A stretch of DNA of 64,000 bases from Aureococcus anophagefferens (taxonomy: Eukaryota; Sar; Pelagophyceae; Pelagomonadales; Pelagomonadaceae): positions 1,811,150-1,875,149 of the forward strand of contig NW_008705561.1 of NCBI RefSeq assembly GCF_000186865.1, read 5' to 3'. A program made the translations under genes and the position numbers. The notes beneath the pieces are model-generated. The model was not told the origin of the DNA and searched no databases. It saw only the letters and a list, made by a program, of their open reading frames with translations. Shown piece by piece: positions 1 to 64,000 of this stretch; the stretch's first letter is position 1; every line of letters starts with the position of its first letter.

Positions 1-749
1 CGCGGTCGAGGCGCGGCAGCTCCGCGAGGATGTCGCCCTCGCGCAGATCAACCTTCTTCAGCGCGGCGACGTCGACGTCGTCGTCGAAGCTCAGGCGCTT
101 GAGCGCCTCGACGGCGCGGTCGTGGCGCGACCGCGACAGCTCGACGCCGACGCTGCCGGCGACCTGTGTGGAAATCAAATCTTCAACCCGACTTCAATGT
201 GCGCGTAATCGAACGGTTCGGACCAGATTCTTTCACCGTGCTTCGAGAACTTGACGAGCGCAATCGATTCGTCCAAAAATCAGCCGAATCGACTTCGATG
301 TGACCGAGCTAGAGAGTTCTGAAGTTTGGTGGGGACCCCCCAAACCAGTGGTTGATTTCCACGCTGCCGGCGACGGCGCACTCGACGGCGCAGTGCGCGA
401 CCATCTGGCCGACGCCCGAGCCCAGGTCCGCGAAGACCGCGCCGGCCGGCGCGTCGTAGAGGCCCAGCGCGTCGAAGACGCAGCGCGCGCCGTCGAAGGT
501 CACCTCGCCGTAGGTGTTGCCGTTTTCCCCCGAGACCGCGTCGATCGCCGCGTCCTCCTCGGGCGTCGCCGTCGAGAACCCGTCGAGCCCCGTCCAGGCC
601 CGGCGCAGCGCGGCGTCGATCGTCGTCCGGCGCTGCAGGTCCTCGGGCGTGCGCGGCGCCGGCGGCAGGGCCGGGAGGCCCGGGACCGTCAGGCCCGAGG
701 CGGCCAGCGACGCGGCGGCGACGGCCGTCGTGATGGCGTCGAGTCTCAT
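1..749 (-). CDS. DOT1-like SAM-dependent methyltransferase, 3' end outside window
   Basis: Exon 1 is 749..375 and exon 2 runs 163..1 off the window edge. The phase-0 intron between them (374..164) is an introner. The protein opens with a hydrophobic, Ala-rich leader (MRLDAITTAVAAASLAAS), so it may be secreted or targeted to an organelle. A TYGEV motif follows, then the SAM-binding motif DLGSGVGQ at about residues 105-112, and GVELS just after the splice junction. This spacing (YGE, DLGSGVG, GVE) matches the DOT1-type class I methyltransferase fold. Joining the exons rebuilds an uninterrupted motif block, which supports the intron call. An in-frame ATG 39 bases upstream (788) is also possible. 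The substrate is unknown. With a leader in place of nuclear features, a histone substrate should not be assumed. Confidence 0.72.
164..366 (+). mobile_element. Introner element, family A copy 1 (antisense to host gene)
   Basis: A 203-bp element bounded by near-perfect terminal inverted repeats: CTGTGTGGAAATC at the left and the complement of CAGCGTGGAAATC at the right. The flanking 8-bp direct repeat is CCGGCGAC at 156-163 and 367-374. Read in the host gene (minus strand), the duplication GTCGCCGG gives the GT donor and the element end CACACAG gives the acceptor. Splicing restores GCC|GTC GCC GGC AGC without loss or gain. It lies in the opposite orientation to its gene, unlike copies 2-4. Confidence 0.9.
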
Positions 750-1118
750 GGTGGCGATGGCGAGATGGGTCACGGCCTCCGGGCGCATGCGAGAGAGGGT
801 GCTAGAGGGAGCGCTAGAGGGGGCGGCTAGCAGCAGACACGAGTACTGCAAGCCATCGCAGTGGCAAATCTGCGGCAATCGAGCTGCATCGCAAACCTCG
901 GCCGGCATCCGACTCGCTTGTGGACGCCGGCGTCTGCCCAGGCTGCGGCGCGAGGACAACTCACCTTGCGTTGTCGAGGGCAAGCGCCACCGCGCTTGCG
1001 CGTGGAACGAGGCCGAGCCGCGAGCTCGGCGCAGATCGAGCGGGCGTGATCGCGGCGCGCGCCTAGAACGACGGCCGGCTCGCCGTTCGCTCCCTAGAAA
1101 CAGTTCCAGAGAGTTATC
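750..1118. other. Divergent intergenic region, likely shared promoter
   Basis: This 369-bp gap separates the starts of two divergent genes. Reading frames that cross it are low-complexity Arg-rich shadows with no recognisable motif. No TATA box or other element can be assigned with confidence. It must hold both 5' untranslated regions and both promoters. Confidence 0.5.
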
Positions 1119-4100
1119 ATGGGGGTGAACCAGAGCAGCGCCCAGAAGGACGACAAGCTCGCGGCGGCGAACATCGGCCACTTCGACCACAGCTACGAGG
1201 CGCTGCTCATCACGGCGAGCCCCGGCATGGTCCCCGAGCCGCTCGCGGGCGCGCCGCCGCGGCCTCCCGCGATCGCGAAGAAGCTCGGCGACGAGGGCCG
1301 CTTCGTCGAGCTCGTCATGAAGTTCGACACGGTGCAGCTCTGCGAGGTGACGAACGTCGCGTCGGGCGAGAAGCGCACGCTCTGCTTGATCCCCTACGGG
1401 AGCCTCAAGTCGCTCGAGTGGGACCACTCGTGCTCGTCCGTGAAGATGGTCACGGGCGGCCGCGAGGCGGGCCTCGAGACCTTCGCGGTCGTCAAGGTGC
1501 ACAACTCGCTCGAGCTCGAGAACGAGGCGAAGCTGCGGCTCCGCGGCCTGTCGCGCGCGTCGAACGCCGCGCCGGTGTCGATCACGTTCGGCTACTGCGG
1601 CGTCTACGCGGGCCCGACGAAGCCCAAGCCCTTCCAGCGCAAGCGCGCGAACCTGAGCACGCGCGAGCAGGGCAAGCTGCCGCCCCTGGCGCTCATGCGC
1701 GACCTCGCCCTCGCGCGGCACCTGGGCTCGGGCGCGCCGACGCGCGCGAACGGCTCGAAGCGCCTCGTGCACGCGTTGGAGCACATCCACAAGGGCGGCA
1801 ACACCTTCGCGGTCATGCACGCCTACGAGCGCGGCGTCGCGACGGCGGCCGGCGCCAACGGCATGAACGCCGTCGAGTCGAAGCTCGCGCTGACCGCGGG
1901 CGACTTCGGGCAGCCGGGCATCGCGTACGTCGAGGGCCAGAAGATGGTCTTGGACTGTGTGCAAATCAAATCTTCAACCCGACTTCAATGTGCGCGTATT
2001 CGAATGTGTTGACACGAGCACTTCCGCCGTGCTTCGAGAACTCGACGAGAGCAATCGATCCGTCCAAGAATCAGCCGAATCGACTTCGATTTGACCGAGC
2101 TAGAGAATTCTCAAGTTTGGTCAGGACCACCCAAACCAGTGGTTGGTTTCCACACAGGTCTTGGAGCACGCGTGGGCCGACGTGCTGGACTACGAGGTCC
2201 ACGACAAGGTGCACCAGGGCGAGCACAGCAGCGGCATCGAGATCACCTTCGCGGACAAGGCCGGCGGCGCCGCCCACAAGTGGTTCTTCGTGGTCCTGGA
2301 CGTGTTGCAGCTCGGCGACGCCGTCGAGCACTTCTGGAACCGGCGCGAGGTCGCCGCGGGGCGGCCGCCGCGGCCCCGGTCGACGCACGGCCGCGCCGTG
2401 GCCAAGGTGACGACGCTCCACGGCGAGATCGACGCGCCGAAGCGGCCGCGCGGCGATCTGGACGTCGTCGACGAGCACGGCACCTTGGTCCGGTCTTCCG
2501 GGACCGCGCACGGCGGCGTCGCGAAGCGCAAGTCGACCCTCTTGGGGTCCATCAAGGGCAAGAAGGCCAACGGCTGGGCGCTGAACGACCAGACGAACAA
2601 GTACTGGGATTCCGTGGTCGTGCACCAGGGCTGGCTTTTGAAGAAGGGCGGCCTCGCGAAGTCGTGGATCAAGCGCTACGCCGTGTTGTACGAGACGGCC
2701 ATGGGCCACTTCCTCTGCTACTACGCCGACTTCGCCAAGGCGCCGTTGTTTCACCCGGAGGAGCGCGAGCGGCGCATCATCGACCTCTGCAAGACGACGT
2801 TCGTGCGGCCCGTGAGCAGCCGGGCCGAGGCGCCGCCGAATTCGTTCGACATCTGCACGATCGAGCGCGAGTGGACGCTGTCCGCGGACAGCAAGCAGTC
2901 CATGCAGACCTGGCTCCAGGTCATCACGCGCTGCATCGACGAGGACGTGGCCATCGTGCCCGACGACGAGCTCGTCTTCCACGTGAAGCCGCGCGTCGAC
3001 CCTTCCATGCAGCTCGTCAAGAACGAGTACAGCGCGGCGCTCAAGGTGTCCGCGTCGGGCGTGTCCGTCTGCGCCGTGGCGTCCAACGAGGAGCTCGTGG
3101 AGCGCTTCTTCTGGTGCTACACGGACTTCTTCAAGTGGTCCATCCTCCACCACGGCGGCAAGACGGGCCTCCAGGTGTCCGTCTTCACCTCCGCGGACTT
3201 CAACGTCAAGGACCGCCACGAGTTCCTCTTCCGCACGCGCGACGCCGTGAAGCTGGCGACGGCCATCGAGTTCTACATCGAGAAGTTCATGTCGGCCATG
3301 CACTTGTACCTCGAGGGCGCGCCGCCGGACGCGGCGCCGGCCGCGGGCTCGGGCGGCATGGCGATGGCGACGGCGGAGATGGCGAGCGACAATTTGCTAG
3401 GCGACGACGCGTTGCTCCTCGGCGGCGACGACGACGACGACTCCCAAAAGGCCGCGGCGCCGCCGCCGCCGCCGCCGCCGGGCCAGGACGTGCAGTCGAT
3501 CCTCGACCTCTTCACGACGCCGACGGTCGCGGGCCCCGCGCACGCGGCCGACGACCCCTTCAACCCGGCGCCGCCGCCGGCGCCGCCGCCGGCGCCGCCG
3601 GGCGCCGACCTGCCGGACCCGATGCGGGACCCCTTCGCGGCCTTCGACGGCGGCGAGAATTTGGCGGACGACGTCTCCGCGCTGTCGGTCGACACGGGCC
3701 ACGCGGCGCCCGTGACCATGGACCACGCGGACGACATGGTCCACGCGTCGGCCTTGTTCGAGGCGCTGGCCGTGGGCGCCGAGGCGGGCGCGGGCGCGGC
3801 CAAGGGGCTGCTCTTCGAGAACGACCACGTCCGCGTCGCCGTCGAGCAGGACTACCGCGGCTCCGAGGGCCGCGTCACCGTCCGCGTCGCCAACAAGGCG
3901 TCCGCGGTTTTAGCGGGCCTCGCGACGGAGCTCGACGTCGGCGCGACGGGCCTGCGCCACGAGTTCGGCCCGCTGAGCGGCACGACGCTCGCGCCGAACG
4001 AGGCCGCCGCGCAGCTGCTCATGCTCGAGTGCATGCGGCCCTACGACGCCGCGCCGACGCTCGTCGTCAAGTTCGGCGTGGCCAACGTGCCCTACGAGCT

Positions 4101-4506
4101 GCGGCTCGCGCTGCCCGCGCTCTTCACCAAGTTCCTCGAGGCCGTGCCCCTGTCGCCCAACGTCTTCGTCCAGCGCTGGGCGACGCTCGGCGCGCCGGGC
4201 CTCGAGCACATGGTCACCTTCGCGGCGCGGCGCGGCGCGGCGACGAAGGACGCGGCGCTGCCGCGGCTCCGCGACCTCGCGCAGATCGCCGTCGTCGAGG
4301 GCGTCGACGACGGCGGCGGCACGATCCTCTCGGGGGCGACCGCGCTCCGCACGGGCACGCTCAACGCCGGCGGCGAGAAGATCAGCGTCGGCTGCCTCGT
4401 GCGCCTCGAGATGAACGAGGCCGCCGCGGCCTTCCGCCTCACCGTGCGCACGGCCGTGCCCCACGTGTCCACGGCGCTCTCCGACGCCATCCAGAATTTA
4501 CTCTAG
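1119..4506 (+). CDS. PH-domain protein with C-terminal alpha-adaptin-type ear domain
   Basis: Exon 1 is 1119..1946 and exon 2 is 2158..4506, giving 1058 aa. The phase-0 intron is an introner. The N-terminus MGVNQS fits an N-myristoylation signal. A PH domain lies at about residues 430-540 (starts HQGWLLKKGG, contains WIKRYAVLY, ends in a WLQVI helix). An acidic, Pro/Ala-rich linker of about 280 residues follows. The last ~230 residues resemble the AP-2 alpha-adaptin appendage: a beta-sandwich with VRVANKAS, then LPALFTKF and FVQRWATLG, which match the platform subdomain. The combination suggests a phosphoinositide-binding membrane adaptor in clathrin or vesicle traffic. Residues 1-430 are not recognised. 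The ear assignment rests on remembered motif similarity. Confidence 0.75.
1955..2157 (+). mobile_element. Introner element, family A copy 2 (sense)
   Basis: A 203-bp element starting CTGTGTGCAAATC and ending GGTTTCCACACAG, flanked by the 8-bp duplication GTCTTGGA (1947-1954 and 2158-2165). The intron is 1947..2157. Its GT comes from the upstream target copy and its AG from the element end. Splicing reads AAG ATG|GTC TTG GAG CAC in frame. The two TIRs differ from each other at a few bases. Confidence 0.92.
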
Positions 4507-4686
4507 GGCCGCCCCCGCGGCCCGCGCCGGCACCACCTACTGTCCGCCCCCCCCCCCGGTCCCCCCTCCACGCCCCCTCCCGACCCGGTTGGCGCGTCTA
4601 AACCCGCCGACACCAGGGGCTTGCGCGCGGATTCCATTCCGGACACGACGGTGCCCCTGGTCTACTCCGCTTCGGCCCCCTCCTCC

Positions 4687-5988
4687 CTAGCGGCGAGCGA
4701 AGACGCCGGGGCGGTTCTCCCCCTGCGCGCCTTCGCCGTATTGCTCGGCGGACACGGACACGACGCTGCCCGTGAGGACCTGGCCCTGGGCCATGACGGG
4801 CGCGCCGAGGAGCACCTGGCCCTGCGGCTGCGCGATGCCGACGACCATGGCGACGGGCTGGACGGGCTGCTGCTCGAACTTGGGCGGCGGGACCATCTCC
4901 TGCTGGGGCGCCCGCGCCGGCGTCGGCGCGACCGTGCGGCTCGGCACGCTCGCGAAGCCGCCGGCGCTCCGCGCGTCCGCCTGGCGCGCGGTCTCCGCGA
5001 GCAGGACCGCGAAGACCGCGGCGAGGAAGAGGAACGCCGCCCCGGCGACGAGCATGGCGTGCGCGTAGCCAAAGTCGACGGACCGGAAGGGGTACGCCTC
5101 CTCGACGACGTCCTTGAAGTTGGCCCAGTTCCCGTAGGACAGGACGGCGCCGACGCCGCCCGCGGCGCAGTAGACGGCGACGCCGTAGGCCAGGTTGCAG
5201 CTGAGCTCGCCCGAGGCGACGCCGCGGCCGACGAGGAAGATGAGCGCCCAGTGCGCGAGCATGACGAAGCCGACGCAGATGAGCATGTTCTTCGAGCCCC
5301 GGAAGCGGCCGCCGCAGAGCGCCTTGAGCAGCCGGGCCTGCGCGCGGTTCATGGGGCTGTTCCACCAGCCGTAGAGGTGGGGCGTGTTCTTGAGGCCGTA
5401 GCTGTTGCGCGAGTCCGCGTGCTTGGCGTCGCTCGAGGCGCCGCAGATATTGGTCAGGGGCGTGTGCTGCATCGCCGCCGTGTAGTCGTCGAAGCGCGTC
5501 GGCGGCTCGGGCGGCACGACGGCCGAGAAGACGTGGTCGACCGCGCACCCGAACTTCTTGTCGTTCCCCGTCCCGATGCAGAGCACCTCGAAGCTCCCGA
5601 AGCCGATCATGCTGTTCGTGTATTTGTGGTCCGCGGCCGCGTCGTAGCCCCCGGCCATGTAGGCCGGCAATTGCGCCGTCGCGGACGCCGCGGCGCCCGA
5701 GTCCCACTTGCCGACGTAGACGAAGGACTTGCTGCTGCCGGCCATGAGCACGATGGCGAAGCCGACGACGGCGCAGACCTCCGCGCAGGCGTGGCAGATG
5801 GCGGGGCCCGGCCGCGCCGACCCGCCGTTCTGCCAGGCGACGGCGTGGAGGACGACGTCGATGAGGACGAAGAGCGGGATGAACACGCAGGCCATGATCA
5901 AGGAGACGGCAAAATCCGCCGTCGACCCGCCGTTCCCGGCCGCGACCAGGGCGGGGACGAGAACGACCAGCAGCGCGCGGCGCATCAT
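4687..5988 (-). CDS. Multispanning membrane protein of unknown function
   Basis: A 433-aa product with a likely signal peptide (MMRRALLVVLVPALVAAG). At least five hydrophobic segments follow: two near residues 25-90, and three in the second half around MLICVGFVMLAHWALIF, YGVAVYCAAGGVGAVL and AMLVAGAAFLFLAAVF. A Cys-containing loop of about 120 residues between the second and third membrane segments probably faces the lumen or outside. The C-terminal ~100 residues are Pro/Gln/Val-rich and probably cytosolic. The layout recalls MARVEL- or tetraspan-type proteins, but no diagnostic motif was seen. The gene converges on the PH/adaptin-ear gene with a 180-bp gap and is divergent from the alpha-2/delta-like gene with only 131 bp between starts. 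A start 8 codons upstream (6012) is possible. Confidence 0.7.
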   Translation of the reverse strand: MMRRALLVVLVPALVAAGNGGSTADFAVSLIMACVFIPLFVLIDVVLHAVAWQNGGSARPGPAICHACAEVCAVVGFAIVLMAGSSKSFVYVGKWDSGAAASATAQLPAYMAGGYDAAADHKYTNSMIGFGSFEVLCIGTGNDKKFGCAVDHVFSAVVPPEPPTRFDDYTAAMQHTPLTNICGASSDAKHADSRNSYGLKNTPHLYGWWNSPMNRAQARLLKALCGGRFRGSKNMLICVGFVMLAHWALIFLVGRGVASGELSCNLAYGVAVYCAAGGVGAVLSYGNWANFKDVVEEAYPFRSVDFGYAHAMLVAGAAFLFLAAVFAVLLAETARQADARSAGGFASVPSRTVAPTPARAPQQEMVPPPKFEQQPVQPVAMVVGIAQPQGQVLLGAPVMAQGQVLTGSVVSVSAEQYGEGAQGENRPGVFARR

Positions 5989-6119
5989 CGTCGACGGAGG
6001 GCGGTGGGGCACGAACGATGCGTCGGCGTCGAACAGAGCAGCCCAGCGCTTTTAGAGCACTCCTTATCCAACGCACAATGCTCTTTTGATTGAGGTTTTA
6101 CTGCTCGAGAGCATTAACG

Positions 6120-9100
6120 ATGGTCGTGCGCGTGTTCGTAATCGTCGGCATGGTCGCCGTACGCGCCCAGAAGGAGGCGCCGGCCCACGCGGGACCCCCG
6201 CTCCTCGCCGAGTGCCTGGCGGATCCGTCGCGCGCCCAGGCGGGCGTGTCCGGCGCGGGCTGCCCGCCCGCCGACTCGCCGGCGGCCGCGGCCTACCTCG
6301 CCTACGTCAACGCGCCCCCGCGGGCGGCGGCCCCCGCGGCGGCGGACCGGCAGCTCTACGCCTGGGACAACACGGGCCGGTCCTGCCCCATGTTCAGCGA
6401 CGGCCGCGTCTCCGAGCCGCAGTGGAACCTGCAGAACTGCACGAACCACCGGAAGAACAGCTGCTGCCGCCAGGCGGACGTCACGGCGGCCTTCTCCGAG
6501 CTCGGGAGCGCGAACCTCATGCTCGACGCCGGCGTGGGCTCCGTCTGCACGCAGATCGTGACGGCGCTCATGTGCCACTTTTGCGCCTACGACCAGTCGG
6601 ACTGGTACGACGCGTCCGCGAGCGCCTCCTCCTCGAGCGGCGCGCTGGCGTCGGGCCACAAGGCCGTCACGGTCTGCAAGAGCATGTGCGACCGCGTGCA
6701 CTACCACTGCGCCGGCGCCTTCTACAACGGCGTCCTGCTGAGCGACGCGTTCTCCGACGGCACGGAATTCTGCGAGGCGAACAACTTCGAGGTCTACAAC
6801 GACGGCTCCTACTCGACCGGCGGCCCCTGTTTCGGCGTGTTCAGCGACCCCTGGGACATCCCCTGGCTCTACAGCGCCCGCCGGCGCCTCGGCGACGGGG
6901 ACGCGGCGGAACGCGCCGGGGACGCGCGCCTCGGCGACGGGGACGCGGCCGCGGGCGCCGGGGACGCGCGCCGGCGCCTCGGCGGCGGGGACGACGCGCC
7001 GCCCCCGGCCCGGAGCGCCGCCGCCGCCGCGCGGCCGCGGCTCGCCGCCGCCGCCGCCGCCGCCGCGGCGCTCGGCGGCCGCGGCGGCGTCGCCGCGCTC
7101 CTGCTGCTCGGCGCCGGCGCGCGCGCCGAGGAGGTCCAGCACTGCCCCTACTTCAACAACCGCGCGCCGCGGCCCGAGTGGGGCCTGACGAACTGCACGT
7201 GGCACCGGCCCATGAGCTGCTGCGGCGCCTCCGAGGAGGCGAGCCTCGTCGCGGGCCTCGAGGACTTACACGTCCAGGGCGAGTCGCTCGAGTGCCAGCA
7301 GCTCCTCAACTACCTCGTCTGCTGGCCCTGCCACGGGAACCAGATGGAGTTCTACGACCTCGAGTCGAACCGCCTGTCCGTCTGCGCGTCCTACTGCGAC
7401 GCCATCTACGCCAACTGCGCGGGCGCGCGCTTCAAGGGCGCGACGATGGCCGACTACTTCGACTCGGGCGACGACTTCTGCGGCATGCTCCACGCGGACG
7501 TCGTCGACGACGCGAACGACGACGGCGCGTCGTGCCTCCGGCTCTACGACGGCGCCTGCACGGCCCCGGACTGGCGCTTCATGCCCAAGCTCAAGAGCGG
7601 CGCGTCGGCCGCGCGGCCGGCGCTCGCCGCCGCGGCGCTCGCCGCCGCGGCCGCCGCGCTGCTCGCCGCGGGCGCCGGCGGCGCGCCGCGGCGCCGCCGC
7701 CGCCGCGGCCCCGCGCGCGTCGCGCTCGCCGCGCTCGCCGCGCTCGCCGCGCCGGCGCCCGCGGGCGCGAGCGTGACGACGGCCCAGGTCCTGCGCTGGG
7801 CCGCGGCCGTCGGCGACGAGCTCAAGAACGCGTCGCGCGACGTCCTGCTCCGCGACGAGATCCAGGCCGTCTACGACGCCGCGAACTACACCTACACGTC
7901 CTACAACGGCACGGCCGAGGCCGAGAAGCTCGCGGACCGCCTCTACGAGGCCAAGACCTTCGTCGAGGACGTCGTCACGGACTTCAAGGCCGAGCTCAAG
8001 GCCGCCTACGGCCGCCGCGACGACGCCGCGGTCGGCGACGACCTCAAGCCCTGCAAGGGCGCGTGCGAGCCCGACGGCACGGGCGGCGCGGGCTGCGCGT
8101 CGACGTGCTACTACGACGTGGACCTCGCGCTGCCCCCCGACATCGAGTACAGCAACCGCTACAAGCAGAAGGTGTCGCCCTCGAAGTGGTGCGCGAAGAT
8201 GCCCGACGAGGAGCTCCGGACCCTCGACGCGAAGCGGACCATCGCCTGGACCCAGGACGCGACCCTGGAGGCCTGGCTCGAGGCCAAGTGGGCGCACCAG
8301 GAGCAGTGGCACTACATCGTCTTCGGCGCGCCCGACGGCGTCATCCGCCAGTTCCCGGGCTCCGCGCGCCCGACGAACGCCGCGGGCATGCCCATGGACT
8401 ACGACCCGCGGCTCCGGCCCTGGTACCTCGCGCCCACGGGCGGGCCCAAGGACGTGGTCATCGTCATCGACGCGTCCTACTCCATGGACGAGGGGCGGCG
8501 GCTGGACCGCGCGAAGCGCATCGCGAAGTCGCTCCTGCTCACGCTCACGGTCGAGGACTACGTCGGCGTCGTCGAGGCCAAGCAGGGCTACTGGGGCTAC
8601 TGGAACCAGTGGGAGTGGCGCCAGCCGACGGAGCTCGGCTGCGTCGACGACGCCATGTTCCCCGCGACGACGTCGGTCCGCGTGGACCTCGGCGGGAAGA
8701 TCGACGGCATCAAGACCGACGGCGGCACGTGCGTCGAGGACGCCATGGCCCTCGCTAGGAGCCTGCTGGACAAGTACCGATCCTTCCGGGGCGGCTGCCA
8801 GGAGTACATCATCTACATCGGCGACGGCGACGACTACGACGCCATGGGATCGACGTCGGGCACCGCGCGCAAGGCTGCCTGCGGCTACTGGGACTGCTGC
8901 CCGTGCGGCGACAACTGCTGCTACACCTGCTGGATCCCCTGCGACAAGCAGGACTACGAGTACGAGTACAGCCACGCGGCGACCTACGCCGCGGAGCTCC
9001 TCGACGACGAGGGCATCAACACGATCACCTACAGCGTCAAGGACGACGAGAAGCGGAACCCGCTCTCGTGCGTCGCCATGGCCGGCGGCGGCTTCCACCA

Positions 9101-11618
9101 GAGCTACGACGACGCGGCGCACGACGTCAACACCTTCGCGCTCCTCGCCGAGTGGCTCGACTACCTGCGGCAAAAGTCCGAGGACGAGGGCCAGGAGTGG
9201 ACGTCGTCCTACATCGACCTCACGGGCAGCGGCCTCATCGCGAGCCTCTGCGAGAGCGTCTACCTCGACGACGGCTCCTTCCTGGGCGTCGCCATGAGCT
9301 CGCTGAGCCTCGAGCAGACGGAGAAGCTGCTCCTGAACGACATCTGGGGCACGGCCTACGCGTTCATGGTCGACGTCGAGGGCGAGGCCATGATCCACCC
9401 GCGGCTCACGCCGCCGTCGCACCTCGCCGCGTCGCCCCTCTTCCCGGACATCGAGTCGCTCGAGACCTACAACGGCTTCCCGGCCGAGTTCCTCCAGGCG
9501 CGCGACGACATGGTCCACTCGCGGGCCGGCGCGGCGAAGATGACGACGCGCCAGCTCCGGCCGCGCGGCGGCGTGCTCGACGGCGTCATGGTCGTCGAGG
9601 ACGAGGTCGAGTACTTCTGGGCGCCCGTGCCGGACAGCGAGTACGTCGTCGGCTACGTGCTCGCGACGCCCGACGACGTCCACTACCGCGTGCCCGTGGA
9701 GCCGCCGGCGCACTGGGGCGTGACGAACCACATGACGAACTACCTCCACAAGTTGCTGGACTACGAGACGCTCGGCGCGCTCGGCGACGCGACGCTCGCC
9801 CAGGCCTTTCTCGATCTGGACGTCCAGAAGGACGGCGTCTTCGGGGGCATCTCCTACAACGGCATCTGGGTCACGGGCGCGCACTCCGTCGTGACGCTCG
9901 CGGAGCGGTCGCTCTGCGCGCCGGACGAGTTCACGCAGCTCGATTTAGACGACCTGCTCCTACCGACGGCGCACGGCGACCTCAACGAGGACCGCGACGC
10001 GACCGTGGGCTGGCGCGACTGCGACTCGGGGTCGTTCATGCACGAGCGGGCCTTCGCGGACGTCGAATTGACCTTGGCCATCGAGGAGCCGTGGCTCGCG
10101 CGCGACATGTCCGGCGACTACGGCTCCTTCGCCATCACGGGCATCGGCACGGCGAGCGGCAGCTTCCGCTTCTACCCGGGCTACCAGCTCTACCGCGGCT
10201 TCGACCCGACGGTGCGGCCCTGGTACTACGCGGCGGTGGCGAACAAGGACGCGCTCGCGATCTCGACGCCCTACACGGCGGCCGCGGGCGAGGGCATCTA
10301 CGTGACCATCTCCGCGACGATCTTCGAGGGCGCGCCGGACTGCGCCGAGTCCGCGACCATGGGCCACGACGGCGGCTGCGCGTGCGCCGACGGCTCCGAC
10401 TGCGAGAGCGGCGTCTGCGCGGCGACGGGCACGTGCACGTCCGTGTGGAAATCAAATCTTCAACCCGACTTCAATGTGCGCATATGCGACCGTTTCGACG
10501 CGAGGCTTTCTGTTGTGCCTCGAGAACTCGATGAGAGCAATCGATTCGTCCAAAAATCAGCCGAATCGACGTCGATTTGACCGAGATAGAGTTCTGAAGT
10601 TTGGTGGGGACCCCCCAAACCAGTGGTTGGAATCCACACAGGTGCACGTCCGTGCGCGTCGAGGCCGTCGCCATGGGCGCGCGCTTCTACGACGCCTTCC
10701 ACGACCGCATGCACGAGCTCACGGAGGGCGCGTGCTCCGATGCCGTCGCGACGGATTCCAGCTCGACGGCGCGGCGCTGCTACCTCGTCGACACGGCGGG
10801 CTACGCGATCTGGAGCCCCCACTTCGCCGCGCTGGACATCTACGACACGCGGTCCTTCCAGTCCGTGCCCCTGGCCCGCACGGAGGGCAAGGTCTTCTCC
10901 GCGCTCGAGGCGCTCGGCGTCTTCGTGCGCCACAGCGAGATCCTGTACCAGGGCACGTGCACGAAGACGCCGTCGTACCTCATGGACAGCGTCACGACCA
11001 GTGTCGGCGCAGGGGTCCCTACGTACGCGCCTCTCCGTAGCCCCTTCCTGATCCTATGGACCCATGACGTATTCGCCTGCGCAGGTCACCGCCGACGGCG
11101 CGTTCCCGCCGGCCGAGGAGGTCGACGCGCACTACCCGGGCTCGCCGAGCTTGGGCTACTTCCCGCCCTGGGCGAACACGCACGGCTGCGTCCAGGACGT
11201 CGTCTACTACGACCTCGACGAGGACGCGCTCGCGGCGCAGGCCGACGGCGTCGCGTCGGGCTACATCTCCGGCGCGGGCTGCTACGAGGCCGCGTCCTGG
11301 CACTTTGCGCGCGCGCCGGGCACGAACGCCTACCTCCTCGTCATCGACGACATCGAGGTCGCGACGACGCCCGAGAGCGCGACGTCCTTCGAGTTCGCGT
11401 GCTCCGTCGAAAACGGCCTCTACACGCCGGGCGCCTACCTCCTCGTCAACGGCTCCTGCGGCATTCTCCACGAGGTGCCCGAGCACCCCATCACTTGCCC
11501 GGCGAAGACGGACTACCGACCGACCGTGCCCGAGTGCGAGGACGACGGCGCCGCGCGCGCCGCGGCCTCGACGGCCGCGGCGCTGCTCGCGCTGCTGCTG
11601 GTGATGGCGCGCGGCTAG
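6120..11618 (+). CDS. Voltage-gated Ca channel alpha-2/delta-like VWA-Cache surface protein
   Basis: Exons are 6120..10432, 10642..10990 and 11085..11618, giving 1731 aa. A signal peptide is followed by two homologous Cys-rich modules (about residues 88-240 and 341-480), both with C-P-x-F, a CCxx pair and a CxxxC segment. Ala-rich hydrophobic stretches separate the modules. Next comes an alpha-2/delta-like core: a VWA_N-like region, DPRLRPWYLAPTGG, a VWA domain at about 778 with MIDAS DASYS, and a Cache-like segment repeated near residue 1360 (DPTVRPWYYAAVANKD). The C-terminus ends in a hydrophobic tail, as in GPI-anchored or membrane-tethered alpha-2/delta subunits. The core fits an extracellular accessory subunit of a calcium channel or a ligand-sensing receptor. 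The duplicated Cys-rich modules are not part of animal alpha-2/delta. Two introns interrupt the 3' third. Confidence 0.8.
10441..10641 (+). mobile_element. Introner element, family A copy 3 (sense)
   Basis: A 201-bp element, CCGTGTGGAAATC...GGAATCCACACAG, flanked by the 8-bp duplication GTGCACGT (10433-10440 and 10642-10649). The phase-2 intron 10433..10641 restores AC|G TGC ACG TCC GTG CGC. The donor-side end is CCGTG in place of the consensus CTGTG, and the same CCGTG follows the downstream target copy, so the direct repeat effectively spans 13 bp. Confidence 0.9.
10999..11084 (+). mobile_element. Candidate degenerate introner, second intron of the alpha-2/delta-like gene
   Basis: The 94-nt intron 10991..11084 joins AGC|GTC ACC in phase 0 and is needed to keep the frame open. 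Removing its first 8 bases leaves an 86-bp segment that starts CAGTGT and ends GCGCAG. It is flanked by GTCACGAC on the left and GTCACCGC on the right, an imperfect 8-bp repeat (6 of 8). This is the layout of the clear introners after decay. No copy with a similar interior was found in the window. Confidence 0.45.
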
Positions 11619-11850
11619 GCGGGCTACAACTGTGCTGTCGGTAAGGGAGTCCCCGGCACACTGCTCCCGGACGACCGAGGGAGCTCGGCACACGGCGACT
11701 TGTTCGCCGGCGCTCGCCCCGTCCGGGGACTCCCAGAGGGCGGTCGCGCGCGGCTAGACGGCGCGCGGACTACCGCGGTCAGTGAGGGAAGCGCCCGGCA
11801 CACTGCTCCCGGACGACAGAGAGGACTCCCAGGAGGATATCTAGCGCGCT
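11605..11850. repeat. Partial duplication of the alpha-2/delta-like gene's 3' flank
   Basis: A block beginning at GCGCGCGGCTAG (which includes the stop codon) and containing GGCACACTGCTCCCGGACGA recurs about 140 bp downstream, starting near 11747, with GCGCGCGGCTAGACGGCG and again GGCACACTGCTCCCGGACGA. The copies are diverged outside that core. The segment between the two convergent genes therefore contains an imperfect direct duplication of roughly 85 bp and no gene. Confidence 0.6.
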
Positions 11851-11897
11851 CCGCGGGACGACGGAGGGGGGTCGCGCGCGCGGGCCCGCGGGGCCGC

Positions 11898-12227
11898 CTA
11901 CTTGCGGCGCTCGTCGTACTCGGCGAAGAAGTCCGAGTCGGAGTCGGGCTGGTCCTTGGCCCAGTTGTAGTAGAGCCAGAAGAACGAGCCGAAGACGAGC
12001 GTCAGCACCGTCGTCTCGCGGCCGTCGTCGATGCCGAGCACGAGGCCCGTGCCCTCGGACTGGCCGCCGGCGAGCGCGGCGAAGGGCGTGAAGGCCGCGG
12101 CGGCGGCGGCGAAGGAGACGGGCTTGGGCGCCGAGATCTTGGGCGCGGACACGGTCCGCTTCGCCTGCGTCGGCGCGAGCGCCGACGAGCACGCGAGCAG
12201 GGTGGCGACGAGGACGGACTTGAACAT
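11898..12227 (-). CDS. psbW: Photosystem II reaction centre protein W (PsbW-like), plastid-targeted
   Basis: The precursor is 109 aa. The leader MFKSVLVATLLACSSALAPT is a signal peptide followed by L-A-P, the pattern of bipartite targeting signals in algae with complex plastids. A second, Ala-rich hydrophobic stretch (FAAAAAAFTPFAALAGG) resembles a thylakoid-transfer signal. The mature part has EGTGLVLG, one membrane span (TVLTLVFGSFFWLYYNWA) and an acidic tail ending DERRK. This is the short single-span layout and GTGL motif of PsbW, a small nuclear-encoded PSII subunit that stabilises dimers and supercomplexes in plants. The assignment comes from remembered motif similarity. Another small PSII protein is a less likely alternative. 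Confidence 0.72.
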   Translation of the reverse strand: MFKSVLVATLLACSSALAPTQAKRTVSAPKISAPKPVSFAAAAAAFTPFAALAGGQSEGTGLVLGIDDGRETTVLTLVFGSFFWLYYNWAKDQPDSDSDFFAEYDERRK

Positions 12228-12863
12228 GGTGCGAGGCGGGGCCTGCGGGCGGGGCGGCGCCGTGAGCCGCGTGCGGGGCGCCCCGGGGGGCGGCGAGCCG
12301 CCGGCGCGCGGCGGCGAGCGCTTGGGATTGGATTTCGCGCGGAGAGCGCTGCGGCTCGGCCCCCGGCTCGTTTTTCGGTGCGAAATCGGTGCGCGCACGC
12401 GTGGACCGTTGCGACAAAGCTCTCACGGCGTCCTCTATCTCACGGCGACTACGTCGCGTAGCTTTCCACGCTGATGTACATACGCTTGCACTGAGTGGAA
12501 GGGCAGCGGATCGCGATCGAGGCGCGGGCGAGCCGCGCGCCGCTCCGCCACAGCCGGGGCTCGGCCGTCCACAACTCGGGAGCGCCTCGCGCCTTGTCCC
12601 GAAGACGCCCAATCCTCCCGCGCGCCTCGGCCGCCAGACCGGGCACGTCGGTTCTCGCGTCACACCATTTGCGCGAGGTTCCTGCTGGGCGTGCGGCCTG
12701 CGGCGGTCTTGCTCGGCGGCGCGTTCGCGGCGAGGGACGAGTCCCGGGCCCACTTCGTCGGCGGTCCGCGCCGGCGTCCTTGGGAACCGACGGGAAGAGA
12801 AGAACGCCCGCGCGCGCACATCCCAAAACCACCCCCTCCCGCGCAGGCGCGCCGCTCGTCCTC
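12228..12863. other. Divergent intergenic region between psbW and PP2C
   Basis: A 636-bp gap between two divergent starts. An open frame continuous with the phosphatase extends upstream to about 12495, but it reads as Arg/Pro/Ala-rich low-complexity sequence, so it is treated as 5' UTR or promoter. An N-terminal extension of the phosphatase cannot be excluded. No RNA gene or repeat was seen. Confidence 0.45.
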
Positions 12864-13919
12864 ATGGCGGCGAACAACGACGCGGCGGCGCTGTCGAAGC
12901 AGCGGCGGCGGCTGAGCGTGCAGAGCGACAGCAAGTTCATCGAGGGCGTGGAGAACATGGACATCTCCGGCGGCGGCAAGGCGCGGCGGCAGAGCATCCA
13001 GATCCGCGAGGGCGAGGCGGGGAGCCACATCAGCCGGCTCTTCGGGCTGAGCAAGAAGGGCTACGCGCCGTACAACCCGCGGAAGAAGAACCAGGACGCG
13101 CTGGCCATGGCCGAGGACCCGGCGACGGCGACGCAGGCGATCCTCGTTTTGGACGGCCACGGCGAGGCCGGCGACCTCGTGAGTGGCTACTACAAGGAGA
13201 AGTACCTCGACGAGGTCTTCGCGCACGCGGCGTGGCCCGGCGACGTCGAGGGCATGAAGCGCGCGTCGCGCGACGTGCTGCTCAAGCTCGAGCGCGAGCT
13301 CATCGGGAACAAGGCCGTGGACACGGAGTTCTCCGGGTCGACCTACGTCTTCGCGGCGTTGCGCGGCGGCGCGCTGCTCGTGTCGAACGTCGGCGACTCG
13401 CGCGTGACGCTCGGCGTCGAGGTCGACGGCGCCATCGTCGCGCGGCCCGTGTCCATAGACCACAAGCCCGACGCGCCGGCCGAGAAGGCGCGCATCCTCG
13501 GCGCGGGCGGCCGCGTCTTCGCCGTCGAGTACGACGACGGCGTCGACGGCCCGCCGCGCGTCTGGCTGGGGCACATGGACGTGCCGGGGCTCGCCATGAG
13601 CCGCTCGGTGGGCGACGTCGTCGCCCACGCCGCGGGCGTGTCCACGGAGCCCGAGTTCTTCGTCCACCCCGTCTCCCACGAGGACCGCTTCCTCGTCTCC
13701 GCCACGGACGGGCTCTGGGAGTTCCTCACGGACGACGAGGTCGTCGCCATGGTCGCCAAGGTCGCCATGGAGACGGGCAGCCCCAAGGCCTGCGTCGAGG
13801 CGCTCGTCGAGGAGTCGAACGCGCGGTGGATGAAGAACGAGCAGGTCATCGACGACACGACCATCGCCGTCGCCTTCCTCTCCGCGGACCTCGTCGCCGC
13901 GGCCACGAACGCCAAGTAG
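12864..13919 (+). CDS. PP2C-family serine/threonine protein phosphatase
   Basis: A 351-aa protein with the ordered PPM/PP2C motifs: KNQDALAM, LDGHGEAGD (metal-binding DGH), GSTYVFAAL, VSNVGDSRV, IDHKPD, LAMSRSVGD, SATDGLWEF and the terminal DDTTIAVAFL. The metal-coordinating aspartates in DGH, in DG of TDGLWEF and in DDT are all present, so an active Mn/Mg-dependent phosphatase is expected. The first ~70 residues are basic and Ser-rich (SKQRRRLSVQS, ARRQSIQI) and contain likely phosphosites or a basic targeting patch. No signal peptide or membrane span is seen, so the location is probably cytosol or nucleus. The start chosen is the first ATG that gives a compact N-terminus. Confidence 0.9.
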   Translation: MAANNDAAALSKQRRRLSVQSDSKFIEGVENMDISGGGKARRQSIQIREGEAGSHISRLFGLSKKGYAPYNPRKKNQDALAMAEDPATATQAILVLDGHGEAGDLVSGYYKEKYLDEVFAHAAWPGDVEGMKRASRDVLLKLERELIGNKAVDTEFSGSTYVFAALRGGALLVSNVGDSRVTLGVEVDGAIVARPVSIDHKPDAPAEKARILGAGGRVFAVEYDDGVDGPPRVWLGHMDVPGLAMSRSVGDVVAHAAGVSTEPEFFVHPVSHEDRFLVSATDGLWEFLTDDEVVAMVAKVAMETGSPKACVEALVEESNARWMKNEQVIDDTTIAVAFLSADLVAAATNAK

Positions 13920-13991
13920 GCGTCCCTCCCCTTTTGCCCGCGGAGCCGCGCATATCCCCGCTCCCCCCGAGATTCGTTCGCCCCCTTATAG

Positions 13992-14453
13992 TTACGTCGG
14001 GGGAAACACGGGCGCCCAGAACTGGCCGGGCTGCGCGGCCCGGAGCTCCGCGAGCGCGGCGCGCCAGCACGACGTCCCCGACGCGCGGACGACGCCCCGC
14101 GCGACGAGGTCGCCGTCGCCGGCGTAGCGCGCGTAGTCCGCCGCGATCTTCTTCGCGAGCGCGGACTTGGCCTCGGGGTCGTTGCACGCGTGCGGGTCGT
14201 TCCGGTTGTGGATCGCGCCGTCGGAGAGCGCGGTGAAGTTCACGAGGATCAGCGGCCGGTCGTCCGCCGGCGGCTTCTTCGGCGCGGGCGCGGGCGCGGG
14301 CGCGGGAGCCTTCGCCTTCGTCAGCCACTCGTCGTCGCCGCCGTCGGCGACGGGCGCCGCGGGGGGAGCCGGCGCGCCGTGGTCCGCCGGCAGCGCCGTC
14401 ACCGCCCAGTCGTCCTCGTCGTCCGCATCCTCCCAGCTTTCGAGCTCGGCCAT
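13992..14453 (-). CDS. Small acidic hypothetical protein
   Basis: A 153-aa product. Residues 1-22 are highly acidic (MAELESWEDADDEDDW). A Pro/Ala-rich linker (KAPAPAPAPAPKKPP) follows, then a conserved-looking C-terminal half with LILVNFTALSDGA, ADYARYAGDGDLV and a terminal WAPVF. No signal peptide, membrane span or known motif is seen. The acidic W-containing head recalls some translation-factor and cochaperone tails, but no family can be named. It starts 232 bp from the divergent dehydratase homologue. Confidence 0.6.
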   Translation of the reverse strand: MAELESWEDADDEDDWAVTALPADHGAPAPPAAPVADGGDDEWLTKAKAPAPAPAPAPKKPPADDRPLILVNFTALSDGAIHNRNDPHACNDPEAKSALAKKIAADYARYAGDGDLVARGVVRASGTSCWRAALAELRAAQPGQFWAPVFPPT

Positions 14454-14685
14454 CTGTGTCGCAGCGGTTGTGCTAGCAGCGGCGTGAGAATCCGAGCTGC
14501 GCTACTGCCTTGACGGCGCGAGCTTGCAAAGCTGGGAGGACGCGATGCTTGTCCTTGCGCCTCATGCGATGCTGTGGCAAAAAAATGTTTAGCATTGCAC
14601 TTGGTATCACTTCTTCAACCAAGGAGTTTCACAAAAAACGAGGCAAGGCGCTGGCCCTCCGCTGCGTGCTCTCTCCGCAGCGGCG

Positions 14686-16020
14686 ATGTGCGCGCTGTTC
14701 CAGGGCTTGCAGGAGCCGGTCGTGCCGGCGGCGGACGAGCCGAAGATCAAGGAGGTGCGCGCCTTCGTACTGCGGCCCAAGCCGCCACCCGAGGGCGGCG
14801 CCAACCCCTGGCACGCCGGCCCGCCGACGGCGGCGCCCCGCTGCCCCGCCGGCGCCGTCGTCGTCGAGGTCGAGCAGGACGACGGCCTCGTGGGCGTGGG
14901 CTGCACCGTCGGCGGCGAGGCGGTCTGCGTCGTCGTCGAGGAGCACCTCGCCAAATTCGTCGAGGGCCAGTCCGCGAGGAACATCGCGCACGTCTGGGAC
15001 CGGTGCTGGCGCGGCCAGACGGCGCAGGGCCGCCGGGGCCTGGGGCTCCACGCCCTCTCCGCCGTCGACCTCGCGCTCTGGGACCTGCTGGGCAAGATCA
15101 CGGGCGAGCCCTGCCACGTGCTGTTAGGCGGCATGACGACGGCGCGCGTGCCGCTCATCGCGGCGACGGCGCGGCCGGAGCTCGCGCGGCGCCTCGGCTT
15201 CAAGGGCGCCAAGGTCGCGTTGCCCCGGGGCCCGGAGGCCGGCGACGCGGGCCTGCGGGAGAACGCGGAGGCCGTCCACGCGTGGCGCCGCTCCGTGGGC
15301 CCCGACTTCCCGCTCGTCGTCGCCGGCGGCGGCCGCTTCGACGCGGCCTACGCGGCCGCGCTCGCGAAGCGCTGCGAGGCCGACGGCGTCGCCTGGTTCG
15401 AGGACTGCGTCCCGCCCGACGAGCCCGCGGCGCGGCGCGCGCTGAGCCGCAAGCTCGAGCGCCTCGGCGCGGTCCACGGCGCGGGAAGCCGCGAGGCGAC
15501 GCGCTGGGGCTTCGACGCGCTCGCGGACCAGGGCGTCGGCGTGCTCGCGCCCGACGTCTGCCGCTGCGGCGGGGCCTCGGAGTTCCTCAAGATCGCCGCG
15601 CTCGCGCGCGCGCGCGGCGTCGCCGTCGCGCCGTCCGGCGGCGGCGTCTACGCCTACGGCCTCGCCATGGCGCTGCCCGACGTCCACGTCGCCGAGTGCG
15701 CCCTCGGCGAGTCCGGGGCACCCGCGCCCTTCTGGGGCGACCTCCTCGCGGGCGAGCCGCCGCCCGCGGACGGCTACGTCGCGCTCCCGCGCGCGCCGGG
15801 CTGGGGCGTGGCGCTCAACCGGGACCGCGTCGACCTCGTCCGCCCCCACGACCGCGACACGAAGCGCGCGCTCCTCTCGGCCTTCAAGAAGGTCACCGAC
15901 GAGTGCAAGAACGCGCCGGAGCCCGCCACCAAGGGCCGCCGCTCCGAGTCCGCGCCCACGATCCGCGACGAGAGCGTCATGGCCGCGGACCGCGCCCTCG
16001 CCGCGAGCCTCCTCGGGTAA
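14686..16020 (+). CDS. Rhamnonate dehydratase homologue lacking catalytic residues (probable pseudoenzyme)
   Basis: A 444-aa enolase-superfamily protein that follows bacterial L-rhamnonate dehydratase along its length: PKIKEVRAFV, GGANPWH, VVEVEQDDGLVGVG, LHALSAVDLALWDLLGK, ARPELARRLGFKGAK, AGDAGLRENA, WFEDCVPP, LAPDVCRCGGA and GVALNRDRVDL. Aligning these blocks to the remembered E. coli enzyme, Glu252 (E239 here) and dyad Asp302 (D290) are kept. Metal ligand Asp226 is A213 (LVVAGGG for LMLDCW), metal ligand Glu280 falls on S268, and catalytic His329 is S317 (VAPSGGGVY for VVPHGSSVY). The normal Mg-dependent dehydration should be impossible. An ~50-residue C-terminal extension rich in K/R/S is extra. 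The frame is intact and codon use matches the neighbours, so it is a maintained gene with some other role, perhaps structural or regulatory. Confidence 0.8.
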   Translation: MCALFQGLQEPVVPAADEPKIKEVRAFVLRPKPPPEGGANPWHAGPPTAAPRCPAGAVVVEVEQDDGLVGVGCTVGGEAVCVVVEEHLAKFVEGQSARNIAHVWDRCWRGQTAQGRRGLGLHALSAVDLALWDLLGKITGEPCHVLLGGMTTARVPLIAATARPELARRLGFKGAKVALPRGPEAGDAGLRENAEAVHAWRRSVGPDFPLVVAGGGRFDAAYAAALAKRCEADGVAWFEDCVPPDEPAARRALSRKLERLGAVHGAGSREATRWGFDALADQGVGVLAPDVCRCGGASEFLKIAALARARGVAVAPSGGGVYAYGLAMALPDVHVAECALGESGAPAPFWGDLLAGEPPPADGYVALPRAPGWGVALNRDRVDLVRPHDRDTKRALLSAFKKVTDECKNAPEPATKGRRSESAPTIRDESVMAADRALAASLLG

Positions 16021-16112
16021 AAAAGCCTAGCCGCGGTCGGCGCGAGCACCGGTCGACGCCTCCCTTTTTTGGGAGAGCTTCAACAACCGCTATTAATCGT
16101 GAGTCCAGAAGA

Positions 16113-16793
16113 ATGGGCGCCGAGTTTGCGGACAACGACAAGGAGGCGGCCGCCGCGCCGGCGGCGGACGCAGCGCCCGGGAACGACGAGAACGTCGCGC
16201 CCGCGGCCGCGGCGCCGGCCAAGGCGCCGGCGGGCGAGGACGCGCCGGCGCCGGGGCTGCCCGAGGACGTCGTCACGGCCGTGCGCGCCGGCGACGTCGC
16301 GACGCTCGAGGACTACCTCGCCGGCGGCGCCGACGCCGACGCGCGGCAGACGACGCCCGCGGGGCGGGGCCTGCTCTGCTGGGCCGCGCTGACGCGCCAG
16401 GCCGCGTGCCTCGCGGCGCTCCTCGAGAACGGCGCGAGCGTCGACGTCCCGGACAACTCGGGCTTCACGGCCCTCAACTACGTCGTCACCTACGGCGACG
16501 ACGCCAACCGCCTCGCCGAACTCCGGCTCCTCCTCGACGCCGGCGCCGACGTCGACAAGTGCGACAACCGCGGCTTCACGCCGCTCATCCACGGCTGCGT
16601 CCGCGGCCGCGGCGACGCCGTCCGCGCGCTCCTCGCCGCCGGCGCGAACTACGACCTGCGCAACGAGATGGGCCACGACGCCGAGGCCCACGCGCGCGCC
16701 GCGGGCCACGAGGACCTCGCCGGCCTCCTCGCGGACGTCCGCGCCGCGGGCTCCTGGGCCGCGTACGAGGCGGCGCCGCCGCTGGCGGAGTAG
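16113..16793 (+). CDS. Ankyrin-repeat protein
   Basis: A 226-aa protein. The N-terminal 50 residues are Ala/Pro-rich low complexity. About four ankyrin repeats follow, recognisable by the units LLCWAALTRQAACLAALLENGASVD, GFTALNYVVTYGDD, LRLLLDAGADVDKCDNRG and FTPLIHGCVRGRGDAVRALLAAGANYD with their G-A-x-x-D turns. There is no signal peptide or catalytic domain, so a soluble protein-binding scaffold is expected. It lies 92 bp downstream of the dehydratase homologue on the same strand and has its own start. Confidence 0.85.
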   Translation: MGAEFADNDKEAAAAPAADAAPGNDENVAPAAAAPAKAPAGEDAPAPGLPEDVVTAVRAGDVATLEDYLAGGADADARQTTPAGRGLLCWAALTRQAACLAALLENGASVDVPDNSGFTALNYVVTYGDDANRLAELRLLLDAGADVDKCDNRGFTPLIHGCVRGRGDAVRALLAAGANYDLRNEMGHDAEAHARAAGHEDLAGLLADVRAAGSWAAYEAAPPLAE

Positions 16794-16989
16794 GCGCGCC
16801 GCGGCGCCACGCGTATTGTAGAGGCACTCGTCTGACTGGAACGACGGAACGCGTTCAGACAGAAAGGCGCTCCATGTTGACGACAAGGTGCATCGCATGC
16901 GAGCTCTGCGTGCGCAATGCCACCCCCGATGCCGCAGCAGCAGCATATGTAGCACGTAGTAGAAGCATCGCAAGCCGGTAGCAGAAGCG

Positions 16990-18750
16990 ATGCTGCGGCC
17001 GGCGCAGGTGAAACACACCATGGCGGTCCTCAGGCCCGAGTGGTACCACCTCTCCCCGGCGGTCGGCTGCGCGGCGACCGCCGGCGACGCCGTGCTCTCG
17101 AACATGTACCGGACCGTGAGTACGACGAGAGAGTCGCCGTTCCTCGCGGCCTGCGACGTCGCGCGCGAGCTCTTCCACTCCGCCGGCGGCGGCGCGCCGC
17201 GGCCCGCGCGGACGCGGTCGCGCGCGGCGGGCCACCTCGACGCCGGCGACCTCGGCGCGCTCTGCGCCCAGGCGCTGGCGGGCGCGCCCGAGGACGACGC
17301 GAAGGCGCTGCGGTCCCGCGGCGTCGAGTCGAACCGCAAGCACGGCGACTGGACGGGCGTCTCCCTCGCGCGCTACCTGCGGCTCGTCGACCGGCTCCGC
17401 GCGGCCAGGGGCTTCGGCTGCGCCGTCGTGGCCCGGCGCGTCTGGGCGAGCGCGCGCGACCGCGGCGATCTGCTGGATTTCCTCGCGGGCGTCGACGGCG
17501 CCGTGTCCGTGTTCGCGCGCGGCGCGCCGGACCCCCTTTCGTGGGCGGATGACGCCTTTCCGGACGAGCCCGACGCGGCGGCCGTCGCCGCGGCGACGGC
17601 CGCGGTGCTCGCGAGCGATGCAGGCCGTACCTCCACCTTCGCGGCGAACTACGAGGTGCTGGCCTGCTCGCTCGCGTCCGCCGGGTGCCTGCGGCGGCCG
17701 CGGCGCGCGGCGACGCGGGTCTTCGGGAACGCGGAAAAGATGGACTGCGTCGAGGCGTGCGTCCGCGAGATCTGCGACCTGGTGCTCTACGACGGCGCGG
17801 CCTTCGACGCGTCGCGGCTCCCCGCGGCCGCGCCCGCGCGGCGCTTCTACGACGCCGGCGGCGACGGCGACGCGTGGTTCGCGCTCTGCCAGGGGCTTCC
17901 CGGGTGCGCGTACCTCGCCGAGACGGCCGCCGGCGACGCCTTCGAGCTCGCGCCGCGCATGGACACCGTCGCGCTCGCGGCGAGCACCCTGCTCGGCGTC
18001 GAAAAGGCGACGACGCTCGAGGCGCTCGCGGACAACTGGAACGCGCGGAACGGGTGCGCGCGGTCGCCCTCGCTCGTCGCGGACGCGAGCCGCTCGGGGT
18101 CGTACACGCCGCCGCTCGGCGAGGGCAAGCGCGTGCGCGCCGTGGGGGACCTGTGGCTCGAGTCGGGCGCGACGGAGTTGGAAATCGTCCTGGAGGAGCA
18201 CCCGCCGGTGGCGCTCTCGGCGGTCCGGCGGGTGGCGGACGCCTGGACCGACGACGCTCGAAGACGGCACCTCGACGCGTTCCTCGGCCGGGGCGAGTCG
18301 GTCCTCGACGCGCTCGTCGCGCCGCTCCTCGGCGACGCGCTCATCGCGGAACTCCCCGCCGACGCCTCCGCGGAGAAGAAGCGCCTCGCGATCCTCGCCG
18401 CGCGGCTCGCGGCCTCGGACGCCCGGGCCTGGGCGCCGGCGTCCGAGGCCGCGGACCGCGGGAGCCGCGACGACGTCGCCCGGGCCGCGGACCGCGCGCG
18501 CGAGGCCCGGGTCGCGGCCGCGCTGCGCGTCGCCGCCTCGGACGCCGCGCTCGCCGGCGAGCTCCTGCCGACGCTGCTCGCCCACGCGGACCACCTCGAC
18601 GCGCGCGGCGTCGCCAAGGCGCTCCGCGGCCGCGCCGGCACCTACGCCGGCGACGCCGAGCTCCTGGCGTCGCGGCCCGACGTCGCCCGCTACCTCGCGG
18701 AGCCGCCGCCGCTCGAGCGGGTCCGCCGGTTCTTCGAGTTTCCCGGCTAA
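16990..18750 (+). CDS. Hypothetical protein, 586 aa
   Basis: An uninterrupted 586-codon frame with the same third-position G/C bias as confirmed genes. No signal peptide or membrane span is visible. A conserved-looking block near residues 245-265 (NAEKMDCVEACVREICDLVLYD) is followed by LPGCAYLAETAAGD and MDTVALAASTLLGVEKATTLEAL, and then by a helical, Ala/Arg-rich C-terminal third. I do not recognise the family. A second ATG 30 bases downstream (17020, MAVLRPEW) is an equally good start. The gene is convergent with lipase maturation factor, with 20 bp between stop codons. Confidence 0.65.
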   Translation: MLRPAQVKHTMAVLRPEWYHLSPAVGCAATAGDAVLSNMYRTVSTTRESPFLAACDVARELFHSAGGGAPRPARTRSRAAGHLDAGDLGALCAQALAGAPEDDAKALRSRGVESNRKHGDWTGVSLARYLRLVDRLRAARGFGCAVVARRVWASARDRGDLLDFLAGVDGAVSVFARGAPDPLSWADDAFPDEPDAAAVAAATAAVLASDAGRTSTFAANYEVLACSLASAGCLRRPRRAATRVFGNAEKMDCVEACVREICDLVLYDGAAFDASRLPAAAPARRFYDAGGDGDAWFALCQGLPGCAYLAETAAGDAFELAPRMDTVALAASTLLGVEKATTLEALADNWNARNGCARSPSLVADASRSGSYTPPLGEGKRVRAVGDLWLESGATELEIVLEEHPPVALSAVRRVADAWTDDARRRHLDAFLGRGESVLDALVAPLLGDALIAELPADASAEKKRLAILAARLAASDARAWAPASEAADRGSRDDVARAADRAREARVAAALRVAASDAALAGELLPTLLAHADHLDARGVAKALRGRAGTYAGDAELLASRPDVARYLAEPPPLERVRRFFEFPG

Positions 18751-18770
18751 GGATCTCCGCGCTAGACGGC

Positions 18771-20873
18771 TTACTTGTCGAGCGCGACCTTGAGGCTCGC
18801 GGCGTCCGTGGGCTTGAGGAGCACGCCGCTCTGCTCGCGCGTCCACACGCGGCCGTCGGGGTCGTCGAGGGGCGCGAACTTGTACGTGTACTGCGAGACG
18901 CGCACCTGGCTCGGCGGGTCGCCGGCGGCGAAGGGGTTCTCGTTGAGCAGCGAGCTCGTCGCCTCGTCGTTCGTCGCGAGCTTGTGGAGCAGGGTCAGGA
19001 ACCAGCGCTCGGTCGTCGCGTCCCTGCCCCGGCACGCGGAGATCCAGAGCTGCCAGTCGAGGCGCCAGTGCCAGGGGCTCACCTGGCGCAGCTTCGCGGT
19101 CGGGTCCGCGGGTAAGGCCCGGAAGTCGTACTCGCGCCAGTCCTCGCCGTCGCGTTTGCCCTCGATGACCAGCGCGTTTTTCCGGTCGTTGACGGACCCG
19201 AAGGCGCCGAAGGCGTTGGCGAGGCGGAAGGCCCGCAGGTTCACGGGCCGCGGCGCGTCGTCGCTCAGGCCCAGCGCGCGGTACGCGGGCCGCACGTCGA
19301 CGACGCGGTCGAAGGTCGAGTTCATCGCCTGGTGTGGCGGCCGCCGGCCGTCCAAATCGCCGCGGCGCGCCGGCGCGGCGAGGTTCTCGTAGGTCGGCCG
19401 GTTGAGCCAGAGGAGGAGGGCGCCGAGCGCGACCGCGAGCGGATTGTCGATCAGGGTCCGCTGGAGGAACGGCGCCGCGGCCGCCGGGCCCACGCTCCCG
19501 AGGAACGCGTCGTCGAAGCACATGAGCGCGGGGACCATGGTCAGGTAGTTGAGGAAGGACAGGTTGCCCGACGCGACGAGGCCCCCCTGGAAGAGGATGT
19601 GGACGAGGCCGTAGCCCGCCGTCGCCGCGCGGCCGAGGCCGCCCACGGCGCCGCCGACGCAGGAAAGCGCGAGCCCCAACGGCAACAACGCGGGCGCGAA
19701 GAGCTCGATGACGTGGTTCGACGCCGTCGCGAAGCGGTGCGCGGCCTTGGGCAGGAAGTGGAGCCGCCGGCTCAGGGGCCCCGGCAGGGGCTGCGTCTCG
19801 AAGAACGTGGACATGGCGCTCAGGTCGAACCAGCCGTCCGTCGCGCGCCCCCGCGCGCGGAGCTTGATCAGGCCCGCGCCGAGCATGATCTTGAAGCAGA
19901 GCCAGCGAAACGCGAGCACGCCGAGCCACTGCGGCGATTGCGGGAGCAGGCAGAGCGCCGTCGTCTCCAGGAGCTGCGAATCCCAGCCGTAGGAGTAGAA
20001 CGGCGCGCCGACGGTCGCCAAACTGAGGTAGCACGCGTAGCAGCCCGCGAGCGCGAGCCAGCCCGGCCCGCCGCCGGCGCCGAAGAGGAAGAGCGGCGCC
20101 GCGCAGGCGAGGCCCGACGCCGCGACGACGTCCAGGCCCGCGTCGAGCGACACGCGCTTCTTCGGCGCGTCGAGCTCCTTGCCCTGGTAGCAGAACCAGA
20201 GCAGCGTCGGCGCGGCCTCGACGCGCCGCCGCCACGTGGACTGCCTCGTCGCGACGCGGTCGAGCGTCGCCGTCGCCGGCGACAGGCCCCGTGACCCGAC
20301 GAGCGCGCGGTTCTGGCGCAGCGCCATGAGGAAGCCGACACCGTAGAGGCCCGCGATGGCGCGCGCCGCGAGCGCCCGCGCGGCGCCGAAGGATCCGACG
20401 CCCAGGGGCCGCGCGACGGCCGACGAGCTCGCGAGCGACGCTGCGACGACGAGGACCATCGCGAGGCACGTGCCGGCCTGGGCCCACGCCGCGACGTGCG
20501 CGCGCGACAGGTACGCCGACGCCGCGGCGTAGTCCGTGACCTCCGCCGCGACGTCCCTGCAGTCGCGCGCGACGCGGCGCGCGCGCGTCGTCACCTCGCC
20601 GCGGCGCGCCCAGGCGTAGTGCCACGTCGCATTGAGGAGCGTCCGCGCCTCCTTCGCGGCGGCCTTCGGGACGGGCTCGAGGTCGCCGCGCTCCGTCTCG
20701 CCCTCGAAGGCGCTCGAGTGGCGGCGCATGCGGTCGATGCGCGCACCGAGCGCGCTGCAGGGACCGGTGCCCGAGCTTGCAGGCGATTCGCGGCGCGTCG
20801 AGCGCGCACCGAGGCGCCTTTGCGGCACCACGAAGGCCGACGCGACGGCCAAGACCGGCAGCACGATGCGCAT
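18771..20873 (-). CDS. Lipase maturation factor (LMF) family membrane protein with plastid-type presequence
   Basis: A 700-aa protein. The central block FRWLCFKIMLGAGLIKLR, the following W-x-x-LSAMSTFFETQPLPGP, and the C-terminal WREYDFRALPADP...VSPWHWRLDWQLW are hallmarks of the LMF1/LMF2 family, multispanning ER proteins needed for folding of secreted lipases in animals. Some eight hydrophobic segments lie between residues 120 and 480. The N-terminus MRIVLPVLAVASAFVVPQRR is a signal peptide ending in A-S-A-F followed by a basic stretch. That is the consensus for import into four-membrane plastids, although it would also serve as an ER signal. No introns are evident. Confidence 0.85.
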   Translation of the reverse strand: MRIVLPVLAVASAFVVPQRRLGARSTRRESPASSGTGPCSALGARIDRMRRHSSAFEGETERGDLEPVPKAAAKEARTLLNATWHYAWARRGEVTTRARRVARDCRDVAAEVTDYAAASAYLSRAHVAAWAQAGTCLAMVLVVAASLASSSAVARPLGVGSFGAARALAARAIAGLYGVGFLMALRQNRALVGSRGLSPATATLDRVATRQSTWRRRVEAAPTLLWFCYQGKELDAPKKRVSLDAGLDVVAASGLACAAPLFLFGAGGGPGWLALAGCYACYLSLATVGAPFYSYGWDSQLLETTALCLLPQSPQWLGVLAFRWLCFKIMLGAGLIKLRARGRATDGWFDLSAMSTFFETQPLPGPLSRRLHFLPKAAHRFATASNHVIELFAPALLPLGLALSCVGGAVGGLGRAATAGYGLVHILFQGGLVASGNLSFLNYLTMVPALMCFDDAFLGSVGPAAAAPFLQRTLIDNPLAVALGALLLWLNRPTYENLAAPARRGDLDGRRPPHQAMNSTFDRVVDVRPAYRALGLSDDAPRPVNLRAFRLANAFGAFGSVNDRKNALVIEGKRDGEDWREYDFRALPADPTAKLRQVSPWHWRLDWQLWISACRGRDATTERWFLTLLHKLATNDEATSSLLNENPFAAGDPPSQVRVSQYTYKFAPLDDPDGRVWTREQSGVLLKPTDAASLKVALDK

Positions 20874-21057
20874 CGACCTGTGTCCACCACCGACGGCGGC
20901 AAGGGCGCGCGGCTCAGCCTTAGACTTCTTGGCTGCTTCAATTCTAGGAACTGTGGGCCACGATCAAGACGCCTATCAAGGGGACTTTAACCAACAAAAG
21001 CAGCCGGGCACGCACGCATAAAGCCCCCCCCGGTCGCGCCGCTCGCGGCGCGCGCGC

Positions 21058-21717
21058 TCACGCGCCCTCGGCCGGCGCGGCGGCGTCCGCCGCGCCCTCC
21101 TTGGGCGTGCCGTCGTGCGTCTCCTCGCCGGCCGCGACCTTGGTCGCCTTGTCGAGGTTCGCCGCGAAGTCCGTGTTGTTCGGCGCGAGCGAGAGCGCGT
21201 GGGCGAACTCGAGCTTGGCGGCCTCGTAGTCGAAGGTGTTGTAGTGCGCCGCGCCGAGCGAGTTCGCGATGGCCGGGTTCGCCTCGTTCGCCTCGCGGAG
21301 CCGCGTGAGGAGGGGCTTGGACTCGTCCCAGCGGCCGGCCTGGCTCAGGCGCTGGGCGTGGAGGAAGATGGTCTCGCCGTCGTTGGGGTTGAGCTGGGAC
21401 AGGATCTGGCTGAACGCGGCCGCGCGGTTCGCCATCGACATCGCCGCGCTCAGGTCGCTGAGGAGCGACAAAGCCCCGAAGGTCGACTGCATGGCCTCGA
21501 GGAGGCAGACCTCGGCCTGGGGCAGGTTCCGCTGCATGATCAGCAGCTGCGCGACGGCGTAGCGGTCGTCGAAGCCGCCGCCCATCACGGGGCACTGGAT
21601 GGGCTGCTCCGGCGCCGCCGCCGCCGCCGCCGGCTCCTCGGCGGCGGGCGCGGCGGCCTCCTGGGCGAGCGACGACGCGCACAGCGCGGCGGCGGCGACG
21701 AAGACGCGGGCGAGCAT
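21058..21717 (-). CDS. Secreted or organellar TPR-like protein
   Basis: A 219-aa protein with a signal peptide (MLARVFVAAAALCASSLAQ) and an Ala/Glu-rich spacer. Helical repeats of TPR type follow, e.g. YAVAQLLIMQRNLPQAEVCLLEA, NDGETIFLHAQRLSQAGRWDESKPLL and AIANSLGAAHYNTFDYEAAKLEFAHALSLAPNN. The tail is Ala/Glu/Asp-rich. A role as a protein-interaction adaptor in the secretory path or plastid is likely. The partner is unknown. It is divergent from the PC-esterase gene with a 186-bp gap. Confidence 0.75.
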   Translation of the reverse strand: MLARVFVAAAALCASSLAQEAAAPAAEEPAAAAAAPEQPIQCPVMGGGFDDRYAVAQLLIMQRNLPQAEVCLLEAMQSTFGALSLLSDLSAAMSMANRAAAFSQILSQLNPNDGETIFLHAQRLSQAGRWDESKPLLTRLREANEANPAIANSLGAAHYNTFDYEAAKLEFAHALSLAPNNTDFAANLDKATKVAAGEETHDGTPKEGAADAAAPAEGA

Positions 21718-21903
21718 GGCTGCGGAAGGCGACGCGGTCCGGTGGCGGGGGCTGCCCTCGCGAGGAATTCAATCGCGCGCTGTGACGAGTTGCGGCCGAC
21801 AGTGCTGTGAGAGAGCATGAGGGCTGCCCCCGGCAGCTCGTGCTCAGCCGCCGCGCGTCGACATCCCGCACGCTGACGCAGATCTTCGCCCATAAATGAT
21901 GCG

Positions 21904-22707
21904 ATGCTCTCCGCCGTCCTCGGCGTCACCAGCATCCTCTTCGTCGGCGACTCTCTCGTCGCCTCGCAATATTTCTGGCTGCGAGAGGCGCTCGTGGAGC
22001 AAGGCTATCGCTGCGCGGAGTCGGCAGCCCGGCACCACGCCGAGGGATCGGTGAAGCATAGCCTCTGCAGCGGCACAGAGCCGTCATCCATCGAGCTCGC
22101 GCTCCTCGCCAACATCCCCTCGATCCCCGGCCTGCGGCACAACCGCGACTCGCGGCCCTTCAAATGCGCGCGCTTCGCCGCGGAGTCCGAGCGCGCGCTC
22201 GGCAACGGCACGCGCCCGCGCGCCGTCGTCTTCAACGTCGGCGCCTGGTACGAATGGTGGCAGAACCACACGTCCGCCGAGGCGCTCGCGCGCTTCGAGG
22301 TCGACGTGCGGAAGCTCGGGACGTGCCTCGCGCGCCTCGCGCGGCCGGGCGACCGCGTGGTATGGCGGGAGGTCGCGCCGTCGCACTTCTCGTCGCCCGA
22401 CGGCTCCTTCGGCGCGCTCCTCGCGGCGATCTTCGACGGGACGGCCGCGCGGGACGCGCCGTGCCGGCCCCTGGCGCCCGGCGTCGAGCCCTGGCAGGTC
22501 GCCTACAACCGCGCGGCGGACCTCGTCCTCCCGGCGCGCGTCGAGCGGCTCCGCGTCTACGATGCGACGGCGCCGCTCTGGGACGACCACAAGGCGACGA
22601 CGGCGACGGCGTCGGGCATCCGCGACTGCACGCACTTCGCCGACGGCGGCGACGCGCGGGCCCTGTGGACGCGGCTGCTCCTCGCGCTCCTCGCGCGTGC
22701 GACGTAG
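21904..22707 (+). CDS. PC-esterase/TBL-like SGNH acyl-esterase or O-acetyltransferase
   Basis: A 267-aa product with a short hydrophobic N-terminus and FVGDSL near residue 14 (the GDS nucleophile motif). VVFNVGAWYEWW lies mid-protein, and a C-terminal DCTHF supplies the Asp and His of the catalytic triad. GDS plus DxxH is the signature of the PC-esterase family, which includes plant TBL polysaccharide O-acetyltransferases and fungal Cas1-type enzymes. Cys residues and N-glycosylation sites (NGT, NHT) fit the secretory pathway. The substrate, probably a cell-surface glycan, is inferred from the family only. The gene is convergent with the EF-hand gene, with 20 bp between stops. Confidence 0.78.
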   Translation: MLSAVLGVTSILFVGDSLVASQYFWLREALVEQGYRCAESAARHHAEGSVKHSLCSGTEPSSIELALLANIPSIPGLRHNRDSRPFKCARFAAESERALGNGTRPRAVVFNVGAWYEWWQNHTSAEALARFEVDVRKLGTCLARLARPGDRVVWREVAPSHFSSPDGSFGALLAAIFDGTAARDAPCRPLAPGVEPWQVAYNRAADLVLPARVERLRVYDATAPLWDDHKATTATASGIRDCTHFADGGDARALWTRLLLALLARAT

Positions 22708-22727
22708 GCGCCGCTCTCTCGGAGCCG

Positions 22728-25613
22728 TTAGTACACCGTCGGCGCCTCGGCGCCGCCCTCGTCGGTCTGCTCGCTCTCCATGCGCAGGGCGATGGCCTCG
22801 AAGCTGTCCTGGTTGTACTGGATGTCCTCGTTGCGGATGCGGAGCGCCGTGTCGGCGTTGGCGTCGCCCGTCGACGCGCGGCCCCGGCCCTTGGCGACGG
22901 CGGCCTCGCCCGCCCCCTCCTTGGCCGCGGCCTTGGGCTTCTTCTTCCGCTTGCCTGTCGGCGCGGACTGCGCCGAGCGCCAGAGCTCGGGCGGGATGGG
23001 GTTCTCGACGAGCCTCGCGCCCGGCGCGTTGAAGTTCGCCCAGCAGAGCGGGCTCGGCTTGTCCAGGGGCACGCAGAGGCCCCGCTCGAGGCGCGCCTTG
23101 ATGGGCTGCACCGCGAAGACGTCGCGCGCGCGGCGCACGAGCTCGTAGAAGTGCTCGGCCCGGAGGGGCTGGCCCTTGCCCTGGGCCTTCTCGTGGTGCC
23201 GCGTCATGCGCTTCACGACGAGCTCCACGGTCTCGTCGTCGGCCTCGTCGGCCTCCTCCGCGTCGTCGCGCGCCGCGGCCGCGTCCGCGTCCTCGGGCGA
23301 CGGCCGGGGCCCCGCGAACTGCGCGTAGTCGTCGGCGTCCGCCGCCTCGGCGCGCCGCGCCGCGGCCTTGGCCCGCAGCGCCGCGCGGAGCACGGGCGCG
23401 AGGGCCAGGCCCGTGAGCCGGCCGCGGTACTCGACGGGCAGGCCCGTCGCGCGGAGCGCGGCCTCGACGCCGACGTCCTCCTCGAAGGCGACGCACTTGC
23501 GCATGAGGCGCAGCTCGCGCGCGTTCATGCCCCGGAGGTCCGGCGCGTAGGTGCCCGCGAGGTGGTTCTCGACGGACCGCGGCGACACGCGCCGCGCGCC
23601 CGCCGCCGTCGTCGCGCGGCCCGGGCTCGCGAGCAGGCGCCGGAAGCAGTCCGTGACCTCGGCGGCCTGGAGCTCGCGGCGGGGCGACGACGCCGTCGTC
23701 GACGGGAAGCGCTCGCCGACGATGCCCGCGGCGGCCTGGAGCCGCGCGGCGTGCGATATCGTGTGGTGGCCGTGCGCGTTCTCGCCCGAGAGGCGCGCGT
23801 GGACGTTCTGGAGCGTGTGCATGCCCGCGAAGGGCGCCGCCCAGGGGCTCTCGTCCTTCCGCGGCCGCGCGGGCTGGGTGTAGCCGCTCATCGTCGTCGC
23901 GGGCCGCTCGTCCGGGTCGCGGCGCGGCTTCGACGCGCGGTCCCAGCCGCGCGGCGTCGCCGGCGCGAGGCGCGCGACGAGCTCGCGCTGGATGAGGAGC
24001 TGGTCCCTCTCGAGGTCCGCCTCGGCCCAGGTCTCGCTCGTCGTCGGGCACGCGGGGCTGCTCGAGTTGGGCCGGAGCACGCGGCGCAGCTTCTCGTAGT
24101 CGTACCACGGCGGCCGCCGCGGCTCGCGCTTCACGGGCTGGGGCGCGCCGGGGTACTGGGGCCGCGGCGCGGGCGCCGGCGCGCGCGCGCTCGGCAGCGC
24201 CGCCGCCGCGTCCGCGACGAGCCGCTGGGGCGCCGTCGCGCGCGACGGCGCGTCCGCGGCGGGCGGCGCGCGCCGCGCGTGCGCGGCGGACGCGGACCGC
24301 GCGAGCTCCGGGAGGTTCGTCGCCGCCGGCGCCGGCGCGAGGTGGGCCATGTCGCCCGGCGTTTCCTGCCGCTTCCGGCTCCGGAGGCGGCCCAGCAGGT
24401 CCGCCGCGCGCGCGGTCTCCGCGCGGAACGCGCGCGCCGCGTTCAGGCGGAAGGCGTCGACCTTGGCGTCGCGGTCCAGCACCTCCCGCAGGATGCCGCC
24501 GTCGTCCTCGGCCGGGGGCGGCGGCTCCGTGCCGTCGAGGCCCTTGCCCTGCGAGCCCGCGGACCCCCGCGACCGGTTGCTCCGCTTCGAGCCCGCGCTG
24601 TGGGGCCGGCTCCGCGACCGCTCCATGCGCTTCATCTCCATGAAGGGCGTGAGCACGCCGGCGACGACGTCCGTGAACTCCTCGACGTCGAGCGTGCCGC
24701 CCTCGTCCGTGTCGGCCGCCTGGAACATGTCGAGGCTCTCGGCCTCGGAGAGCACGAGGCCCAGGCCGATGAGGGCCATGCGGAACTCGGCGAGGCCGAT
24801 CTCCTCGGCGTGGCCGCCCATCTCGTCGAAGAGGCCCGCGACGCGGGCCCGCATGCCGTCCGTGAGCACGAACTCGCCGTCCTCCGTCTCCTCCATGTGG
24901 TCCGCGATGTTCGCGACGCCGACCTTCTCCGCCAGCGTCGCCGCGGCCTTGCCCCAGGTCTTCTGCTTCTTCTGGCGGTCCTTCTTCCGCGACTTCTCGT
25001 GGGCCTTCTTCGCGTCGGCCTCGACGTCCGCGGCCGACGCCGACGGCCGCGCGGCGTCGGCCCCGCCGGGGTGCGCGCTCGGCCGCCGCGACCGGCGCGC
25101 CTTGGACCCGCGCAGCGTCGACTTCTTGCCGCCGGCCGGCCGGGCGCTGGACCGCGGGTCCTCGGCGACCTCCTCGAGCGAGCTCGACGACGCCGCGTCG
25201 CCCGCGTCGTCGTCCTCGACCTCGGGCACGCTCAGCGCCGCCTGCTGGAGCGCCGCGAGCTCCGCCCGCCGCCGCGCGCGCTCCAAGCGCCGGTCCTCGC
25301 TCTTCTGCAGCGCCCGGCCGCGGGCCTCGAAGAAGAGCGCCGCGAGGTCCGCGGCGGTACGAGCGGCGAGCCGCGGCGCGGGCCCGCCGCGGCGCCCGGG
25401 CAGGCGGTACTTGTCCATGAAGTCCACGGCGGGCTTCTCCGCGCTCCCGTGGCTGAGCAGGGACGTCGAGTCCAGCGACCCCGTCGACGCGAGCTCGACG
25501 ACGTCCATCAAGTTGATGTTCATGAGGGACGTGCCGCCCTCCTTCTCCGCGAGCTTCTCGGCGTGCTGCGTCGGCGACGCGCGCGACCGCGACCCGCCGC
25601 CGCCGCGCGGCAT
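22728..25613 (-). CDS. Large EF-hand protein
   Basis: A 961-aa protein without signal peptide or membrane spans. The N-terminal ~220 residues are charged and Ser/Arg/Lys-rich, including KKDRQKKQKTWGK. An EF-hand pair lies at about residues 250-315. The first hand is degenerate and the second has a usable loop, DTDEGGTLDVEE, with acidic residues at positions 1, 3, 9 and 12. The remainder alternates basic Arg-rich stretches with helices, including an acidic EEADEADDETVELVVK segment and a KKKPKAAAKEG tract near the C-terminus. It is probably a calcium-responsive structural protein of cytoskeleton or flagellum, but nothing in the sequence decides this. The frame is intact with no introns. Confidence 0.75.
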   Translation of the reverse strand: MPRGGGGSRSRASPTQHAEKLAEKEGGTSLMNINLMDVVELASTGSLDSTSLLSHGSAEKPAVDFMDKYRLPGRRGGPAPRLAARTAADLAALFFEARGRALQKSEDRRLERARRRAELAALQQAALSVPEVEDDDAGDAASSSSLEEVAEDPRSSARPAGGKKSTLRGSKARRSRRPSAHPGGADAARPSASAADVEADAKKAHEKSRKKDRQKKQKTWGKAAATLAEKVGVANIADHMEETEDGEFVLTDGMRARVAGLFDEMGGHAEEIGLAEFRMALIGLGLVLSEAESLDMFQAADTDEGGTLDVEEFTDVVAGVLTPFMEMKRMERSRSRPHSAGSKRSNRSRGSAGSQGKGLDGTEPPPPAEDDGGILREVLDRDAKVDAFRLNAARAFRAETARAADLLGRLRSRKRQETPGDMAHLAPAPAATNLPELARSASAAHARRAPPAADAPSRATAPQRLVADAAAALPSARAPAPAPRPQYPGAPQPVKREPRRPPWYDYEKLRRVLRPNSSSPACPTTSETWAEADLERDQLLIQRELVARLAPATPRGWDRASKPRRDPDERPATTMSGYTQPARPRKDESPWAAPFAGMHTLQNVHARLSGENAHGHHTISHAARLQAAAGIVGERFPSTTASSPRRELQAAEVTDCFRRLLASPGRATTAAGARRVSPRSVENHLAGTYAPDLRGMNARELRLMRKCVAFEEDVGVEAALRATGLPVEYRGRLTGLALAPVLRAALRAKAAARRAEAADADDYAQFAGPRPSPEDADAAAARDDAEEADEADDETVELVVKRMTRHHEKAQGKGQPLRAEHFYELVRRARDVFAVQPIKARLERGLCVPLDKPSPLCWANFNAPGARLVENPIPPELWRSAQSAPTGKRKKKPKAAAKEGAGEAAVAKGRGRASTGDANADTALRIRNEDIQYNQDSFEAIALRMESEQTDEGGAEAPTVY

Positions 25614-25802
25614 CCCCTCCTTGGTTTTTGTGTGGCTCCTCTTTTAGAGCGTCGACCGCACTAGCGGGCTACCCATTGCTCTCCGGCGGCGGCGGCGCTG
25701 TAAGCCGACGTCAAATGTGAAGGCAACATGAGGCGATCGTGTGAGCATCATTTTAATTTGAATCGCAGCTTGGCGCGCGCGTTCGTCGGTTTTTGCGGTC
25801 TG

Positions 25803-27779
25803 ATGCCTCGGCGTACCGCAGCGGAGCAGCGTAAAGTGGACCGGAAGGTGGCGAAGACCGCGGAAGAGGCCGCGGAGTGCAAGCGGCTCAAGGACGCACA
25901 CGACGATTTCAAGAACTCCGACGCGGCGCCCGGGCCGCACCGCGACAAGAAACTCAAGAAGCTCTACGACGACTGGTACGACTACTACGCGGCCACCGGC
26001 AACGGCAAGCGGCAGATCAAGCGCGAGGCGCAGAACTCGCTGAGCAACAACCTCCACAAGAAGCTCGAGGCCGCGCGCGCCGACGACACGCTCCGGGAGA
26101 CGACGAAGAAGCAGAAGGTCGACGAGCTCGCGGCGCAGGCGGCCGCCGCGAAGGCGAAGACGCACGCGGCGGAGGAGAGCGCCCGCAACGACGCCAAGCG
26201 CCAGAAAGTCATCGACCTCCGCGAGGACGCGCGCGCGGTCGCCGCCGACGCGAGTTTGAAGCCGTCGACGCAGAAGCGGAAGCTCTCCGCGCTCGCGAAG
26301 CAGGTGGCCGCCGCGGAGGAGGACACGCACGCGGCGCAGCAGCGGCGCCAGCGCCTCGCCGCCTACGCGACGCACCAGGAGCTCGCGGATGAGCTCGCGG
26401 TGCTCCTCGACGACGAGGACGCGGACGAGGACGACGTCGCGGACCTCACGGCGCGCGTCCAGGCCGCGGAGGAGGACACGCCCGCGGCGCGGTCGCGGCG
26501 CCAGCGCCTCGCCGCCTACGCGGCGCACAAGGCGCTCGCGGATGAGCTCGCGGTGCTCCTCGACGACGAGGACGCGGACGAGGACGACGTCGCGGACCTC
26601 ACGGCGCGCGTCCAGGCCGCGGAGGAGGACACGCCCGCGGCGCTGTCGCGGCGCCAGCGCCTCGCCGCCTACGCGGCGCACAAGGCGCTCGCGGATGAGC
26701 TCGCGGTGCTCCTCGACGACGAGGACGCGGACGAGGACGACGTCGCGGACCTCACGGCGCGCGTCCAGGCCGCGGAGGAGGACACGCCCGCGGCGCTGTC
26801 GCGGCGCCAGCGCCTCGCCGCCTACGCGGCGCACAAGGCGCTCGCGGATGAGCTCGCGGTGCTCCTCGACGACGAGGACGCGGACGAGGACGACGTCGCG
26901 GACCTCACGGCGCGCGTCCAGGCCGCGTGGCTCAAGACCGGCGCGGGGTACAGCGCCGCGCGCCGCTTGGCGGACCTCGAGGCGGAGATCCGCGCCTCCG
27001 CCGCGACGGGCAAGGTGCCGCCGGGCAAGATCCTGGAGCGCGCGCGCGCCATCGCGCGCGCCGTCGTCGACTACTCGCTCCAGGAGATCCGCGCCGGCCG
27101 CCGCGTGTCCATCGGCAACGCGCGGTTCGGGCGCATCCTCGAGGAGGCCAAGCGCGTGCCGCGGCGCGAGGGCTTCGCGGTCAAGGGCCCGCGCGGCGGC
27201 ACGCTGCCCTGGAGCCGCTTCTCTTTGAAGCTGTTCCCGCGCGTCGCGGAGACGGTCGTCGGGAACGTCGCCGAGAAGTACGCGCACAACATGCTCGCGA
27301 ACCACGAGGCCGTCACGCTCGACGACTTCGCGTACGACAACTTCGGCTCCGGCGGCGTCCACCACGACGAGGAGCTGGGCGACACGGGCCTCTACGTGCT
27401 CTCCCTGGAGCCCCGCGCGACGGACACGACGCGGCCGTCGCGCTACATCCTGGGCCGCGAGGTCGAGTTCAGCGACGAGTTCGAGGCGGAGCTCGCGGCG
27501 GGGCGGTCGCCCGCGGGCATGCCGACGTCGGCGCGGAAGGACGACCTCGACGTCTACATGCAGGACTTCTCGGCCACGGGGAGCCCGGTCTACCGCGTCT
27601 ACACGCGCGGCACGTGGGCCGTCTTCACGTACAAGAAGAAGCCCGACTCGCCCTTCAACGGCCTCCAGAAGTTCAAGTGGGGCTCGTCGGCCGTCGCGCG
27701 CGCCAAGGCCCAGGCGAAGATCGACGAGAAGTCCGTCAAGGGCAACTACGTCGTCGTCGGCTCGGACAGCTGGGTCTAG
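25803..27779 (+). CDS. Coiled-coil protein with four 51-residue tandem repeats, unknown function
   Basis: A 658-aa protein. The first 170 residues are a charged, Lys/Ala/Glu-rich helix-former. Residues 171-374 are four tandem 51-aa units, each with RRQRLAAYA, LADELAVLLDDEDADEDD and VADLTARVQA. Units 2-4 are almost identical at the DNA level. The C-terminal ~280 residues look globular (AEKYAHNMLANHEAV, GGVHHDEELGDTGLYVLSLEP, TRGTWAVFTYKKKPDSP) but match no family I know. There is no signal peptide. An ATG 75 bases upstream (25728) would add a hydrophobic leader; the downstream start is preferred because codon bias begins there. The gene is divergent from the EF-hand gene. Confidence 0.7.
   Translation: MPRRTAAEQRKVDRKVAKTAEEAAECKRLKDAHDDFKNSDAAPGPHRDKKLKKLYDDWYDYYAATGNGKRQIKREAQNSLSNNLHKKLEAARADDTLRETTKKQKVDELAAQAAAAKAKTHAAEESARNDAKRQKVIDLREDARAVAADASLKPSTQKRKLSALAKQVAAAEEDTHAAQQRRQRLAAYATHQELADELAVLLDDEDADEDDVADLTARVQAAEEDTPAARSRRQRLAAYAAHKALADELAVLLDDEDADEDDVADLTARVQAAEEDTPAALSRRQRLAAYAAHKALADELAVLLDDEDADEDDVADLTARVQAAEEDTPAALSRRQRLAAYAAHKALADELAVLLDDEDADEDDVADLTARVQAAWLKTGAGYSAARRLADLEAEIRASAATGKVPPGKILERARAIARAVVDYSLQEIRAGRRVSIGNARFGRILEEAKRVPRREGFAVKGPRGGTLPWSRFSLKLFPRVAETVVGNVAEKYAHNMLANHEAVTLDDFAYDNFGSGGVHHDEELGDTGLYVLSLEPRATDTTRPSRYILGREVEFSDEFEAELAAGRSPAGMPTSARKDDLDVYMQDFSATGSPVYRVYTRGTWAVFTYKKKPDSPFNGLQKFKWGSSAVARAKAQAKIDEKSVKGNYVVVGSDSWV
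26313..26924 (+). repeat. Coding minisatellite, four 153-bp units
   Basis: The units start at 26313, 26466, 26619 and 26772. Their exact 153-bp period keeps the frame. The first unit differs mainly at its 5' end (THAAQQ for TPAALS). The others differ by only a few bases, which indicates recent expansion or gene conversion. Confidence 0.92.
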
Positions 27780-27861
27780 GCGCGGCCGGACGGGGGCAGC
27801 GCGCCGCTCAGCGGCCTTCGTAAGGTGCGCCTGTGAGCCCTCAATATTGAAGGATCGATGA

Positions 27862-28932
27862 ACGGCATCGCTGGCCAGCTCCCGAAGAGGCGAAGCCGGC
27901 CCCCTGGTCCGCGGCGACGACGGCTACTACGAGCGCCGCGCCGTCGAGCTCGCGTGCGACTTGAACGGCGCCTTCACGCGCCTGTGCATGGAGGGCGTCT
28001 ACGACGCGACGCGGAAGCGCGTCCTCACTTTCTGCGGCCCGACCGTCGTGGACCTCAAGGCCGTGCGGAACCACGAGGGCGTCTCCTTCAAGACCAACCC
28101 CGACGTCTTCAGCGCGGCCCGGGCGCCGTGGTCTGCCATGTCGGACCCGACCGTCGCGCAGGTCGACCACGCGCCGCTCGAGGACGCCGGGGCCCTGGGC
28201 CTGGTCGCCGAGGCGACGTACATGGCGCGAGCCGGCGTCGACGAACCGCGCGCGACTTCAAGTTGCAGAGAACCAATGCGAGTTGAGTGGCAACAAACAA
28301 ACGTTTGTTACGCAGAGCTTGAGCGGCTCAGACTCTACATTAAATTTTGGGCTGCTTCGATGCCTGCACATGTAGGTCGGCGACCAGCTCATCGTGAACG
28401 GCGGCCTGCGGCTCGAGTTCGCGCTGCGCCACCCCGTCGCGCACATGGATGCGGCCTCGTCGAGCTCGGCGAGGCGTCGAGGCTCAGCGAGCAGCCCTAC
28501 AAGGCCCGCGCGCTCGCCTTCCTCGAGCTCGACTTCGGGCTGCTCTTCGCGGACCCCGTGACGAGCTCCGCCTTCCAGCACCTCGCTGCGCAGCTCAAGT
28601 TCCTGCTCGCGGTCTACAGCGACCCGAAGCCGACGGACACGTTCGGGCTCGCGTGCGACGAGCTGCTCCCGACCGTGCGCGAGGCCTCGACCGCGGCGGC
28701 GCGCATCTTCGACCTGCTCTGGCCGCCGCTCCACCAGTCGAAGTCGGGCCGCATGTTCGCCTGGCGCACGCCGAGCGCGCACACCTTCTTCGTCCACTTC
28801 CTCTCGACGTTCGAGAAGAACGAGTGCCACCTGGGCCGCTACAACGAGGAGGTCTTCGAGAACGCGCACATCCTGAACAAGAAGCTGCTCCACGTCGCCG
28901 TGTTCCCGGCGCCGACGCACGTCCTCCAGTAA
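27862..28932 (+). pseudogene. Disrupted or incompletely resolved multi-exon gene, unknown function
   Basis: Two coding-like blocks are visible. Block 1 (about 27895-28236) reads GPLVRGDDGYYERRAVELACD and continues through FTRLCMEGVYDATRKRVL. Block 2 (about 28445-28932) contains YKARALAFLELDFGLLFADP, FGLACDELLPTVREA and a normal TAA stop. An AT-rich 139-nt candidate intron (28237..28375) lies between them and joins GGC|GTC GGC GAC CAG in phase 0. The short segment after it (LIVNGGLRLEFALRHPVAH) is in a different frame from block 2. A second small intron or a one-base indel is therefore required near 28445. No convincing start codon was found. It may be an active gene with unrecognised splice sites or a decaying copy. 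Confidence 0.4.
28245..28375 (+). mobile_element. Candidate introner-like AT-rich insertion
   Basis: A 131-bp AT-rich segment flanked by GTCGACGA (28237-28244) and GTCGGCGA (28376-28383), an 8-bp repeat matching at 7 positions. It ends ACATGTAG at the acceptor. This is the target-duplication layout of the other introners. However, no terminal inverted repeat was recognised and the left end does not begin CAG/CTG, so it may be an ordinary intron. Confidence 0.3.
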
Positions 28933-28983
28933 ACTTACGAGCTAAAGCTGAACAAATCCGAAGATGTTGAACTCAAAGAAAAT

Positions 28984-29934
28984 TCATGAGGCCCCCCGCG
29001 CCATGGCGACGACCTCCGCGACGTCCGGCGCGTCGCTTCGGAGCGGCTTGTAGAGGTAGCGCAGCGGGGCGACGTCGAGCGCCTCGAGGCGGTCGTAGCC
29101 CGCGGTGTCGTAGAGCTCGAGCGCGGGGACGTTGTCGCGGTGGACGTGGAGGAAGACGGAGTCGTAGCCCCAGGCCGCCGGCCCCGCGAGGTGTTCCGCG
29201 GCGGACACGAGCGCGCGCGCGAGGCCCCGGCGCCGGCACCGGTCCGCGACGCAGACGTTCGCGACGTAGGGCCGCGGCGGCGCCGCGGGCCGCCCGGGCT
29301 TCAGGAGCCCCGCGAGCCGGTCGAAGGCGGGCAGCGGCGTCGGGTGGGCGCCGTCCGCGTCCCGCAGCCGCAGCTCGACGGCGCCGACGCACTCCGACCC
29401 GCTCCGCCGCGCGGCCAGCAGGACGACGGCGTCGCCGTCGCCGGTGGACGCGCCCGCGACCTCGGGCCGCCGCAGGCGCGCGCCGCAGCGCGCCCGCAGG
29501 CCGAAGGCGTACTCCGCCACGTCGTAGGACCGCGCCGCCGACGCGACGGCGCCGAGCGCCGCGTCCTCCCACGTCGGCTCCTCGCCGCCCGAGTACTCGA
29601 CGACGACGCTCGGCGCGAAGGACGCCGCCAGGAGCTTCGCGACGCCGTCGACGTCGCCGCCCTCCATGACGCCGAGCACGATGGGGTCCCCGTCGTCGAG
29701 GCTCGCGAGCCGCGGGCGCAGCGCGCCGCCGCCGGCGATGCACCCGAAGGACTGGCTGTCGAGCCAGGGCCGGAGCGCCGCGTGCTCCGCGAAGGGGACA
29801 AGAGCATTTATCCTGGCGAATGTGATACATAGAAGAAGCTGCTGGCGCAAATTGCGCCCGTTGCTGCTCCCAGCGCTGGCGCGGGAGCCCATAGCTAGCA
29901 CTTCGCTCTGCAACCCAAAGTCGCTGCAGTGCAC
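28984..29934 (-). CDS. GNAT-family N-acetyltransferase
   Basis: A 316-aa product. The C-terminal ~110 residues form a clear GNAT core: YVANVCVADRCRRRGLARAL (motif A, acetyl-CoA loop RRRGLAR), then VFLHVHRDNVPALELYDTAGY (motif B with N-x-x-A-x-x-L-Y). The middle contains VVVEYSGGEEPTW and GDGDAVVLLAARR, a diverged N-terminal part of the fold. The N-terminal ~60 residues are variable and could be a targeting sequence. An internal ATG at 29892 is another start. Similar proteins in algae and plants include plastid GNATs, but the substrate cannot be told from sequence. Confidence 0.83.
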   Translation of the reverse strand: MHCSDFGLQSEVLAMGSRASAGSSNGRNLRQQLLLCITFARINALVPFAEHAALRPWLDSQSFGCIAGGGALRPRLASLDDGDPIVLGVMEGGDVDGVAKLLAASFAPSVVVEYSGGEEPTWEDAALGAVASAARSYDVAEYAFGLRARCGARLRRPEVAGASTGDGDAVVLLAARRSGSECVGAVELRLRDADGAHPTPLPAFDRLAGLLKPGRPAAPPRPYVANVCVADRCRRRGLARALVSAAEHLAGPAAWGYDSVFLHVHRDNVPALELYDTAGYDRLEALDVAPLRYLYKPLRSDAPDVAEVVAMARGAS

Positions 29935-30012
29935 CTTGCTGCAAGGCCCGCACCTCTCGTACGCGTCCGCGAGTATACATGGCGCGACGTTCGAAGATAC
30001 ATTAAATCGCCC

Positions 30013-31233
30013 TCAGAGCTTGACGCCAAAGTCGGCGTAGGACACGACGCCGCCGGCGTCGCACGCGGCGCGCCACTCCGCGACGGTCGGTCGCTTCGTC
30101 TTCCCGTTGCCCTTGCTCTGGAAGAGGACCATGGAGCCGAGGACGAAGGCGATGCCGAGTTTGAACTGGCCCGACGCGCGGGCGTCGGCGGCGACCGCCG
30201 CCGTGAGGACGATGGCGATCGCGGACGCGAAGTTCTTCGAGATCGCCGACGCGTACTGGATCGTCGCGCCGATCAGCAGGCCGCCGACGGCCTTGCAGAG
30301 GACGACGGTCCAGACGAGGGGCGTGAACTTGGCGAGCTCGCCGAGGAGCGTCGAGCAGGCGGGCAGGGCCGGGACCGTGCAGAGCGCCGTCAGCAGCGAG
30401 AGCTGGAGCTGCCGCGGCCAGAACGCGCCCGTGCCCTTGTTCTTCCCCTTGAGGATCTTCTCGAAGTAGACGTTGGCGAAGCCCGACAGGGCGCCCGACG
30501 CCAGGCAGGCCAGCGCGCCGGCGATCGCGCCCGACGGCACGCCGCCCGAGGAGGCCATCGCGCGGGCGAGGACCAGCGCGCAGCCGGCCATCAAAGCGGG
30601 CTGCGCGGCCCACTGGCGCTTCGACAGCGTGCGCCCGAGGAGCGTCACGGAGAAGGCCGCCGTGAAGAGCGTCTTCGACTGGCTCAACACGAGGTAGACC
30701 GTCGACGACAGGCGCTCGTGCGCGAAGAAGAAGAGCACGTTTTGCGCCGCGAAGCATAGCGCGGGCACGCCGAGCACGACCATGTCCCGCGGCCGGCCGT
30801 AGGCCGCCGCCAGCGTCTTCCGCTGCTCGGCCACGGGCGTGCGCCGGGCCGCGAGCCAGCAGAGCGCGAGCAGCGGCTTGACGAACTCCTGCGTGATGCT
30901 CGCGACGGCGCCCGAGTAGTCGCATGTCTGGCACGCGCGCCGCGCGAGGAGGCTCGTCCCCGCGGACTGCAGCACGAGCGCGAACATGATGAGGCCCTTG
31001 CAGAGGTTCGTCTCCGTGAAGGGCCGCGCGTCGGCCTCCGCGTCGCCGGAGCTCACCACCTCCAGGGCCAGGCTCGCGCGCGCGGCGACGGCGCGGCGCG
31101 GCGCGCGCAGCGGCGCATGGGTGCACGGGCGCGCGGGTCGCGCGACCAGCCGCCGCGCCGGCGAGCGGAACGCTGCAACGGACGCGAGCGCGCACGCTGC
31201 GAGCAGCCTGCGGGCAAAGGTCGAAGCCATCAT
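30013..31233 (-). CDS. Nucleotide-sugar transporter (SLC35A/UDP-sugar type) with plastid-like presequence
   Basis: A 406-aa protein with about ten hydrophobic segments. Motifs of the CMP-sialate/UDP-sugar transporter family are present: FFFAHERLSSTVYLVLSQSK, TAAFSVTLLGRTLSKRQW, GALACLASGALSGFANVYFE and AISKNFASAIAIVL. Such antiporters exchange nucleotide sugar for nucleoside monophosphate across the Golgi membrane. The N-terminus MMASTFARRLLAACALASVAAFRSPARR has a signal peptide with V-A-A-F before a basic stretch, the complex-plastid import pattern, so a plastid envelope location is possible. The start codon lies 8 bp from the terminal repeat of a Harbinger transposon, so the original 5' region has been displaced. 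Confidence 0.82.
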   Translation of the reverse strand: MMASTFARRLLAACALASVAAFRSPARRLVARPARPCTHAPLRAPRRAVAARASLALEVVSSGDAEADARPFTETNLCKGLIMFALVLQSAGTSLLARRACQTCDYSGAVASITQEFVKPLLALCWLAARRTPVAEQRKTLAAAYGRPRDMVVLGVPALCFAAQNVLFFFAHERLSSTVYLVLSQSKTLFTAAFSVTLLGRTLSKRQWAAQPALMAGCALVLARAMASSGGVPSGAIAGALACLASGALSGFANVYFEKILKGKNKGTGAFWPRQLQLSLLTALCTVPALPACSTLLGELAKFTPLVWTVVLCKAVGGLLIGATIQYASAISKNFASAIAIVLTAAVAADARASGQFKLGIAFVLGSMVLFQSKGNGKTKRPTVAEWRAACDAGGVVSYADFGVKL

Positions 31234-31241
31234 GGCGATGA

Positions 31242-31277
31242 GAGTGTGTTTCACTTTGCCCCGGCGGAGCTCTGCCG
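31242..31277 (+). repeat. Harbinger left terminal inverted repeat
   Basis: Begins GAGTGTGTTTCACTTTGCCC and continues CGGCGGAGCTCTGCC. It matches the complement of the right end with one base gap after CCGGC. Confidence 0.93.
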
Positions 31278-31348
31278 GCTCGCCAGAGTCGGGGAGGCAG
31301 AGCCCGGCAGCCCGTCGCCATTCGAACGACGTCGTCAACCGCAGCCCC

Positions 31349-32917
31349 ATGAGCGACTCGTCCGACTCGTCCGACTCCGAGCCCGCCCCGGGGTCCGCGG
31401 CCGCGCTCGCGGCGGCGGCGGCGAAGAAGAAGAAGAAGGCGCCCGCGAAGAAGAAGGCGCCCGCGAAGTCGCGGGCGCCGGCGAAGAAGAAGGCTGCCCC
31501 GCCGGCGGACAGCGACGTGGTCGTCGAGAAGCGAAAGCGGAAGTCGAAGGCCGAGGGCAGCCGTTGCGGCGGCAAGCAGACCAAGTGGACTGCGGAGGAG
31601 AACGAGCTGTTGCTCCTCCTACGCAAGGAGACGAAGGACGACGCGGAAGAGGAGCGGCACGACCGCAATCTGGGAAAAGACGGCGAGGTCGTGGCGAAGA
31701 TGACCTCCGTGATCATCAGGCAGATGCAGAACCGGCTCTTCGCCGACGCCGCGGATGAAAGGTACGGCCACGTGGCGCACGTGTACGCGACGCTCCGAAA
31801 ACGGTTCACGGACGACGAGGGCAAGCCGCAGCACGGTGTGGCGAAGAAGCTACAGGGGCGGTTGGCGGCCATAAAGAAGGAGTTCGACAATGAGTACCAC
31901 CGGCGGCTGAAGGGCACGGGGGAAGCGCGGACGGCGACGGGCACGGCCACGGCGATGGCGAACGCCGTCGCGGACGCGGACGGAGCCGCGCTGGGGCCCG
32001 ACGAGGAGGTCCGAGAACTTCATGGCGAGGAGGAGGCGGCGGCCAAGAGGAAGATCGCCGGCTTCCTCTGGACGGAGGCGGCCTACGAGTACGCCCTCGA
32101 GCTCTGGGGCGACGACACGAAGATTACCCGGCAATACGCGTCGGCGGAGTCGGCCCTGCCGTCGCCCGAGAAGGAGCACACGGTCGCGGACGACTCCCCA
32201 GCGGCCAGCGACGACGAGGAGGACCGCGGGCGGGACGAGGAGGAGTCCGCGGAGCGGCCCGAGTTCGCGCCGCCGTCGCCAGCGCCGTCGTCGTCGCCGC
32301 CGCGGTCGCCACCACCACGGTCGCCCTCGCCGGTGTCCGCGCCTGGGAGCCCCGAGGACGCCGCCTCGCCTGCGCCGGCGCCGGCGCCTGCTTCTGCGAC
32401 GAGCGATTCGCCGCGCGACAGCGGGCGATCGGCGACCCTGCGACAGAAGGCGGCCGCGACGCGGACGAAGAAGCGCAAGTCCCTCGACGGCAAGAGCGGC
32501 GACGACGACGGGTCCGAGGGCGGCGGCTACTCGCACAGCCTCGAGGCCATCTTGGGCATGGCCAAGACGAGCAACGAGTACTCGCGGACGTCCGCGAAGG
32601 CGTCGGCGAGCATCGCGGCCTCCTTCAGTGCGATCGCCGGCGCCAACAAGCCCAAGCCCACGGACGACGCGACCGAGGTGCGCCTCACAAAGCTCGAGGA
32701 CGGTATGACGGGTATGCAGAGTGACGTCAAAGACATCCTCGGACTCCTCCGCGCTCAAGCCGCGGCACCCGCGGCGCCTACTCCTCCCGCCCCGCCCAGC
32801 CCCACCGAAGCCGCAGCTCCTTCGCCGAAGGCGAAAAAGAAGCGTGCTCGCGCGGCCCCGGCCCCCGCCCCAGCTGCGGCCGCGACGACTCGTCCGCGAC
32901 GCGGCACTGGCAAGTAA
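31349..32917 (+). CDS. Harbinger-associated Myb/SANT-like DNA-binding protein
   Basis: A 522-aa protein. An acidic Ser/Asp head (MSDSSDSSDSEP) and a Lys/Ala tract precede a Myb/SANT-like domain at about residues 75-190: QTKWTAEENELLLLLRKET, then MTSVIIRQMQNRL, RKRFTDDEGKP and LQGRLAAIKKEFDNEYHRRL. The second half is Pro/Ser/Ala-rich with a helix (LTKLEDGMTGMQSDVKDILGLL) that may dimerise. In PIF/Harbinger elements the Myb-like protein binds the subterminal motifs and brings the transposase to the ends and to the nucleus. Its place inside the TIRs, convergent with the transposase, supports that role. The upstream frame through the TIR is treated as non-coding. Confidence 0.85.
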   Translation: MSDSSDSSDSEPAPGSAAALAAAAAKKKKKAPAKKKAPAKSRAPAKKKAAPPADSDVVVEKRKRKSKAEGSRCGGKQTKWTAEENELLLLLRKETKDDAEEERHDRNLGKDGEVVAKMTSVIIRQMQNRLFADAADERYGHVAHVYATLRKRFTDDEGKPQHGVAKKLQGRLAAIKKEFDNEYHRRLKGTGEARTATGTATAMANAVADADGAALGPDEEVRELHGEEEAAAKRKIAGFLWTEAAYEYALELWGDDTKITRQYASAESALPSPEKEHTVADDSPAASDDEEDRGRDEEESAERPEFAPPSPAPSSSPPRSPPPRSPSPVSAPGSPEDAASPAPAPAPASATSDSPRDSGRSATLRQKAAATRTKKRKSLDGKSGDDDGSEGGGYSHSLEAILGMAKTSNEYSRTSAKASASIAASFSAIAGANKPKPTDDATEVRLTKLEDGMTGMQSDVKDILGLLRAQAAAPAAPTPPAPPSPTEAAAPSPKAKKKRARAAPAPAPAAAATTRPRRGTGK

Positions 32918-33581
32918 GTTGACAACATTTTGAATGCGATCGAGCAGGGCTTCGGCCGCCGAAGCCCTCGGCCGCGTGCGCGACGTCGTCGTGCACAGGA
33001 GCGCGTCGCGGAGCGTTCTCGCACCGTCGCGGCAGCGCGCCTGCAGCTTTGCGAGGGCACGGCACCGCGGCTCCAGCGCGTGCTCGACATCTAGGACGGC
33101 AAGGACGACACAGCGGCGCCTCGCGGCGGCGGTCATGCACTGGGACCCGGGCAAGCTCCGCGCGCACGACCGCGTCGCCGTGTCCGAAGCCATCGCGAAC
33201 GAGTCAGTCTCGCAGACGAGGCTCGCCGCGTGCGTCGCGCGCCAGGTCTACGAGCTCGCGCTCGTCGCGGCGTCGCGCGCCTCGCGCTACGCGCCGCCCG
33301 AGGACGACTACGACGACGTCGTCTGCCTGTCGCCGCCGCCGACGCGGTCCGCGCGCGCGACCGAGGCGCCGCACGAGCCCTGGACCGCCAAAACTTCGAC
33401 CTCGCGCGCGCGGTCCGTCCCCGCAGCCGCCGCGCCTCGCGCTCTTCGCGGCGGTCGGCGCGTCGCCTCCTGCTCCACGGTTTCGCGCAGGCGGACCTCG
33501 AGCTCTTCGTTGTCGTCGCGCATCGCGTGTCGCTGGCCCTCCAGGACACGATGCGCCGCTGGGACATCGCCGGGGCGGAAC
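32918..33581. other. Region between the two transposon genes, with a possible extra ORF
   Basis: This 664-bp segment inside the transposon has coding-like character on the plus strand from ATG 33135 (MHWDPGKLRAHDRVAV, ACVARQVYELALVAAS). The pattern shifts frame near 33385, so an exon boundary or decay would be needed. On the minus strand an alternative frame gives a short helix (RDDNEELEVRLRETVEQEA). Neither can be assigned. It could be a remnant third gene or a long 3' region. Confidence 0.3.
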
Positions 33582-35164
33582 TTAGAGCGGGACCATGCGG
33601 TCCAGGAGAGTCTGGCGGTAGGCGATCGCTCCAGGAGCGGTCGTCGTCGGGACGACGGGACGCCCGACGTAGTCCGGGTCTTCGTCGCCGACGTCGGGCG
33701 TCGTGGCGAAGCGCCGGAAGCGGCTCGTAAAACCCTGGTCCATCTCGTCGATGGTGACGTTGTGGAGGACAACGCAGGCCTTGACGATGGTGTTCCATTC
33801 TTCGGGAGTTCGCTGGCGCAGGCCCACGCGGAGGCATCGCCACTGGCCTTTGAGCTTGCCGTATGCGCATTCGACGACGACGCGCGTCGCCGAGAACCGC
33901 GCGTTGTACGTTTTCCACCGGGGCTTCGCGACGGACGCCGACTTCGGAAAGCCCTTCTGCAGCCAGCGCGTGAACGGGTACGCGCTGTCGCCCATGATGA
34001 AGTACGGGTGCGGGACATACCTACCTCGGGTGGCTGAGTGAGAGAACGCGCGCAGACGCGACTCGCGGACTGCGGGCCGTGCGTCCAGAGCGCGCTGTCC
34101 TGGAGCGCCTGCACGTCGCTGCCCTGGCCCGGGAGCCCCACGTGGACGTGAATGAAGCGCCCGACGGCGTCGACGAGCCCGCTGAGGATGATGCTGTACC
34201 AGCCCTTCCGGTTGAAGAAGTCGTCGTGTATTTCCGTCGACGGTTCCACCCCGATATGGCTCCCGTCGAGCACGCCGAGGACGTGGTCGAAGCCGCTCCA
34301 GGCCTTGAAGGCATTGGCGGCGGCGGCGCGCTTCGCCTCCGAGTTGGGCCAGTGCCGATTGACGTAGCGGGCGGTGAGCTCCGACACGACCGCGGACGTG
34401 AAGGCCCTCACGCACCGCATGACCACGGACCCGCTGAGGTTCCTCCTGAAGACCTGCGCCGTCCCCCGGTACGTGGCCCCCGTGGCCAGCTGCCAGAGGG
34501 CGATGAGGGCGACCTCGTCACCGTTTCGAAAGTGCAAGAAGTCGTTCGACGTGTCGCGGAGCTGCTTCGGGGCCCGAGACCTCAAAAGCGGTCGGATCGT
34601 CTGCATAATGGTCTGGTAGGCCTCGAAGGAGAGCCGGAAGTGGCTCCTGAACTTCTCCTTCATGCTCGCGATGAGGTAGTCTACATCTTCGTCATCATCC
34701 GGCGGGTCGAACAGGATCACAAAGTCGTCGTAGATGCCATGCCCTCGGTTCGGCGGGCGGACTGGGTTCTCCTCGCGCGAGGCCAGGCGATGCCAGAGCT
34801 CCCGGCGGGCGCGACGGCGTTGACGCAGTAGAGCGCGGTTCGAGCGGCGGTCGCGCCGGTCGACGACGTCGGCCAGAGCCAGCCCCGCGGGAGAGAGCAG
34901 GAAGGGCACCTGCGGCATGCACGTGATAGCCGCCGCTGCGCCGCAAAGGAGGAGCAGCATCTCGAGGCTGAGGTCCGTCGCCGCCGTCCCGAGCACGACG
35001 GGCGCGACGGGCTCGCCGTCGTCCGAGGGCGGCGGCAGCGACTCGTCGTCGAGGAGCACCGGCGCAGGCGTCCGGAACACCGGAGCGCGGCGCGGCGCGC
35101 CCCGGCCACGGCCACGGCCACGGCCACGACCGCGGCCACGGCCCAGGCGCGCGGTCCTAGCCAT
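33582..35164 (-). CDS. PIF/Harbinger transposase (DDE superfamily)
   Basis: Exon 1 is 35164..34063 and exon 2 is 34024..33582, giving 514 aa. A 38-nt intron with GT/AG ends is proposed; a frameshift is the alternative. The N-terminus has a Gly-Arg repeat (GRGRGRGRG). A helical DNA-binding region (RLSFEAYQTIMQTIRPLL, ATGATYRGTAQVF) leads into the catalytic core. The DDE triad is visible as LGVLDGSHIGV (first Asp), PYFIMGDSAYP (second Asp) and ATRVVVECAYGKLKGQW (Glu), with GWYSIILSGLVDAVGRF and LPGQGSDVQAL between. This is the DDE_Tnp_4 arrangement. The enzyme cuts and pastes the element with a 3-bp target duplication, matching the flanking TGA. Confidence 0.9.
35103..35143. repeat. GGCCAC hexanucleotide repeat in transposase exon 1
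   Basis: About six imperfect copies of the hexamer GGCCAC encode the Gly-Arg run near the transposase N-terminus. It is a likely site of length change by slippage. Confidence 0.8.
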
Positions 35165-35233
35165 CGGGCTGCCTTCGAGTCCGGAGCTCTGCAGTGGTGT
35201 CGAGTGCAGAGCTCGGGGCAGCTCTGCCGGCCT

Positions 35234-35270
35234 GGGCAGAGCTCCGGCCGGGGCAAAGTGAAACACACTC
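35234..35270 (-). repeat. Harbinger right terminal inverted repeat
   Basis: Its complement reads GAGTGTGTTTCACTTTGCCC then CGGCCGGAGCTCTGCCC, matching the left repeat. It is followed directly by the TGA target copy at 35271-35273. Confidence 0.93.
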
Positions 35271-35284
35271 TGAGCTGCGCTGAA

Positions 35285-36806
35285 CCACTGCCTTTTGGCC
35301 TGTTTCAGCCGCTGGCGCCGCCGCCGTCTGGCCGAGACGGCGGCTGTACCGCGTCGATTTGAGCGCGGTAAAGCCGTGACGCGCGGCGCATAGACCCAAC
35401 GCGTGGGCCTGACTACTTTTTTCCAGCGAATCGCGGGCGCGCGGGCGCGCGGAGGTCGCGCTCTCGACGAATATATGCTCAAATCGTGTCGATCCCACCT
35501 CTCCGAGCCGCTCGTGGCATCATAGAGAGCCGTTTTGTTACCGCGGTCTGCTCCATACACGCCTCGAGCGGACTGAACCGCGAGAACACCCTCGGGGACT
35601 GTTTCGACTCCGCGGCCGCGCGTTCGAGACGAGCGCCGAAACGCCGACACGACCGCGAACGCTGCCAAAACGCCGACGGACGCCAAGACGCGGAACCGCT
35701 TGCGCAGCGCGACGATGGGGTTACGATAGGACACGATCGACGCCCCTGCGACTCCTGGCACGCCCGAACTCGCGCAAAGTCTAGGATCGTAGGGTATGGT
35801 CGCAAATCGATCCCTTTTGAGCCGATTTCGGACGCGCGCGACCGCGTTCGCGCGACTACTTTTGCACCGCGTTGTCGGCGCAACATATCTGGAGCGCGTG
35901 GGAAGCGGAACGGCTGGAATCCATGCTGTAGCGGCTGTAAAAGGTCTCAAAGCTTGTCACATGCTCTCTGAGCTGCTCGGAGAGCGGCCCGAGCGAGTTG
36001 GCTGGGGATCACGCCGGGAGCGGCGGGCGCCGTCGGCCAGTGCGCGCGACGATGGTAGTTTCTATGGTGAAAAATTGGTAAGCACCGGCGGGTGCGCCTA
36101 AGGAAGGGCCCAGCAAACTTTCACGCCCAGTTGTGAGGGTGTTGCAGCGATCGGATGGCGTTCGTCCGATCCCTAGAGGGAATCCAGCCCCAAACCGACC
36201 CTTACGCGACGACACACGAGTCGTTTTCGGCGCTCTAAAGGGCCGCGCGCACGTCGGCATGACCATACGCGACGGTCCGGCCAAAAAGACCGCGCGACGG
36301 CAGCGTTTTAGAACGAGTCGCAGGGACGCGTCCGACACCTTGGGCGAGTCGTAGGGGCCCGTTCGTCAGCCGTCGTAGCTCGCGCGCTCTCGGAGAAGTC
36401 TGTTTTGACGTACAAAAGCACGTCATGATCTCGGTACAGCGTTCGCGCCACCGCGTCGAGGTCGCGAGCGCGTGCGAAATCCGTCTCCCAGCGCACCCGC
36501 GGGTTGGAACACGTCGAGACATATACAAAGCAGCTCCCATCGCAAAACGGCACGCTACGAAGCCAGTGGGCGCGCAGAAACGCTGGACCGCACCGATTGC
36601 AGTCGCTCCGTGCCGCCACCACCAGTGTTCCTCGCGCGCAGACGCGCCGCGCGCCGGAAAAAAATAGGCAGACCGACGCGTCGGGTCCATGTGTGGAACG
36701 TTAGGGCTTTACCGCGTCGAAATCGCTGCAGTACAGCCGGCGCGAGGGCCAGACATCGTCGATTTCCAGCGGCTGAAACATCGGCTGTCAGCCCAAAAGG
36801 CAGTGG
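35285..36806. mobile_element. 1.5-kb element with long (~140-bp) inverted repeats, unclassified
   Basis: The left arm (about 35285-35427) starts CCACTGCCTTTTGG and includes TTTCAGCCGCTGG, GCGGTAAAGCC and TTTTTTCC. The complement of the right arm (about 36660-36806) runs through the same landmarks in the same order, at roughly 70-75% identity by eye. The interior is of lower GC content than the surroundings and holds only short frames. One minus-strand frame near 35560-35760 has a membrane-anchor-like stretch (RVLASVGVLAAFAVVSAF), and another near 36370-36560 reads as protein-like. No transposase motif and no clear target duplication were found. It may be a non-autonomous or decayed transposon. 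The whole 1.65-kb gap up to the next gene (36922) contains no gene I can support. Confidence 0.6.
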
Positions 36807-36921
36807 AACGTCAACCTCGTGGAGCAGCCTTCCACAGTTTCTGTTCGCGTCGCGTCCGCGCGCCCGCACCCGTCGCGGGGCGCCAGGGCTTAGCGGAGGG
36901 GTGGGGAGAAGAGAAGGGGGT

Positions 36922-39330
36922 TCAGGCGCTCGCGGCGATGATCAGCATGTCGTCGTCCGAGTCGGAGTCGTCCGCCGGCGCGGGCGTCGACGGCGCGGGG
37001 CCGAGCGGCGCGAGGGCCGCGGCCGGCGCCGGAACCTCCGCGGCCGCGGGCCCGAGGGGCGGCGGGTCCGCGCGCGGCGACACGCGCATGGACGGCGGCC
37101 GGGGCACGCGGACGCGCGGGTTGTAGGGCGGCGTCGCCGCGGCGGCCGGCGGCGGCGGGTGCGGCGGCGACGGCGCGCGCGCGCGCTGGCTCTGGCGGCG
37201 CGGCGGGCAGTCCGCGGCGACGAGGGGCGCGCCCTCGTACTTGCAGGTCTTGGTGTGGGCGATGGCGGCGGGCGCGTGGCCGAAGACGCGGCCGCACTTG
37301 CGGAGGCACGGGTAGAAGCCGTTCGCGTCCTGGGGCACCTTGCTCTGCGCGTGGTGGTTGCGGCGGTGCTTCGTCTTGCCGAGGCCCACGGGCGCGGCGG
37401 CGGCCTGGGGCCGGAGCGCGTAGTGCATGGGCTGGTCGACGTCGACGGCGAACTCGGCCGCGTGGCAGACGGGGCACTTGGCGGCGACGGACCGGCCGCG
37501 GTCGTCCCACGTGATCGCGCCGACGGTCGCGAGGCAGGTCTCGTGGACGGCGTGGTCGCAGTGGGCGAAGGTCACGTTCGCCGGGATCTGGGAGTCGTGG
37601 CAGAGCTGGCAGGGCACGACGAGCTTGGGCCGCCGCGGCGCGGGCGCCCGCGGCGGCGGCCGCGCGCCGCCGGGCGCGGGCGCCGCGTAGTGGCCGAGGT
37701 ACTCGCCGGGCGGCGGCCGGTACTTGGGCGCCGCGCGGACCTTCTTCTTCGGCCGCGGCGCGTACTCGTCGACGAGCGCGACGGCGGGGCCGAGCACGCG
37801 GACCGTCGCGCCGACGTAGAGCTCGTCGCCGTCGTCGAAGCCGTCGGCGAACTCGAGGCTGTCCTCGTGGTAGTAGCCCTCGCCGTCGCCGAGGAGACCG
37901 CCCGCGCCGTTGGCCACGAGGAAGTGGCCGTCGTCGTCGACGGCGACGACGACGCCCACGGCGTCGCGCCGCGGCGCCGCGCGTTTTTTGGCCGAGAAGT
38001 GGCCCTTGACGGACGCGGACCGGCTCACGACGCGGACGCGCGCGCCGGGCTCGAGCAAACCGCCGGGCGCCGTCGCCTCGAGCTGGTGGCGCCGGTAGGC
38101 CTTGGTCGCGTTCGCCGCCGCGCCGTCGTGGCGCACGGAGAACCTGTGTGGATTCCAACCACTGGTTTGGGGGGTCCCCACCAAACTTCAGAACTCTCTA
38201 TCTCGGTCAAATCGAAGTCGATTCGGCTGATTTTTGGACGAATCGATTGCTCTCGTCGAGTTCTCGAAGCACGGCAGAAAGCCTCGCGTCGAAACCGTCG
38301 AATATGCGCACATTGAAGTCGGGTTGAAGATTTGGAATCCACACAGCGGAGAACCAGCCGCCCTCGCCGAACGAGAGGATGACGCCCCTGGCGCCGTCCG
38401 ACGGCGGCCGCCGCGGCCGCGACGCCGCGACGGGCGGCCGGGCGACGAGGGCCGCGAGGCGCCGCGTGGACAGCACCTCCTCGTAGCCGTCGGCGGCGTA
38501 CCTGCGAGGCGCGTCCTCGGACGGGACGCGACCGCGCGGGGGGCGCGGGCGGCCTCGCGAGACCTTCCAGCCGCGCTTGCCCGCCTCGGACGTGGCGCGG
38601 TCGACGACGACGCCCTCGTAGACGTCCGAGCCGCCGGCGTCGTCGCGGAACTTGCGCGAGAAGACCTGGCCCGCGAAGACGACGGGGTCTTCGGCGTCGC
38701 TGCCCTCGTCGCCCGCGGACGAGCCCTCGGACTCCGTCGACGCGTCGAAGACGTCGTCGGCGCCCGCGGCGCCCGTCGCGCGCAGGACGCGCCCGGCGCT
38801 CGGCGGCGGGGGGACCGCGGCCGCGGGCTTGGGCACGAGGCTCAGCGCGTCGCCGGCGCCTGCGCGGTCGCGGGTCGCGGGTCGCGGGTCGCGGGGGGGT
38901 AATTTCGTCGCGCGGGGGCCGCGCGGAGCGCGTCGCCGAGGGCCGCGTCGTCGTCGAGGATGAAGTCCGCGCCGCGGCTCCGCAGGGCGAGCACGAGCTC
39001 GCCCGCGGCCGGCGGCGCGAAGGCGTCGCGCGCCGCCTTGGCCGCGTCCGCCGCCGCGAGCGCGCGAGCCGCGGCCAGGGGGCACGCGCCCCGCACGGCG
39101 CCGCCGACGAAGAGCGCGACGGTCTCCGGCGCCTCGGCGTCGCCGGGGCCCGCCGCCGCGAAGAGCGGCGCCGACGCCTCCGGGGCTGCGTCCGAACTCT
39201 TCTCGCCCACGGCCCCGGCCGTGAGAGACTCGACGCCGGTGGTCCCGGCGAAGACCTCCGGGCCCGTGTCGACGCGCAGGTGGTCGACGTAGGGCACGTC
39301 GAGCGTCACCGGCGGCGGCGCGACGATCAT
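36922..39330 (-). CDS. RING-type zinc-finger protein (frame interrupted at a C homopolymer)
   Basis: Exon 1 is 39330..38355 and exon 2 is 38143..36922, about 732 aa, split in phase 2 by a family A introner (GGC TG|G TTC TCC GTG). The N-terminal part (MIVAPPPVTLDVPYVDHL) and the rest lie in frames offset by one base. The switch falls at a run of seven C (38893-38899) beside GCGACCC repeats, so an indel or an unseen intron is required. Exon 2 has SH3-like or chromo-like charged segments, then a RING-type finger at about residues 490-545 (CQLCHDSQ, AHCDHAVHETC, KCPVCHAAEF) and a C2H2-like CLRKCGRVFGHAPAAIAHTKTC. The tail is Pro-rich and ends with DDSDSDDD. E3 ubiquitin-ligase activity is plausible from the RING but unproven. 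Confidence 0.7.
38144..38346 (-). mobile_element. Introner element, family A copy 4 (sense to host)
   Basis: A 203-bp element reading CTGTGTGGATTCC...GGTTGGAATCCACACAG on the minus strand. The 8-bp target duplication is GTTCTCCG (plus-strand CGGAGAAC at 38136-38143 and 38347-38354). The intron 38354..38144 takes GT from the duplication and AG from the element end, in phase 2. Confidence 0.92.
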
Positions 39331-39652
39331 ATCGAGATCTCCGGTTCACGGGCTGCAGGCACCGCAGATGATCCGCTTCTGCGAGCGCTCGCCGAGGCCC
39401 GCCACACGAGACGACCTCTCTCGGCGCCGTACGCCTCGCCACGCCTCTCGCCGTGCGGCCGCCCTCCTTCCGGAGAGCCTCCGGGCAGCTCTCCTCCTTC
39501 GGACGTCTCTCGGGCCGCGTGGCCCGAGCCCGTCGGTCTCCGGCCACCTCCCCCCAGGACTCCCCCAGGAGGCCCGCGGTCGCGTGTCTTTTCGGGACTT
39601 CATACGCCATGCGACGAACGCCAGCAAGCACGAAGAAAAGGGGGCAAAATCA
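39331..39652. other. Pyrimidine-rich intergenic stretch
   Basis: 322 bp between the RING start and the glycosyltransferase stop. The plus strand is rich in CTCTC, CCTCC and CTCCGG runs. No reading frame with normal codon bias, RNA gene or repeat family was recognised. It should hold the RING gene's promoter and the 3' end of the transferase transcript. Confidence 0.45.
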
Positions 39653-40417
39653 TTAGACGGCCCAGAAGCCGACCTGCTTGAAGCGCGCGATCTTCTTGGC
39701 CTTGCCCACGACAAAGTTGTTGTGGACGACGACGACGCCGTCGCGCTTCTTCCCGTCGAAGTAGAGGTTCCCCGAGGGGAACAAGGCCTTCGATAGGGGG
39801 CAGTGCTTCGCGGGCTCGCGCTTGAGCAGGTCGTTGAAGAGGGGCTGGTTGAGGTTCGGCTTCGCGTCGAGGGCGACGGCCCACTTCGAGAGCAGCGCGC
39901 GCGTCGGCGCCGTGTTCTTGAACGCGAGGAACCCCGTGCAGTAGTAGGGCGACTGAGGCGTGCCGTCGTCGAGCTGGCCCCAGAAGTCGTAGGCGCCCGC
40001 GGCGAAGTGGGGCCGCGGGTCGGACAGCCAGACGGTGTCGACGTCGGTGTAGATGAGGCGCGGGTACTTGTCGAGGCCGCGCAGGATGTTGTGCGGCCGC
40101 CGCGAGACGAGCTTCTTGTAGTTCGGCGTCTCGTACGTGTGGTCCTGCGTCGGCAGCGCGCCCATCGTCGTCGTGATCACGGTCCAGTTACGCGACGCGG
40201 CGAAGGCGCTCCGCGTCGGCTCGTCCTCCGCGAGCAGGAGCACCTCCATGTTCAAGTCGAGCTTCGCGTACCAGTACCACCAGTTGCGAAACATGTCCTC
40301 GAAGCCGTGGGACACCGTGACGAGCACGGCCGTCCCGGGCTCGAGCCACTCGTTGGAGGCGTGTGCCGTGGGGACGGCGGAGGCCAGGGCGAGGGTCGCG
40401 AGGAGGAGGCGGCGCAT
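39653..40417 (-). CDS. Nucleotide-diphospho-sugar transferase family glycosyltransferase
   Basis: A 254-aa protein with a signal peptide (MRRLLLATLALASAVPTAHA). The central LIYTDVDTVWLSDPRP contains the D-x-D motif that binds the metal and nucleotide sugar in this family (related to plant RGXT and GT77-type enzymes). Supporting motifs are YYCTGFLAFKNTAPTRALL and NQPLFNDLL, and the late VVVVHNNFVVGKAKK resembles the family's H-N-N-W segment. It is probably a lumenal Golgi enzyme acting on glycoproteins or wall polymers. The acceptor is unknown. In-frame ATGs extend upstream to 40501, but the signal peptide argues for 40417. Confidence 0.82.
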   Translation of the reverse strand: MRRLLLATLALASAVPTAHASNEWLEPGTAVLVTVSHGFEDMFRNWWYWYAKLDLNMEVLLLAEDEPTRSAFAASRNWTVITTTMGALPTQDHTYETPNYKKLVSRRPHNILRGLDKYPRLIYTDVDTVWLSDPRPHFAAGAYDFWGQLDDGTPQSPYYCTGFLAFKNTAPTRALLSKWAVALDAKPNLNQPLFNDLLKREPAKHCPLSKALFPSGNLYFDGKKRDGVVVVHNNFVVGKAKKIARFKQVGFWAV

Positions 40418-40655
40418 GGTGGTTGTTGTTGCGGGTTGCGTGGCCTGGATGCGTCTCTGAAGGATGGACTCCCGGGTGTCGAATGGCTCCGAGGGTCTCA
40501 CAGGCGCAGGAGCGGGGGGAAGGCCAGGCGTCAGGGTGGCCAGGCGTCGTGGACGGCCAGGTCGTGGCGCTGATCAGGAGACGATCGCTGAAAACTAGGA
40601 GGGGCAAAACGAGCCGACCGTCGTGCCGAGGCCGGCTTTGTCGCCGCCGTAATTT

Positions 40656-41780
40656 ATGGGGATCTGGTATTGGGGAGTGCTTGGCGGCGACGGTGAGTGC
40701 GAGCTGCTTCGCGACTACTTGGAGATCGCTGGGGCCGACGTGCCTCCTGAGCAGTGGGGGGCGCCCACAGTCTTCAATGAAGGCACTGAACGTTGGCTCC
40801 TCGTGCGCCATGACGAGGAGTGGTACGTCAAGCTCCGGCGCGCGTATCGAAACGCCGACCCGCGCCTCGTCGAGGCCGCGTACCCGCGCCTCGTCGCGCA
40901 CGCGCAACAGCGAGAAGACGGCGTCTTCGTCTTCGACATGTCCATGGGAGAGCGCTACGCGCAGACGGCACCGACGCGGTCCTGCGGCACGAATTCGTTT
41001 GTGGTTCTGTCGGCGCTCATTCTCGCGGCCGGCGCACGGGTCCCGACGCGGCTCCGCGAGGTGTGCGTCGCGGCGTGCCGCGGCAGTTTGGACGCCCTCC
41101 GCCTCCGGTGTGAGCCTATGGCGCGACTCCACGGTGGAGGATCGGTCGAAAATTTCGCGGGCGTGCAGAGCTCCAAAGCGTTCCTCGAGCTCGTGCGCAA
41201 GCACAAGCCGGGCACGGCGCGCGTGCTCACGTACGCCGTCGATGCGGACTTGAAGGCGAATTTCCGAGGAAATCCCGACAATTGGGCGCCCAAGGCCGCA
41301 GAGTTTACGTCGCGGCGCGTGAAGTCGTCGGGCGCCCTGTGGGTCCCCACGGAAGAAGCGCTGCCCAAGTCGCTGGATCGTGCATTCTTCGCGGCGTCCC
41401 CTCCCGATCAGGTCATGGACAACAAGAAGAACTTGTCGCGCGATCTCGTCGAAACGTTGCGAGACGATGCCGTCGAAACGCTGCGGAACGAATCCTCCGA
41501 GACCAAGGACATCTTGGAGGCGAGCCTCACCCGAGGGATCCGAGCGAGCGATCGCGCGTGCGACGTGTGCGCCGCGAAAGCGCGTCCCGACGGACAGGCA
41601 TTGTTGCATTGTGCGCGCTGCCACTCGGTTTTCTATTGCTCTTCGGCCTGCCAAAAAAAAGGGTGGAGCGACGGCCACAAGAAACGCTGCAAGGCCCTGG
41701 CCGCGGCACGAGAGAAGATCAAAGAGAGCCAGAAGCAGACGAAGCAGCAGCTGTTCGAGGGCGGCCCCCGCGCGCCCTGA
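40656..41780 (+). CDS. MYND zinc-finger protein
   Basis: A 374-aa protein with a C-terminal MYND finger at about residues 305-345: CDVCAAKAR, LLHCARCHSVFYCSSACQ, KGWSDGHKKRC, which holds the expected Cys/His ligands. The upstream 300 residues look globular (WYWGVLGGDGECELL, RWLLVRHDEEWYVKLRRAY, FVFDMSMGERY, SVENFAGVQSSKAFLELV) but match no family I know. There is a short amphipathic helix before the finger and a Lys/Gln-rich tail after it. Codon choice is less extreme in GC3 than in neighbouring genes. A role in protein-protein or transcriptional regulation is usual for MYND proteins. No signal peptide is seen. Confidence 0.82.
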   Translation: MGIWYWGVLGGDGECELLRDYLEIAGADVPPEQWGAPTVFNEGTERWLLVRHDEEWYVKLRRAYRNADPRLVEAAYPRLVAHAQQREDGVFVFDMSMGERYAQTAPTRSCGTNSFVVLSALILAAGARVPTRLREVCVAACRGSLDALRLRCEPMARLHGGGSVENFAGVQSSKAFLELVRKHKPGTARVLTYAVDADLKANFRGNPDNWAPKAAEFTSRRVKSSGALWVPTEEALPKSLDRAFFAASPPDQVMDNKKNLSRDLVETLRDDAVETLRNESSETKDILEASLTRGIRASDRACDVCAAKARPDGQALLHCARCHSVFYCSSACQKKGWSDGHKKRCKALAAAREKIKESQKQTKQQLFEGGPRAP

Positions 41781-41822
41781 GAAAAGGCCCCTTGTTCAAG
41801 GGCGCCCCCGAGAAGAGGCCCC

Positions 41823-43617
41823 CTAGTTCTTAATCCGGTCGAGCATGGCCCAGTGCTCCCGGGGCGAGAGGATCGACGCCGCGGTGATCATGCCCGACGC
41901 GGCGACCGCGGGCATGCCGATGCCCGGGAACGTGCTGTCGCCGCAGACGTAGAAGTTGTCGAGGGGCGTCGCGTGGCCCATGAGCTGCTCGCCCGTCGAC
42001 GCGGGCAGGTAGGCCCCATAGGTGCCCCGGTCGCGGCGGTTGAAGCGCCGGTGCGTGAGCGGCGTCGCGGGCAGCGCGATCTTCACGCGGTCGCGGACGT
42101 CCGGGATGTAGCGCTCGATGGCTTTCCACAGCACGTCGACGGCCTCCTCCTTGGCCGCGCGGTAGGCCCGGGACTGGTAGCCGCCGCTCTCGGCGAACGC
42201 CTCCCAGTCCTCGAAGGGCTCCGTCGCCGGCACGTACGCGTGGATCGCGTGGCAGCCGTCCGGCGCGAGCGACGCGTCGAGCAGCGACGCGACGGAGACG
42301 AGCACGAGGTTCCGCGGCGCGCCGACGCCGGCGTCCCAGTCGTCGAGCGCCGCCCACTGCGCGGGGAAGGCCTCCGACGGCTCCGACGGCAGCCCCGCGG
42401 CGTCGATGCCGACGTGCAAATGGAGGAACGACTCGCAGCGCGTCACGCGCGCCGCCTGGCCGTCGAGGTAGTCGAGAAGCGGCGCGTGCGCCGTCGACGC
42501 CACGAGCTTCCGCGTCGTCCAGAGGTCCGCGTTCGACACGACGACGTCCGCGGCGACGGCCGTGCCGTCCTCGAGCACGACGCCCGCGGCGGCGCCGTCT
42601 TTCACGGAGACGCTCGCGACGGGGGACTTGAGCCGCACCTCGCCGCCGTGCTTCGTGACGCCGCGGATCAGCGCGTCCACGATGCTCTTCGTGCCGCCGC
42701 GGGGAAAGTCGAGCAGCACGCCGTCCTTGTAGAAGTCGGACAGCATGTACGCCATCAGCGTCGTCGGCGCCTCGTCCGTCGTCGCGCCCTGCAGCAGGAA
42801 GCAGATCATGTCGAGCCAGTTCCGCAGGAACGGGTCCGTGACGCCCTCGGCGTCCAGGACCTCCGAGAAGGGCTTCGAGAGCGCCGGCGCGGGGCCGACC
42901 AGAAGCAGCTTCGCCATCTGCGGCAGGTAGCGGCCCAGCGTCACCGCGGCGAACGCGTCCTCGCGCACGGCCGCCGCGGGCACGCCGAAGATGGCCTCGC
43001 CCAGGGGCTCGACCTACCGAGCGCGACGGCGACGATGGTCCATCGTTTTCCCAGTCGAAATCTCTCGAAAATGGTCACGGCCACAGGACGCTGGGCTCGA
43101 CGCGCTTCATCAAGCGCTCGAACTGGTCCGCCGCGCCCGGCCCGCCGTACGTCGGCAGGATCCGCTCGCGAAAGTCCTCGCCGCCGACGGCCGCGGCGAA
43201 GGTGCCCTCGGGGAAGGCCGTGCCCCAGCGGTCGTAGGTGATCCACGACGGCTCCTCGCCGATGATCTGGAAGACGTGCTTGAGCGGGTTCGGCGACGCC
43301 GCGGGCGACAGGCCCGCGTAGAGCGACGGGCCGTTCTCGAAGCGGAAGCCGTCGACCTCGTACTCGTGCGCGCAGCCGCCCGCGTGGTCGTGGGCCTCGA
43401 CGACGAGCACCTTGCGGCCGAAGGACGAGAGCACCGACGCCGCCGAGAGGCCGCCGATGCCGCTGCCGACGACGACGGCGTCGAAGTGCTCCGGCGCGGC
43501 GCGGCGCTGCTGCGCGGCGGCGCGCCCCCACCACGTCGCGAGCGACGGCGCGCGCTGCTGCGGTCGTACGAGCGCTGCCGGCGTTGCGACGAGCGTCGCT
43601 ATGATGGCTAGGCGCAT
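41823..43617 (-). CDS. Carotenoid isomerase (CRTISO)-like FAD oxidoreductase, plastid-targeted
   Basis: Exon 1 is 43617..43102 and exon 2 is 43013..41823, giving 568 aa. The presequence (MRLAIIATLVATPAALVRPQQ) fits a complex-plastid signal. The Rossmann motif VVVGSGIGGLSAASVLSSFG with VVEAHDHAGGC binds FAD. DFPRGGTKSIVDALIRGV, VVSNADLWTTRKLV and the terminal NFYVCGDSTFPGIGMPAVAASG are typical of the prolycopene isomerase/phytoene desaturase family. In carotenoid synthesis CRTISO converts poly-cis-lycopene to all-trans. Paralogues are common in stramenopiles, so the exact substrate is uncertain. The phase-0 intron is a short introner; splicing reads AAG CGC|GTC GAG CCC CTG. It is divergent from SPB1 with a 203-bp gap. 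Confidence 0.85.
43014..43093 (-). mobile_element. Introner element, short family C copy 1
   Basis: An 80-bp element reading CAGCGTCCTG...GCTCGGTAG on the minus strand, flanked by the 8-bp duplication GTCGAGCC (plus-strand GGCTCGAC at 43006-43013 and 43094-43101). The intron 43101..43014 takes GT from the duplication. The core (GCCGTGAC, then TTTCGAC and GGGAAAA before ATGG) is shared with the element at 55925-55993. Confidence 0.85.
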
Positions 43618-43820
43618 TGTTGCACCACCGGAGAGGGCAGCATGCGCGTGACGCAGAGGCATCGCGCGCCACAAAAACTGCACGATCAGTGATCTTGACG
43701 CATCCGAAGCTCCACAGCAACTTTAGAAAGGGCGATATAGAGGCGGCGCAGCTTTCGGCCTAAACCCACAGCCTCTCGCCGCGTCGCGCGAGTCCCTCGC
43801 GCCGCGCCGCTCCCTCGACC

Positions 43821-46664
43821 ATGGCGCCGGGCCTTAAGAAGCGCAAGCACGTGGACCGCAACGACAAGTGGTACGTGCTCGCCAAGGAGCAGGGCTACCG
43901 GTCGCGCGCGGCCTTCAAGCTCGCGCACATCAACAAGGAGTTCGACATCATCGGCGCGAAGACGCGCGTCGTCCTCGACCTCTGCGCGGCGCCCGGCGGG
44001 TGGGCCCAGGTCGCGGCCAAGGCCGCGGGCCGCGGCGCGGCCGTCATCGCCGTCGACCTGCTTCCCATCCGGCCGATCCCGAACGTGCGGACCATCGTCG
44101 GCGACATCACCATGGACACGACGCACCAGCACGTGAAGCGCGAGGCGCGGGAGGCCCTCGCCAAGTTCCGCGACGACGACGGCGAGGGCCGCGCGGGCCG
44201 CCACGTCGACGTCGTCTTATGCGACGGCGCGCCGAACGTCGGCGCGGCCTACAACAAGGACGCCTTCGTCCAGAACGAGATCGCGCTGTTGGCGCTCAAG
44301 TGCGGCGTCGAGTGCGGCCTGCGCCGCGGCGGGTCCTTCGTCACGAAGGTCTACCGCGGGCAGGACTACAACGCGTTGACGTGGGCCTTCGGGCGCCTGT
44401 TCGAGCGCGTGCGCGCCACCAAGCCCGCGTCGTCGCGCGCGCAGTCCGCGGAGATCTTCGTGGTCTGCTCGGGCTACCTCGCGCCCCAGAAGGTCGACCC
44501 GAAATTGTTGGACCCGAAGCACGTCTTCGGCGAGTTGGGAGGCGGCCTCGACGACGCGAAGCCGCTCGGCGTGCTCCACCCGCAGGCGGGCAAGAAGAAG
44601 CGCCAGCGCCAGGGCTACGCCGACAACGACTCGGGGCTGCTCGTCATGCCGACGATGACGGCGCTCCAGTTCCTGCGCCACGCGGACCCCGCGCAGATCC
44701 TCGCGGAGCGGTCCGCGATCGTCTTCGACGGCGCGCCCGACGCCGTCTGCCAGCACAAGGCGACGACGGCCGAGGTCCGGGCCTGCGGCGAGGACCTCAA
44801 GGTCCTGAGCAAGGGCGACTTCCGCGTGCTGCTCAAGTGGCGCGAGAAGCTGCGCAAGGCCGACGCGCACGCGCTCGGCGACGACGAGGTCGTCGACGAG
44901 TCCGACGACGCCGCGAGCGACGACGACGAGGTCAGCGTCGAGGACGACGACGACGACGCCGAGGCCGAGGACGTCGACAGCGACGACGAGGTCATGGCCC
45001 AGATCGCCGCGGCGAAGAAGGCCGTCGCGGCGGACGCGCGGCGCGAGAAGAAGCGCGTCGCCAAGGCCGCGGCGAAGGCGCGCGCGCGCCGCGGCGCGGG
45101 CATCGTCGAGCAGTCGTCCGTCGAGCTCGGCCGCGACGAGGACATCTTCTCCTTCGCCGCGGCGCAGAAGGCCGGCGGCGTCGACGCGCTCGAGGACCAG
45201 CAGCCCGAGGACGAGGAGGGGGAGGAGGACGGCGCGGACCGCGCGCGCGGCGGCCCGCGGCGCGGCCAGAAGCTCGCGGAGAAGTACGAGGCCTACGGCG
45301 ACGACGCCGAGCGCGGCGCGGCCATCGAGGACCAGCTCGACGCGTCCTACGAGGCCTTCGCGGACCGCCGCGCGCAAAAGTCCGGCGCGCCGCGCGTCGA
45401 GAAGCAGCGCCGCGCGAAGAAGTACCGCGACGCCGTCGCCGCGGAGCTCGTCTCCGAGGACATGGCGCTCGCCGAGGGCGACGTCGACGACTACGCGGCG
45501 CACCTCGGCCGCGACGGCGACTCGGCGTCGAGCGGCGACGACTCGTCCGACGACGACCTCGACCCCGCGGCCCAGCGGTCCGCGAGCCGCTGGTTCTCGA
45601 ACCCGCTCTTCGACGACGACGGCGCCGGCGACGGCGGCGACGCCGTCCCCGCCGACGCCGCGGGCCGCGCGGCCGCGCTGAAGGCGCTCGCGGCGACGGC
45701 CATGCCCAAGAGCGACAAGGAGCTGCGGCGCGAGAAGCGCAAGAAGGCCTCGGAGCGCCAGGAGCGGCGCGACAAGCGCAAGAAGCTCGACGAGGGCGGC
45801 GAGGACGACGCGCTGCACGTCGTGCCCCGGTCGGCCGCCGCGGACGCCAAGTCGCGCGCGGGCCTCGCGGCCCTCGCGCGCCTCACGCCGGCGCAGCGCG
45901 CGGCGCGCGAGGCCAAGGAGGCCGCGGCGACGGCGCTCATCAAGGCGGGCGTCGGCGCCGCGAAGCACGACGGCGCCGAGGGCTTCTCCGTCGCGCCGAT
46001 GACGGCGGCGCTCGAGCGCGAGCGGAACCCCTTCGAGCAGGCGGAGCAGACCTACCTGAGCGACAGCGAGGACGACGACGACAAGGCCGAGACGCTCGCC
46101 CTGGCGACGATGATGCTCCGCAAGTCCAAGGCCAAGGAGCTCGTCGACGCGAGCTACAACCGCTACGCCTGGAACGACCCCAAGGACCTGCCGTCCTGGT
46201 TCCTCGACGACGAGAAGCGCCACTACCGGCCCCAGCTGCCCATCAAGCCCGCCCTCCTCGCCGAGATGAAGCAGCGCTTCCAGAATCTCGCCGCGAAGCC
46301 CATCGCCAAGGTCGCCGAGGCGCGCGCGCGGAAGAAGACGCGCGCGGACGCGCGCCTCAAGGCCGCGAAGCGGAAGGCCGAGGCCGTCGCCAACGACCCG
46401 GACATGTCCGCGGGCCGCAAGCTCAAGGAGGTCGAGAAGGCCATGGCGCGCGGCACCGCGCGCGACGCGCGGCCCGACAAGATCTACGTCGTCGCGTCCA
46501 AGTCCAAGTCCGGCGTCAAGAAGAAGACGAGCGCGCCCAAGGGCGCGGCCAAGGGCTCCCGCGTCGTCACCGTCGACAAGCGCATGAAGGCCGACAAGCG
46601 CGCCATCAAGGCCCAGGACAAGCGCAAGAAGAAGTTCGGCAGCGGCAAGCGCGGCCGCAAGTAG
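43821..46664 (+). CDS. SPB1: SPB1/FTSJ3-type pre-rRNA 2'-O-ribose methyltransferase
   Basis: A 947-aa nucleolar methyltransferase. The N-terminal RrmJ/FtsJ domain (residues 1-225) has SAM motif VLDLCAAPGGWAQVAAK and the K-D-K-E tetrad: K33 (RAAFK), D135 (LCDGAPN), K176 (FVTKVY), E211 (SAEIFVV). An acidic, Asp/Glu-rich middle and long basic coiled segments follow. The C-terminal third contains ELVDASYNRYAWND-PKDLPSWFLDDE, the Spb1 C-terminal signature, and a Lys/Arg-rich tail ending KKKFGSGKRGRK. In yeast Spb1 methylates the A-loop of 25S rRNA and is needed for 60S assembly. Length and domain order match the family. Confidence 0.95.
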   Translation: MAPGLKKRKHVDRNDKWYVLAKEQGYRSRAAFKLAHINKEFDIIGAKTRVVLDLCAAPGGWAQVAAKAAGRGAAVIAVDLLPIRPIPNVRTIVGDITMDTTHQHVKREAREALAKFRDDDGEGRAGRHVDVVLCDGAPNVGAAYNKDAFVQNEIALLALKCGVECGLRRGGSFVTKVYRGQDYNALTWAFGRLFERVRATKPASSRAQSAEIFVVCSGYLAPQKVDPKLLDPKHVFGELGGGLDDAKPLGVLHPQAGKKKRQRQGYADNDSGLLVMPTMTALQFLRHADPAQILAERSAIVFDGAPDAVCQHKATTAEVRACGEDLKVLSKGDFRVLLKWREKLRKADAHALGDDEVVDESDDAASDDDEVSVEDDDDDAEAEDVDSDDEVMAQIAAAKKAVAADARREKKRVAKAAAKARARRGAGIVEQSSVELGRDEDIFSFAAAQKAGGVDALEDQQPEDEEGEEDGADRARGGPRRGQKLAEKYEAYGDDAERGAAIEDQLDASYEAFADRRAQKSGAPRVEKQRRAKKYRDAVAAELVSEDMALAEGDVDDYAAHLGRDGDSASSGDDSSDDDLDPAAQRSASRWFSNPLFDDDGAGDGGDAVPADAAGRAAALKALAATAMPKSDKELRREKRKKASERQERRDKRKKLDEGGEDDALHVVPRSAAADAKSRAGLAALARLTPAQRAAREAKEAAATALIKAGVGAAKHDGAEGFSVAPMTAALERERNPFEQAEQTYLSDSEDDDDKAETLALATMMLRKSKAKELVDASYNRYAWNDPKDLPSWFLDDEKRHYRPQLPIKPALLAEMKQRFQNLAAKPIAKVAEARARKKTRADARLKAAKRKAEAVANDPDMSAGRKLKEVEKAMARGTARDARPDKIYVVASKSKSGVKKKTSAPKGAAKGSRVVTVDKRMKADKRAIKAQDKRKKKFGSGKRGRK

Positions 46665-46699
46665 CCGCGCGCGCCCTAACGCGACCTTTGCCCTCGTTA

Positions 46700-47890
46700 T
46701 CAGTCGGAGAACGCGAGGTCGTCGATGCCGCTGGAGTAGAGCCAGTCGCTCGGGAACGCGCCGCGGCCCTCCATCTCCTCGAGCTGCTCGACGAAGGCCA
46801 TCGGCGTGAGCTTGCGGCCGTCGTAGGCCCGCCGCGCGGCGTCGAGGGCCGGCCGCGCGGCGTTGAGCTTCGCGCGCCACTTGAGCTCGGCGATGTAGGC
46901 GAGGACGTTGTGGATCTGGACGTAGTCGAGCGCGTCGTCCGCCGTCGGCGCGTTCGCCTCGTAGGCCGGCGCGCCCGCGGCCGCGAGCCGCGGCGCGAGC
47001 GCCGCGAGCTCGTCCTCGGCCGTGCGCCAGGTCATGGCCGGGGCGTCGTCGCCGCCGTCCGTGGCGCCCTCGAGCGCCGCGTAGAGCGCCTCGAGCGCCT
47101 CGAGGAGCGGCGACGGCTCCGCGAGCGCGAAGCCCGCGTTCTCCTCCGCGAAGCGGTCGTAATTCTCGAGGAAGCGGCGCACGAGGTCGCGGCGCCAGGC
47201 GTCGGCGTCTAAAAGCTCCTTGCGCGCGGCGTCGTCGAGGGCCGCGTAGGACGCGTCCGCCGCCGCGGCCTCGGCGCCGAACGCGTCGCGCTCCTCGCCG
47301 TCGCGCCGGAGCTCCTCCATGATGTCGCGCTGCACGCTGTCGTGGCGCTCGCCCGCGGACTCGCCGCGGCTCACGAGCGCGTCGAGCAGCGCCAGCGTCT
47401 GCCGCAGCTCGCTCCACATCGCGTCGCTCCGGTCGAGCACGTCCGCGCGCAGCGCCGCGACGGCGCCCTCTGCGCACGCGTCGTCGGCCTCGCGGCCGCG
47501 CTGCTCCGCCAGGGCGGCGACGTCGGACCGCCAGGTCTGCTCGAGGCGGTTCATGCGGGACCGCGCGAGGAGCGCCCACTCCCGCTCCGCGATGTCGTGC
47601 TCGAGGTGGCGCTCGAGCTCCTGCCCGAGCCGCGTCGCGCGGAAGTGGCCCACGTGCTCCGCCGCGCGCCGCGCGCGCAGCGCCGCGGCCCAGGCCGGCG
47701 CCAGCGCGTCGCGCGCGCTCGCCGACTCGAGCAGGAGCAGGGCCAGCGCGCCGCAGGCGACGACGAGCAGCGCGCAGCACCCCACGTAGGAGCAGCAGCG
47801 CCGCTCGGAGATGGCGTAGGCCGGCTCCTTGTCGTCGCGGCCCGTCTTCGTCTTGCGCAGGCCCAGCGCGTGCAGGGGCAGGTCGCTCAT
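46700..47890 (-). CDS. Single-span membrane protein with long helical domain
   Basis: A 396-aa product. A short basic N-terminus is followed by one membrane segment at about residues 30-50 (CALLVVACGALALLLL), preceded by Cys residues, and then ~340 residues of charged helix (e.g. RLGQELERHLEHDIAEREWALLARSRMNRLEQTW and RDIMEELRRDGEERDAF). The topology suggests a type II anchor with a coiled-coil lumenal or cytosolic domain. The C-terminal motif AFPSDWLYSSGIDDLAFSD looks conserved but is not recognised. A start 45 codons upstream (48025) gives a low-complexity extension and is less likely. The gene is convergent with SPB1, with 35 bp between stops. Confidence 0.68.
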   Translation of the reverse strand: MSDLPLHALGLRKTKTGRDDKEPAYAISERRCCSYVGCCALLVVACGALALLLLESASARDALAPAWAAALRARRAAEHVGHFRATRLGQELERHLEHDIAEREWALLARSRMNRLEQTWRSDVAALAEQRGREADDACAEGAVAALRADVLDRSDAMWSELRQTLALLDALVSRGESAGERHDSVQRDIMEELRRDGEERDAFGAEAAAADASYAALDDAARKELLDADAWRRDLVRRFLENYDRFAEENAGFALAEPSPLLEALEALYAALEGATDGGDDAPAMTWRTAEDELAALAPRLAAAGAPAYEANAPTADDALDYVQIHNVLAYIAELKWRAKLNAARPALDAARRAYDGRKLTPMAFVEQLEEMEGRGAFPSDWLYSSGIDDLAFSD

Positions 47891-48035
47891 CTTCGGGTGG
47901 AGACGCCGCCGGGGCGCGACGGGCAGCGCCGGAGACGCCGGCAGGGGCGGCGCGCCGGAGGAGCTCGAGAAGAGTTCGCCTTGCCCGCGGCATCTTGTCG
48001 GAATGTTTACCCCTCGAGAAGCCACTGCGATTTTA

Positions 48036-48293
48036 ATGCTTAGTAGGGTTTTGTAAAATACGACTTTATTTCAGGATCGACGAGCTAGCGGCACCGCTCC
48101 GCCGAGCGCAGGGGTCGATCCGGGGACGTAAGGTCGTTCTGGGCCGCGCCCGCGCGTCGCGACCATGCTCGGAGTCTTTGCGCAGCTCGCGCACCGCTCG
48201 GCGGGGTCTGGCGGCGCGCGCCGATTGACACCACGTCGCGTAGCTCGTCGATCCTGAAAATAAAGTCGTGTTTTAGAAAACCCTTGCAAGCAT
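48036..48293. mobile_element. MITE-like element with ~50-bp inverted repeats
   Basis: The left arm reads ATGCTTAG, GGGTTTTGTAAAA, ACGACTTTATTTCAGGATCG, then ACGAGCTA. The complement of the right arm gives the same order (ATGCTTGC, GGGTTTTCTAAAA, CACGACTTTATTTTCAGG, ATCGACGAGCTA). About 150 bp of unrelated GC-rich sequence separates the arms. An ATTTTA repeat lies at or next to both ends and may be a target duplication. There is no coding capacity. Confidence 0.8.
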
Positions 48294-48533
48294 GAATTTT
48301 ACCCCCGGCCAATGTCCTCGGCTTGTCCCGAGAGCCGTCGAAGCGCCTCGGAGAAGCGTGTTTTGCGCCGTGCGCGGCGCCATGTTCCCCGATTCCGTCG
48401 CGGAAAAAAACGTAGGAGCGCCGAGCCATGCATCCGACGGGCCTCTCCGCGCGGTGGCGCGGCTGGACGACGCGAGCGGAGCGCGAGCGGTCGTGCTCGA
48501 GCAGCGACCTTCGGCGGGTGGCGCCGATCGGGT

Positions 48534-48666
48534 GCGCAGCTGCGCCATGTCACTCTCCGGCGACAGCTACGCATCGAGGGGTCGGGTATGGTACCACCAC
48601 GTCCGCGCGGACCGCTGGTCGTCGTCCGCGCGCCCCCGTTCTCGCGCGTCGGCGCGTCCGCGCCGA
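48534..48666. repeat. 133-bp direct repeat, copy 1
   Basis: Starts GCGCAGCTGCGCCA and includes GGTCGGGTATGGTACCACCA. It is nearly identical to 48861-48993, with about four mismatches and a 327-bp offset. Between the copies is GC-rich sequence without a supported gene. Confidence 0.9.
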
Positions 48667-48860
48667 TGCGCGTAATCGAGCCGAGCGGGTCCGATTCGGA
48701 GTCGACACGGGCGTGCCCGTGTCCTCCGAGTGCGTGGGGAAGGGGTCGGGGATGATGATCGATCGATCCAAGCGCTTGAGGTGCGTGACGCGCGCCATGC
48801 ACATGTGCAACAACATGGTCGAGGTGTTCGGCCGCGTTCGGCCGAGGGATTCGAGGGCCT

Positions 48861-48993
48861 GCGCAGCTGCGCCACGTGACTCTCCGGCGACAGCTAAGCA
48901 TCGAGGGGTCGGGTATGGTACCACCACGTCCGCGCGGACCGCTGGTCGTCGTCCGCGCGCCCCCGTTCTCGCGCGTCGGCGCGTCCGCGCCGA
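48861..48993. repeat. 133-bp direct repeat, copy 2
   Basis: The second copy of the 48534-48666 repeat. Similarity stops abruptly at ...GTCCGCGCCGA on both sides, which suggests a segmental duplication and not a long tandem array. Confidence 0.9.
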
Positions 48994-49077
48994 ACGAGCG
49001 GTGGTCGCCGGGGTCCTTTGGCAGGGCTTTGCGGCCGCGCCTCGACCTTGCTCGAGGCTTCTGCGCCCGCCCTGTCC

Positions 49078-49260
49078 GCCGACGGTCCCGACCCGCGCCG
49101 TGGGGTGCGGGATCGCTGCAGAGAGCGAGTTTGTGGGTGTCAAGGACTAAATTTAGGCCTAAATGAAAGTCTAAATGAGCACTTTTGAGCCCCTGGAGGC
49201 GCTCCAAGGCGCTCTCTGCGGCGATCCAGCCGCCCGCGGCTGCGGTCGGGACCGTCGATG
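49078..49260. repeat. Inverted repeat around a perfect 14-bp palindrome
   Basis: The palindrome ATTTAGGCCTAAAT (49151-49164) lies near the centre. Flanking arms of about 48 bp (49081-49127 and 49210-49256) are complementary through CGCTCTCTGC, GCGATCC and GTCGGGACCGTCG, at roughly 80% by eye. It could extrude a large hairpin, or it may mark the ends of another small element. Confidence 0.65.
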
Positions 49261-50217
49261 GACAGACAGGTCGCACAAATCTCGACCGAGGCCCGGACGC
49301 GGTCGAAACAGGCCGCGGAGACCATTCGCCGCTTCTCGGCCGAGACGCTTTCGGCAAGTGTCGGGGACCTTGTGGGCGTCGGAGACGGTGTAGATCGCCG
49401 TGCAGGAGCTCTATGATGTCGAACCGCCCGGCGGAACACAGCGACGGTGATCGGTCAACGCGAAACGCTGCGTTTGGCGCCGAAATCATTCGTTTTCGGG
49501 CTATTTGAGGCCACTTTTGACCAGAACAACCTCTCGCACGCCGATTTCGCAACCCGGGGCGACTCCGACGCCTTCGCCCGCTCGTAACGTATGGTCCACG
49601 CCTTCGACGACATCCAGACCGCCGCCAGCGGCCACAGGCGCACCGCGGCTCGCGTTTTCGGTCGAAGCGCTTCGGCGCCCGGCGGACATTCGCGAGGCGC
49701 CCAAAAATCGGCGCGCGACCAAAGATGCGTCGCACCATCGACTCGCACCATGATGGCGAGCATCCGGTCGCAAGAGCGCCCGAGAACTCATCGATTCACC
49801 GCCGCATGGCTGGACCGCTGGATTACGGCGTTTTGGGGCCCACGCTGTAGACGCACGCGCGCGTCTTTTCTGGAGCCAAAAAGCTGGTTACGGACGGCCC
49901 ATAGGTCACAGACAACAGCGTAACCCGCGCGGGGGCTCACGGGGGCGCACGCGCGGTGCGCGGGCGCCGGCAATCTCTTGCCACAGCCATGAGGACAAGG
50001 GATCCGGGCCGCTTCGCGAGGGGTAATACATGTTGATGGTGCGCAAAGCGCGCGCCAGGCGCGAAGAGCCTTCCCTTACAAGGTCCTCATGAAATCGCGC
50101 GTGGCAGCGATAGCGGTGGCAACTTCGGCGGTGCCCGGCTCGTACGCTGTGGTCGCGAGGACGCAATCCCCGATCGCCCAATCGGCCCGCGTGAGCGCGC
50201 GCGCGCGGTGCTCGGCC
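49261..50217. other. Gene-free stretch downstream of the repeats
   Basis: About 950 bp with only short overlapping frames on both strands, none with the codon bias of neighbouring genes or with a known motif. GC content falls towards 50 kb. The poly-purine segments and repeats upstream suggest this is degenerate mobile-element sequence. No tRNA or rRNA was recognised. Confidence 0.4.
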
Positions 50218-51352
50218 TCACACGTGAGCCTCAGCAACGACCGGATCCGGCAAGAATCTTTTGAAAATGTGGATGTGAGTTTGACCCATTTTGGGGCCGT
50301 AGCACCAGAGGAGTTCCCCGTCGATACTAGTACACATTCTGCCAAGGCAGCCGCCGTCCGGTGATTTGATGACTTGTAATGGCGCGCCATCGGGAAGACC
50401 CAGAACCTGGATCCGTCGACCTCGTTCCTCACTAACATATAATCGTCCGTGGGCGACAGCGACGCCATATGGGCAATTGAACTCTCCTGGTGGCAGCTGC
50501 GGCAGGTCCGTATCATCATAGGCGATGGAGGAGTATTCGGAGTGGGGGGGGGGAGTTGTACGGAGCTAGCCCTGACGCACTTGCACCGAAAGCACGGATA
50601 AATTCCCCAGTTTCATGATTGAAGACCTTCACTTGGTGGGTGCTGCAATCGGCTACATAACACAAAGCTCCACTCACCGCAAAAGACGTAGGGCGACGCA
50701 TGTACAATTCATTGGCAGCATCTTTGTGTGCAAACCGATATCGAAACGTACCAACTCTAGCGTCATACACAGAAATTCCCCCGACCTCGCCAGAGAGGGC
50801 CTCCTCACCGATGTACGTTTCGCTCAGATTCAGAACCAAGAGCTTGTCTCCAACGAGCGCGAGATCTTGAGGGCGATAGGTAAAACCGCCGTAATCAAAC
50901 TGAGGTAGCTGCATGAGACGCGCGTTGGCGTTCAAGTCGAATTTCGCAACGCGGTCGTCGTCTGATTCGATTATCCAAGCTGTGCCGTCGCCAAGGAGAG
51001 CCACGGCAGTCGGAGTTTCCAAAGCAAACTCGTACTCGGTCGGATCGTCCGGATCTGGAATTGGCGTGCAGATTTCACGGAGAAGGGCGCCGTCTCGTGA
51101 GAATGCCTTCAAGACAAAGTTACCGTAATCGGCGACCATGAAACCGCCGTCCAGCGCCGCGACGATCCCGCCATCGTAATTGAACCCCCCGACGCGGTAG
51201 ACCGCGCGTAGCTTCCCGCAGAGCATTCGCGCCCGGGGCTCTAGCCAGCTCTTGTTTGGCGCACCGCTCTCCCACACCTCCTCGTGCGAGAGATAGGTCA
51301 GCACATGGCCTAGCACATCGCTCGAGAGAGCTTTTTGAGAGCGGTCAGCCAT
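50218..51352 (-). CDS. F-box-like/NHL-repeat protein, frame broken at a 10-base C run
   Basis: About 378 aa if a one-base shift is allowed. The N-terminus MADRSQKALSSDVLGHVLTYL...VWESGAPNKSWLE resembles an F-box. At least four beta-propeller NHL/SMP-type repeats follow: FNYDGGIVAALDGGFMVADY, TPTAVALLGDGTAWIIES, RRPTSFAVSGALCYVADCST, and after the break GEFNCPYGVAVAHGRLYVSE. The reading frame changes exactly at ten consecutive G on the plus strand (50544-50553), and the protein pattern resumes in the next frame and ends at TGA 50220..50218. This is a real indel, a pseudogene in early decay, or a sequencing error. Its base composition is much less GC-rich than its neighbours. Confidence 0.65.
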
Positions 51353-51589
51353 CACCGTCGATTTCGACCAAGCCCGGTTCCAGTTCTTCGCCCGCCAGCC
51401 CCGCAGGCCACGCTCGTTCGTTAAACAACTGCGCTCCTCAACAAGAATCGCAGCTCGGACGCCCACGTTGACGGAGGCGTTGTGTATGGACGCGCCCGGG
51501 CCGGGTCTTGGCGGCGCTCAAAGGGCTTGTTGTGGCGGAATCGCCAAGCGTACAAGTCCGCATACTCATCCGCACCTCCCTTCCAAAAT

Positions 51590-54235
51590 TTACATGAGCG
51601 CGTTGCCGAGGGCCTCGTGGGTCGCGTTGCGGATGGCGGCCTCCGTGGCGAGGGAGCCGAACTGGGTCTTGATCTTGCGGCGCTGGGCGGCCTCGAGCGC
51701 GGAGCGGACCTCGGCCTGGCGCTGGCTCCGCGAGAGCCGCGGGTGGAAGAACTGGACGCTCAGCACGACGCGGTCGCCGGAGTCCGTTTCGCCGTCGTGC
51801 ACGGCCGCGTGCTCGAAGGAGTCGTCGTAGAGCAGCACGGCGCCCTCCGCGTAGCGCCGCGACGAGCCCGAGAGGCCCGGGTCGCCGCAGCGGAGGTCGC
51901 AGGGCCGGTCCGTCTTCGGCGCGAGGAGGCAGAGGTGGGCCGTGAGCCGCAGGTTCGTGGCGCCCGTGTCCGGCGCGAGCTCCGTGCCCGGCCCCAGCGC
52001 CGAGAGCACGACCTCGGCGACGCCGAGCTCCGCGGCCTCGCGGACGGCGTCGAGCGAGGTGAGCAGGCCGATCGTCCGCGGGCACGCGGCCGCGGCGGCC
52101 TCCGTGACGCCGTCGCCGCCGGCGCGGGCGACGAGGACGACCTCGCGCCAGGACGGGTCGACGTCGGCGCGGCCCGCGGCCGCGCGCGCGCGCAATCCGT
52201 CGCTCGACGACCCGGACGCGCCCGCGCGCGGCCAGTCCCGCTTCCGCGCGCCGCTCCGGCCGCCGTAGAGCTCGAGCACCTCCTCCATGATCATGGGGAA
52301 GGCGCCCGCGACCGCGCCGACGACGGCGTCGGCGAGCTTCGGGTCCGGCCACGCGGCCGCGGCCCGGAGCAGCGACGGCGCGCTGTAGACGCCGGGCCGC
52401 TGCCACGCGTCGGCCCAGCGGCAGGCGCGCCGCGCCGCGGCGCAGCCGTCGATGTGCCGCTCGGCGCAGAGCCGCGCCGCGTCCATGTCGGAGAAGTCGT
52501 TCTGGAGCGCGATCATGAGCTCGAGCGCCGCGTCGTCGGACGCGGCGTCCGCGTCGAGGCCCGCGGAGAAGTGGCCCACGGCGACGCGCGCGTGGCGGCC
52601 GTCGCCCGTCGCCTCGCGGAGCGCCTGGGCGAGCACGCCCGCGCGCACGTGGGGCGCCGCGTCGCCCGCGGCCGCGCGCTCGGCCGCGTCGCGCGCGAGG
52701 TCGTAGGCCTCGAGGTGCCGCGGCGGCGCCGCCTCGAGGTAGCACTTGGTCATGAAGTCCATGCACTGCGTCTTGAGGTGCAACGACCCGGACTCGGGCG
52801 TCTCGGGCGCCGCGTAGACGGCCCAGGCCGCGCGCCACGCGTCGAAGACCGCCTCGCTCCGCGGGCCCAGGCCCGCGGGCCGCTCGCCCCGCGCGAAGGC
52901 GTCGTCGTGGGCCCGCTGCCGCTCGCCGTCGTCCAACGTCATGGCGCAGAAGGCCTCGAAGAAGCGCGCGTGCGCGTGGCCGGCGCCGAGCGCGGGCGCG
53001 AGCTTCCTAGCGTCCTCGCGCGCCCTGCGCACGTGCGCGTCCCGCTTCGCCGCCGTGTTGTGCGCGCCCTGGACGCCGAAGACGGCCATGCCCCCGTGGA
53101 GCTCCCGCAGCTTGAGCTCCGCGTCCTCGCGGAGCACGGCGCCCGCGCGGGAGTCGCCGAAGCCGCCGCCGCCCGCGTCCGCGGCGGCCCGGAGCGCCGC
53201 GGCCTGCGACGCGTCGACGATCTTGCCGTCGACGATGACGTAGCGCGCCGTGCCCTCGTCGGCCGGCTTGGGCTTCGGCGGCGCCGCGGGCGCGACGTAG
53301 CCGTCGGACAGCGGCGCGAGCAGGTCCTCGACGTCGCGGACGTCGAGGGGGATGAGGCCCCGCGCGACGGCGCGGACGCGCGGCGGCCGCGCGGGGGGCG
53401 CGGCCTTGGCCGGCGCGGCGAGGAAGCCCTTCTTCACGGGCGGCGCGGCCGCCGCCGCGGGCCGCCGCCGGCACTGCGCGAGCGCGCGCTCGATCTGCGC
53501 CACCTCCGCGGGGCTCGGCGCGCCCGGGCCGGACGCGACGGCCTTCAGGGCGCCCTCGAGGTCCGCGGCGGCGGCGGGCCGGTCGCCGCGCTTCATGCGC
53601 GCGACGCCCCGCCGGAAGAGCGCCTTGCCGTGGCCGGGCGCGCGGTAGAGCAGCCCCGTCGCCTCGGCCTCGGCCTTCTTCGCGTCGCCGCTCTGGAGGT
53701 GGGCGAGGGACAGGTTGAGCGCGACGGACTCGAGCATGGACGTCTCCTCCGCGAGCACCGCGGCCTTGCGCGCGTCCGTCAACGCCTCGATCGCGCCGGC
53801 CCAGTCCCGCTTGCGGAACCTGTCGTCGCCCGCCTTCTTCCGCGCCTCGGCGCGCGCCCGGAACTGGGCCCGCGCGTCGTCGGGCGGCGGCGCCGCGGCC
53901 GGCGGCGTCGGCGCGAGCGTCGCCGCGGGCTTCGCCGCGTTCGGCGCGGCCCGGCGCCGCACGGCGACGGCCTCGACGAAGTGCGGCACGGCCTCGCGCA
54001 GGATCTCGTCGCCGCCCACCTTCTTGCCCTCGACGACGAGCTCGAGCGCCGCCGCGTCGAGGGGCGTCGCGCCGTTCTTGTCGTTCCAGAGCTTGGCCCA
54101 GTACTCGACGAGCTTCGCGACCGGCTGCGCCTCCCACTTCGTCGGCACGGTGATGGAGAAGGCGCCCTTCGACCGGTCCTCGACGTAGGAGAGCACGACC
54201 TTGCGCCGCGGCTTCTTGTCCTTTTTTTCGGCCAT
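51590..54235 (-). CDS. TPR plus aspartyl/asparaginyl beta-hydroxylase-domain protein with altered Fe ligand
   Basis: An 881-aa protein without signal peptide. Residues 1-85 form a small charged domain (RRKVVLSYVEDRSKGAFSI, LVEYWAKLW). TPR-type repeats lie at about 110-230 (GDDRFRKRDWAGAIEALTDARK, HGKALFRRGVARMKRG). The last ~180 residues resemble the AspH 2-oxoglutarate oxygenase domain: LAPDTGATNLRLTAHLCLL, CDLRCGD, YAEGAVLLYDDSFEHAAVHD, DRVVLSVQFFHPRLS. The distal Fe ligand His (H809) and the 2OG-binding Arg (R822) are kept. The first ligand, His in the P-H-T-G motif of animal AspH, is D756 here. Fe binding by Asp/His is plausible chemistry but differs from AspH. Cytosolic TPR-AspH fusions differ from the ER-anchored animal enzyme. 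The start was chosen at MAEKKDKK. Confidence 0.75.
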   Translation of the reverse strand: MAEKKDKKPRRKVVLSYVEDRSKGAFSITVPTKWEAQPVAKLVEYWAKLWNDKNGATPLDAAALELVVEGKKVGGDEILREAVPHFVEAVAVRRRAAPNAAKPAATLAPTPPAAAPPPDDARAQFRARAEARKKAGDDRFRKRDWAGAIEALTDARKAAVLAEETSMLESVALNLSLAHLQSGDAKKAEAEATGLLYRAPGHGKALFRRGVARMKRGDRPAAAADLEGALKAVASGPGAPSPAEVAQIERALAQCRRRPAAAAAPPVKKGFLAAPAKAAPPARPPRVRAVARGLIPLDVRDVEDLLAPLSDGYVAPAAPPKPKPADEGTARYVIVDGKIVDASQAAALRAAADAGGGGFGDSRAGAVLREDAELKLRELHGGMAVFGVQGAHNTAAKRDAHVRRAREDARKLAPALGAGHAHARFFEAFCAMTLDDGERQRAHDDAFARGERPAGLGPRSEAVFDAWRAAWAVYAAPETPESGSLHLKTQCMDFMTKCYLEAAPPRHLEAYDLARDAAERAAAGDAAPHVRAGVLAQALREATGDGRHARVAVGHFSAGLDADAASDDAALELMIALQNDFSDMDAARLCAERHIDGCAAARRACRWADAWQRPGVYSAPSLLRAAAAWPDPKLADAVVGAVAGAFPMIMEEVLELYGGRSGARKRDWPRAGASGSSSDGLRARAAAGRADVDPSWREVVLVARAGGDGVTEAAAAACPRTIGLLTSLDAVREAAELGVAEVVLSALGPGTELAPDTGATNLRLTAHLCLLAPKTDRPCDLRCGDPGLSGSSRRYAEGAVLLYDDSFEHAAVHDGETDSGDRVVLSVQFFHPRLSRSQRQAEVRSALEAAQRRKIKTQFGSLATEAAIRNATHEALGNALM

Positions 54236-54432
54236 ATGTGCTCGCGCGGCGCCTCTGCCGGCCGCGGCCTCGCAGCAGCGAAGCCCTTGTGGCAAATGAG
54301 TAAATGACGGTTCAACGACTTCCTTTACCCGAGCATATCAATGCCCAGCCTCGATTCGAGCACGACGACGCGCAGGGGCAGCCGCGCCGTCCGTGATCCG
54401 CCGTCCGTGATCCGCAGCCGCGCCGTGATCCG

Positions 54433-55254
54433 ATGGCCGCCCACTCGGCCCCGCCCCTCCCGCCGGCGAGTACGACGTGCACCTGCTTCTGGAATTTGTG
54501 CACGCCCCTCAAGGGCGGCAAGAACAAGACGCTGACGGACCTCGCGAGCGCCAAGGACGCGAGCGCCCCGAGCGCCGAGGACACGATCCAGGCGCAGCAG
54601 CAGTTCACGCGCGGCAGCGCCCTGCACAGCAAGGAGCAGCTCCACGAGGCCATCGCCGCCTACCGCGCCGCGGCGGTCCTCGACCCGACGCGCACGGACG
54701 TGCTCTACAACCTGGCGAACGCGCTCCAGGACGTGGGCCAGCTCCTCGAGGCGCGCCACGTCTACGCCAAGGTCATCGCCCTCATGCCGGACCACTACGC
54801 GGCGCACTACAACCTGGGCTACGTGCTCGAGGAGTTGGGGGAGATCGAGCCCGCGCTCCGCGAGTTCCGCACGGCGAGCGCGCTCGACCCGAACGACAAG
54901 GACGCGCTCGTCAACATCGGCAACATCCTCATGCAGCTCCACGAGATCGAGGCCGCCATCGCCGAGTACAAGAAGGCCGTGGCCCTCGATCCCACGTCCG
55001 TCATGGCCTTCTACAACCTCGCGTCGGCCGCGCACGCCCTCAACCAGCACGACCTCGCGAAGCAGTACTTCGCGAAGACGATCCTCCTCGACCCCCACTA
55101 CGCCGACGCCCACTTCAACCTCGGCATCGTCCACCAGGAGAGCGGCGTCCTCGACGAGGCCCTCAAGTGCTACGACGAGGCCGCGCGCCTCAACCCGGAC
55201 CTCGTCGAGGCCGTCCGCGCGGCCAACTCCATCCGCGCCAACGCCAACCGATGA
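54433..55254 (+). CDS. TPR protein
   Basis: A 273-aa protein with six or so tetratricopeptide repeats between residues 55 and 265, e.g. GSALHSKEQLHEAIAAYRAA, DVLYNLANALQDVGQLLEAR, YAAHYNLGYVLEELGEIEPA, DALVNIGNILMQLHEIEAAI and ADAHFNLGIVHQESGVLDEA. All have the canonical W/L-G/A-Y pattern and 34-residue spacing. The repeats resemble those of the O-GlcNAc-transferase/SPINDLY group, but no transferase domain follows. The first 50 residues contain C-x-C-F and a Lys stretch. It is likely a scaffold, divergent from the AspH-domain gene with a 197-bp gap containing short CCGTCCGTGATCCG repeats. Confidence 0.85.
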   Translation: MAAHSAPPLPPASTTCTCFWNLCTPLKGGKNKTLTDLASAKDASAPSAEDTIQAQQQFTRGSALHSKEQLHEAIAAYRAAAVLDPTRTDVLYNLANALQDVGQLLEARHVYAKVIALMPDHYAAHYNLGYVLEELGEIEPALREFRTASALDPNDKDALVNIGNILMQLHEIEAAIAEYKKAVALDPTSVMAFYNLASAAHALNQHDLAKQYFAKTILLDPHYADAHFNLGIVHQESGVLDEALKCYDEAARLNPDLVEAVRAANSIRANANR

Positions 55255-55398
55255 TCGGCGCCCCATCCGCGCGGGGGAGCGACACCTCCCCGCGCCCCGC
55301 TCGCTCTAAGAGGACCCACGGCCTGATCGCTTCAACATGAGATATCGTAAATGAAACTCCAAGCGAGGGCGGCTCTCGATGGTGCCGGTCGTGGCAGC

Positions 55399-57989
55399 AT
55401 GATCGCAGCCTCCCTGGCGCTGCTCGCGGCGTGCGGCGCGCGCGGCGCACCGAGCCCGCCGCCGACGGTCGCGGCGCTGCCGTCGCCGGCGCCGACGGTG
55501 TGCTCCAACGGCGCGTTCAAGGAGGAAGAGCCCATCTTCTGCTATCTGAGCCCGAACACGGACGCCTGCTGCGAGGCGATCAAGTTCCTCGGCGGCTGCG
55601 AGGACGGCGGCGCGTTCGCCGCCGGCGGCGCGCACGCCGGGTTCTGCCGGGCGTCCTGCGGCTACTGCGTGGGAGACTGGGTCTCGACGCCCCCGAAGAC
55701 GATCTCCGCGCCGCCGCGCGCGGCCGCGTCCCGCGACCCACGCGACCGAACTAACAAGCTCCGCGCGCAGGTGCCAGGACGGCCCACTGAAACGCTCAAG
55801 ACCAGATTTGTGCTCCGCGTCCAACTCGAGCCGTACCTGCTGCGCGGCGCTGCGGCGGTGGTGCGATCCGCCGTTCGGCCTCTTCGCCGTCGGCCAGGAA
55901 TTGTACGGCTACTGCGGCGAGACCCAGCGTGCCGTGACGATGGTCGAGCGCTTTCGACCGGGGGAAAAAAATGGTCACCGACGCATGTTGTAGGCGAGAC
56001 CTGCGGCTACTGCGCGGCCCCGGCGAAGGCGTCGGCGGCGCTGCCGGCGACGCGGGACCTCGACGTCGACGTCGTCGCCGTCGCGCTCCGCATGCTCGGC
56101 CTCGGCGCGGCGGCGCTCGTCGCGTGCGTGGTCCTCGAGTGCGCGGCGAAGGCGTGCTGCGGCCCCGCGGCGCGCGCCGTGCTCTGGCAGGTCCTGTCTC
56201 TGTTCGCGTTCGTCGCCGCGCTCGCGCTGTCCGTCGTCGGCGTCGCGCTCGCCGTCGCGGCCGCGCGCGGGTCCGGCGGCGCGCTGCTCCTGGGCGACGT
56301 CAAGTTCGAGGAGCTCACGGCGTCGCTCGACGACGCGTCGCAGACGCTGCGCTTCGAGAGCCTGAGCCACGTGACGTTCCGGCTGCGCGACGTCGGCTTC
56401 GGCCTCGGCGTCGAGACCGACGGCGCGCGGCTCACGGTGTCGTTCGCCCACGACGACTACGTGCGCCCCATCGGCACCATCGACGTGCCGCCCGTGGCCC
56501 TGGCGCCGGGCGAGGAGCGCACGTTCTACGCAGGGCAGGAAAAGATATCAAAATTTTCAACTTAAAAGGCTCCTATCTCTTCCGTTTTCCACTCGTTTCG
56601 GCTTATTTTTGGACGAGCGATCATCTCTCGGAACGGTCTCGAAGCATGGATGCTTTTTCCGGAACGCGCGCGCGCGCGCGGAACACTCACGTTGAAGCGA
56701 CGTTAAATCTCTCTTTTCCTGCCCAGGTTCTACGGCGGGACCGTGCTCGAGTTCGACTACGAAAGCTTTTGGGGAACTTGGGTAATGGCGCTGCGGCGGT
56801 GTCCGCCTCCTTTTCCCGCGTCGCGCAACGCCCGGTCGCAGGAGGACGCCGCGAAGCAGCGCGTCCGGCTCCTCGTCGGGCCCGCGGACGTGGGCTTCCG
56901 GGCGACGCCGAGCCGCGCGGCGGCCTGGTTCCTGCGCGACGGCGACCTGGACGTGTCTCACGTCGGTCCGCTGCGTCCGCGAAATGTCGCCTCGCGGCGA
57001 TACCCTACACCCGTCAGGTCTTCGCGTGCAACTACACGCTCGACGCGTACTCGCTCGCCGTCGCGGAGACGCGGTGCCACCGCGACAACGACCTCGCGGC
57101 GCGCGCCTACGCGGCGACGCGCGTCTTCGCCGTCGCGGCCCTCGCCGTCGGCGGTTTTGTCGTCGCGGCCCTCGCGGCGCTCTTCCACCGCATCTTCCCG
57201 CCGCGGCGCCTCGACGACGACGACGGCGACGCGGACGTCCACGCGGCGCCCTACGCGCGCGTCGTCGACGCGCGCGCAGCGGACGTCGAGCTCGTCTACC
57301 ACGCGCCCGAGACCGACGTCGAGGCCGCGGACGCCGCCGCGAAGCCGCCGGTCGTCGCCGTCGCCGTCGAGCCCGCGGTCGCGACGCCCGCGCCCCGGCG
57401 CCGCGCGGCCGGCGGCGCGCGCGAGGCCGACGCCGAGGGCGCGCCGTGGCGCTGCGCGGCGTGCACGCTCGCGAACCGCGCGCCGCGCTGCCGCGCGTGC
57501 GGCGCGCCCAGGCCCTGCGCGGGGCGCGCGTACGACGGCGGCGAGGAGACCAAGGAGGGCCCGGTCGCGGACGGCGGCGCGCTCGCCGCGGCGCGCGGCG
57601 CCCTCGAGGCCGTCCTCGACCGCGTGGGCGAGCCGGAGCCGGAGGCGGCGGAGGCGGCGGAGGCGGCCGAGGCGGCTGAGGCGGCGGAGGCGAGTTCGGC
57701 TCCGGCTTTGGAGGAGGCGAGTTCGGCGGCTCCGGCTTTGGAGGCGGCGAGTTCGGAGGAGGTGGTTCCCGCGGAGTCCGAGCCTGCGGAGCCGGAGCTC
57801 GAGCAGTCCGAGCCGAGCGATTCCGTGCCTGAGCCGAGCGACCCAGTTTCGGAGGAGCCGGTGCCCGCGGAGTCCGCGCCGATCGAACCGCCGCCGCCGC
57901 CCGAGCCCGCGCCGAGCGAGCCGCCGCCAGCGCCGCCGCCGGAGCCCGCGCCGACTCCGGCGGAAGCACCGGGCGATTGGCACGTCTGA
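55399..57989 (+). CDS. ShKT-like, multispanning membrane protein with RanBP2-type zinc finger (intron-rich)
   Basis: Inferred exons: 55399..~55668 (first donor unresolved), ~55771..55916, 55994..56522, 56727..56781, 56842..56952, 57018..57989. After a signal peptide (MIAASLALLAACGARG) come two ShKT-like Cys modules, VCSNGAFKEEEPIFC...CRASCGYC and CQDGPLKRSRPDLC...CGYC. Two membrane segments (residues near GLGAAALVACVVLECAA and LFAFVAALALSVVGVALAV), an ~190-residue lumenal domain and a third membrane span (FAVAALAVGGFVVAALAALF) follow. The cytosolic part has a RanBP2-type finger, WRCAACTLANRAPRCRACG, then Glu/Ala and Pro/Ser/Glu low-complexity repeats. The first intron must be 3n+1 long to reach the second Cys module; a branch-point-like CTAAC lies 20 bp before its acceptor. 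Two of its introns are clear introners. It may link an extracellular signal to a cytosolic partner, but no pathway is evident. Confidence 0.7.
55925..55993 (+). mobile_element. Introner element, short family C copy 2 (makes a GC-AG intron)
   Basis: A 69-bp element CAGCGTGCCG...ATGTTGTAG flanked by the perfect 8-bp repeat GCGAGACC (55917-55924 and 55994-56001). Taking the target copy as donor gives intron 55917..55993, which begins GC and ends AG. It restores TGC G|GC GAG ACC TGC GGC, completing the CGYC end of a ShKT module. The core matches the element at 43014-43093 (GCCGTGAC, TCGAG, TTTCGAC, GGG, AAAA, ATGG). An alternative GT at 55930 would also stay in frame but would duplicate part of the motif. 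Confidence 0.78.
56531..56726 (+). mobile_element. Introner element, family B
   Basis: A 196-bp element with TIRs CAGGGCAGGAAAAGA at the left and the complement of CTGGGCAGGAAAAGA at the right, flanked by the 8-bp duplication GTTCTACG (56523-56530 and 56727-56734). The intron 56523..56726 gives GAG CGC AC|G TTC TAC GGC in frame. Its interior contains CGGCTTATTTTTGGACGA and TCTCGAAGCA, which closely match the family A interior although the termini are unrelated. Confidence 0.9.
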
Positions 57990-58252
57990 GTAAGGGAGGA
58001 GGTGTATTGACGACGACGCCGAGCGGCGGCGCTTGAAGTCGTGTTGAAGCAAAGCGATTTGCAGCTCAGAGCTATAGGGCCCCGCGTGCGTGCGTCTGGC
58101 AGCTCGCCCTGTCGACGTGCGCAAGGCACGGGCGCGTCGCCGGGTCCCGTGTCGGCCGCGGCGCCGTCCTCGAGCTCACACTCACAGCTCGTGCGTCCCA
58201 GGAAGTGTGTCAGGCGCGTCTCGGCCAGTCCCGGGGCGGGAGAGCGCTTGCA

Positions 58253-58807
58253 ATGTTCGCCGCTTGCCTGCTGCTGGCGCTCGGCGCGCAGGGGCTCGTC
58301 GCCCCGCGGAACTCGGCATCCCAGGGCTCCGTCGCCCACGGCCCGGCGCCGCTCTGGTTCCTGGCCATGGCGGACGGGCGCGTCTCCACCGAGGCGCGAG
58401 CGTCGCCGGAGTGGGTCGACGCGCAATCGCGCGCGCTGCTCCTGCGCATGGGCGACTCCCTCGAGTCGAAGCGCGAGAAGTCCGCGGCGTACGATAGCCT
58501 CCTCCTGAGCCCGTCGGCGCCGGCGCTCCTCGACGCCGCGCTCGAGCTCCTCGACGAGACGGCCAGTTCGCCGCTCGCCAAGTCGCGGTTGCCCGTGCGG
58601 CTGCCGTCGCGTCGCGCGGCGCTCGGCTGCTACTCGCGGGCGCTCGACTACGTCGTCTCCGAGGGCTGCGACGTCTCCGGAGGGCACGAGGTCTACGGCG
58701 ACTGCCGTCGGACCCAGCTCCTCGACATCTTCCGCGAGCTCAAGGACCCGGACGGCCCGTCGGGCATCTACGCCTTGGAGGGCCGCCTCGTCGGCCGCGA
58801 CGTGTAG
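58253..58807 (+). CDS. Small plastid- or secretory-targeted hypothetical protein
   Basis: A 184-aa product starting MFAACLLLALGAQGLVAPRN, a signal peptide followed by L-V-A-P as in the PsbW and CRTISO-like precursors here. The rest is a predicted helical domain (VDAQSRALLLRMGDSLESKREK, ALLDAALELLDETAS, PSRRAALGCYSRALDYVVSE). No known motif was recognised. Codon bias matches confirmed genes and the frame is closed by TAG. The 263-bp gap upstream holds no gene. Confidence 0.6.
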   Translation: MFAACLLLALGAQGLVAPRNSASQGSVAHGPAPLWFLAMADGRVSTEARASPEWVDAQSRALLLRMGDSLESKREKSAAYDSLLLSPSAPALLDAALELLDETASSPLAKSRLPVRLPSRRAALGCYSRALDYVVSEGCDVSGGHEVYGDCRRTQLLDIFRELKDPDGPSGIYALEGRLVGRDV

Positions 58808-58847
58808 ATACGCCTCCCCCTGTGGAACATAAAAATCTCGATCGACA

Positions 58848-59876
58848 CTACAGCGCAAACCCCACGCCCATCGTCGCGACGAGGCCGCCGAGCGCCGCGG
58901 TCCGCGACGGGAGCTCCCCGAGGAAGAGCGCCGCCAGGACGCTCGCGACGACGGGCTCCAGGAGCGTCAGCGACGCCACGGTCGGCGCCGGGAGCCACTT
59001 GATGACGTAGTCGAGGCCCTGGTGCCCGACGAGCTGGGGCCCGAGGACGAACGCGAGGAGCAGCGCCGACGGCCGCGCCCCGAAGCCCGCGAGCGCGACG
59101 CCGCTCGCGAGGGCGCTCGCCAGGAGCAGGGCCGCCGCGGACAGGCACACGGCCGCCTGCCACGTCGGCGCGGCCACCCGCGCCCGCGCGTCGCGGCTGA
59201 GCAGCATGTTCGCGGCCCAGACGAGGCCCGCGCCGACCGCGAGCGCGTCGCCGGAGACGCAGGGCGGCAGCGCCGCGGCGACGGGGTTCGCCGACCGCGC
59301 CATGAGCGTCGCGCCGGCGATGGCCAACGCGACGCCGGGCCAGAAGCGCGGCGCGACGGCGTTGCCCAGGAGGAAGCGGTCCGCGACGCCGACCCACAAC
59401 GGCACGAGCGTCACGAGCACCGTCGACCGCAGGATCGTCGTCCGCGCCAGCGACAGGAAGAACAGTTGAAAGTGGAGCGCGAGGAAAAAGCCCGCAGCAA
59501 CCGCGCGGCGCAAATCCCGCGGCTCCATCGCGCCGAGCCCGCGCCGCACGGCCGGCGCGCACGCGAGCAGCGCCGTCGAGCCGGCCATGCGCCAGAACGC
59601 GATGGCCTGCGGCGCGACGGCGCCGGACACGCCCCGGGCCAGCACCGCCGACGAGCCGATGCCGACGACGGCGGCGGCGGTCACGCCCCAGAGCTTCGCG
59701 GGCGACGGCGCCGGCGCGCCGCCGCCGCCGCTGCTGGGGAGCGCGGTGTTGCCGCCGCCGCTGCGGAGCGCGCTGCCGCCGCTGCGGTGCTGTTTGCGAA
59801 GGACGGATCGCACGTTCGGCAACCGATATGCATCGCTGCAGGCGCCGACGACGAGCAAGAGCTGAACAGGGCTCAT
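58848..59876 (-). CDS. EamA/DMT-superfamily transporter
   Basis: A 342-aa protein with about ten membrane segments in two homologous halves typical of EamA drug/metabolite transporters. The first half has AFWRMAGSTALLACAP and TILRSTVLVTLVPLWVGV; the second has WAANMLLSRDARAR, LGPQLVGHQGLDYVIKWLPAPTVASLTLLEPVVASVLAALFLGE. The last stretch (TLLEPV-VA-LFLGE) is highly characteristic. The N-terminal ~60 residues start with a hydrophobic leader and a Ser/Gly spacer and may be a targeting signal. The substrate is unknown. The stop codon lies 40 bp from the convergent neighbour. Confidence 0.87.
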   Translation of the reverse strand: MSPVQLLLVVGACSDAYRLPNVRSVLRKQHRSGGSALRSGGGNTALPSSGGGGAPAPSPAKLWGVTAAAVVGIGSSAVLARGVSGAVAPQAIAFWRMAGSTALLACAPAVRRGLGAMEPRDLRRAVAAGFFLALHFQLFFLSLARTTILRSTVLVTLVPLWVGVADRFLLGNAVAPRFWPGVALAIAGATLMARSANPVAAALPPCVSGDALAVGAGLVWAANMLLSRDARARVAAPTWQAAVCLSAAALLLASALASGVALAGFGARPSALLLAFVLGPQLVGHQGLDYVIKWLPAPTVASLTLLEPVVASVLAALFLGELPSRTAALGGLVATMGVGFAL

Positions 59877-59944
59877 GCCTCCTTTGTTTCATGCAGCTGG
59901 CTCCTTTTGATTCAGACTTGAACTTCAAGTTGAAGGCATCACCA

Positions 59945-60850
59945 TCAGGGCGGAAGGTGGTTATGGTGGTGCGTGTGGTGCAGCCAGACGGAGTGGACGA
60001 GCTTGGACTGGCACCACTTCCCGCTGTCCTTCGCGTGGAAGAGCTTGCCGTTGCAGTCGTTGTACTCCGCGGCGCGCCGGAAGCCGTTCTGGCGGAGGAA
60101 CGCGAACCAGGGCTCGTAGTCCATGCAGAGCCGCTCCTCGAAGGCGCAGGACATGTCCTCCTCGAGGAGGATCTGCTTGATCTGGCCCGAGATGATCACG
60201 GGGTCGAGCTGGTCGCGCATGAAGCGCATGCAGCCCTCGCAGTCGACGAGGAGCGTGTCGAAAGAAAAGCCCGCGGACCGCTCGAGGTCGAGGTAGGCGA
60301 CGGCGTTGTGGGAGGCCGCCGCGTCGGGCACGACGCGGCCGCCGTAGCCGCGGCCCATGACCTTCATGCCGCCGGAGCCGACGACGCCCTTGACGACCGT
60401 CGCCGCGCAGTCGTTCTTCCGGAGGTTCGCCTCGAGGTGGGCCCAGACGCCCTCGTCGGGCTCGACGACGGCGAGGCGCCCGCTGTTGCCCTGGACCTCG
60501 GCGATCTGGCAGGTCGTCGTCCCGAAGCGGCCGCCGAACTCGAGCACCGTCGCGTTCCGCGGCAGGTGCTTGCGCACGAGGAAGTGCTCCGGCAGCTCGA
60601 CCTCGCAGATGAAGGGCAGGGCGCCGTGCTCGAAGGCGTCGCAGCCGCTCTTGCGGATCGTGCCACTGCGTTTCGCCGGCGACGCGGCGACCTTGAGCAT
60701 GCGGTCGCTGCCCAGCGTCGGCAGCTCCTGGAGCATGCCCTCGACGACGAACTTGCGCGCGAAGCCGCTGCCGTCCTCGCTCCGGGCCTGCGAGGCCAGG
60801 AGCAGCAGGGCGCAGACCCACCGGCGAACCAACCGGCAGCGGTCGACCAT
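59945..60850 (-). CDS. FkbM-like SAM methyltransferase with signal peptide
   Basis: A 301-aa product. The signal peptide (MVDRCRLVRRWVCALLLLASQARS) is followed by a Rossmann-type methyltransferase: ATVLEFGGRFGTTTCQIAEV (SAM motif I), RLAVVEPDEGVWAHLEANL (motif II acidic residue E/D), and FSFDTLLVDCEGCM, which is the D-x-E-G segment of FkbM-type enzymes. Several Cys and a His-rich C-terminus (HHTHHHNH) are notable; the latter could bind metal. It is probably a lumenal or secreted O-methyltransferase. The target is unknown. Confidence 0.75.
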   Translation of the reverse strand: MVDRCRLVRRWVCALLLLASQARSEDGSGFARKFVVEGMLQELPTLGSDRMLKVAASPAKRSGTIRKSGCDAFEHGALPFICEVELPEHFLVRKHLPRNATVLEFGGRFGTTTCQIAEVQGNSGRLAVVEPDEGVWAHLEANLRKNDCAATVVKGVVGSGGMKVMGRGYGGRVVPDAAASHNAVAYLDLERSAGFSFDTLLVDCEGCMRFMRDQLDPVIISGQIKQILLEEDMSCAFEERLCMDYEPWFAFLRQNGFRRAAEYNDCNGKLFHAKDSGKWCQSKLVHSVWLHHTHHHNHLPP

Positions 60851-60958
60851 CGCGCGCGGGCTGCCTCGCTTCAATACGAATTCAACGCGAGGTAAACTCC
60901 TTCACGATGCTGCCAAATCCACAGGCTGCCCAATCTGGCCAGGGCTGCCCACTAAAGC

Positions 60959-62218
60959 ATGGGCCGGCTCAGGGGCATCGCGGCGTCGGCGGCGGCGGGC
61001 CCGCGGCTCGAAACGCTCGTCGCGGCGCCGACGCTCCCGGACCACGCGGCCGTGCTCGCGCTGGCGTCGGGCGCCGACGGCGAGTACCTGCCGCTCAGCG
61101 AGTCGCCGCTCTTCGAGGAGGCCGTCGACGTGCTCGGCGACGCGCGGCTGCGCTGCGCCGCGGCGCGCGTCGTCTACCTCGCCGTGCGCACGGAGGCCGA
61201 GGGCTGGAAGGCGAGCCGCGCGCGCGTCGCCGGCGCCGGCGCCGTCCCCGAGCTCGTCGCGCTGCTGCGCGACGGCGACGTCTCGGAGTCGACGGTCGCG
61301 GACGCGGCCCTCGCGCTGCGCTACACGGTCATGGGCAACGCGCCCTTCATCGCCGGCGCCGTCGACGCCGGCGCCGTGCCGGCGCTGATCCGCGGCGCGC
61401 GACAGCGCGCCGGCGCGCCGCCGCCGGACGGCGCGGACCCGCTCGCGCCCCCGTCGCCCGCGGCGGCGCTCGTCGAGGCCCTCGTCGCGCTGAGCTGGTC
61501 CGGGCCGAGCCGGGCGACGCTCATGGCCGAGGCCGACCTCCCGCCGCTGCTCCTCGCGCTCCTCGGGGGCGACGACGCGCCCGCCGCGGCGCGCGCGGCC
61601 GCGGTCGCGACGCAGCTCGCGCAGGAGCCGGACCTCCGCGCGCCGCTCGCCGCGGCGGGCCTCGTGCCGCCGCTCCTGGCGCGCTTCCGCGGCGACGACC
61701 ACGACTGCAAGGTCGAGGCCGCGGCGGCCCTCGCCTGGCTCTCCCAGGAGGCCGCGAACGTGGCCGTCTTTCGAGCCGCGTGGGCGGCGAACCCGCCGCC
61801 GGGCGGCCTCGCGGCGCCCGAGCCGGAGGTCATCGACGAGGACGACGACTTCTCCGACATCGTGCCCCTGCCCGTCGACGACGACGGCAACCCCGCGGAC
61901 CCGGCCGCGGCGCCCGAGCCCGAGCCCGAGGTCGAGGTCGAGCCCGAGGCCGAGCCGGAGGCCGAGCCGACGTTCGAGGAGTTCATGAAGCGGCGCAAGC
62001 CGTGCAAGACGAAGGAGGAGGCCATCAAGCGCTTCACGCAGGCCCTCGCGAAGGTCGACGAGATCGCGGACCTCAAGCTCCTCGACCTCGGCCTCGACCC
62101 GCACCCGGACACGGGCAACGTCATGATCCCGGACACGGACGCGGGCCTCTACTGCCCCGCCGACGCCGTCTGCGACGAGCACCACCCCTACTGGACCAAC
62201 CCCGAGGGGTACATCTAA
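60959..62218 (+). CDS. Armadillo-repeat-like protein with acidic linker
   Basis: A 419-aa protein. Residues 1-275 are ARM/HEAT-like helical repeats (AGAVPELVALLRDGD, AGAVPALIRGAR, ADLPPLLLALLGGDD, AGLVPPLLARFRGDD, VEAAAALAWLSQEA). A Pro/Glu-rich acidic linker with EPEPEVEVEPEAEPEAEP follows, and then a conserved-looking C-terminal segment with TFEEFMKRRKPCKTKEEAIKRF and GLYCPADAVCDEHHPYWTNPEGYI. The first half is a protein-binding solenoid. No function can be assigned. Its TAA stop overlaps the TAG stop of the gene on the opposite strand. Confidence 0.75.
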   Translation: MGRLRGIAASAAAGPRLETLVAAPTLPDHAAVLALASGADGEYLPLSESPLFEEAVDVLGDARLRCAAARVVYLAVRTEAEGWKASRARVAGAGAVPELVALLRDGDVSESTVADAALALRYTVMGNAPFIAGAVDAGAVPALIRGARQRAGAPPPDGADPLAPPSPAAALVEALVALSWSGPSRATLMAEADLPPLLLALLGGDDAPAAARAAAVATQLAQEPDLRAPLAAAGLVPPLLARFRGDDHDCKVEAAAALAWLSQEAANVAVFRAAWAANPPPGGLAAPEPEVIDEDDDFSDIVPLPVDDDGNPADPAAAPEPEPEVEVEPEAEPEAEPTFEEFMKRRKPCKTKEEAIKRFTQALAKVDEIADLKLLDLGLDPHPDTGNVMIPDTDAGLYCPADAVCDEHHPYWTNPEGYI

Positions 62219-64000
62219 GAGGAGCCGAGGAGCCGCCGCCGCGCGTCCGCGTCGACGATGGCCGCGGCGTCCGCGACCGCGGCCGCGTGGGCCCGCGCGG
62301 CCGCCGCGTCGCCGCCGAAGCGGCGGAAGACGCGGAGCCGCCGCGTCGGCGACAGCGGCGCCGCGTCCCGCGCGAGCAGGTCGCGGACCCAGGGCGGCGG
62401 CGGCAGGCGGCGCTGCGCGTCCGCGAGCGCGCGCTCGAGCGCCGCGACGTTCTCGGCGTCGCCGGCGAGCGCGCGGAGCGCCGTCGCGTGGGCGCCCCGC
62501 GCCTCCTCGACGTCGCAGACGAGGGGCAGGGCGTCCAGGGCCGCGGCGCCCGCCGCCGCGGCGCCCGCGGCGTCGCCCGCGAGGGGCAGGACCTTGAAGA
62601 GCGCCGCGGCCGCGTTGTCCGACGCGGCGTCGCGCGACCCGAGGGTCCCGTCGGCGGGGTAGGCCGCGAGTGCCGCGGCGAGGGCGGCGAGGGCCTCGGG
62701 CCGCAGGCCCGCGTCCCGGGCGGCGAGGACGCCGAGGCCCCAGGCGCCGCACTGGCGCACGTCGTCGCGCGGGTCGCGCGCGGCCGCGAGCATTGGGCCG
62801 CGGAGCCGGCCCGGCAGCGCCGCGCCCGGCGGGCAGTGCGCGGCGACGTCGACGGCGAGGCAGGCGGCGGAGACGAAGGCCTCGCAGCGCAGGTCGTCGG
62901 GCCAGTCGCCGTCGGGCTCGAGGCACGGCGACAGGCACGGCGCCAACACGCCGTCCGCGAGGTCGCGGACCAAGGGCGTCGCCGCGCGCGCCGCGGCGAT
63001 GGCCCGGAGGCCCCGGCCGCAGGTCTCCTGGACCTCGCGCTCCGCGTCGCGCGTCGCGTCGGCGTCGTCGCCGCCCGCGCCGTCGAAGACGTCCGCGAAG
63101 TCCGCGCGGCGCCGCCAGCCGGCCGCGGCGTTGTCCGCGAGCGCGGCCGCGACGACGCGCAGGTCGTCGTCGCTTAATTCGCCGCAGGCGCCCGGCATCT
63201 CGAGGAGCTCGGCGAGCGCCTCGAGCACCATGGTCAGCGCCTGGAGCGACCGGAGCGCGCCCGCGCGCGAGTCGTCGTCCGCGTCGCCGCCGTCGTCCGC
63301 GTCGCCGTCGAAGGACACGACCTCCGCGCCGCCGCACCGGTCCCGCAGCGCCGCCGCGTGCCGGAGCAGCGTCGGCGCGACGGCGGCGAAGAAGGCCGGC
63401 CCGCCGCCGCCGCCCGCGGCCGCGAGCCTCGCGAGCACGGCCGCACCGACGGTGACGGCCGTCGGCGCGAAGCGGAGCCACTCGTGCGCCAGCGCGGCGC
63501 AGAGCGCCGCCGCGAGGCCGAGCCGCTCCGGCGCGAGGCCCGCGGCGTTGCGGTGGCGCCGGAGCACCTCGTACAACGAGCGCAGGGCGACCTCGTTCGT
63601 CGCGAGCGTCGACCCGTCGAGCGCGAAGTACGTCGCCTCGTCGCTCGCGGAGAAGCACGTGACGACGTCGCAGCCGCAATGCTCGGCCGCGAAGGCCCGC
63701 GCGTCGCGCACGGAGCCAAAGGTGTCGTAGGCGACGTCGCGGTCCGCCGCGGCGCAGGCGAGGAGCGCGACGACGCGCGCGACGTCGAGGCGGAGCGCGT
63801 CGCCCCGGCGCGCGCCGAGCAGCGCGTCGCACCACCGCGCGGCGCCGCCGAGGACGCGCCGCGTCAGCGCCGACGACGCCTCGCCGGCCTCGCGGGTCGC
63901 GAGCGCGACGAGGCGCCGCAGGTCGCCGAAGCGCCGCGACGGCTCGCAGTCGAAGACGCCGCGCGCCGCGCGCGCGCGCGTCGCGACGCACGCGGCCTCG
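62215..64000 (-). CDS. HEAT-repeat protein, possibly importin-beta family, 5' end outside window
   Basis: At least 594 residues of open frame reach the window edge without a start. The visible part is a HEAT-type solenoid: repeated amphipathic helices such as LGLAAALCAALAHEWLRFAP, LTMVLEALAELLEMPGACG, LRCEAFVSAACLAVDVAAHC and RDDVRQCGAWGLGVLAARDAG, with an acidic break (GDADDGGDADDDS). The run DVRQCGAWGLGVLA resembles C-terminal repeats of importin-5/RanBP6, so a karyopherin is the best guess. The Ala-rich composition of this genome weakens the comparison. Confidence 0.65.
   Translation of the reverse strand, partial: EAACVATRARAARGVFDCEPSRRFGDLRRLVALATREAGEASSALTRRVLGGAARWCDALLGARRGDALRLDVARVVALLACAAADRDVAYDTFGSVRDARAFAAEHCGCDVVTCFSASDEATYFALDGSTLATNEVALRSLYEVLRRHRNAAGLAPERLGLAAALCAALAHEWLRFAPTAVTVGAAVLARLAAAGGGGGPAFFAAVAPTLLRHAAALRDRCGGAEVVSFDGDADDGGDADDDSRAGALRSLQALTMVLEALAELLEMPGACGELSDDDLRVVAAALADNAAAGWRRRADFADVFDGAGGDDADATRDAEREVQETCGRGLRAIAAARAATPLVRDLADGVLAPCLSPCLEPDGDWPDDLRCEAFVSAACLAVDVAAHCPPGAALPGRLRGPMLAAARDPRDDVRQCGAWGLGVLAARDAGLRPEALAALAAALAAYPADGTLGSRDAASDNAAAALFKVLPLAGDAAGAAAAGAAALDALPLVCDVEEARGAHATALRALAGDAENVAALERALADAQRRLPPPPWVRDLLARDAAPLSPTRRLRVFRRFGGDAAAARAHAAAVADAAAIVDADARRRLLGSS

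Follow-up and report, generated by a model that had tools for sequence, protein, structure and literature searches.

Short DNA transposons inside genes of Aureococcus anophagefferens most likely act as removable introns

Results

Elements and host genes in the window

The window is the whole stretch of DNA analysed, 64,000 bp of contig NW_008705561.1 of A. anophagefferens, with a GC content of 71.7%. It contains four family A introners (E1–E4) and one family B introner. All splice sites and introns named in the list are predictions.

1..749, (-): DOT1-like histone methyltransferase gene with E1, running on past the window start; Pfam PF08123, E 1.5e-9
156..163, (-): E1 duplication, downstream-exon copy, sense GTCGCCGG
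164..366, gene strand (-): E1, family A introner; sense 3' end CCACACAG, sense 5' end altered to CAGCGTGG
367..374, (-): E1 duplication, 5' splice-site copy, sense GTCGCCGG; predicted intron 164-374
1119..4506, (+): E2 host gene with a PH domain and alpha-adaptin C-terminal domains; 1058 codons once the intron is removed, the gene end (4506) being derived from the codon count
1947..1954, (+): E2 duplication, 5' splice-site copy, GTCTTGGA
1955..2157, (+): E2, family A introner; predicted intron 1947-2157
2158..2165, (+): E2 duplication, exon copy
10433..10440, (+): E3 duplication, 5' splice-site copy, GTGCACGT
10441..10641, (+): E3, family A introner, 201 bp; predicted intron 10433-10641
10642..10649, (+): E3 duplication, exon copy
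38136..38143, (-): E4 duplication, downstream-exon copy, sense GTTCTCCG
38144..38346, (-): E4, family A introner with both ends perfect; predicted intron 38144-38354
38347..38354, (-): E4 duplication, 5' splice-site copy, sense GTTCTCCG
56523..56726, (+): family B introner; element 56531-56726, CAGGGCAGG...CCTGCCCAG, duplication GTTCTACG at 56523-56530 and 56727-56734

The positions of E1–E4 had been given correctly by an earlier, sequence-only reading. All four elements are 201–203 bp long, lie inside coding sequence and have inverted ends, and each is flanked on both sides by an exact 8-bp duplication (4/4). The inverted ends claimed by that reading are present, but both are canonical (CTGTGTGG/CCACACAG) in E4 only. 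The sense 5' ends of the others are altered to CAGCGTGG (E1), CTGTGTGC (E2) and CCGTGTGG (E3). "Near-identical" was too strong a term for the copies, whose pairwise identity is 85.7–93.6%. A 24-base internal word occurred four times without mismatch in the window, against 0.00 occurrences expected (up to 3 mismatches). The 8-base end word alone was not enriched in the window: with one mismatch allowed, it matched 15 times where 26.9 matches were expected.

At E1 and E3, the repeat beside the element is longer than 8 bp and continues into the altered 5' end (gene sense). These flank-matching ends are not accounted for by a simple transposition model. A general copying of the flank by altered 5' ends was considered and rejected: the match was 5 bases in E3 and 6 in E1 (by eye), whereas among 19 non-canonical ends the other 18 matched by 0 or 1.

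The predicted introns start in the gene sense with GTCGCCGG (E1), GTCTTGGA (E2), GTGCACGT (E3) and GTTCTCCG (E4), and all four end with CACACAG. The predicted intron boundaries that had been proposed, at the upstream repeat's first base and at CACACAG, fit all four sites. E1 is inserted in the opposite orientation to E2, E3 and E4.

Reading frame and protein continuity

Excising one duplication copy together with the element restores the reading frame. The phases proposed earlier (0, 0, 2 and 2 for E1, E2, E3 and E4) were confirmed through Pfam, homologs and codon usage; the choice of frame was not based on open-frame length alone. In E2, open-frame length is misleading, with 1107 codons in the wrong frame versus 1065. 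The predicted introns are 211, 211, 209 and 211 bp long; none of these lengths is divisible by 3, and each intron would bring an in-frame stop if retained.

The stretch matched by PF08123 crosses the E1 join. Homologs were compared at the joins of E1, E2 and E3. At the E1 join, 7 of 8 aligned homologs were continuous (best: 98% identity), and at the E2 join 6 of 7 (best: 99% identity); P0001 and P0017, which were used at the joins, may represent either cDNA or empty alleles in genomic DNA. Both homologs at the E3 join (P0124 and P0125, about 73% identity) were continuous. P0013, the most distant aligned E1 homolog, has one additional residue precisely at the join, and P0024, an E2 homolog, begins at the join. 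The E3 query lacks five residues that are present in P0124 and P0125; this gap ends four residues ahead of the join.

P0007, a protein of different origin, appears to differ from the window by insertion. It looks like the E1 region of the present genome without E1 but with a family B copy after GTCGGCGT, 59 of 63 residues being identical. This related element lies 12 bp further on, and its 8-mer again starts with GT. The family B copy of P0007 is absent from the present genome; P0007 lies on a 1199-bp contig, which may be DNA or RNA. Recent activity had been argued from the identity of the copies. It is better shown by the exact duplications and by this apparent insertion difference.

Copies across the genome

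A genome search for the element ends and their flanking 8-mers had been suggested by the sequence-only reading. In 49.05 Mb, the pattern CTGTGTGG-N170-200-CCACACAG gave 422 copies, and the reversed control gave 0. Family A ends numbered 1232, corresponding to at least 616 elements when halved. Besides CTGTGTGG/CCACACAG, the inverted-end variants CTGTGCCG/CGGCACAG and CTGTGTGC/GCACACAG were found.

The sampled loci were non-random: they comprised the best BLAST matches and exact-ended copies, chiefly on contigs C1 and C2. Among the 102 candidate family A rows, the 8-bp duplication was exact in 76, and 91 had ≤1 duplication mismatch and ≤2 mismatches per end. The duplicated 8-mers varied from site to site. 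The 8-mer table was built from 75 copies (exact duplication, ends within 1 mismatch); 13 rows failed a third, stricter rule. Of the 91 selected copies, 73 had confidently coding flanks. The orientation of insertion was 38 versus 35.

Two rows from the window, whose duplications show 6 and 8 mismatches, probably do not represent copies. By eye and among the matches listed, contig C1 offered two pairs of single ends as possible ends of a longer element; they were rejected, as their flanking bases did not match.

Strand test

The gene strand was called from the codon usage of the flanks alone, with a caller trained on the host genes of E2 and E3 in the window. The tests used the 91 selected rows and excluded the remaining 11. 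One variant tested 90 copies; the other gave 73 clear and 18 unclear calls.

Among the 90 copies tested, the sense side of the duplication started with GY in all 72 clear strand calls. The antisense side had GY in 19 of 72, compared with a flank background of 21.6% (p 0.32). With no duplication filter (102 candidate rows), all 76 copies with a clear call combined a sense start of GY with a sense 3' end of AG. E1 (row L031) entered this count with a misplaced 5' boundary, owing to its altered end; its true 8-mer starts with GT. Across the 91 selected copies, the 18 unclear ones included, the upstream 8-mer always had a GY start or an RC end.

It had been claimed that the repeats all start with GT. 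This holds for the four elements in the window, but among the 73 strand-assigned family A copies the sense donor was GC in 43 and GT in 30. Given a background of 0.787 GC, GC donors would survive about 0.4x as well as GT donors in family A; in family B, the value would be 0.15x. A hAT-type target consensus was sought in the sense-oriented 8-mers and gave no clear sign (A at position 7: 16%, flanks: 13%).

Genome-wide, the 8-mers at the 1232 family A ends had a GY start in 738 cases, an RC end in 811 and both in 328, which leaves only 11 ends with GY on neither side. Under independent sides, 169 such ends were expected. Among the flanking background 8-mers, 61.8% had GY on neither side (odds ratio 0.018). 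Of the 1221 8-mers with at least one GY, 26.9% had it on both sides, versus 21.8% expected (p 3e-5, or 0.003 when each element is counted once rather than by its two ends). Some target preference may therefore exist.

Family B is related to family A. Of its 33 copies, 30 were strand-assigned with a looser margin, three remained without a call, and all 30 followed the rule. Of the 26 copies called under the stricter margin, 22 were forward and 4 reverse. In the four reverse-inserted copies, CTGGGC stands at the end that would act as acceptor.

Search for a transposase

Domains of the hAT, Mutator-like, Merlin/IS1595 and KDZ types (PF05699, PF10551, PF12762 and PF18758) had no match in the genome; the 14 control genomes matched PF10551 and PF12762 only. 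A P-element-like (TNP-like RNase-H) domain had one match (C25:178372-178818, E 1.4e-9, with 3 TAG within) and none in the controls. As a lead, this match is a candidate for the transposase.

Discussion

The four short DNA transposons most likely act as removable introns within their genes, since the duplicated bases would give one splice signal and the element end the other. We are highly confident that E1–E4 are non-autonomous cut-and-paste DNA transposons (MITEs) working as introners, with the splice rule imposed mainly by survival. The earlier proposal that DNA transposition creates introns here is supported by the 76 of 76 copies, the genome counts and the joins of E1–E3, with the donor amended from GT to GY.

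The proposed course of events is as follows. A transposase acting in trans would insert the element at a staggered cut; once the gaps were filled, the element would be flanked by two copies of an 8-bp target, as the exact duplications suggest. Where, in the gene sense, the target 8-mer starts with GY, its upstream copy could serve as the 5' splice site. The element end CACACAG would provide the AG of the 3' splice site, and the downstream copy would restore the exon. With the upstream copy's first base and the element's last base as intron boundaries, splicing would leave the mRNA unaltered. As both family A ends read CTGTG outward-in, either orientation of insertion would work. The GY rule would arise mainly after insertion, through the loss of unspliceable insertions.

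The GY could instead stem from target choice by the transposase rather than from selection. The genome-wide excess of GY on both sides makes a mild preference possible, and a strongly asymmetric preference tied to transcription may act. However, a symmetric preference does not produce an at-least-one rule such as that seen in the 11 ends with neither, and as the whole cause it was rejected. The sense side is also uniform, and the antisense side does not differ from the background. Target choice is unlikely. Antisense GY near background in the sample, with its small excess genome-wide, argues that the GY rule mainly reflects the survival of spliceable insertions. Selection of GY by the transposase itself seems weak or absent.

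If the element held both splice sites, the intron would start at the GT inside its end (after CTGT) and the mRNA would gain 12 nt, 8 from the duplication and 4 from the element. A GT is found at that position in all four elements (GTGG in E1, E3 and E4; GTGC in E2), and 12 nt preserve the frame. Yet GY in the duplication would then be needless, and all 76 copies have it; the model was rejected for this reason. Moreover, P0001, P0017, P0124 and P0125, which may be empty alleles, have no four-residue insertion at the join. An internal donor is very improbable. That the elements are unspliced, gene-disrupting insertions, i.e. recent mutational load, is extremely unlikely: if retained, the elements would shift the frame and introduce stops in all four genes, and the sense GY and AG rule would have no cause. 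An exact intron would likewise be expected from RNA-based spread, in which an excised intron is reverse-spliced into a new transcript and then returned to DNA. Reverse splicing predicts a single orientation and no such duplication. The site-specific 8-bp duplications, the inverted ends and the 38 to 35 orientation leave this route with next to no credibility.

Intron creation by introners is a known process that has been published for Aureococcus and was checked in detail here. Huff, Zilberman and Roy 2016 (Nature 538:533) reportedly dealt with the introner elements of A. anophagefferens. These introners are also treated in passages citing that work (PMC7789003, PMC10228655). By these descriptions, they are likewise MITE-like, with inverted ends, constant-length direct repeats, co-opted splice sites and both orientations. 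The splice motifs are called canonical in the passage of PMC7789003, whereas here most family A donors are GC. According to the part of PMC9860276 that concerns other introners, those of Symbiodinium microadriaticum likewise have inverted ends, their own 3' splice site and a 5' splice site from the duplication, but the duplication is 4 bp rather than 8 bp. Aureococcus sp. family 4, from the same genus, likewise has an 8-bp duplication; it carries both splice sites and adds 12 bp, whereas +0 is predicted for family A (PMC9860276). DNA-transposon signatures are likewise described for some introner families of Micromonas pusilla, a different lineage, and introner consensus sequences are described as having no homology beyond the genus (PMC9860276).

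For A. anophagefferens, 39.6% GC-AG introns have been reported. The CCMP1851 genome is given as 49.9 Mb with 70.5% GC (PMC11237714), with which the 49.05 Mb and the window's 71.7% GC found here agree. In the relevant passage of a 2011 survey, GC-AG abundance was put down largely to genomic GC content, yet it was listed among puzzles not easily explained (PMC3033335). The abundant GC donors of introners offer a cause for it. We tentatively consider a wider reading, which we regard as possible rather than probable. The transposase would be nearly blind to GY, and about four in five genic insertions (78% by the flank background, with no sense GY) would be lost, the spliceable rest staying visible. 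With GC donors surviving less well than GT donors in both families, introner insertion into GC-rich genes would be a main cause of the GC-AG introns of A. anophagefferens, and a P-element-like transposase may drive both families.

The strand test distinguishes target choice from survival using sequence alone. Bulk intron birth from transposons is one of the few mechanisms of intron gain with genome-scale support.

Elements and predicted introns

The sequence-only reading had placed four family A introners in the window, with 8-bp target duplications and introns ending in CACACAG. The same four coordinates were obtained, all four duplications were exact, and CACACAG was the 3' end of every intron in the gene sense.

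Family A elements in the window, each with an exact 8-bp duplication
164-366, gene on the minus strand: E1
1955-2157, gene on the plus strand: E2
10441-10641, gene on the plus strand: E3
38144-38346, gene on the minus strand: E4

The elements were 201–203 bp long, with a pairwise identity of 85.7–93.6%. A 24-base internal word occurred exactly four times in the window, once per element (0.00 expected); the 8-base end word by itself was not enriched there. The introns start, in the gene sense, with GTCGCCGG (E1), GTCTTGGA (E2), GTGCACGT (E3) and GTTCTCCG (E4). Their predicted lengths were 211, 211, 209 and 211, no multiple of three, and retention would introduce a stop codon in frame in every case.

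In E1 (CAGCGT) and E3 (CCGTG), the altered 5' end in the gene sense was identical to the host sequence directly past the downstream duplication. The flanking repeat measured 14 bp at E1 (361-374 with 150-163) and 13 bp at E3 (10433-10445 with 10642-10654). Such host-matching ends were absent from the remaining non-canonical ends examined.

Two other repeats were seen in the window: a tandem array at 26157-27068 (153-bp unit, four to five copies, inner copies 97–98% alike) and a 157-bp direct repeat at 48510-48666 and 48837-48993 (92% identity) near several lower-GC segments. The latter are possibly further introns.

Reading frames and host genes

Frame length alone was ambiguous because the DNA is GC-rich: at E2, an incorrect frame (1107 codons) was longer than the correct one (1065). 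Codon usage returned the phases 0, 0, 2 and 2 that had been claimed (E1 minus strand, E2 plus, E3 plus, E4 minus), and the chosen frames were stop-free for 400 bases on each side. As the training set consisted of the E2 and E3 genes, the call is not independent there, and Pfam matches and homologs settle these two frames.

The E1 gene encodes a DOT1-like methyltransferase, whose Pfam match crosses the join (the exon-exon junction after removal of one duplication copy and the element). The E2 gene, 1058 codons long, encodes a protein with PH and alpha-adaptin domains. The E3 protein had a VWA match above the cut-off and a Cache match under it, and the RING match of the E4 protein was also under the cut-off.

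The joins of E1, E2 and E3 were checked in homologs from a database of 5.8 billion protein sequences, with the best 7992–7998 candidates scored per search; 8 of 16 returned homologs were aligned for E1, 7 of 107 for E2 and 2 of 3 for E3. The E1 join was uninterrupted in seven homologs, and the eighth (P0013) had one additional residue exactly at the join. At E2, six of seven were uninterrupted and the seventh begins at the join. Both E3 homologs were uninterrupted; compared with them, the window protein lacks five residues in a stretch ending four before the join. The named close homologs of the window proteins come from pelagophytes, Chrysophaeum among them; none of the names listed in the three homology searches was Aureococcus.

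Target duplications across the genome

The assembly containing the window comprises 49.05 Mb in 86 contigs, and the window has a GC content of 71.7%; these values agree with the 49.9 Mb and 70.5% GC that the consulted part of a published account gives for Aureococcus anophagefferens strain CCMP1851 (PMC11237714). The genome search for end pairs that had been proposed yielded 422 copies with both ends exact at the E1–E4 spacing (reversed control: 0). A 17-base end pattern was found 1232 times (reversed control: 1); these are not independent insertions, as many elements supply two ends.

Tabulation of the adjoining 8-mers, likewise proposed, gave 738 starting with G and a pyrimidine (GY), 811 ending with a purine and C (RC, i.e. 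GY on the other strand) and 328 with both. Hence only 11 of the 1232 had GY on neither side, versus 169 expected if both sides were independent. Among flanking 8-mers of 75 sampled copies, 61.8% had neither.

Five family A copies (L018, L024, L029, L099 and L100) form a subtype whose two ends read CTGTGCCG and CGGCACAG; three more of 91 copies had the subtype end at one side only. The ends were therefore often changed together.

Gene strand and target choice

The gene strand was called by codon usage in the flanks, leaving out the duplication. Among the 91 copies selected, the flanks were long enough in 90, and the call was clear for 72. The sense side started with GY in all 72 (42 GC, 30 GT), the antisense side in 19, a share indistinguishable from the background of 21.6% (p 0.32). 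With the E1 gene left out of the set-up, sense GY was found in 73/73. Without the duplication filter, GY and AG were present in 76/76, a count that includes E1 at a wrong boundary (the true E1 8-mer likewise starts with GT). GY on both sides occurred in 26.9% of 1221 ends versus 21.8% expected (p 3e-5, or 0.003 at half the number), which stands against a fully blind transposase. Taken together, the complete sense side, the near-background antisense side and the modest both-sides excess mean that transposase choice of GY targets is at most weak, and that insertions without sense GY are missing.

Family A was inserted both ways relative to the gene (38 vs 35). Phases 0, 1 and 2 were found 19, 17 and 37 times; the shares expected from GY positions were 40, 25.5 and 34.5%.

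A second family at the E1 gene

The homologous protein P0007 (JGI contig, 1199 bases) matches the E1 gene beyond the E1 site, without E1, and then runs into another repeat. This repeat, family B, had 150 scored matches among 2747 candidates in this genome. Within the fetched DNA, 29 of 33 copies were 192 bp long, with ends CAGGGCAGG...CCTGCCCAG and 8-bp duplications. In this genome, the 8-mer GTCGGCGT begins 12 bp downstream of the E1 8-mer and carries no family B copy. With one such copy placed behind it, 59 of the 63 residues in the corresponding stretch of P0007 were reproduced, and the GT start of this 8-mer is an out-of-sample check of the GY rule.

The sense 3' end of family B was AG in 30/30 strand-assigned copies. 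Reverse-inserted copies (n=4) had CTGGGC, and forward copies had CAGGGC, CGGGGC or CCGGGC there. The family B core resembles family A (58% identity, where the best of 200 shuffles reached 56%; common tract GGCTGATTTTTGGACG). A family B introner also lies in the window (56523-56726), and among the 150 scored matches, nearly all copies elsewhere kept one frame open over ~57 codons.

Of the family A donors, 58.9% were GC, against 78.7% of GY in the flanks; for family B the values were 34.6 and 78.3%. The consulted part of a 2011 survey gives 39.6% GC-AG introns in A. anophagefferens, attributes them largely to genomic GC content and also counts their abundance among the features that are hard to explain (PMC3033335).

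Candidate mobiliser and published introners

In profile searches of the genome, PF10551 and PF12762 had no match with informative controls, and PF05699 and PF18758 had no match with uninformative controls. The P-element-type RNase-H domain PF21787 had a single match (contig C25:178372-178818) with three in-frame TAG. P elements generate 8-bp duplications. The match may, as a lead only, represent a mobiliser or its remnant.

In the parts of the literature consulted, Gozashti et al. 2022 report introners with a 3' site of their own whose 5' site is supplied by the duplication, as well as an Aureococcus family adding 12 bp (PMC9860276). A. anophagefferens elements are reported to have direct repeats and inverted ends whose length is constant, and splice motifs that are canonical (PMC7789003). 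Huff et al. 2016 are cited as having reported that splice sites are co-opted and that the elements insert in both orientations (PMC10228655). The match to these accounts makes it well supported that E1–E4 are an instance of an already known introner mechanism, and the lineage is very probably the one in which this mechanism was described.
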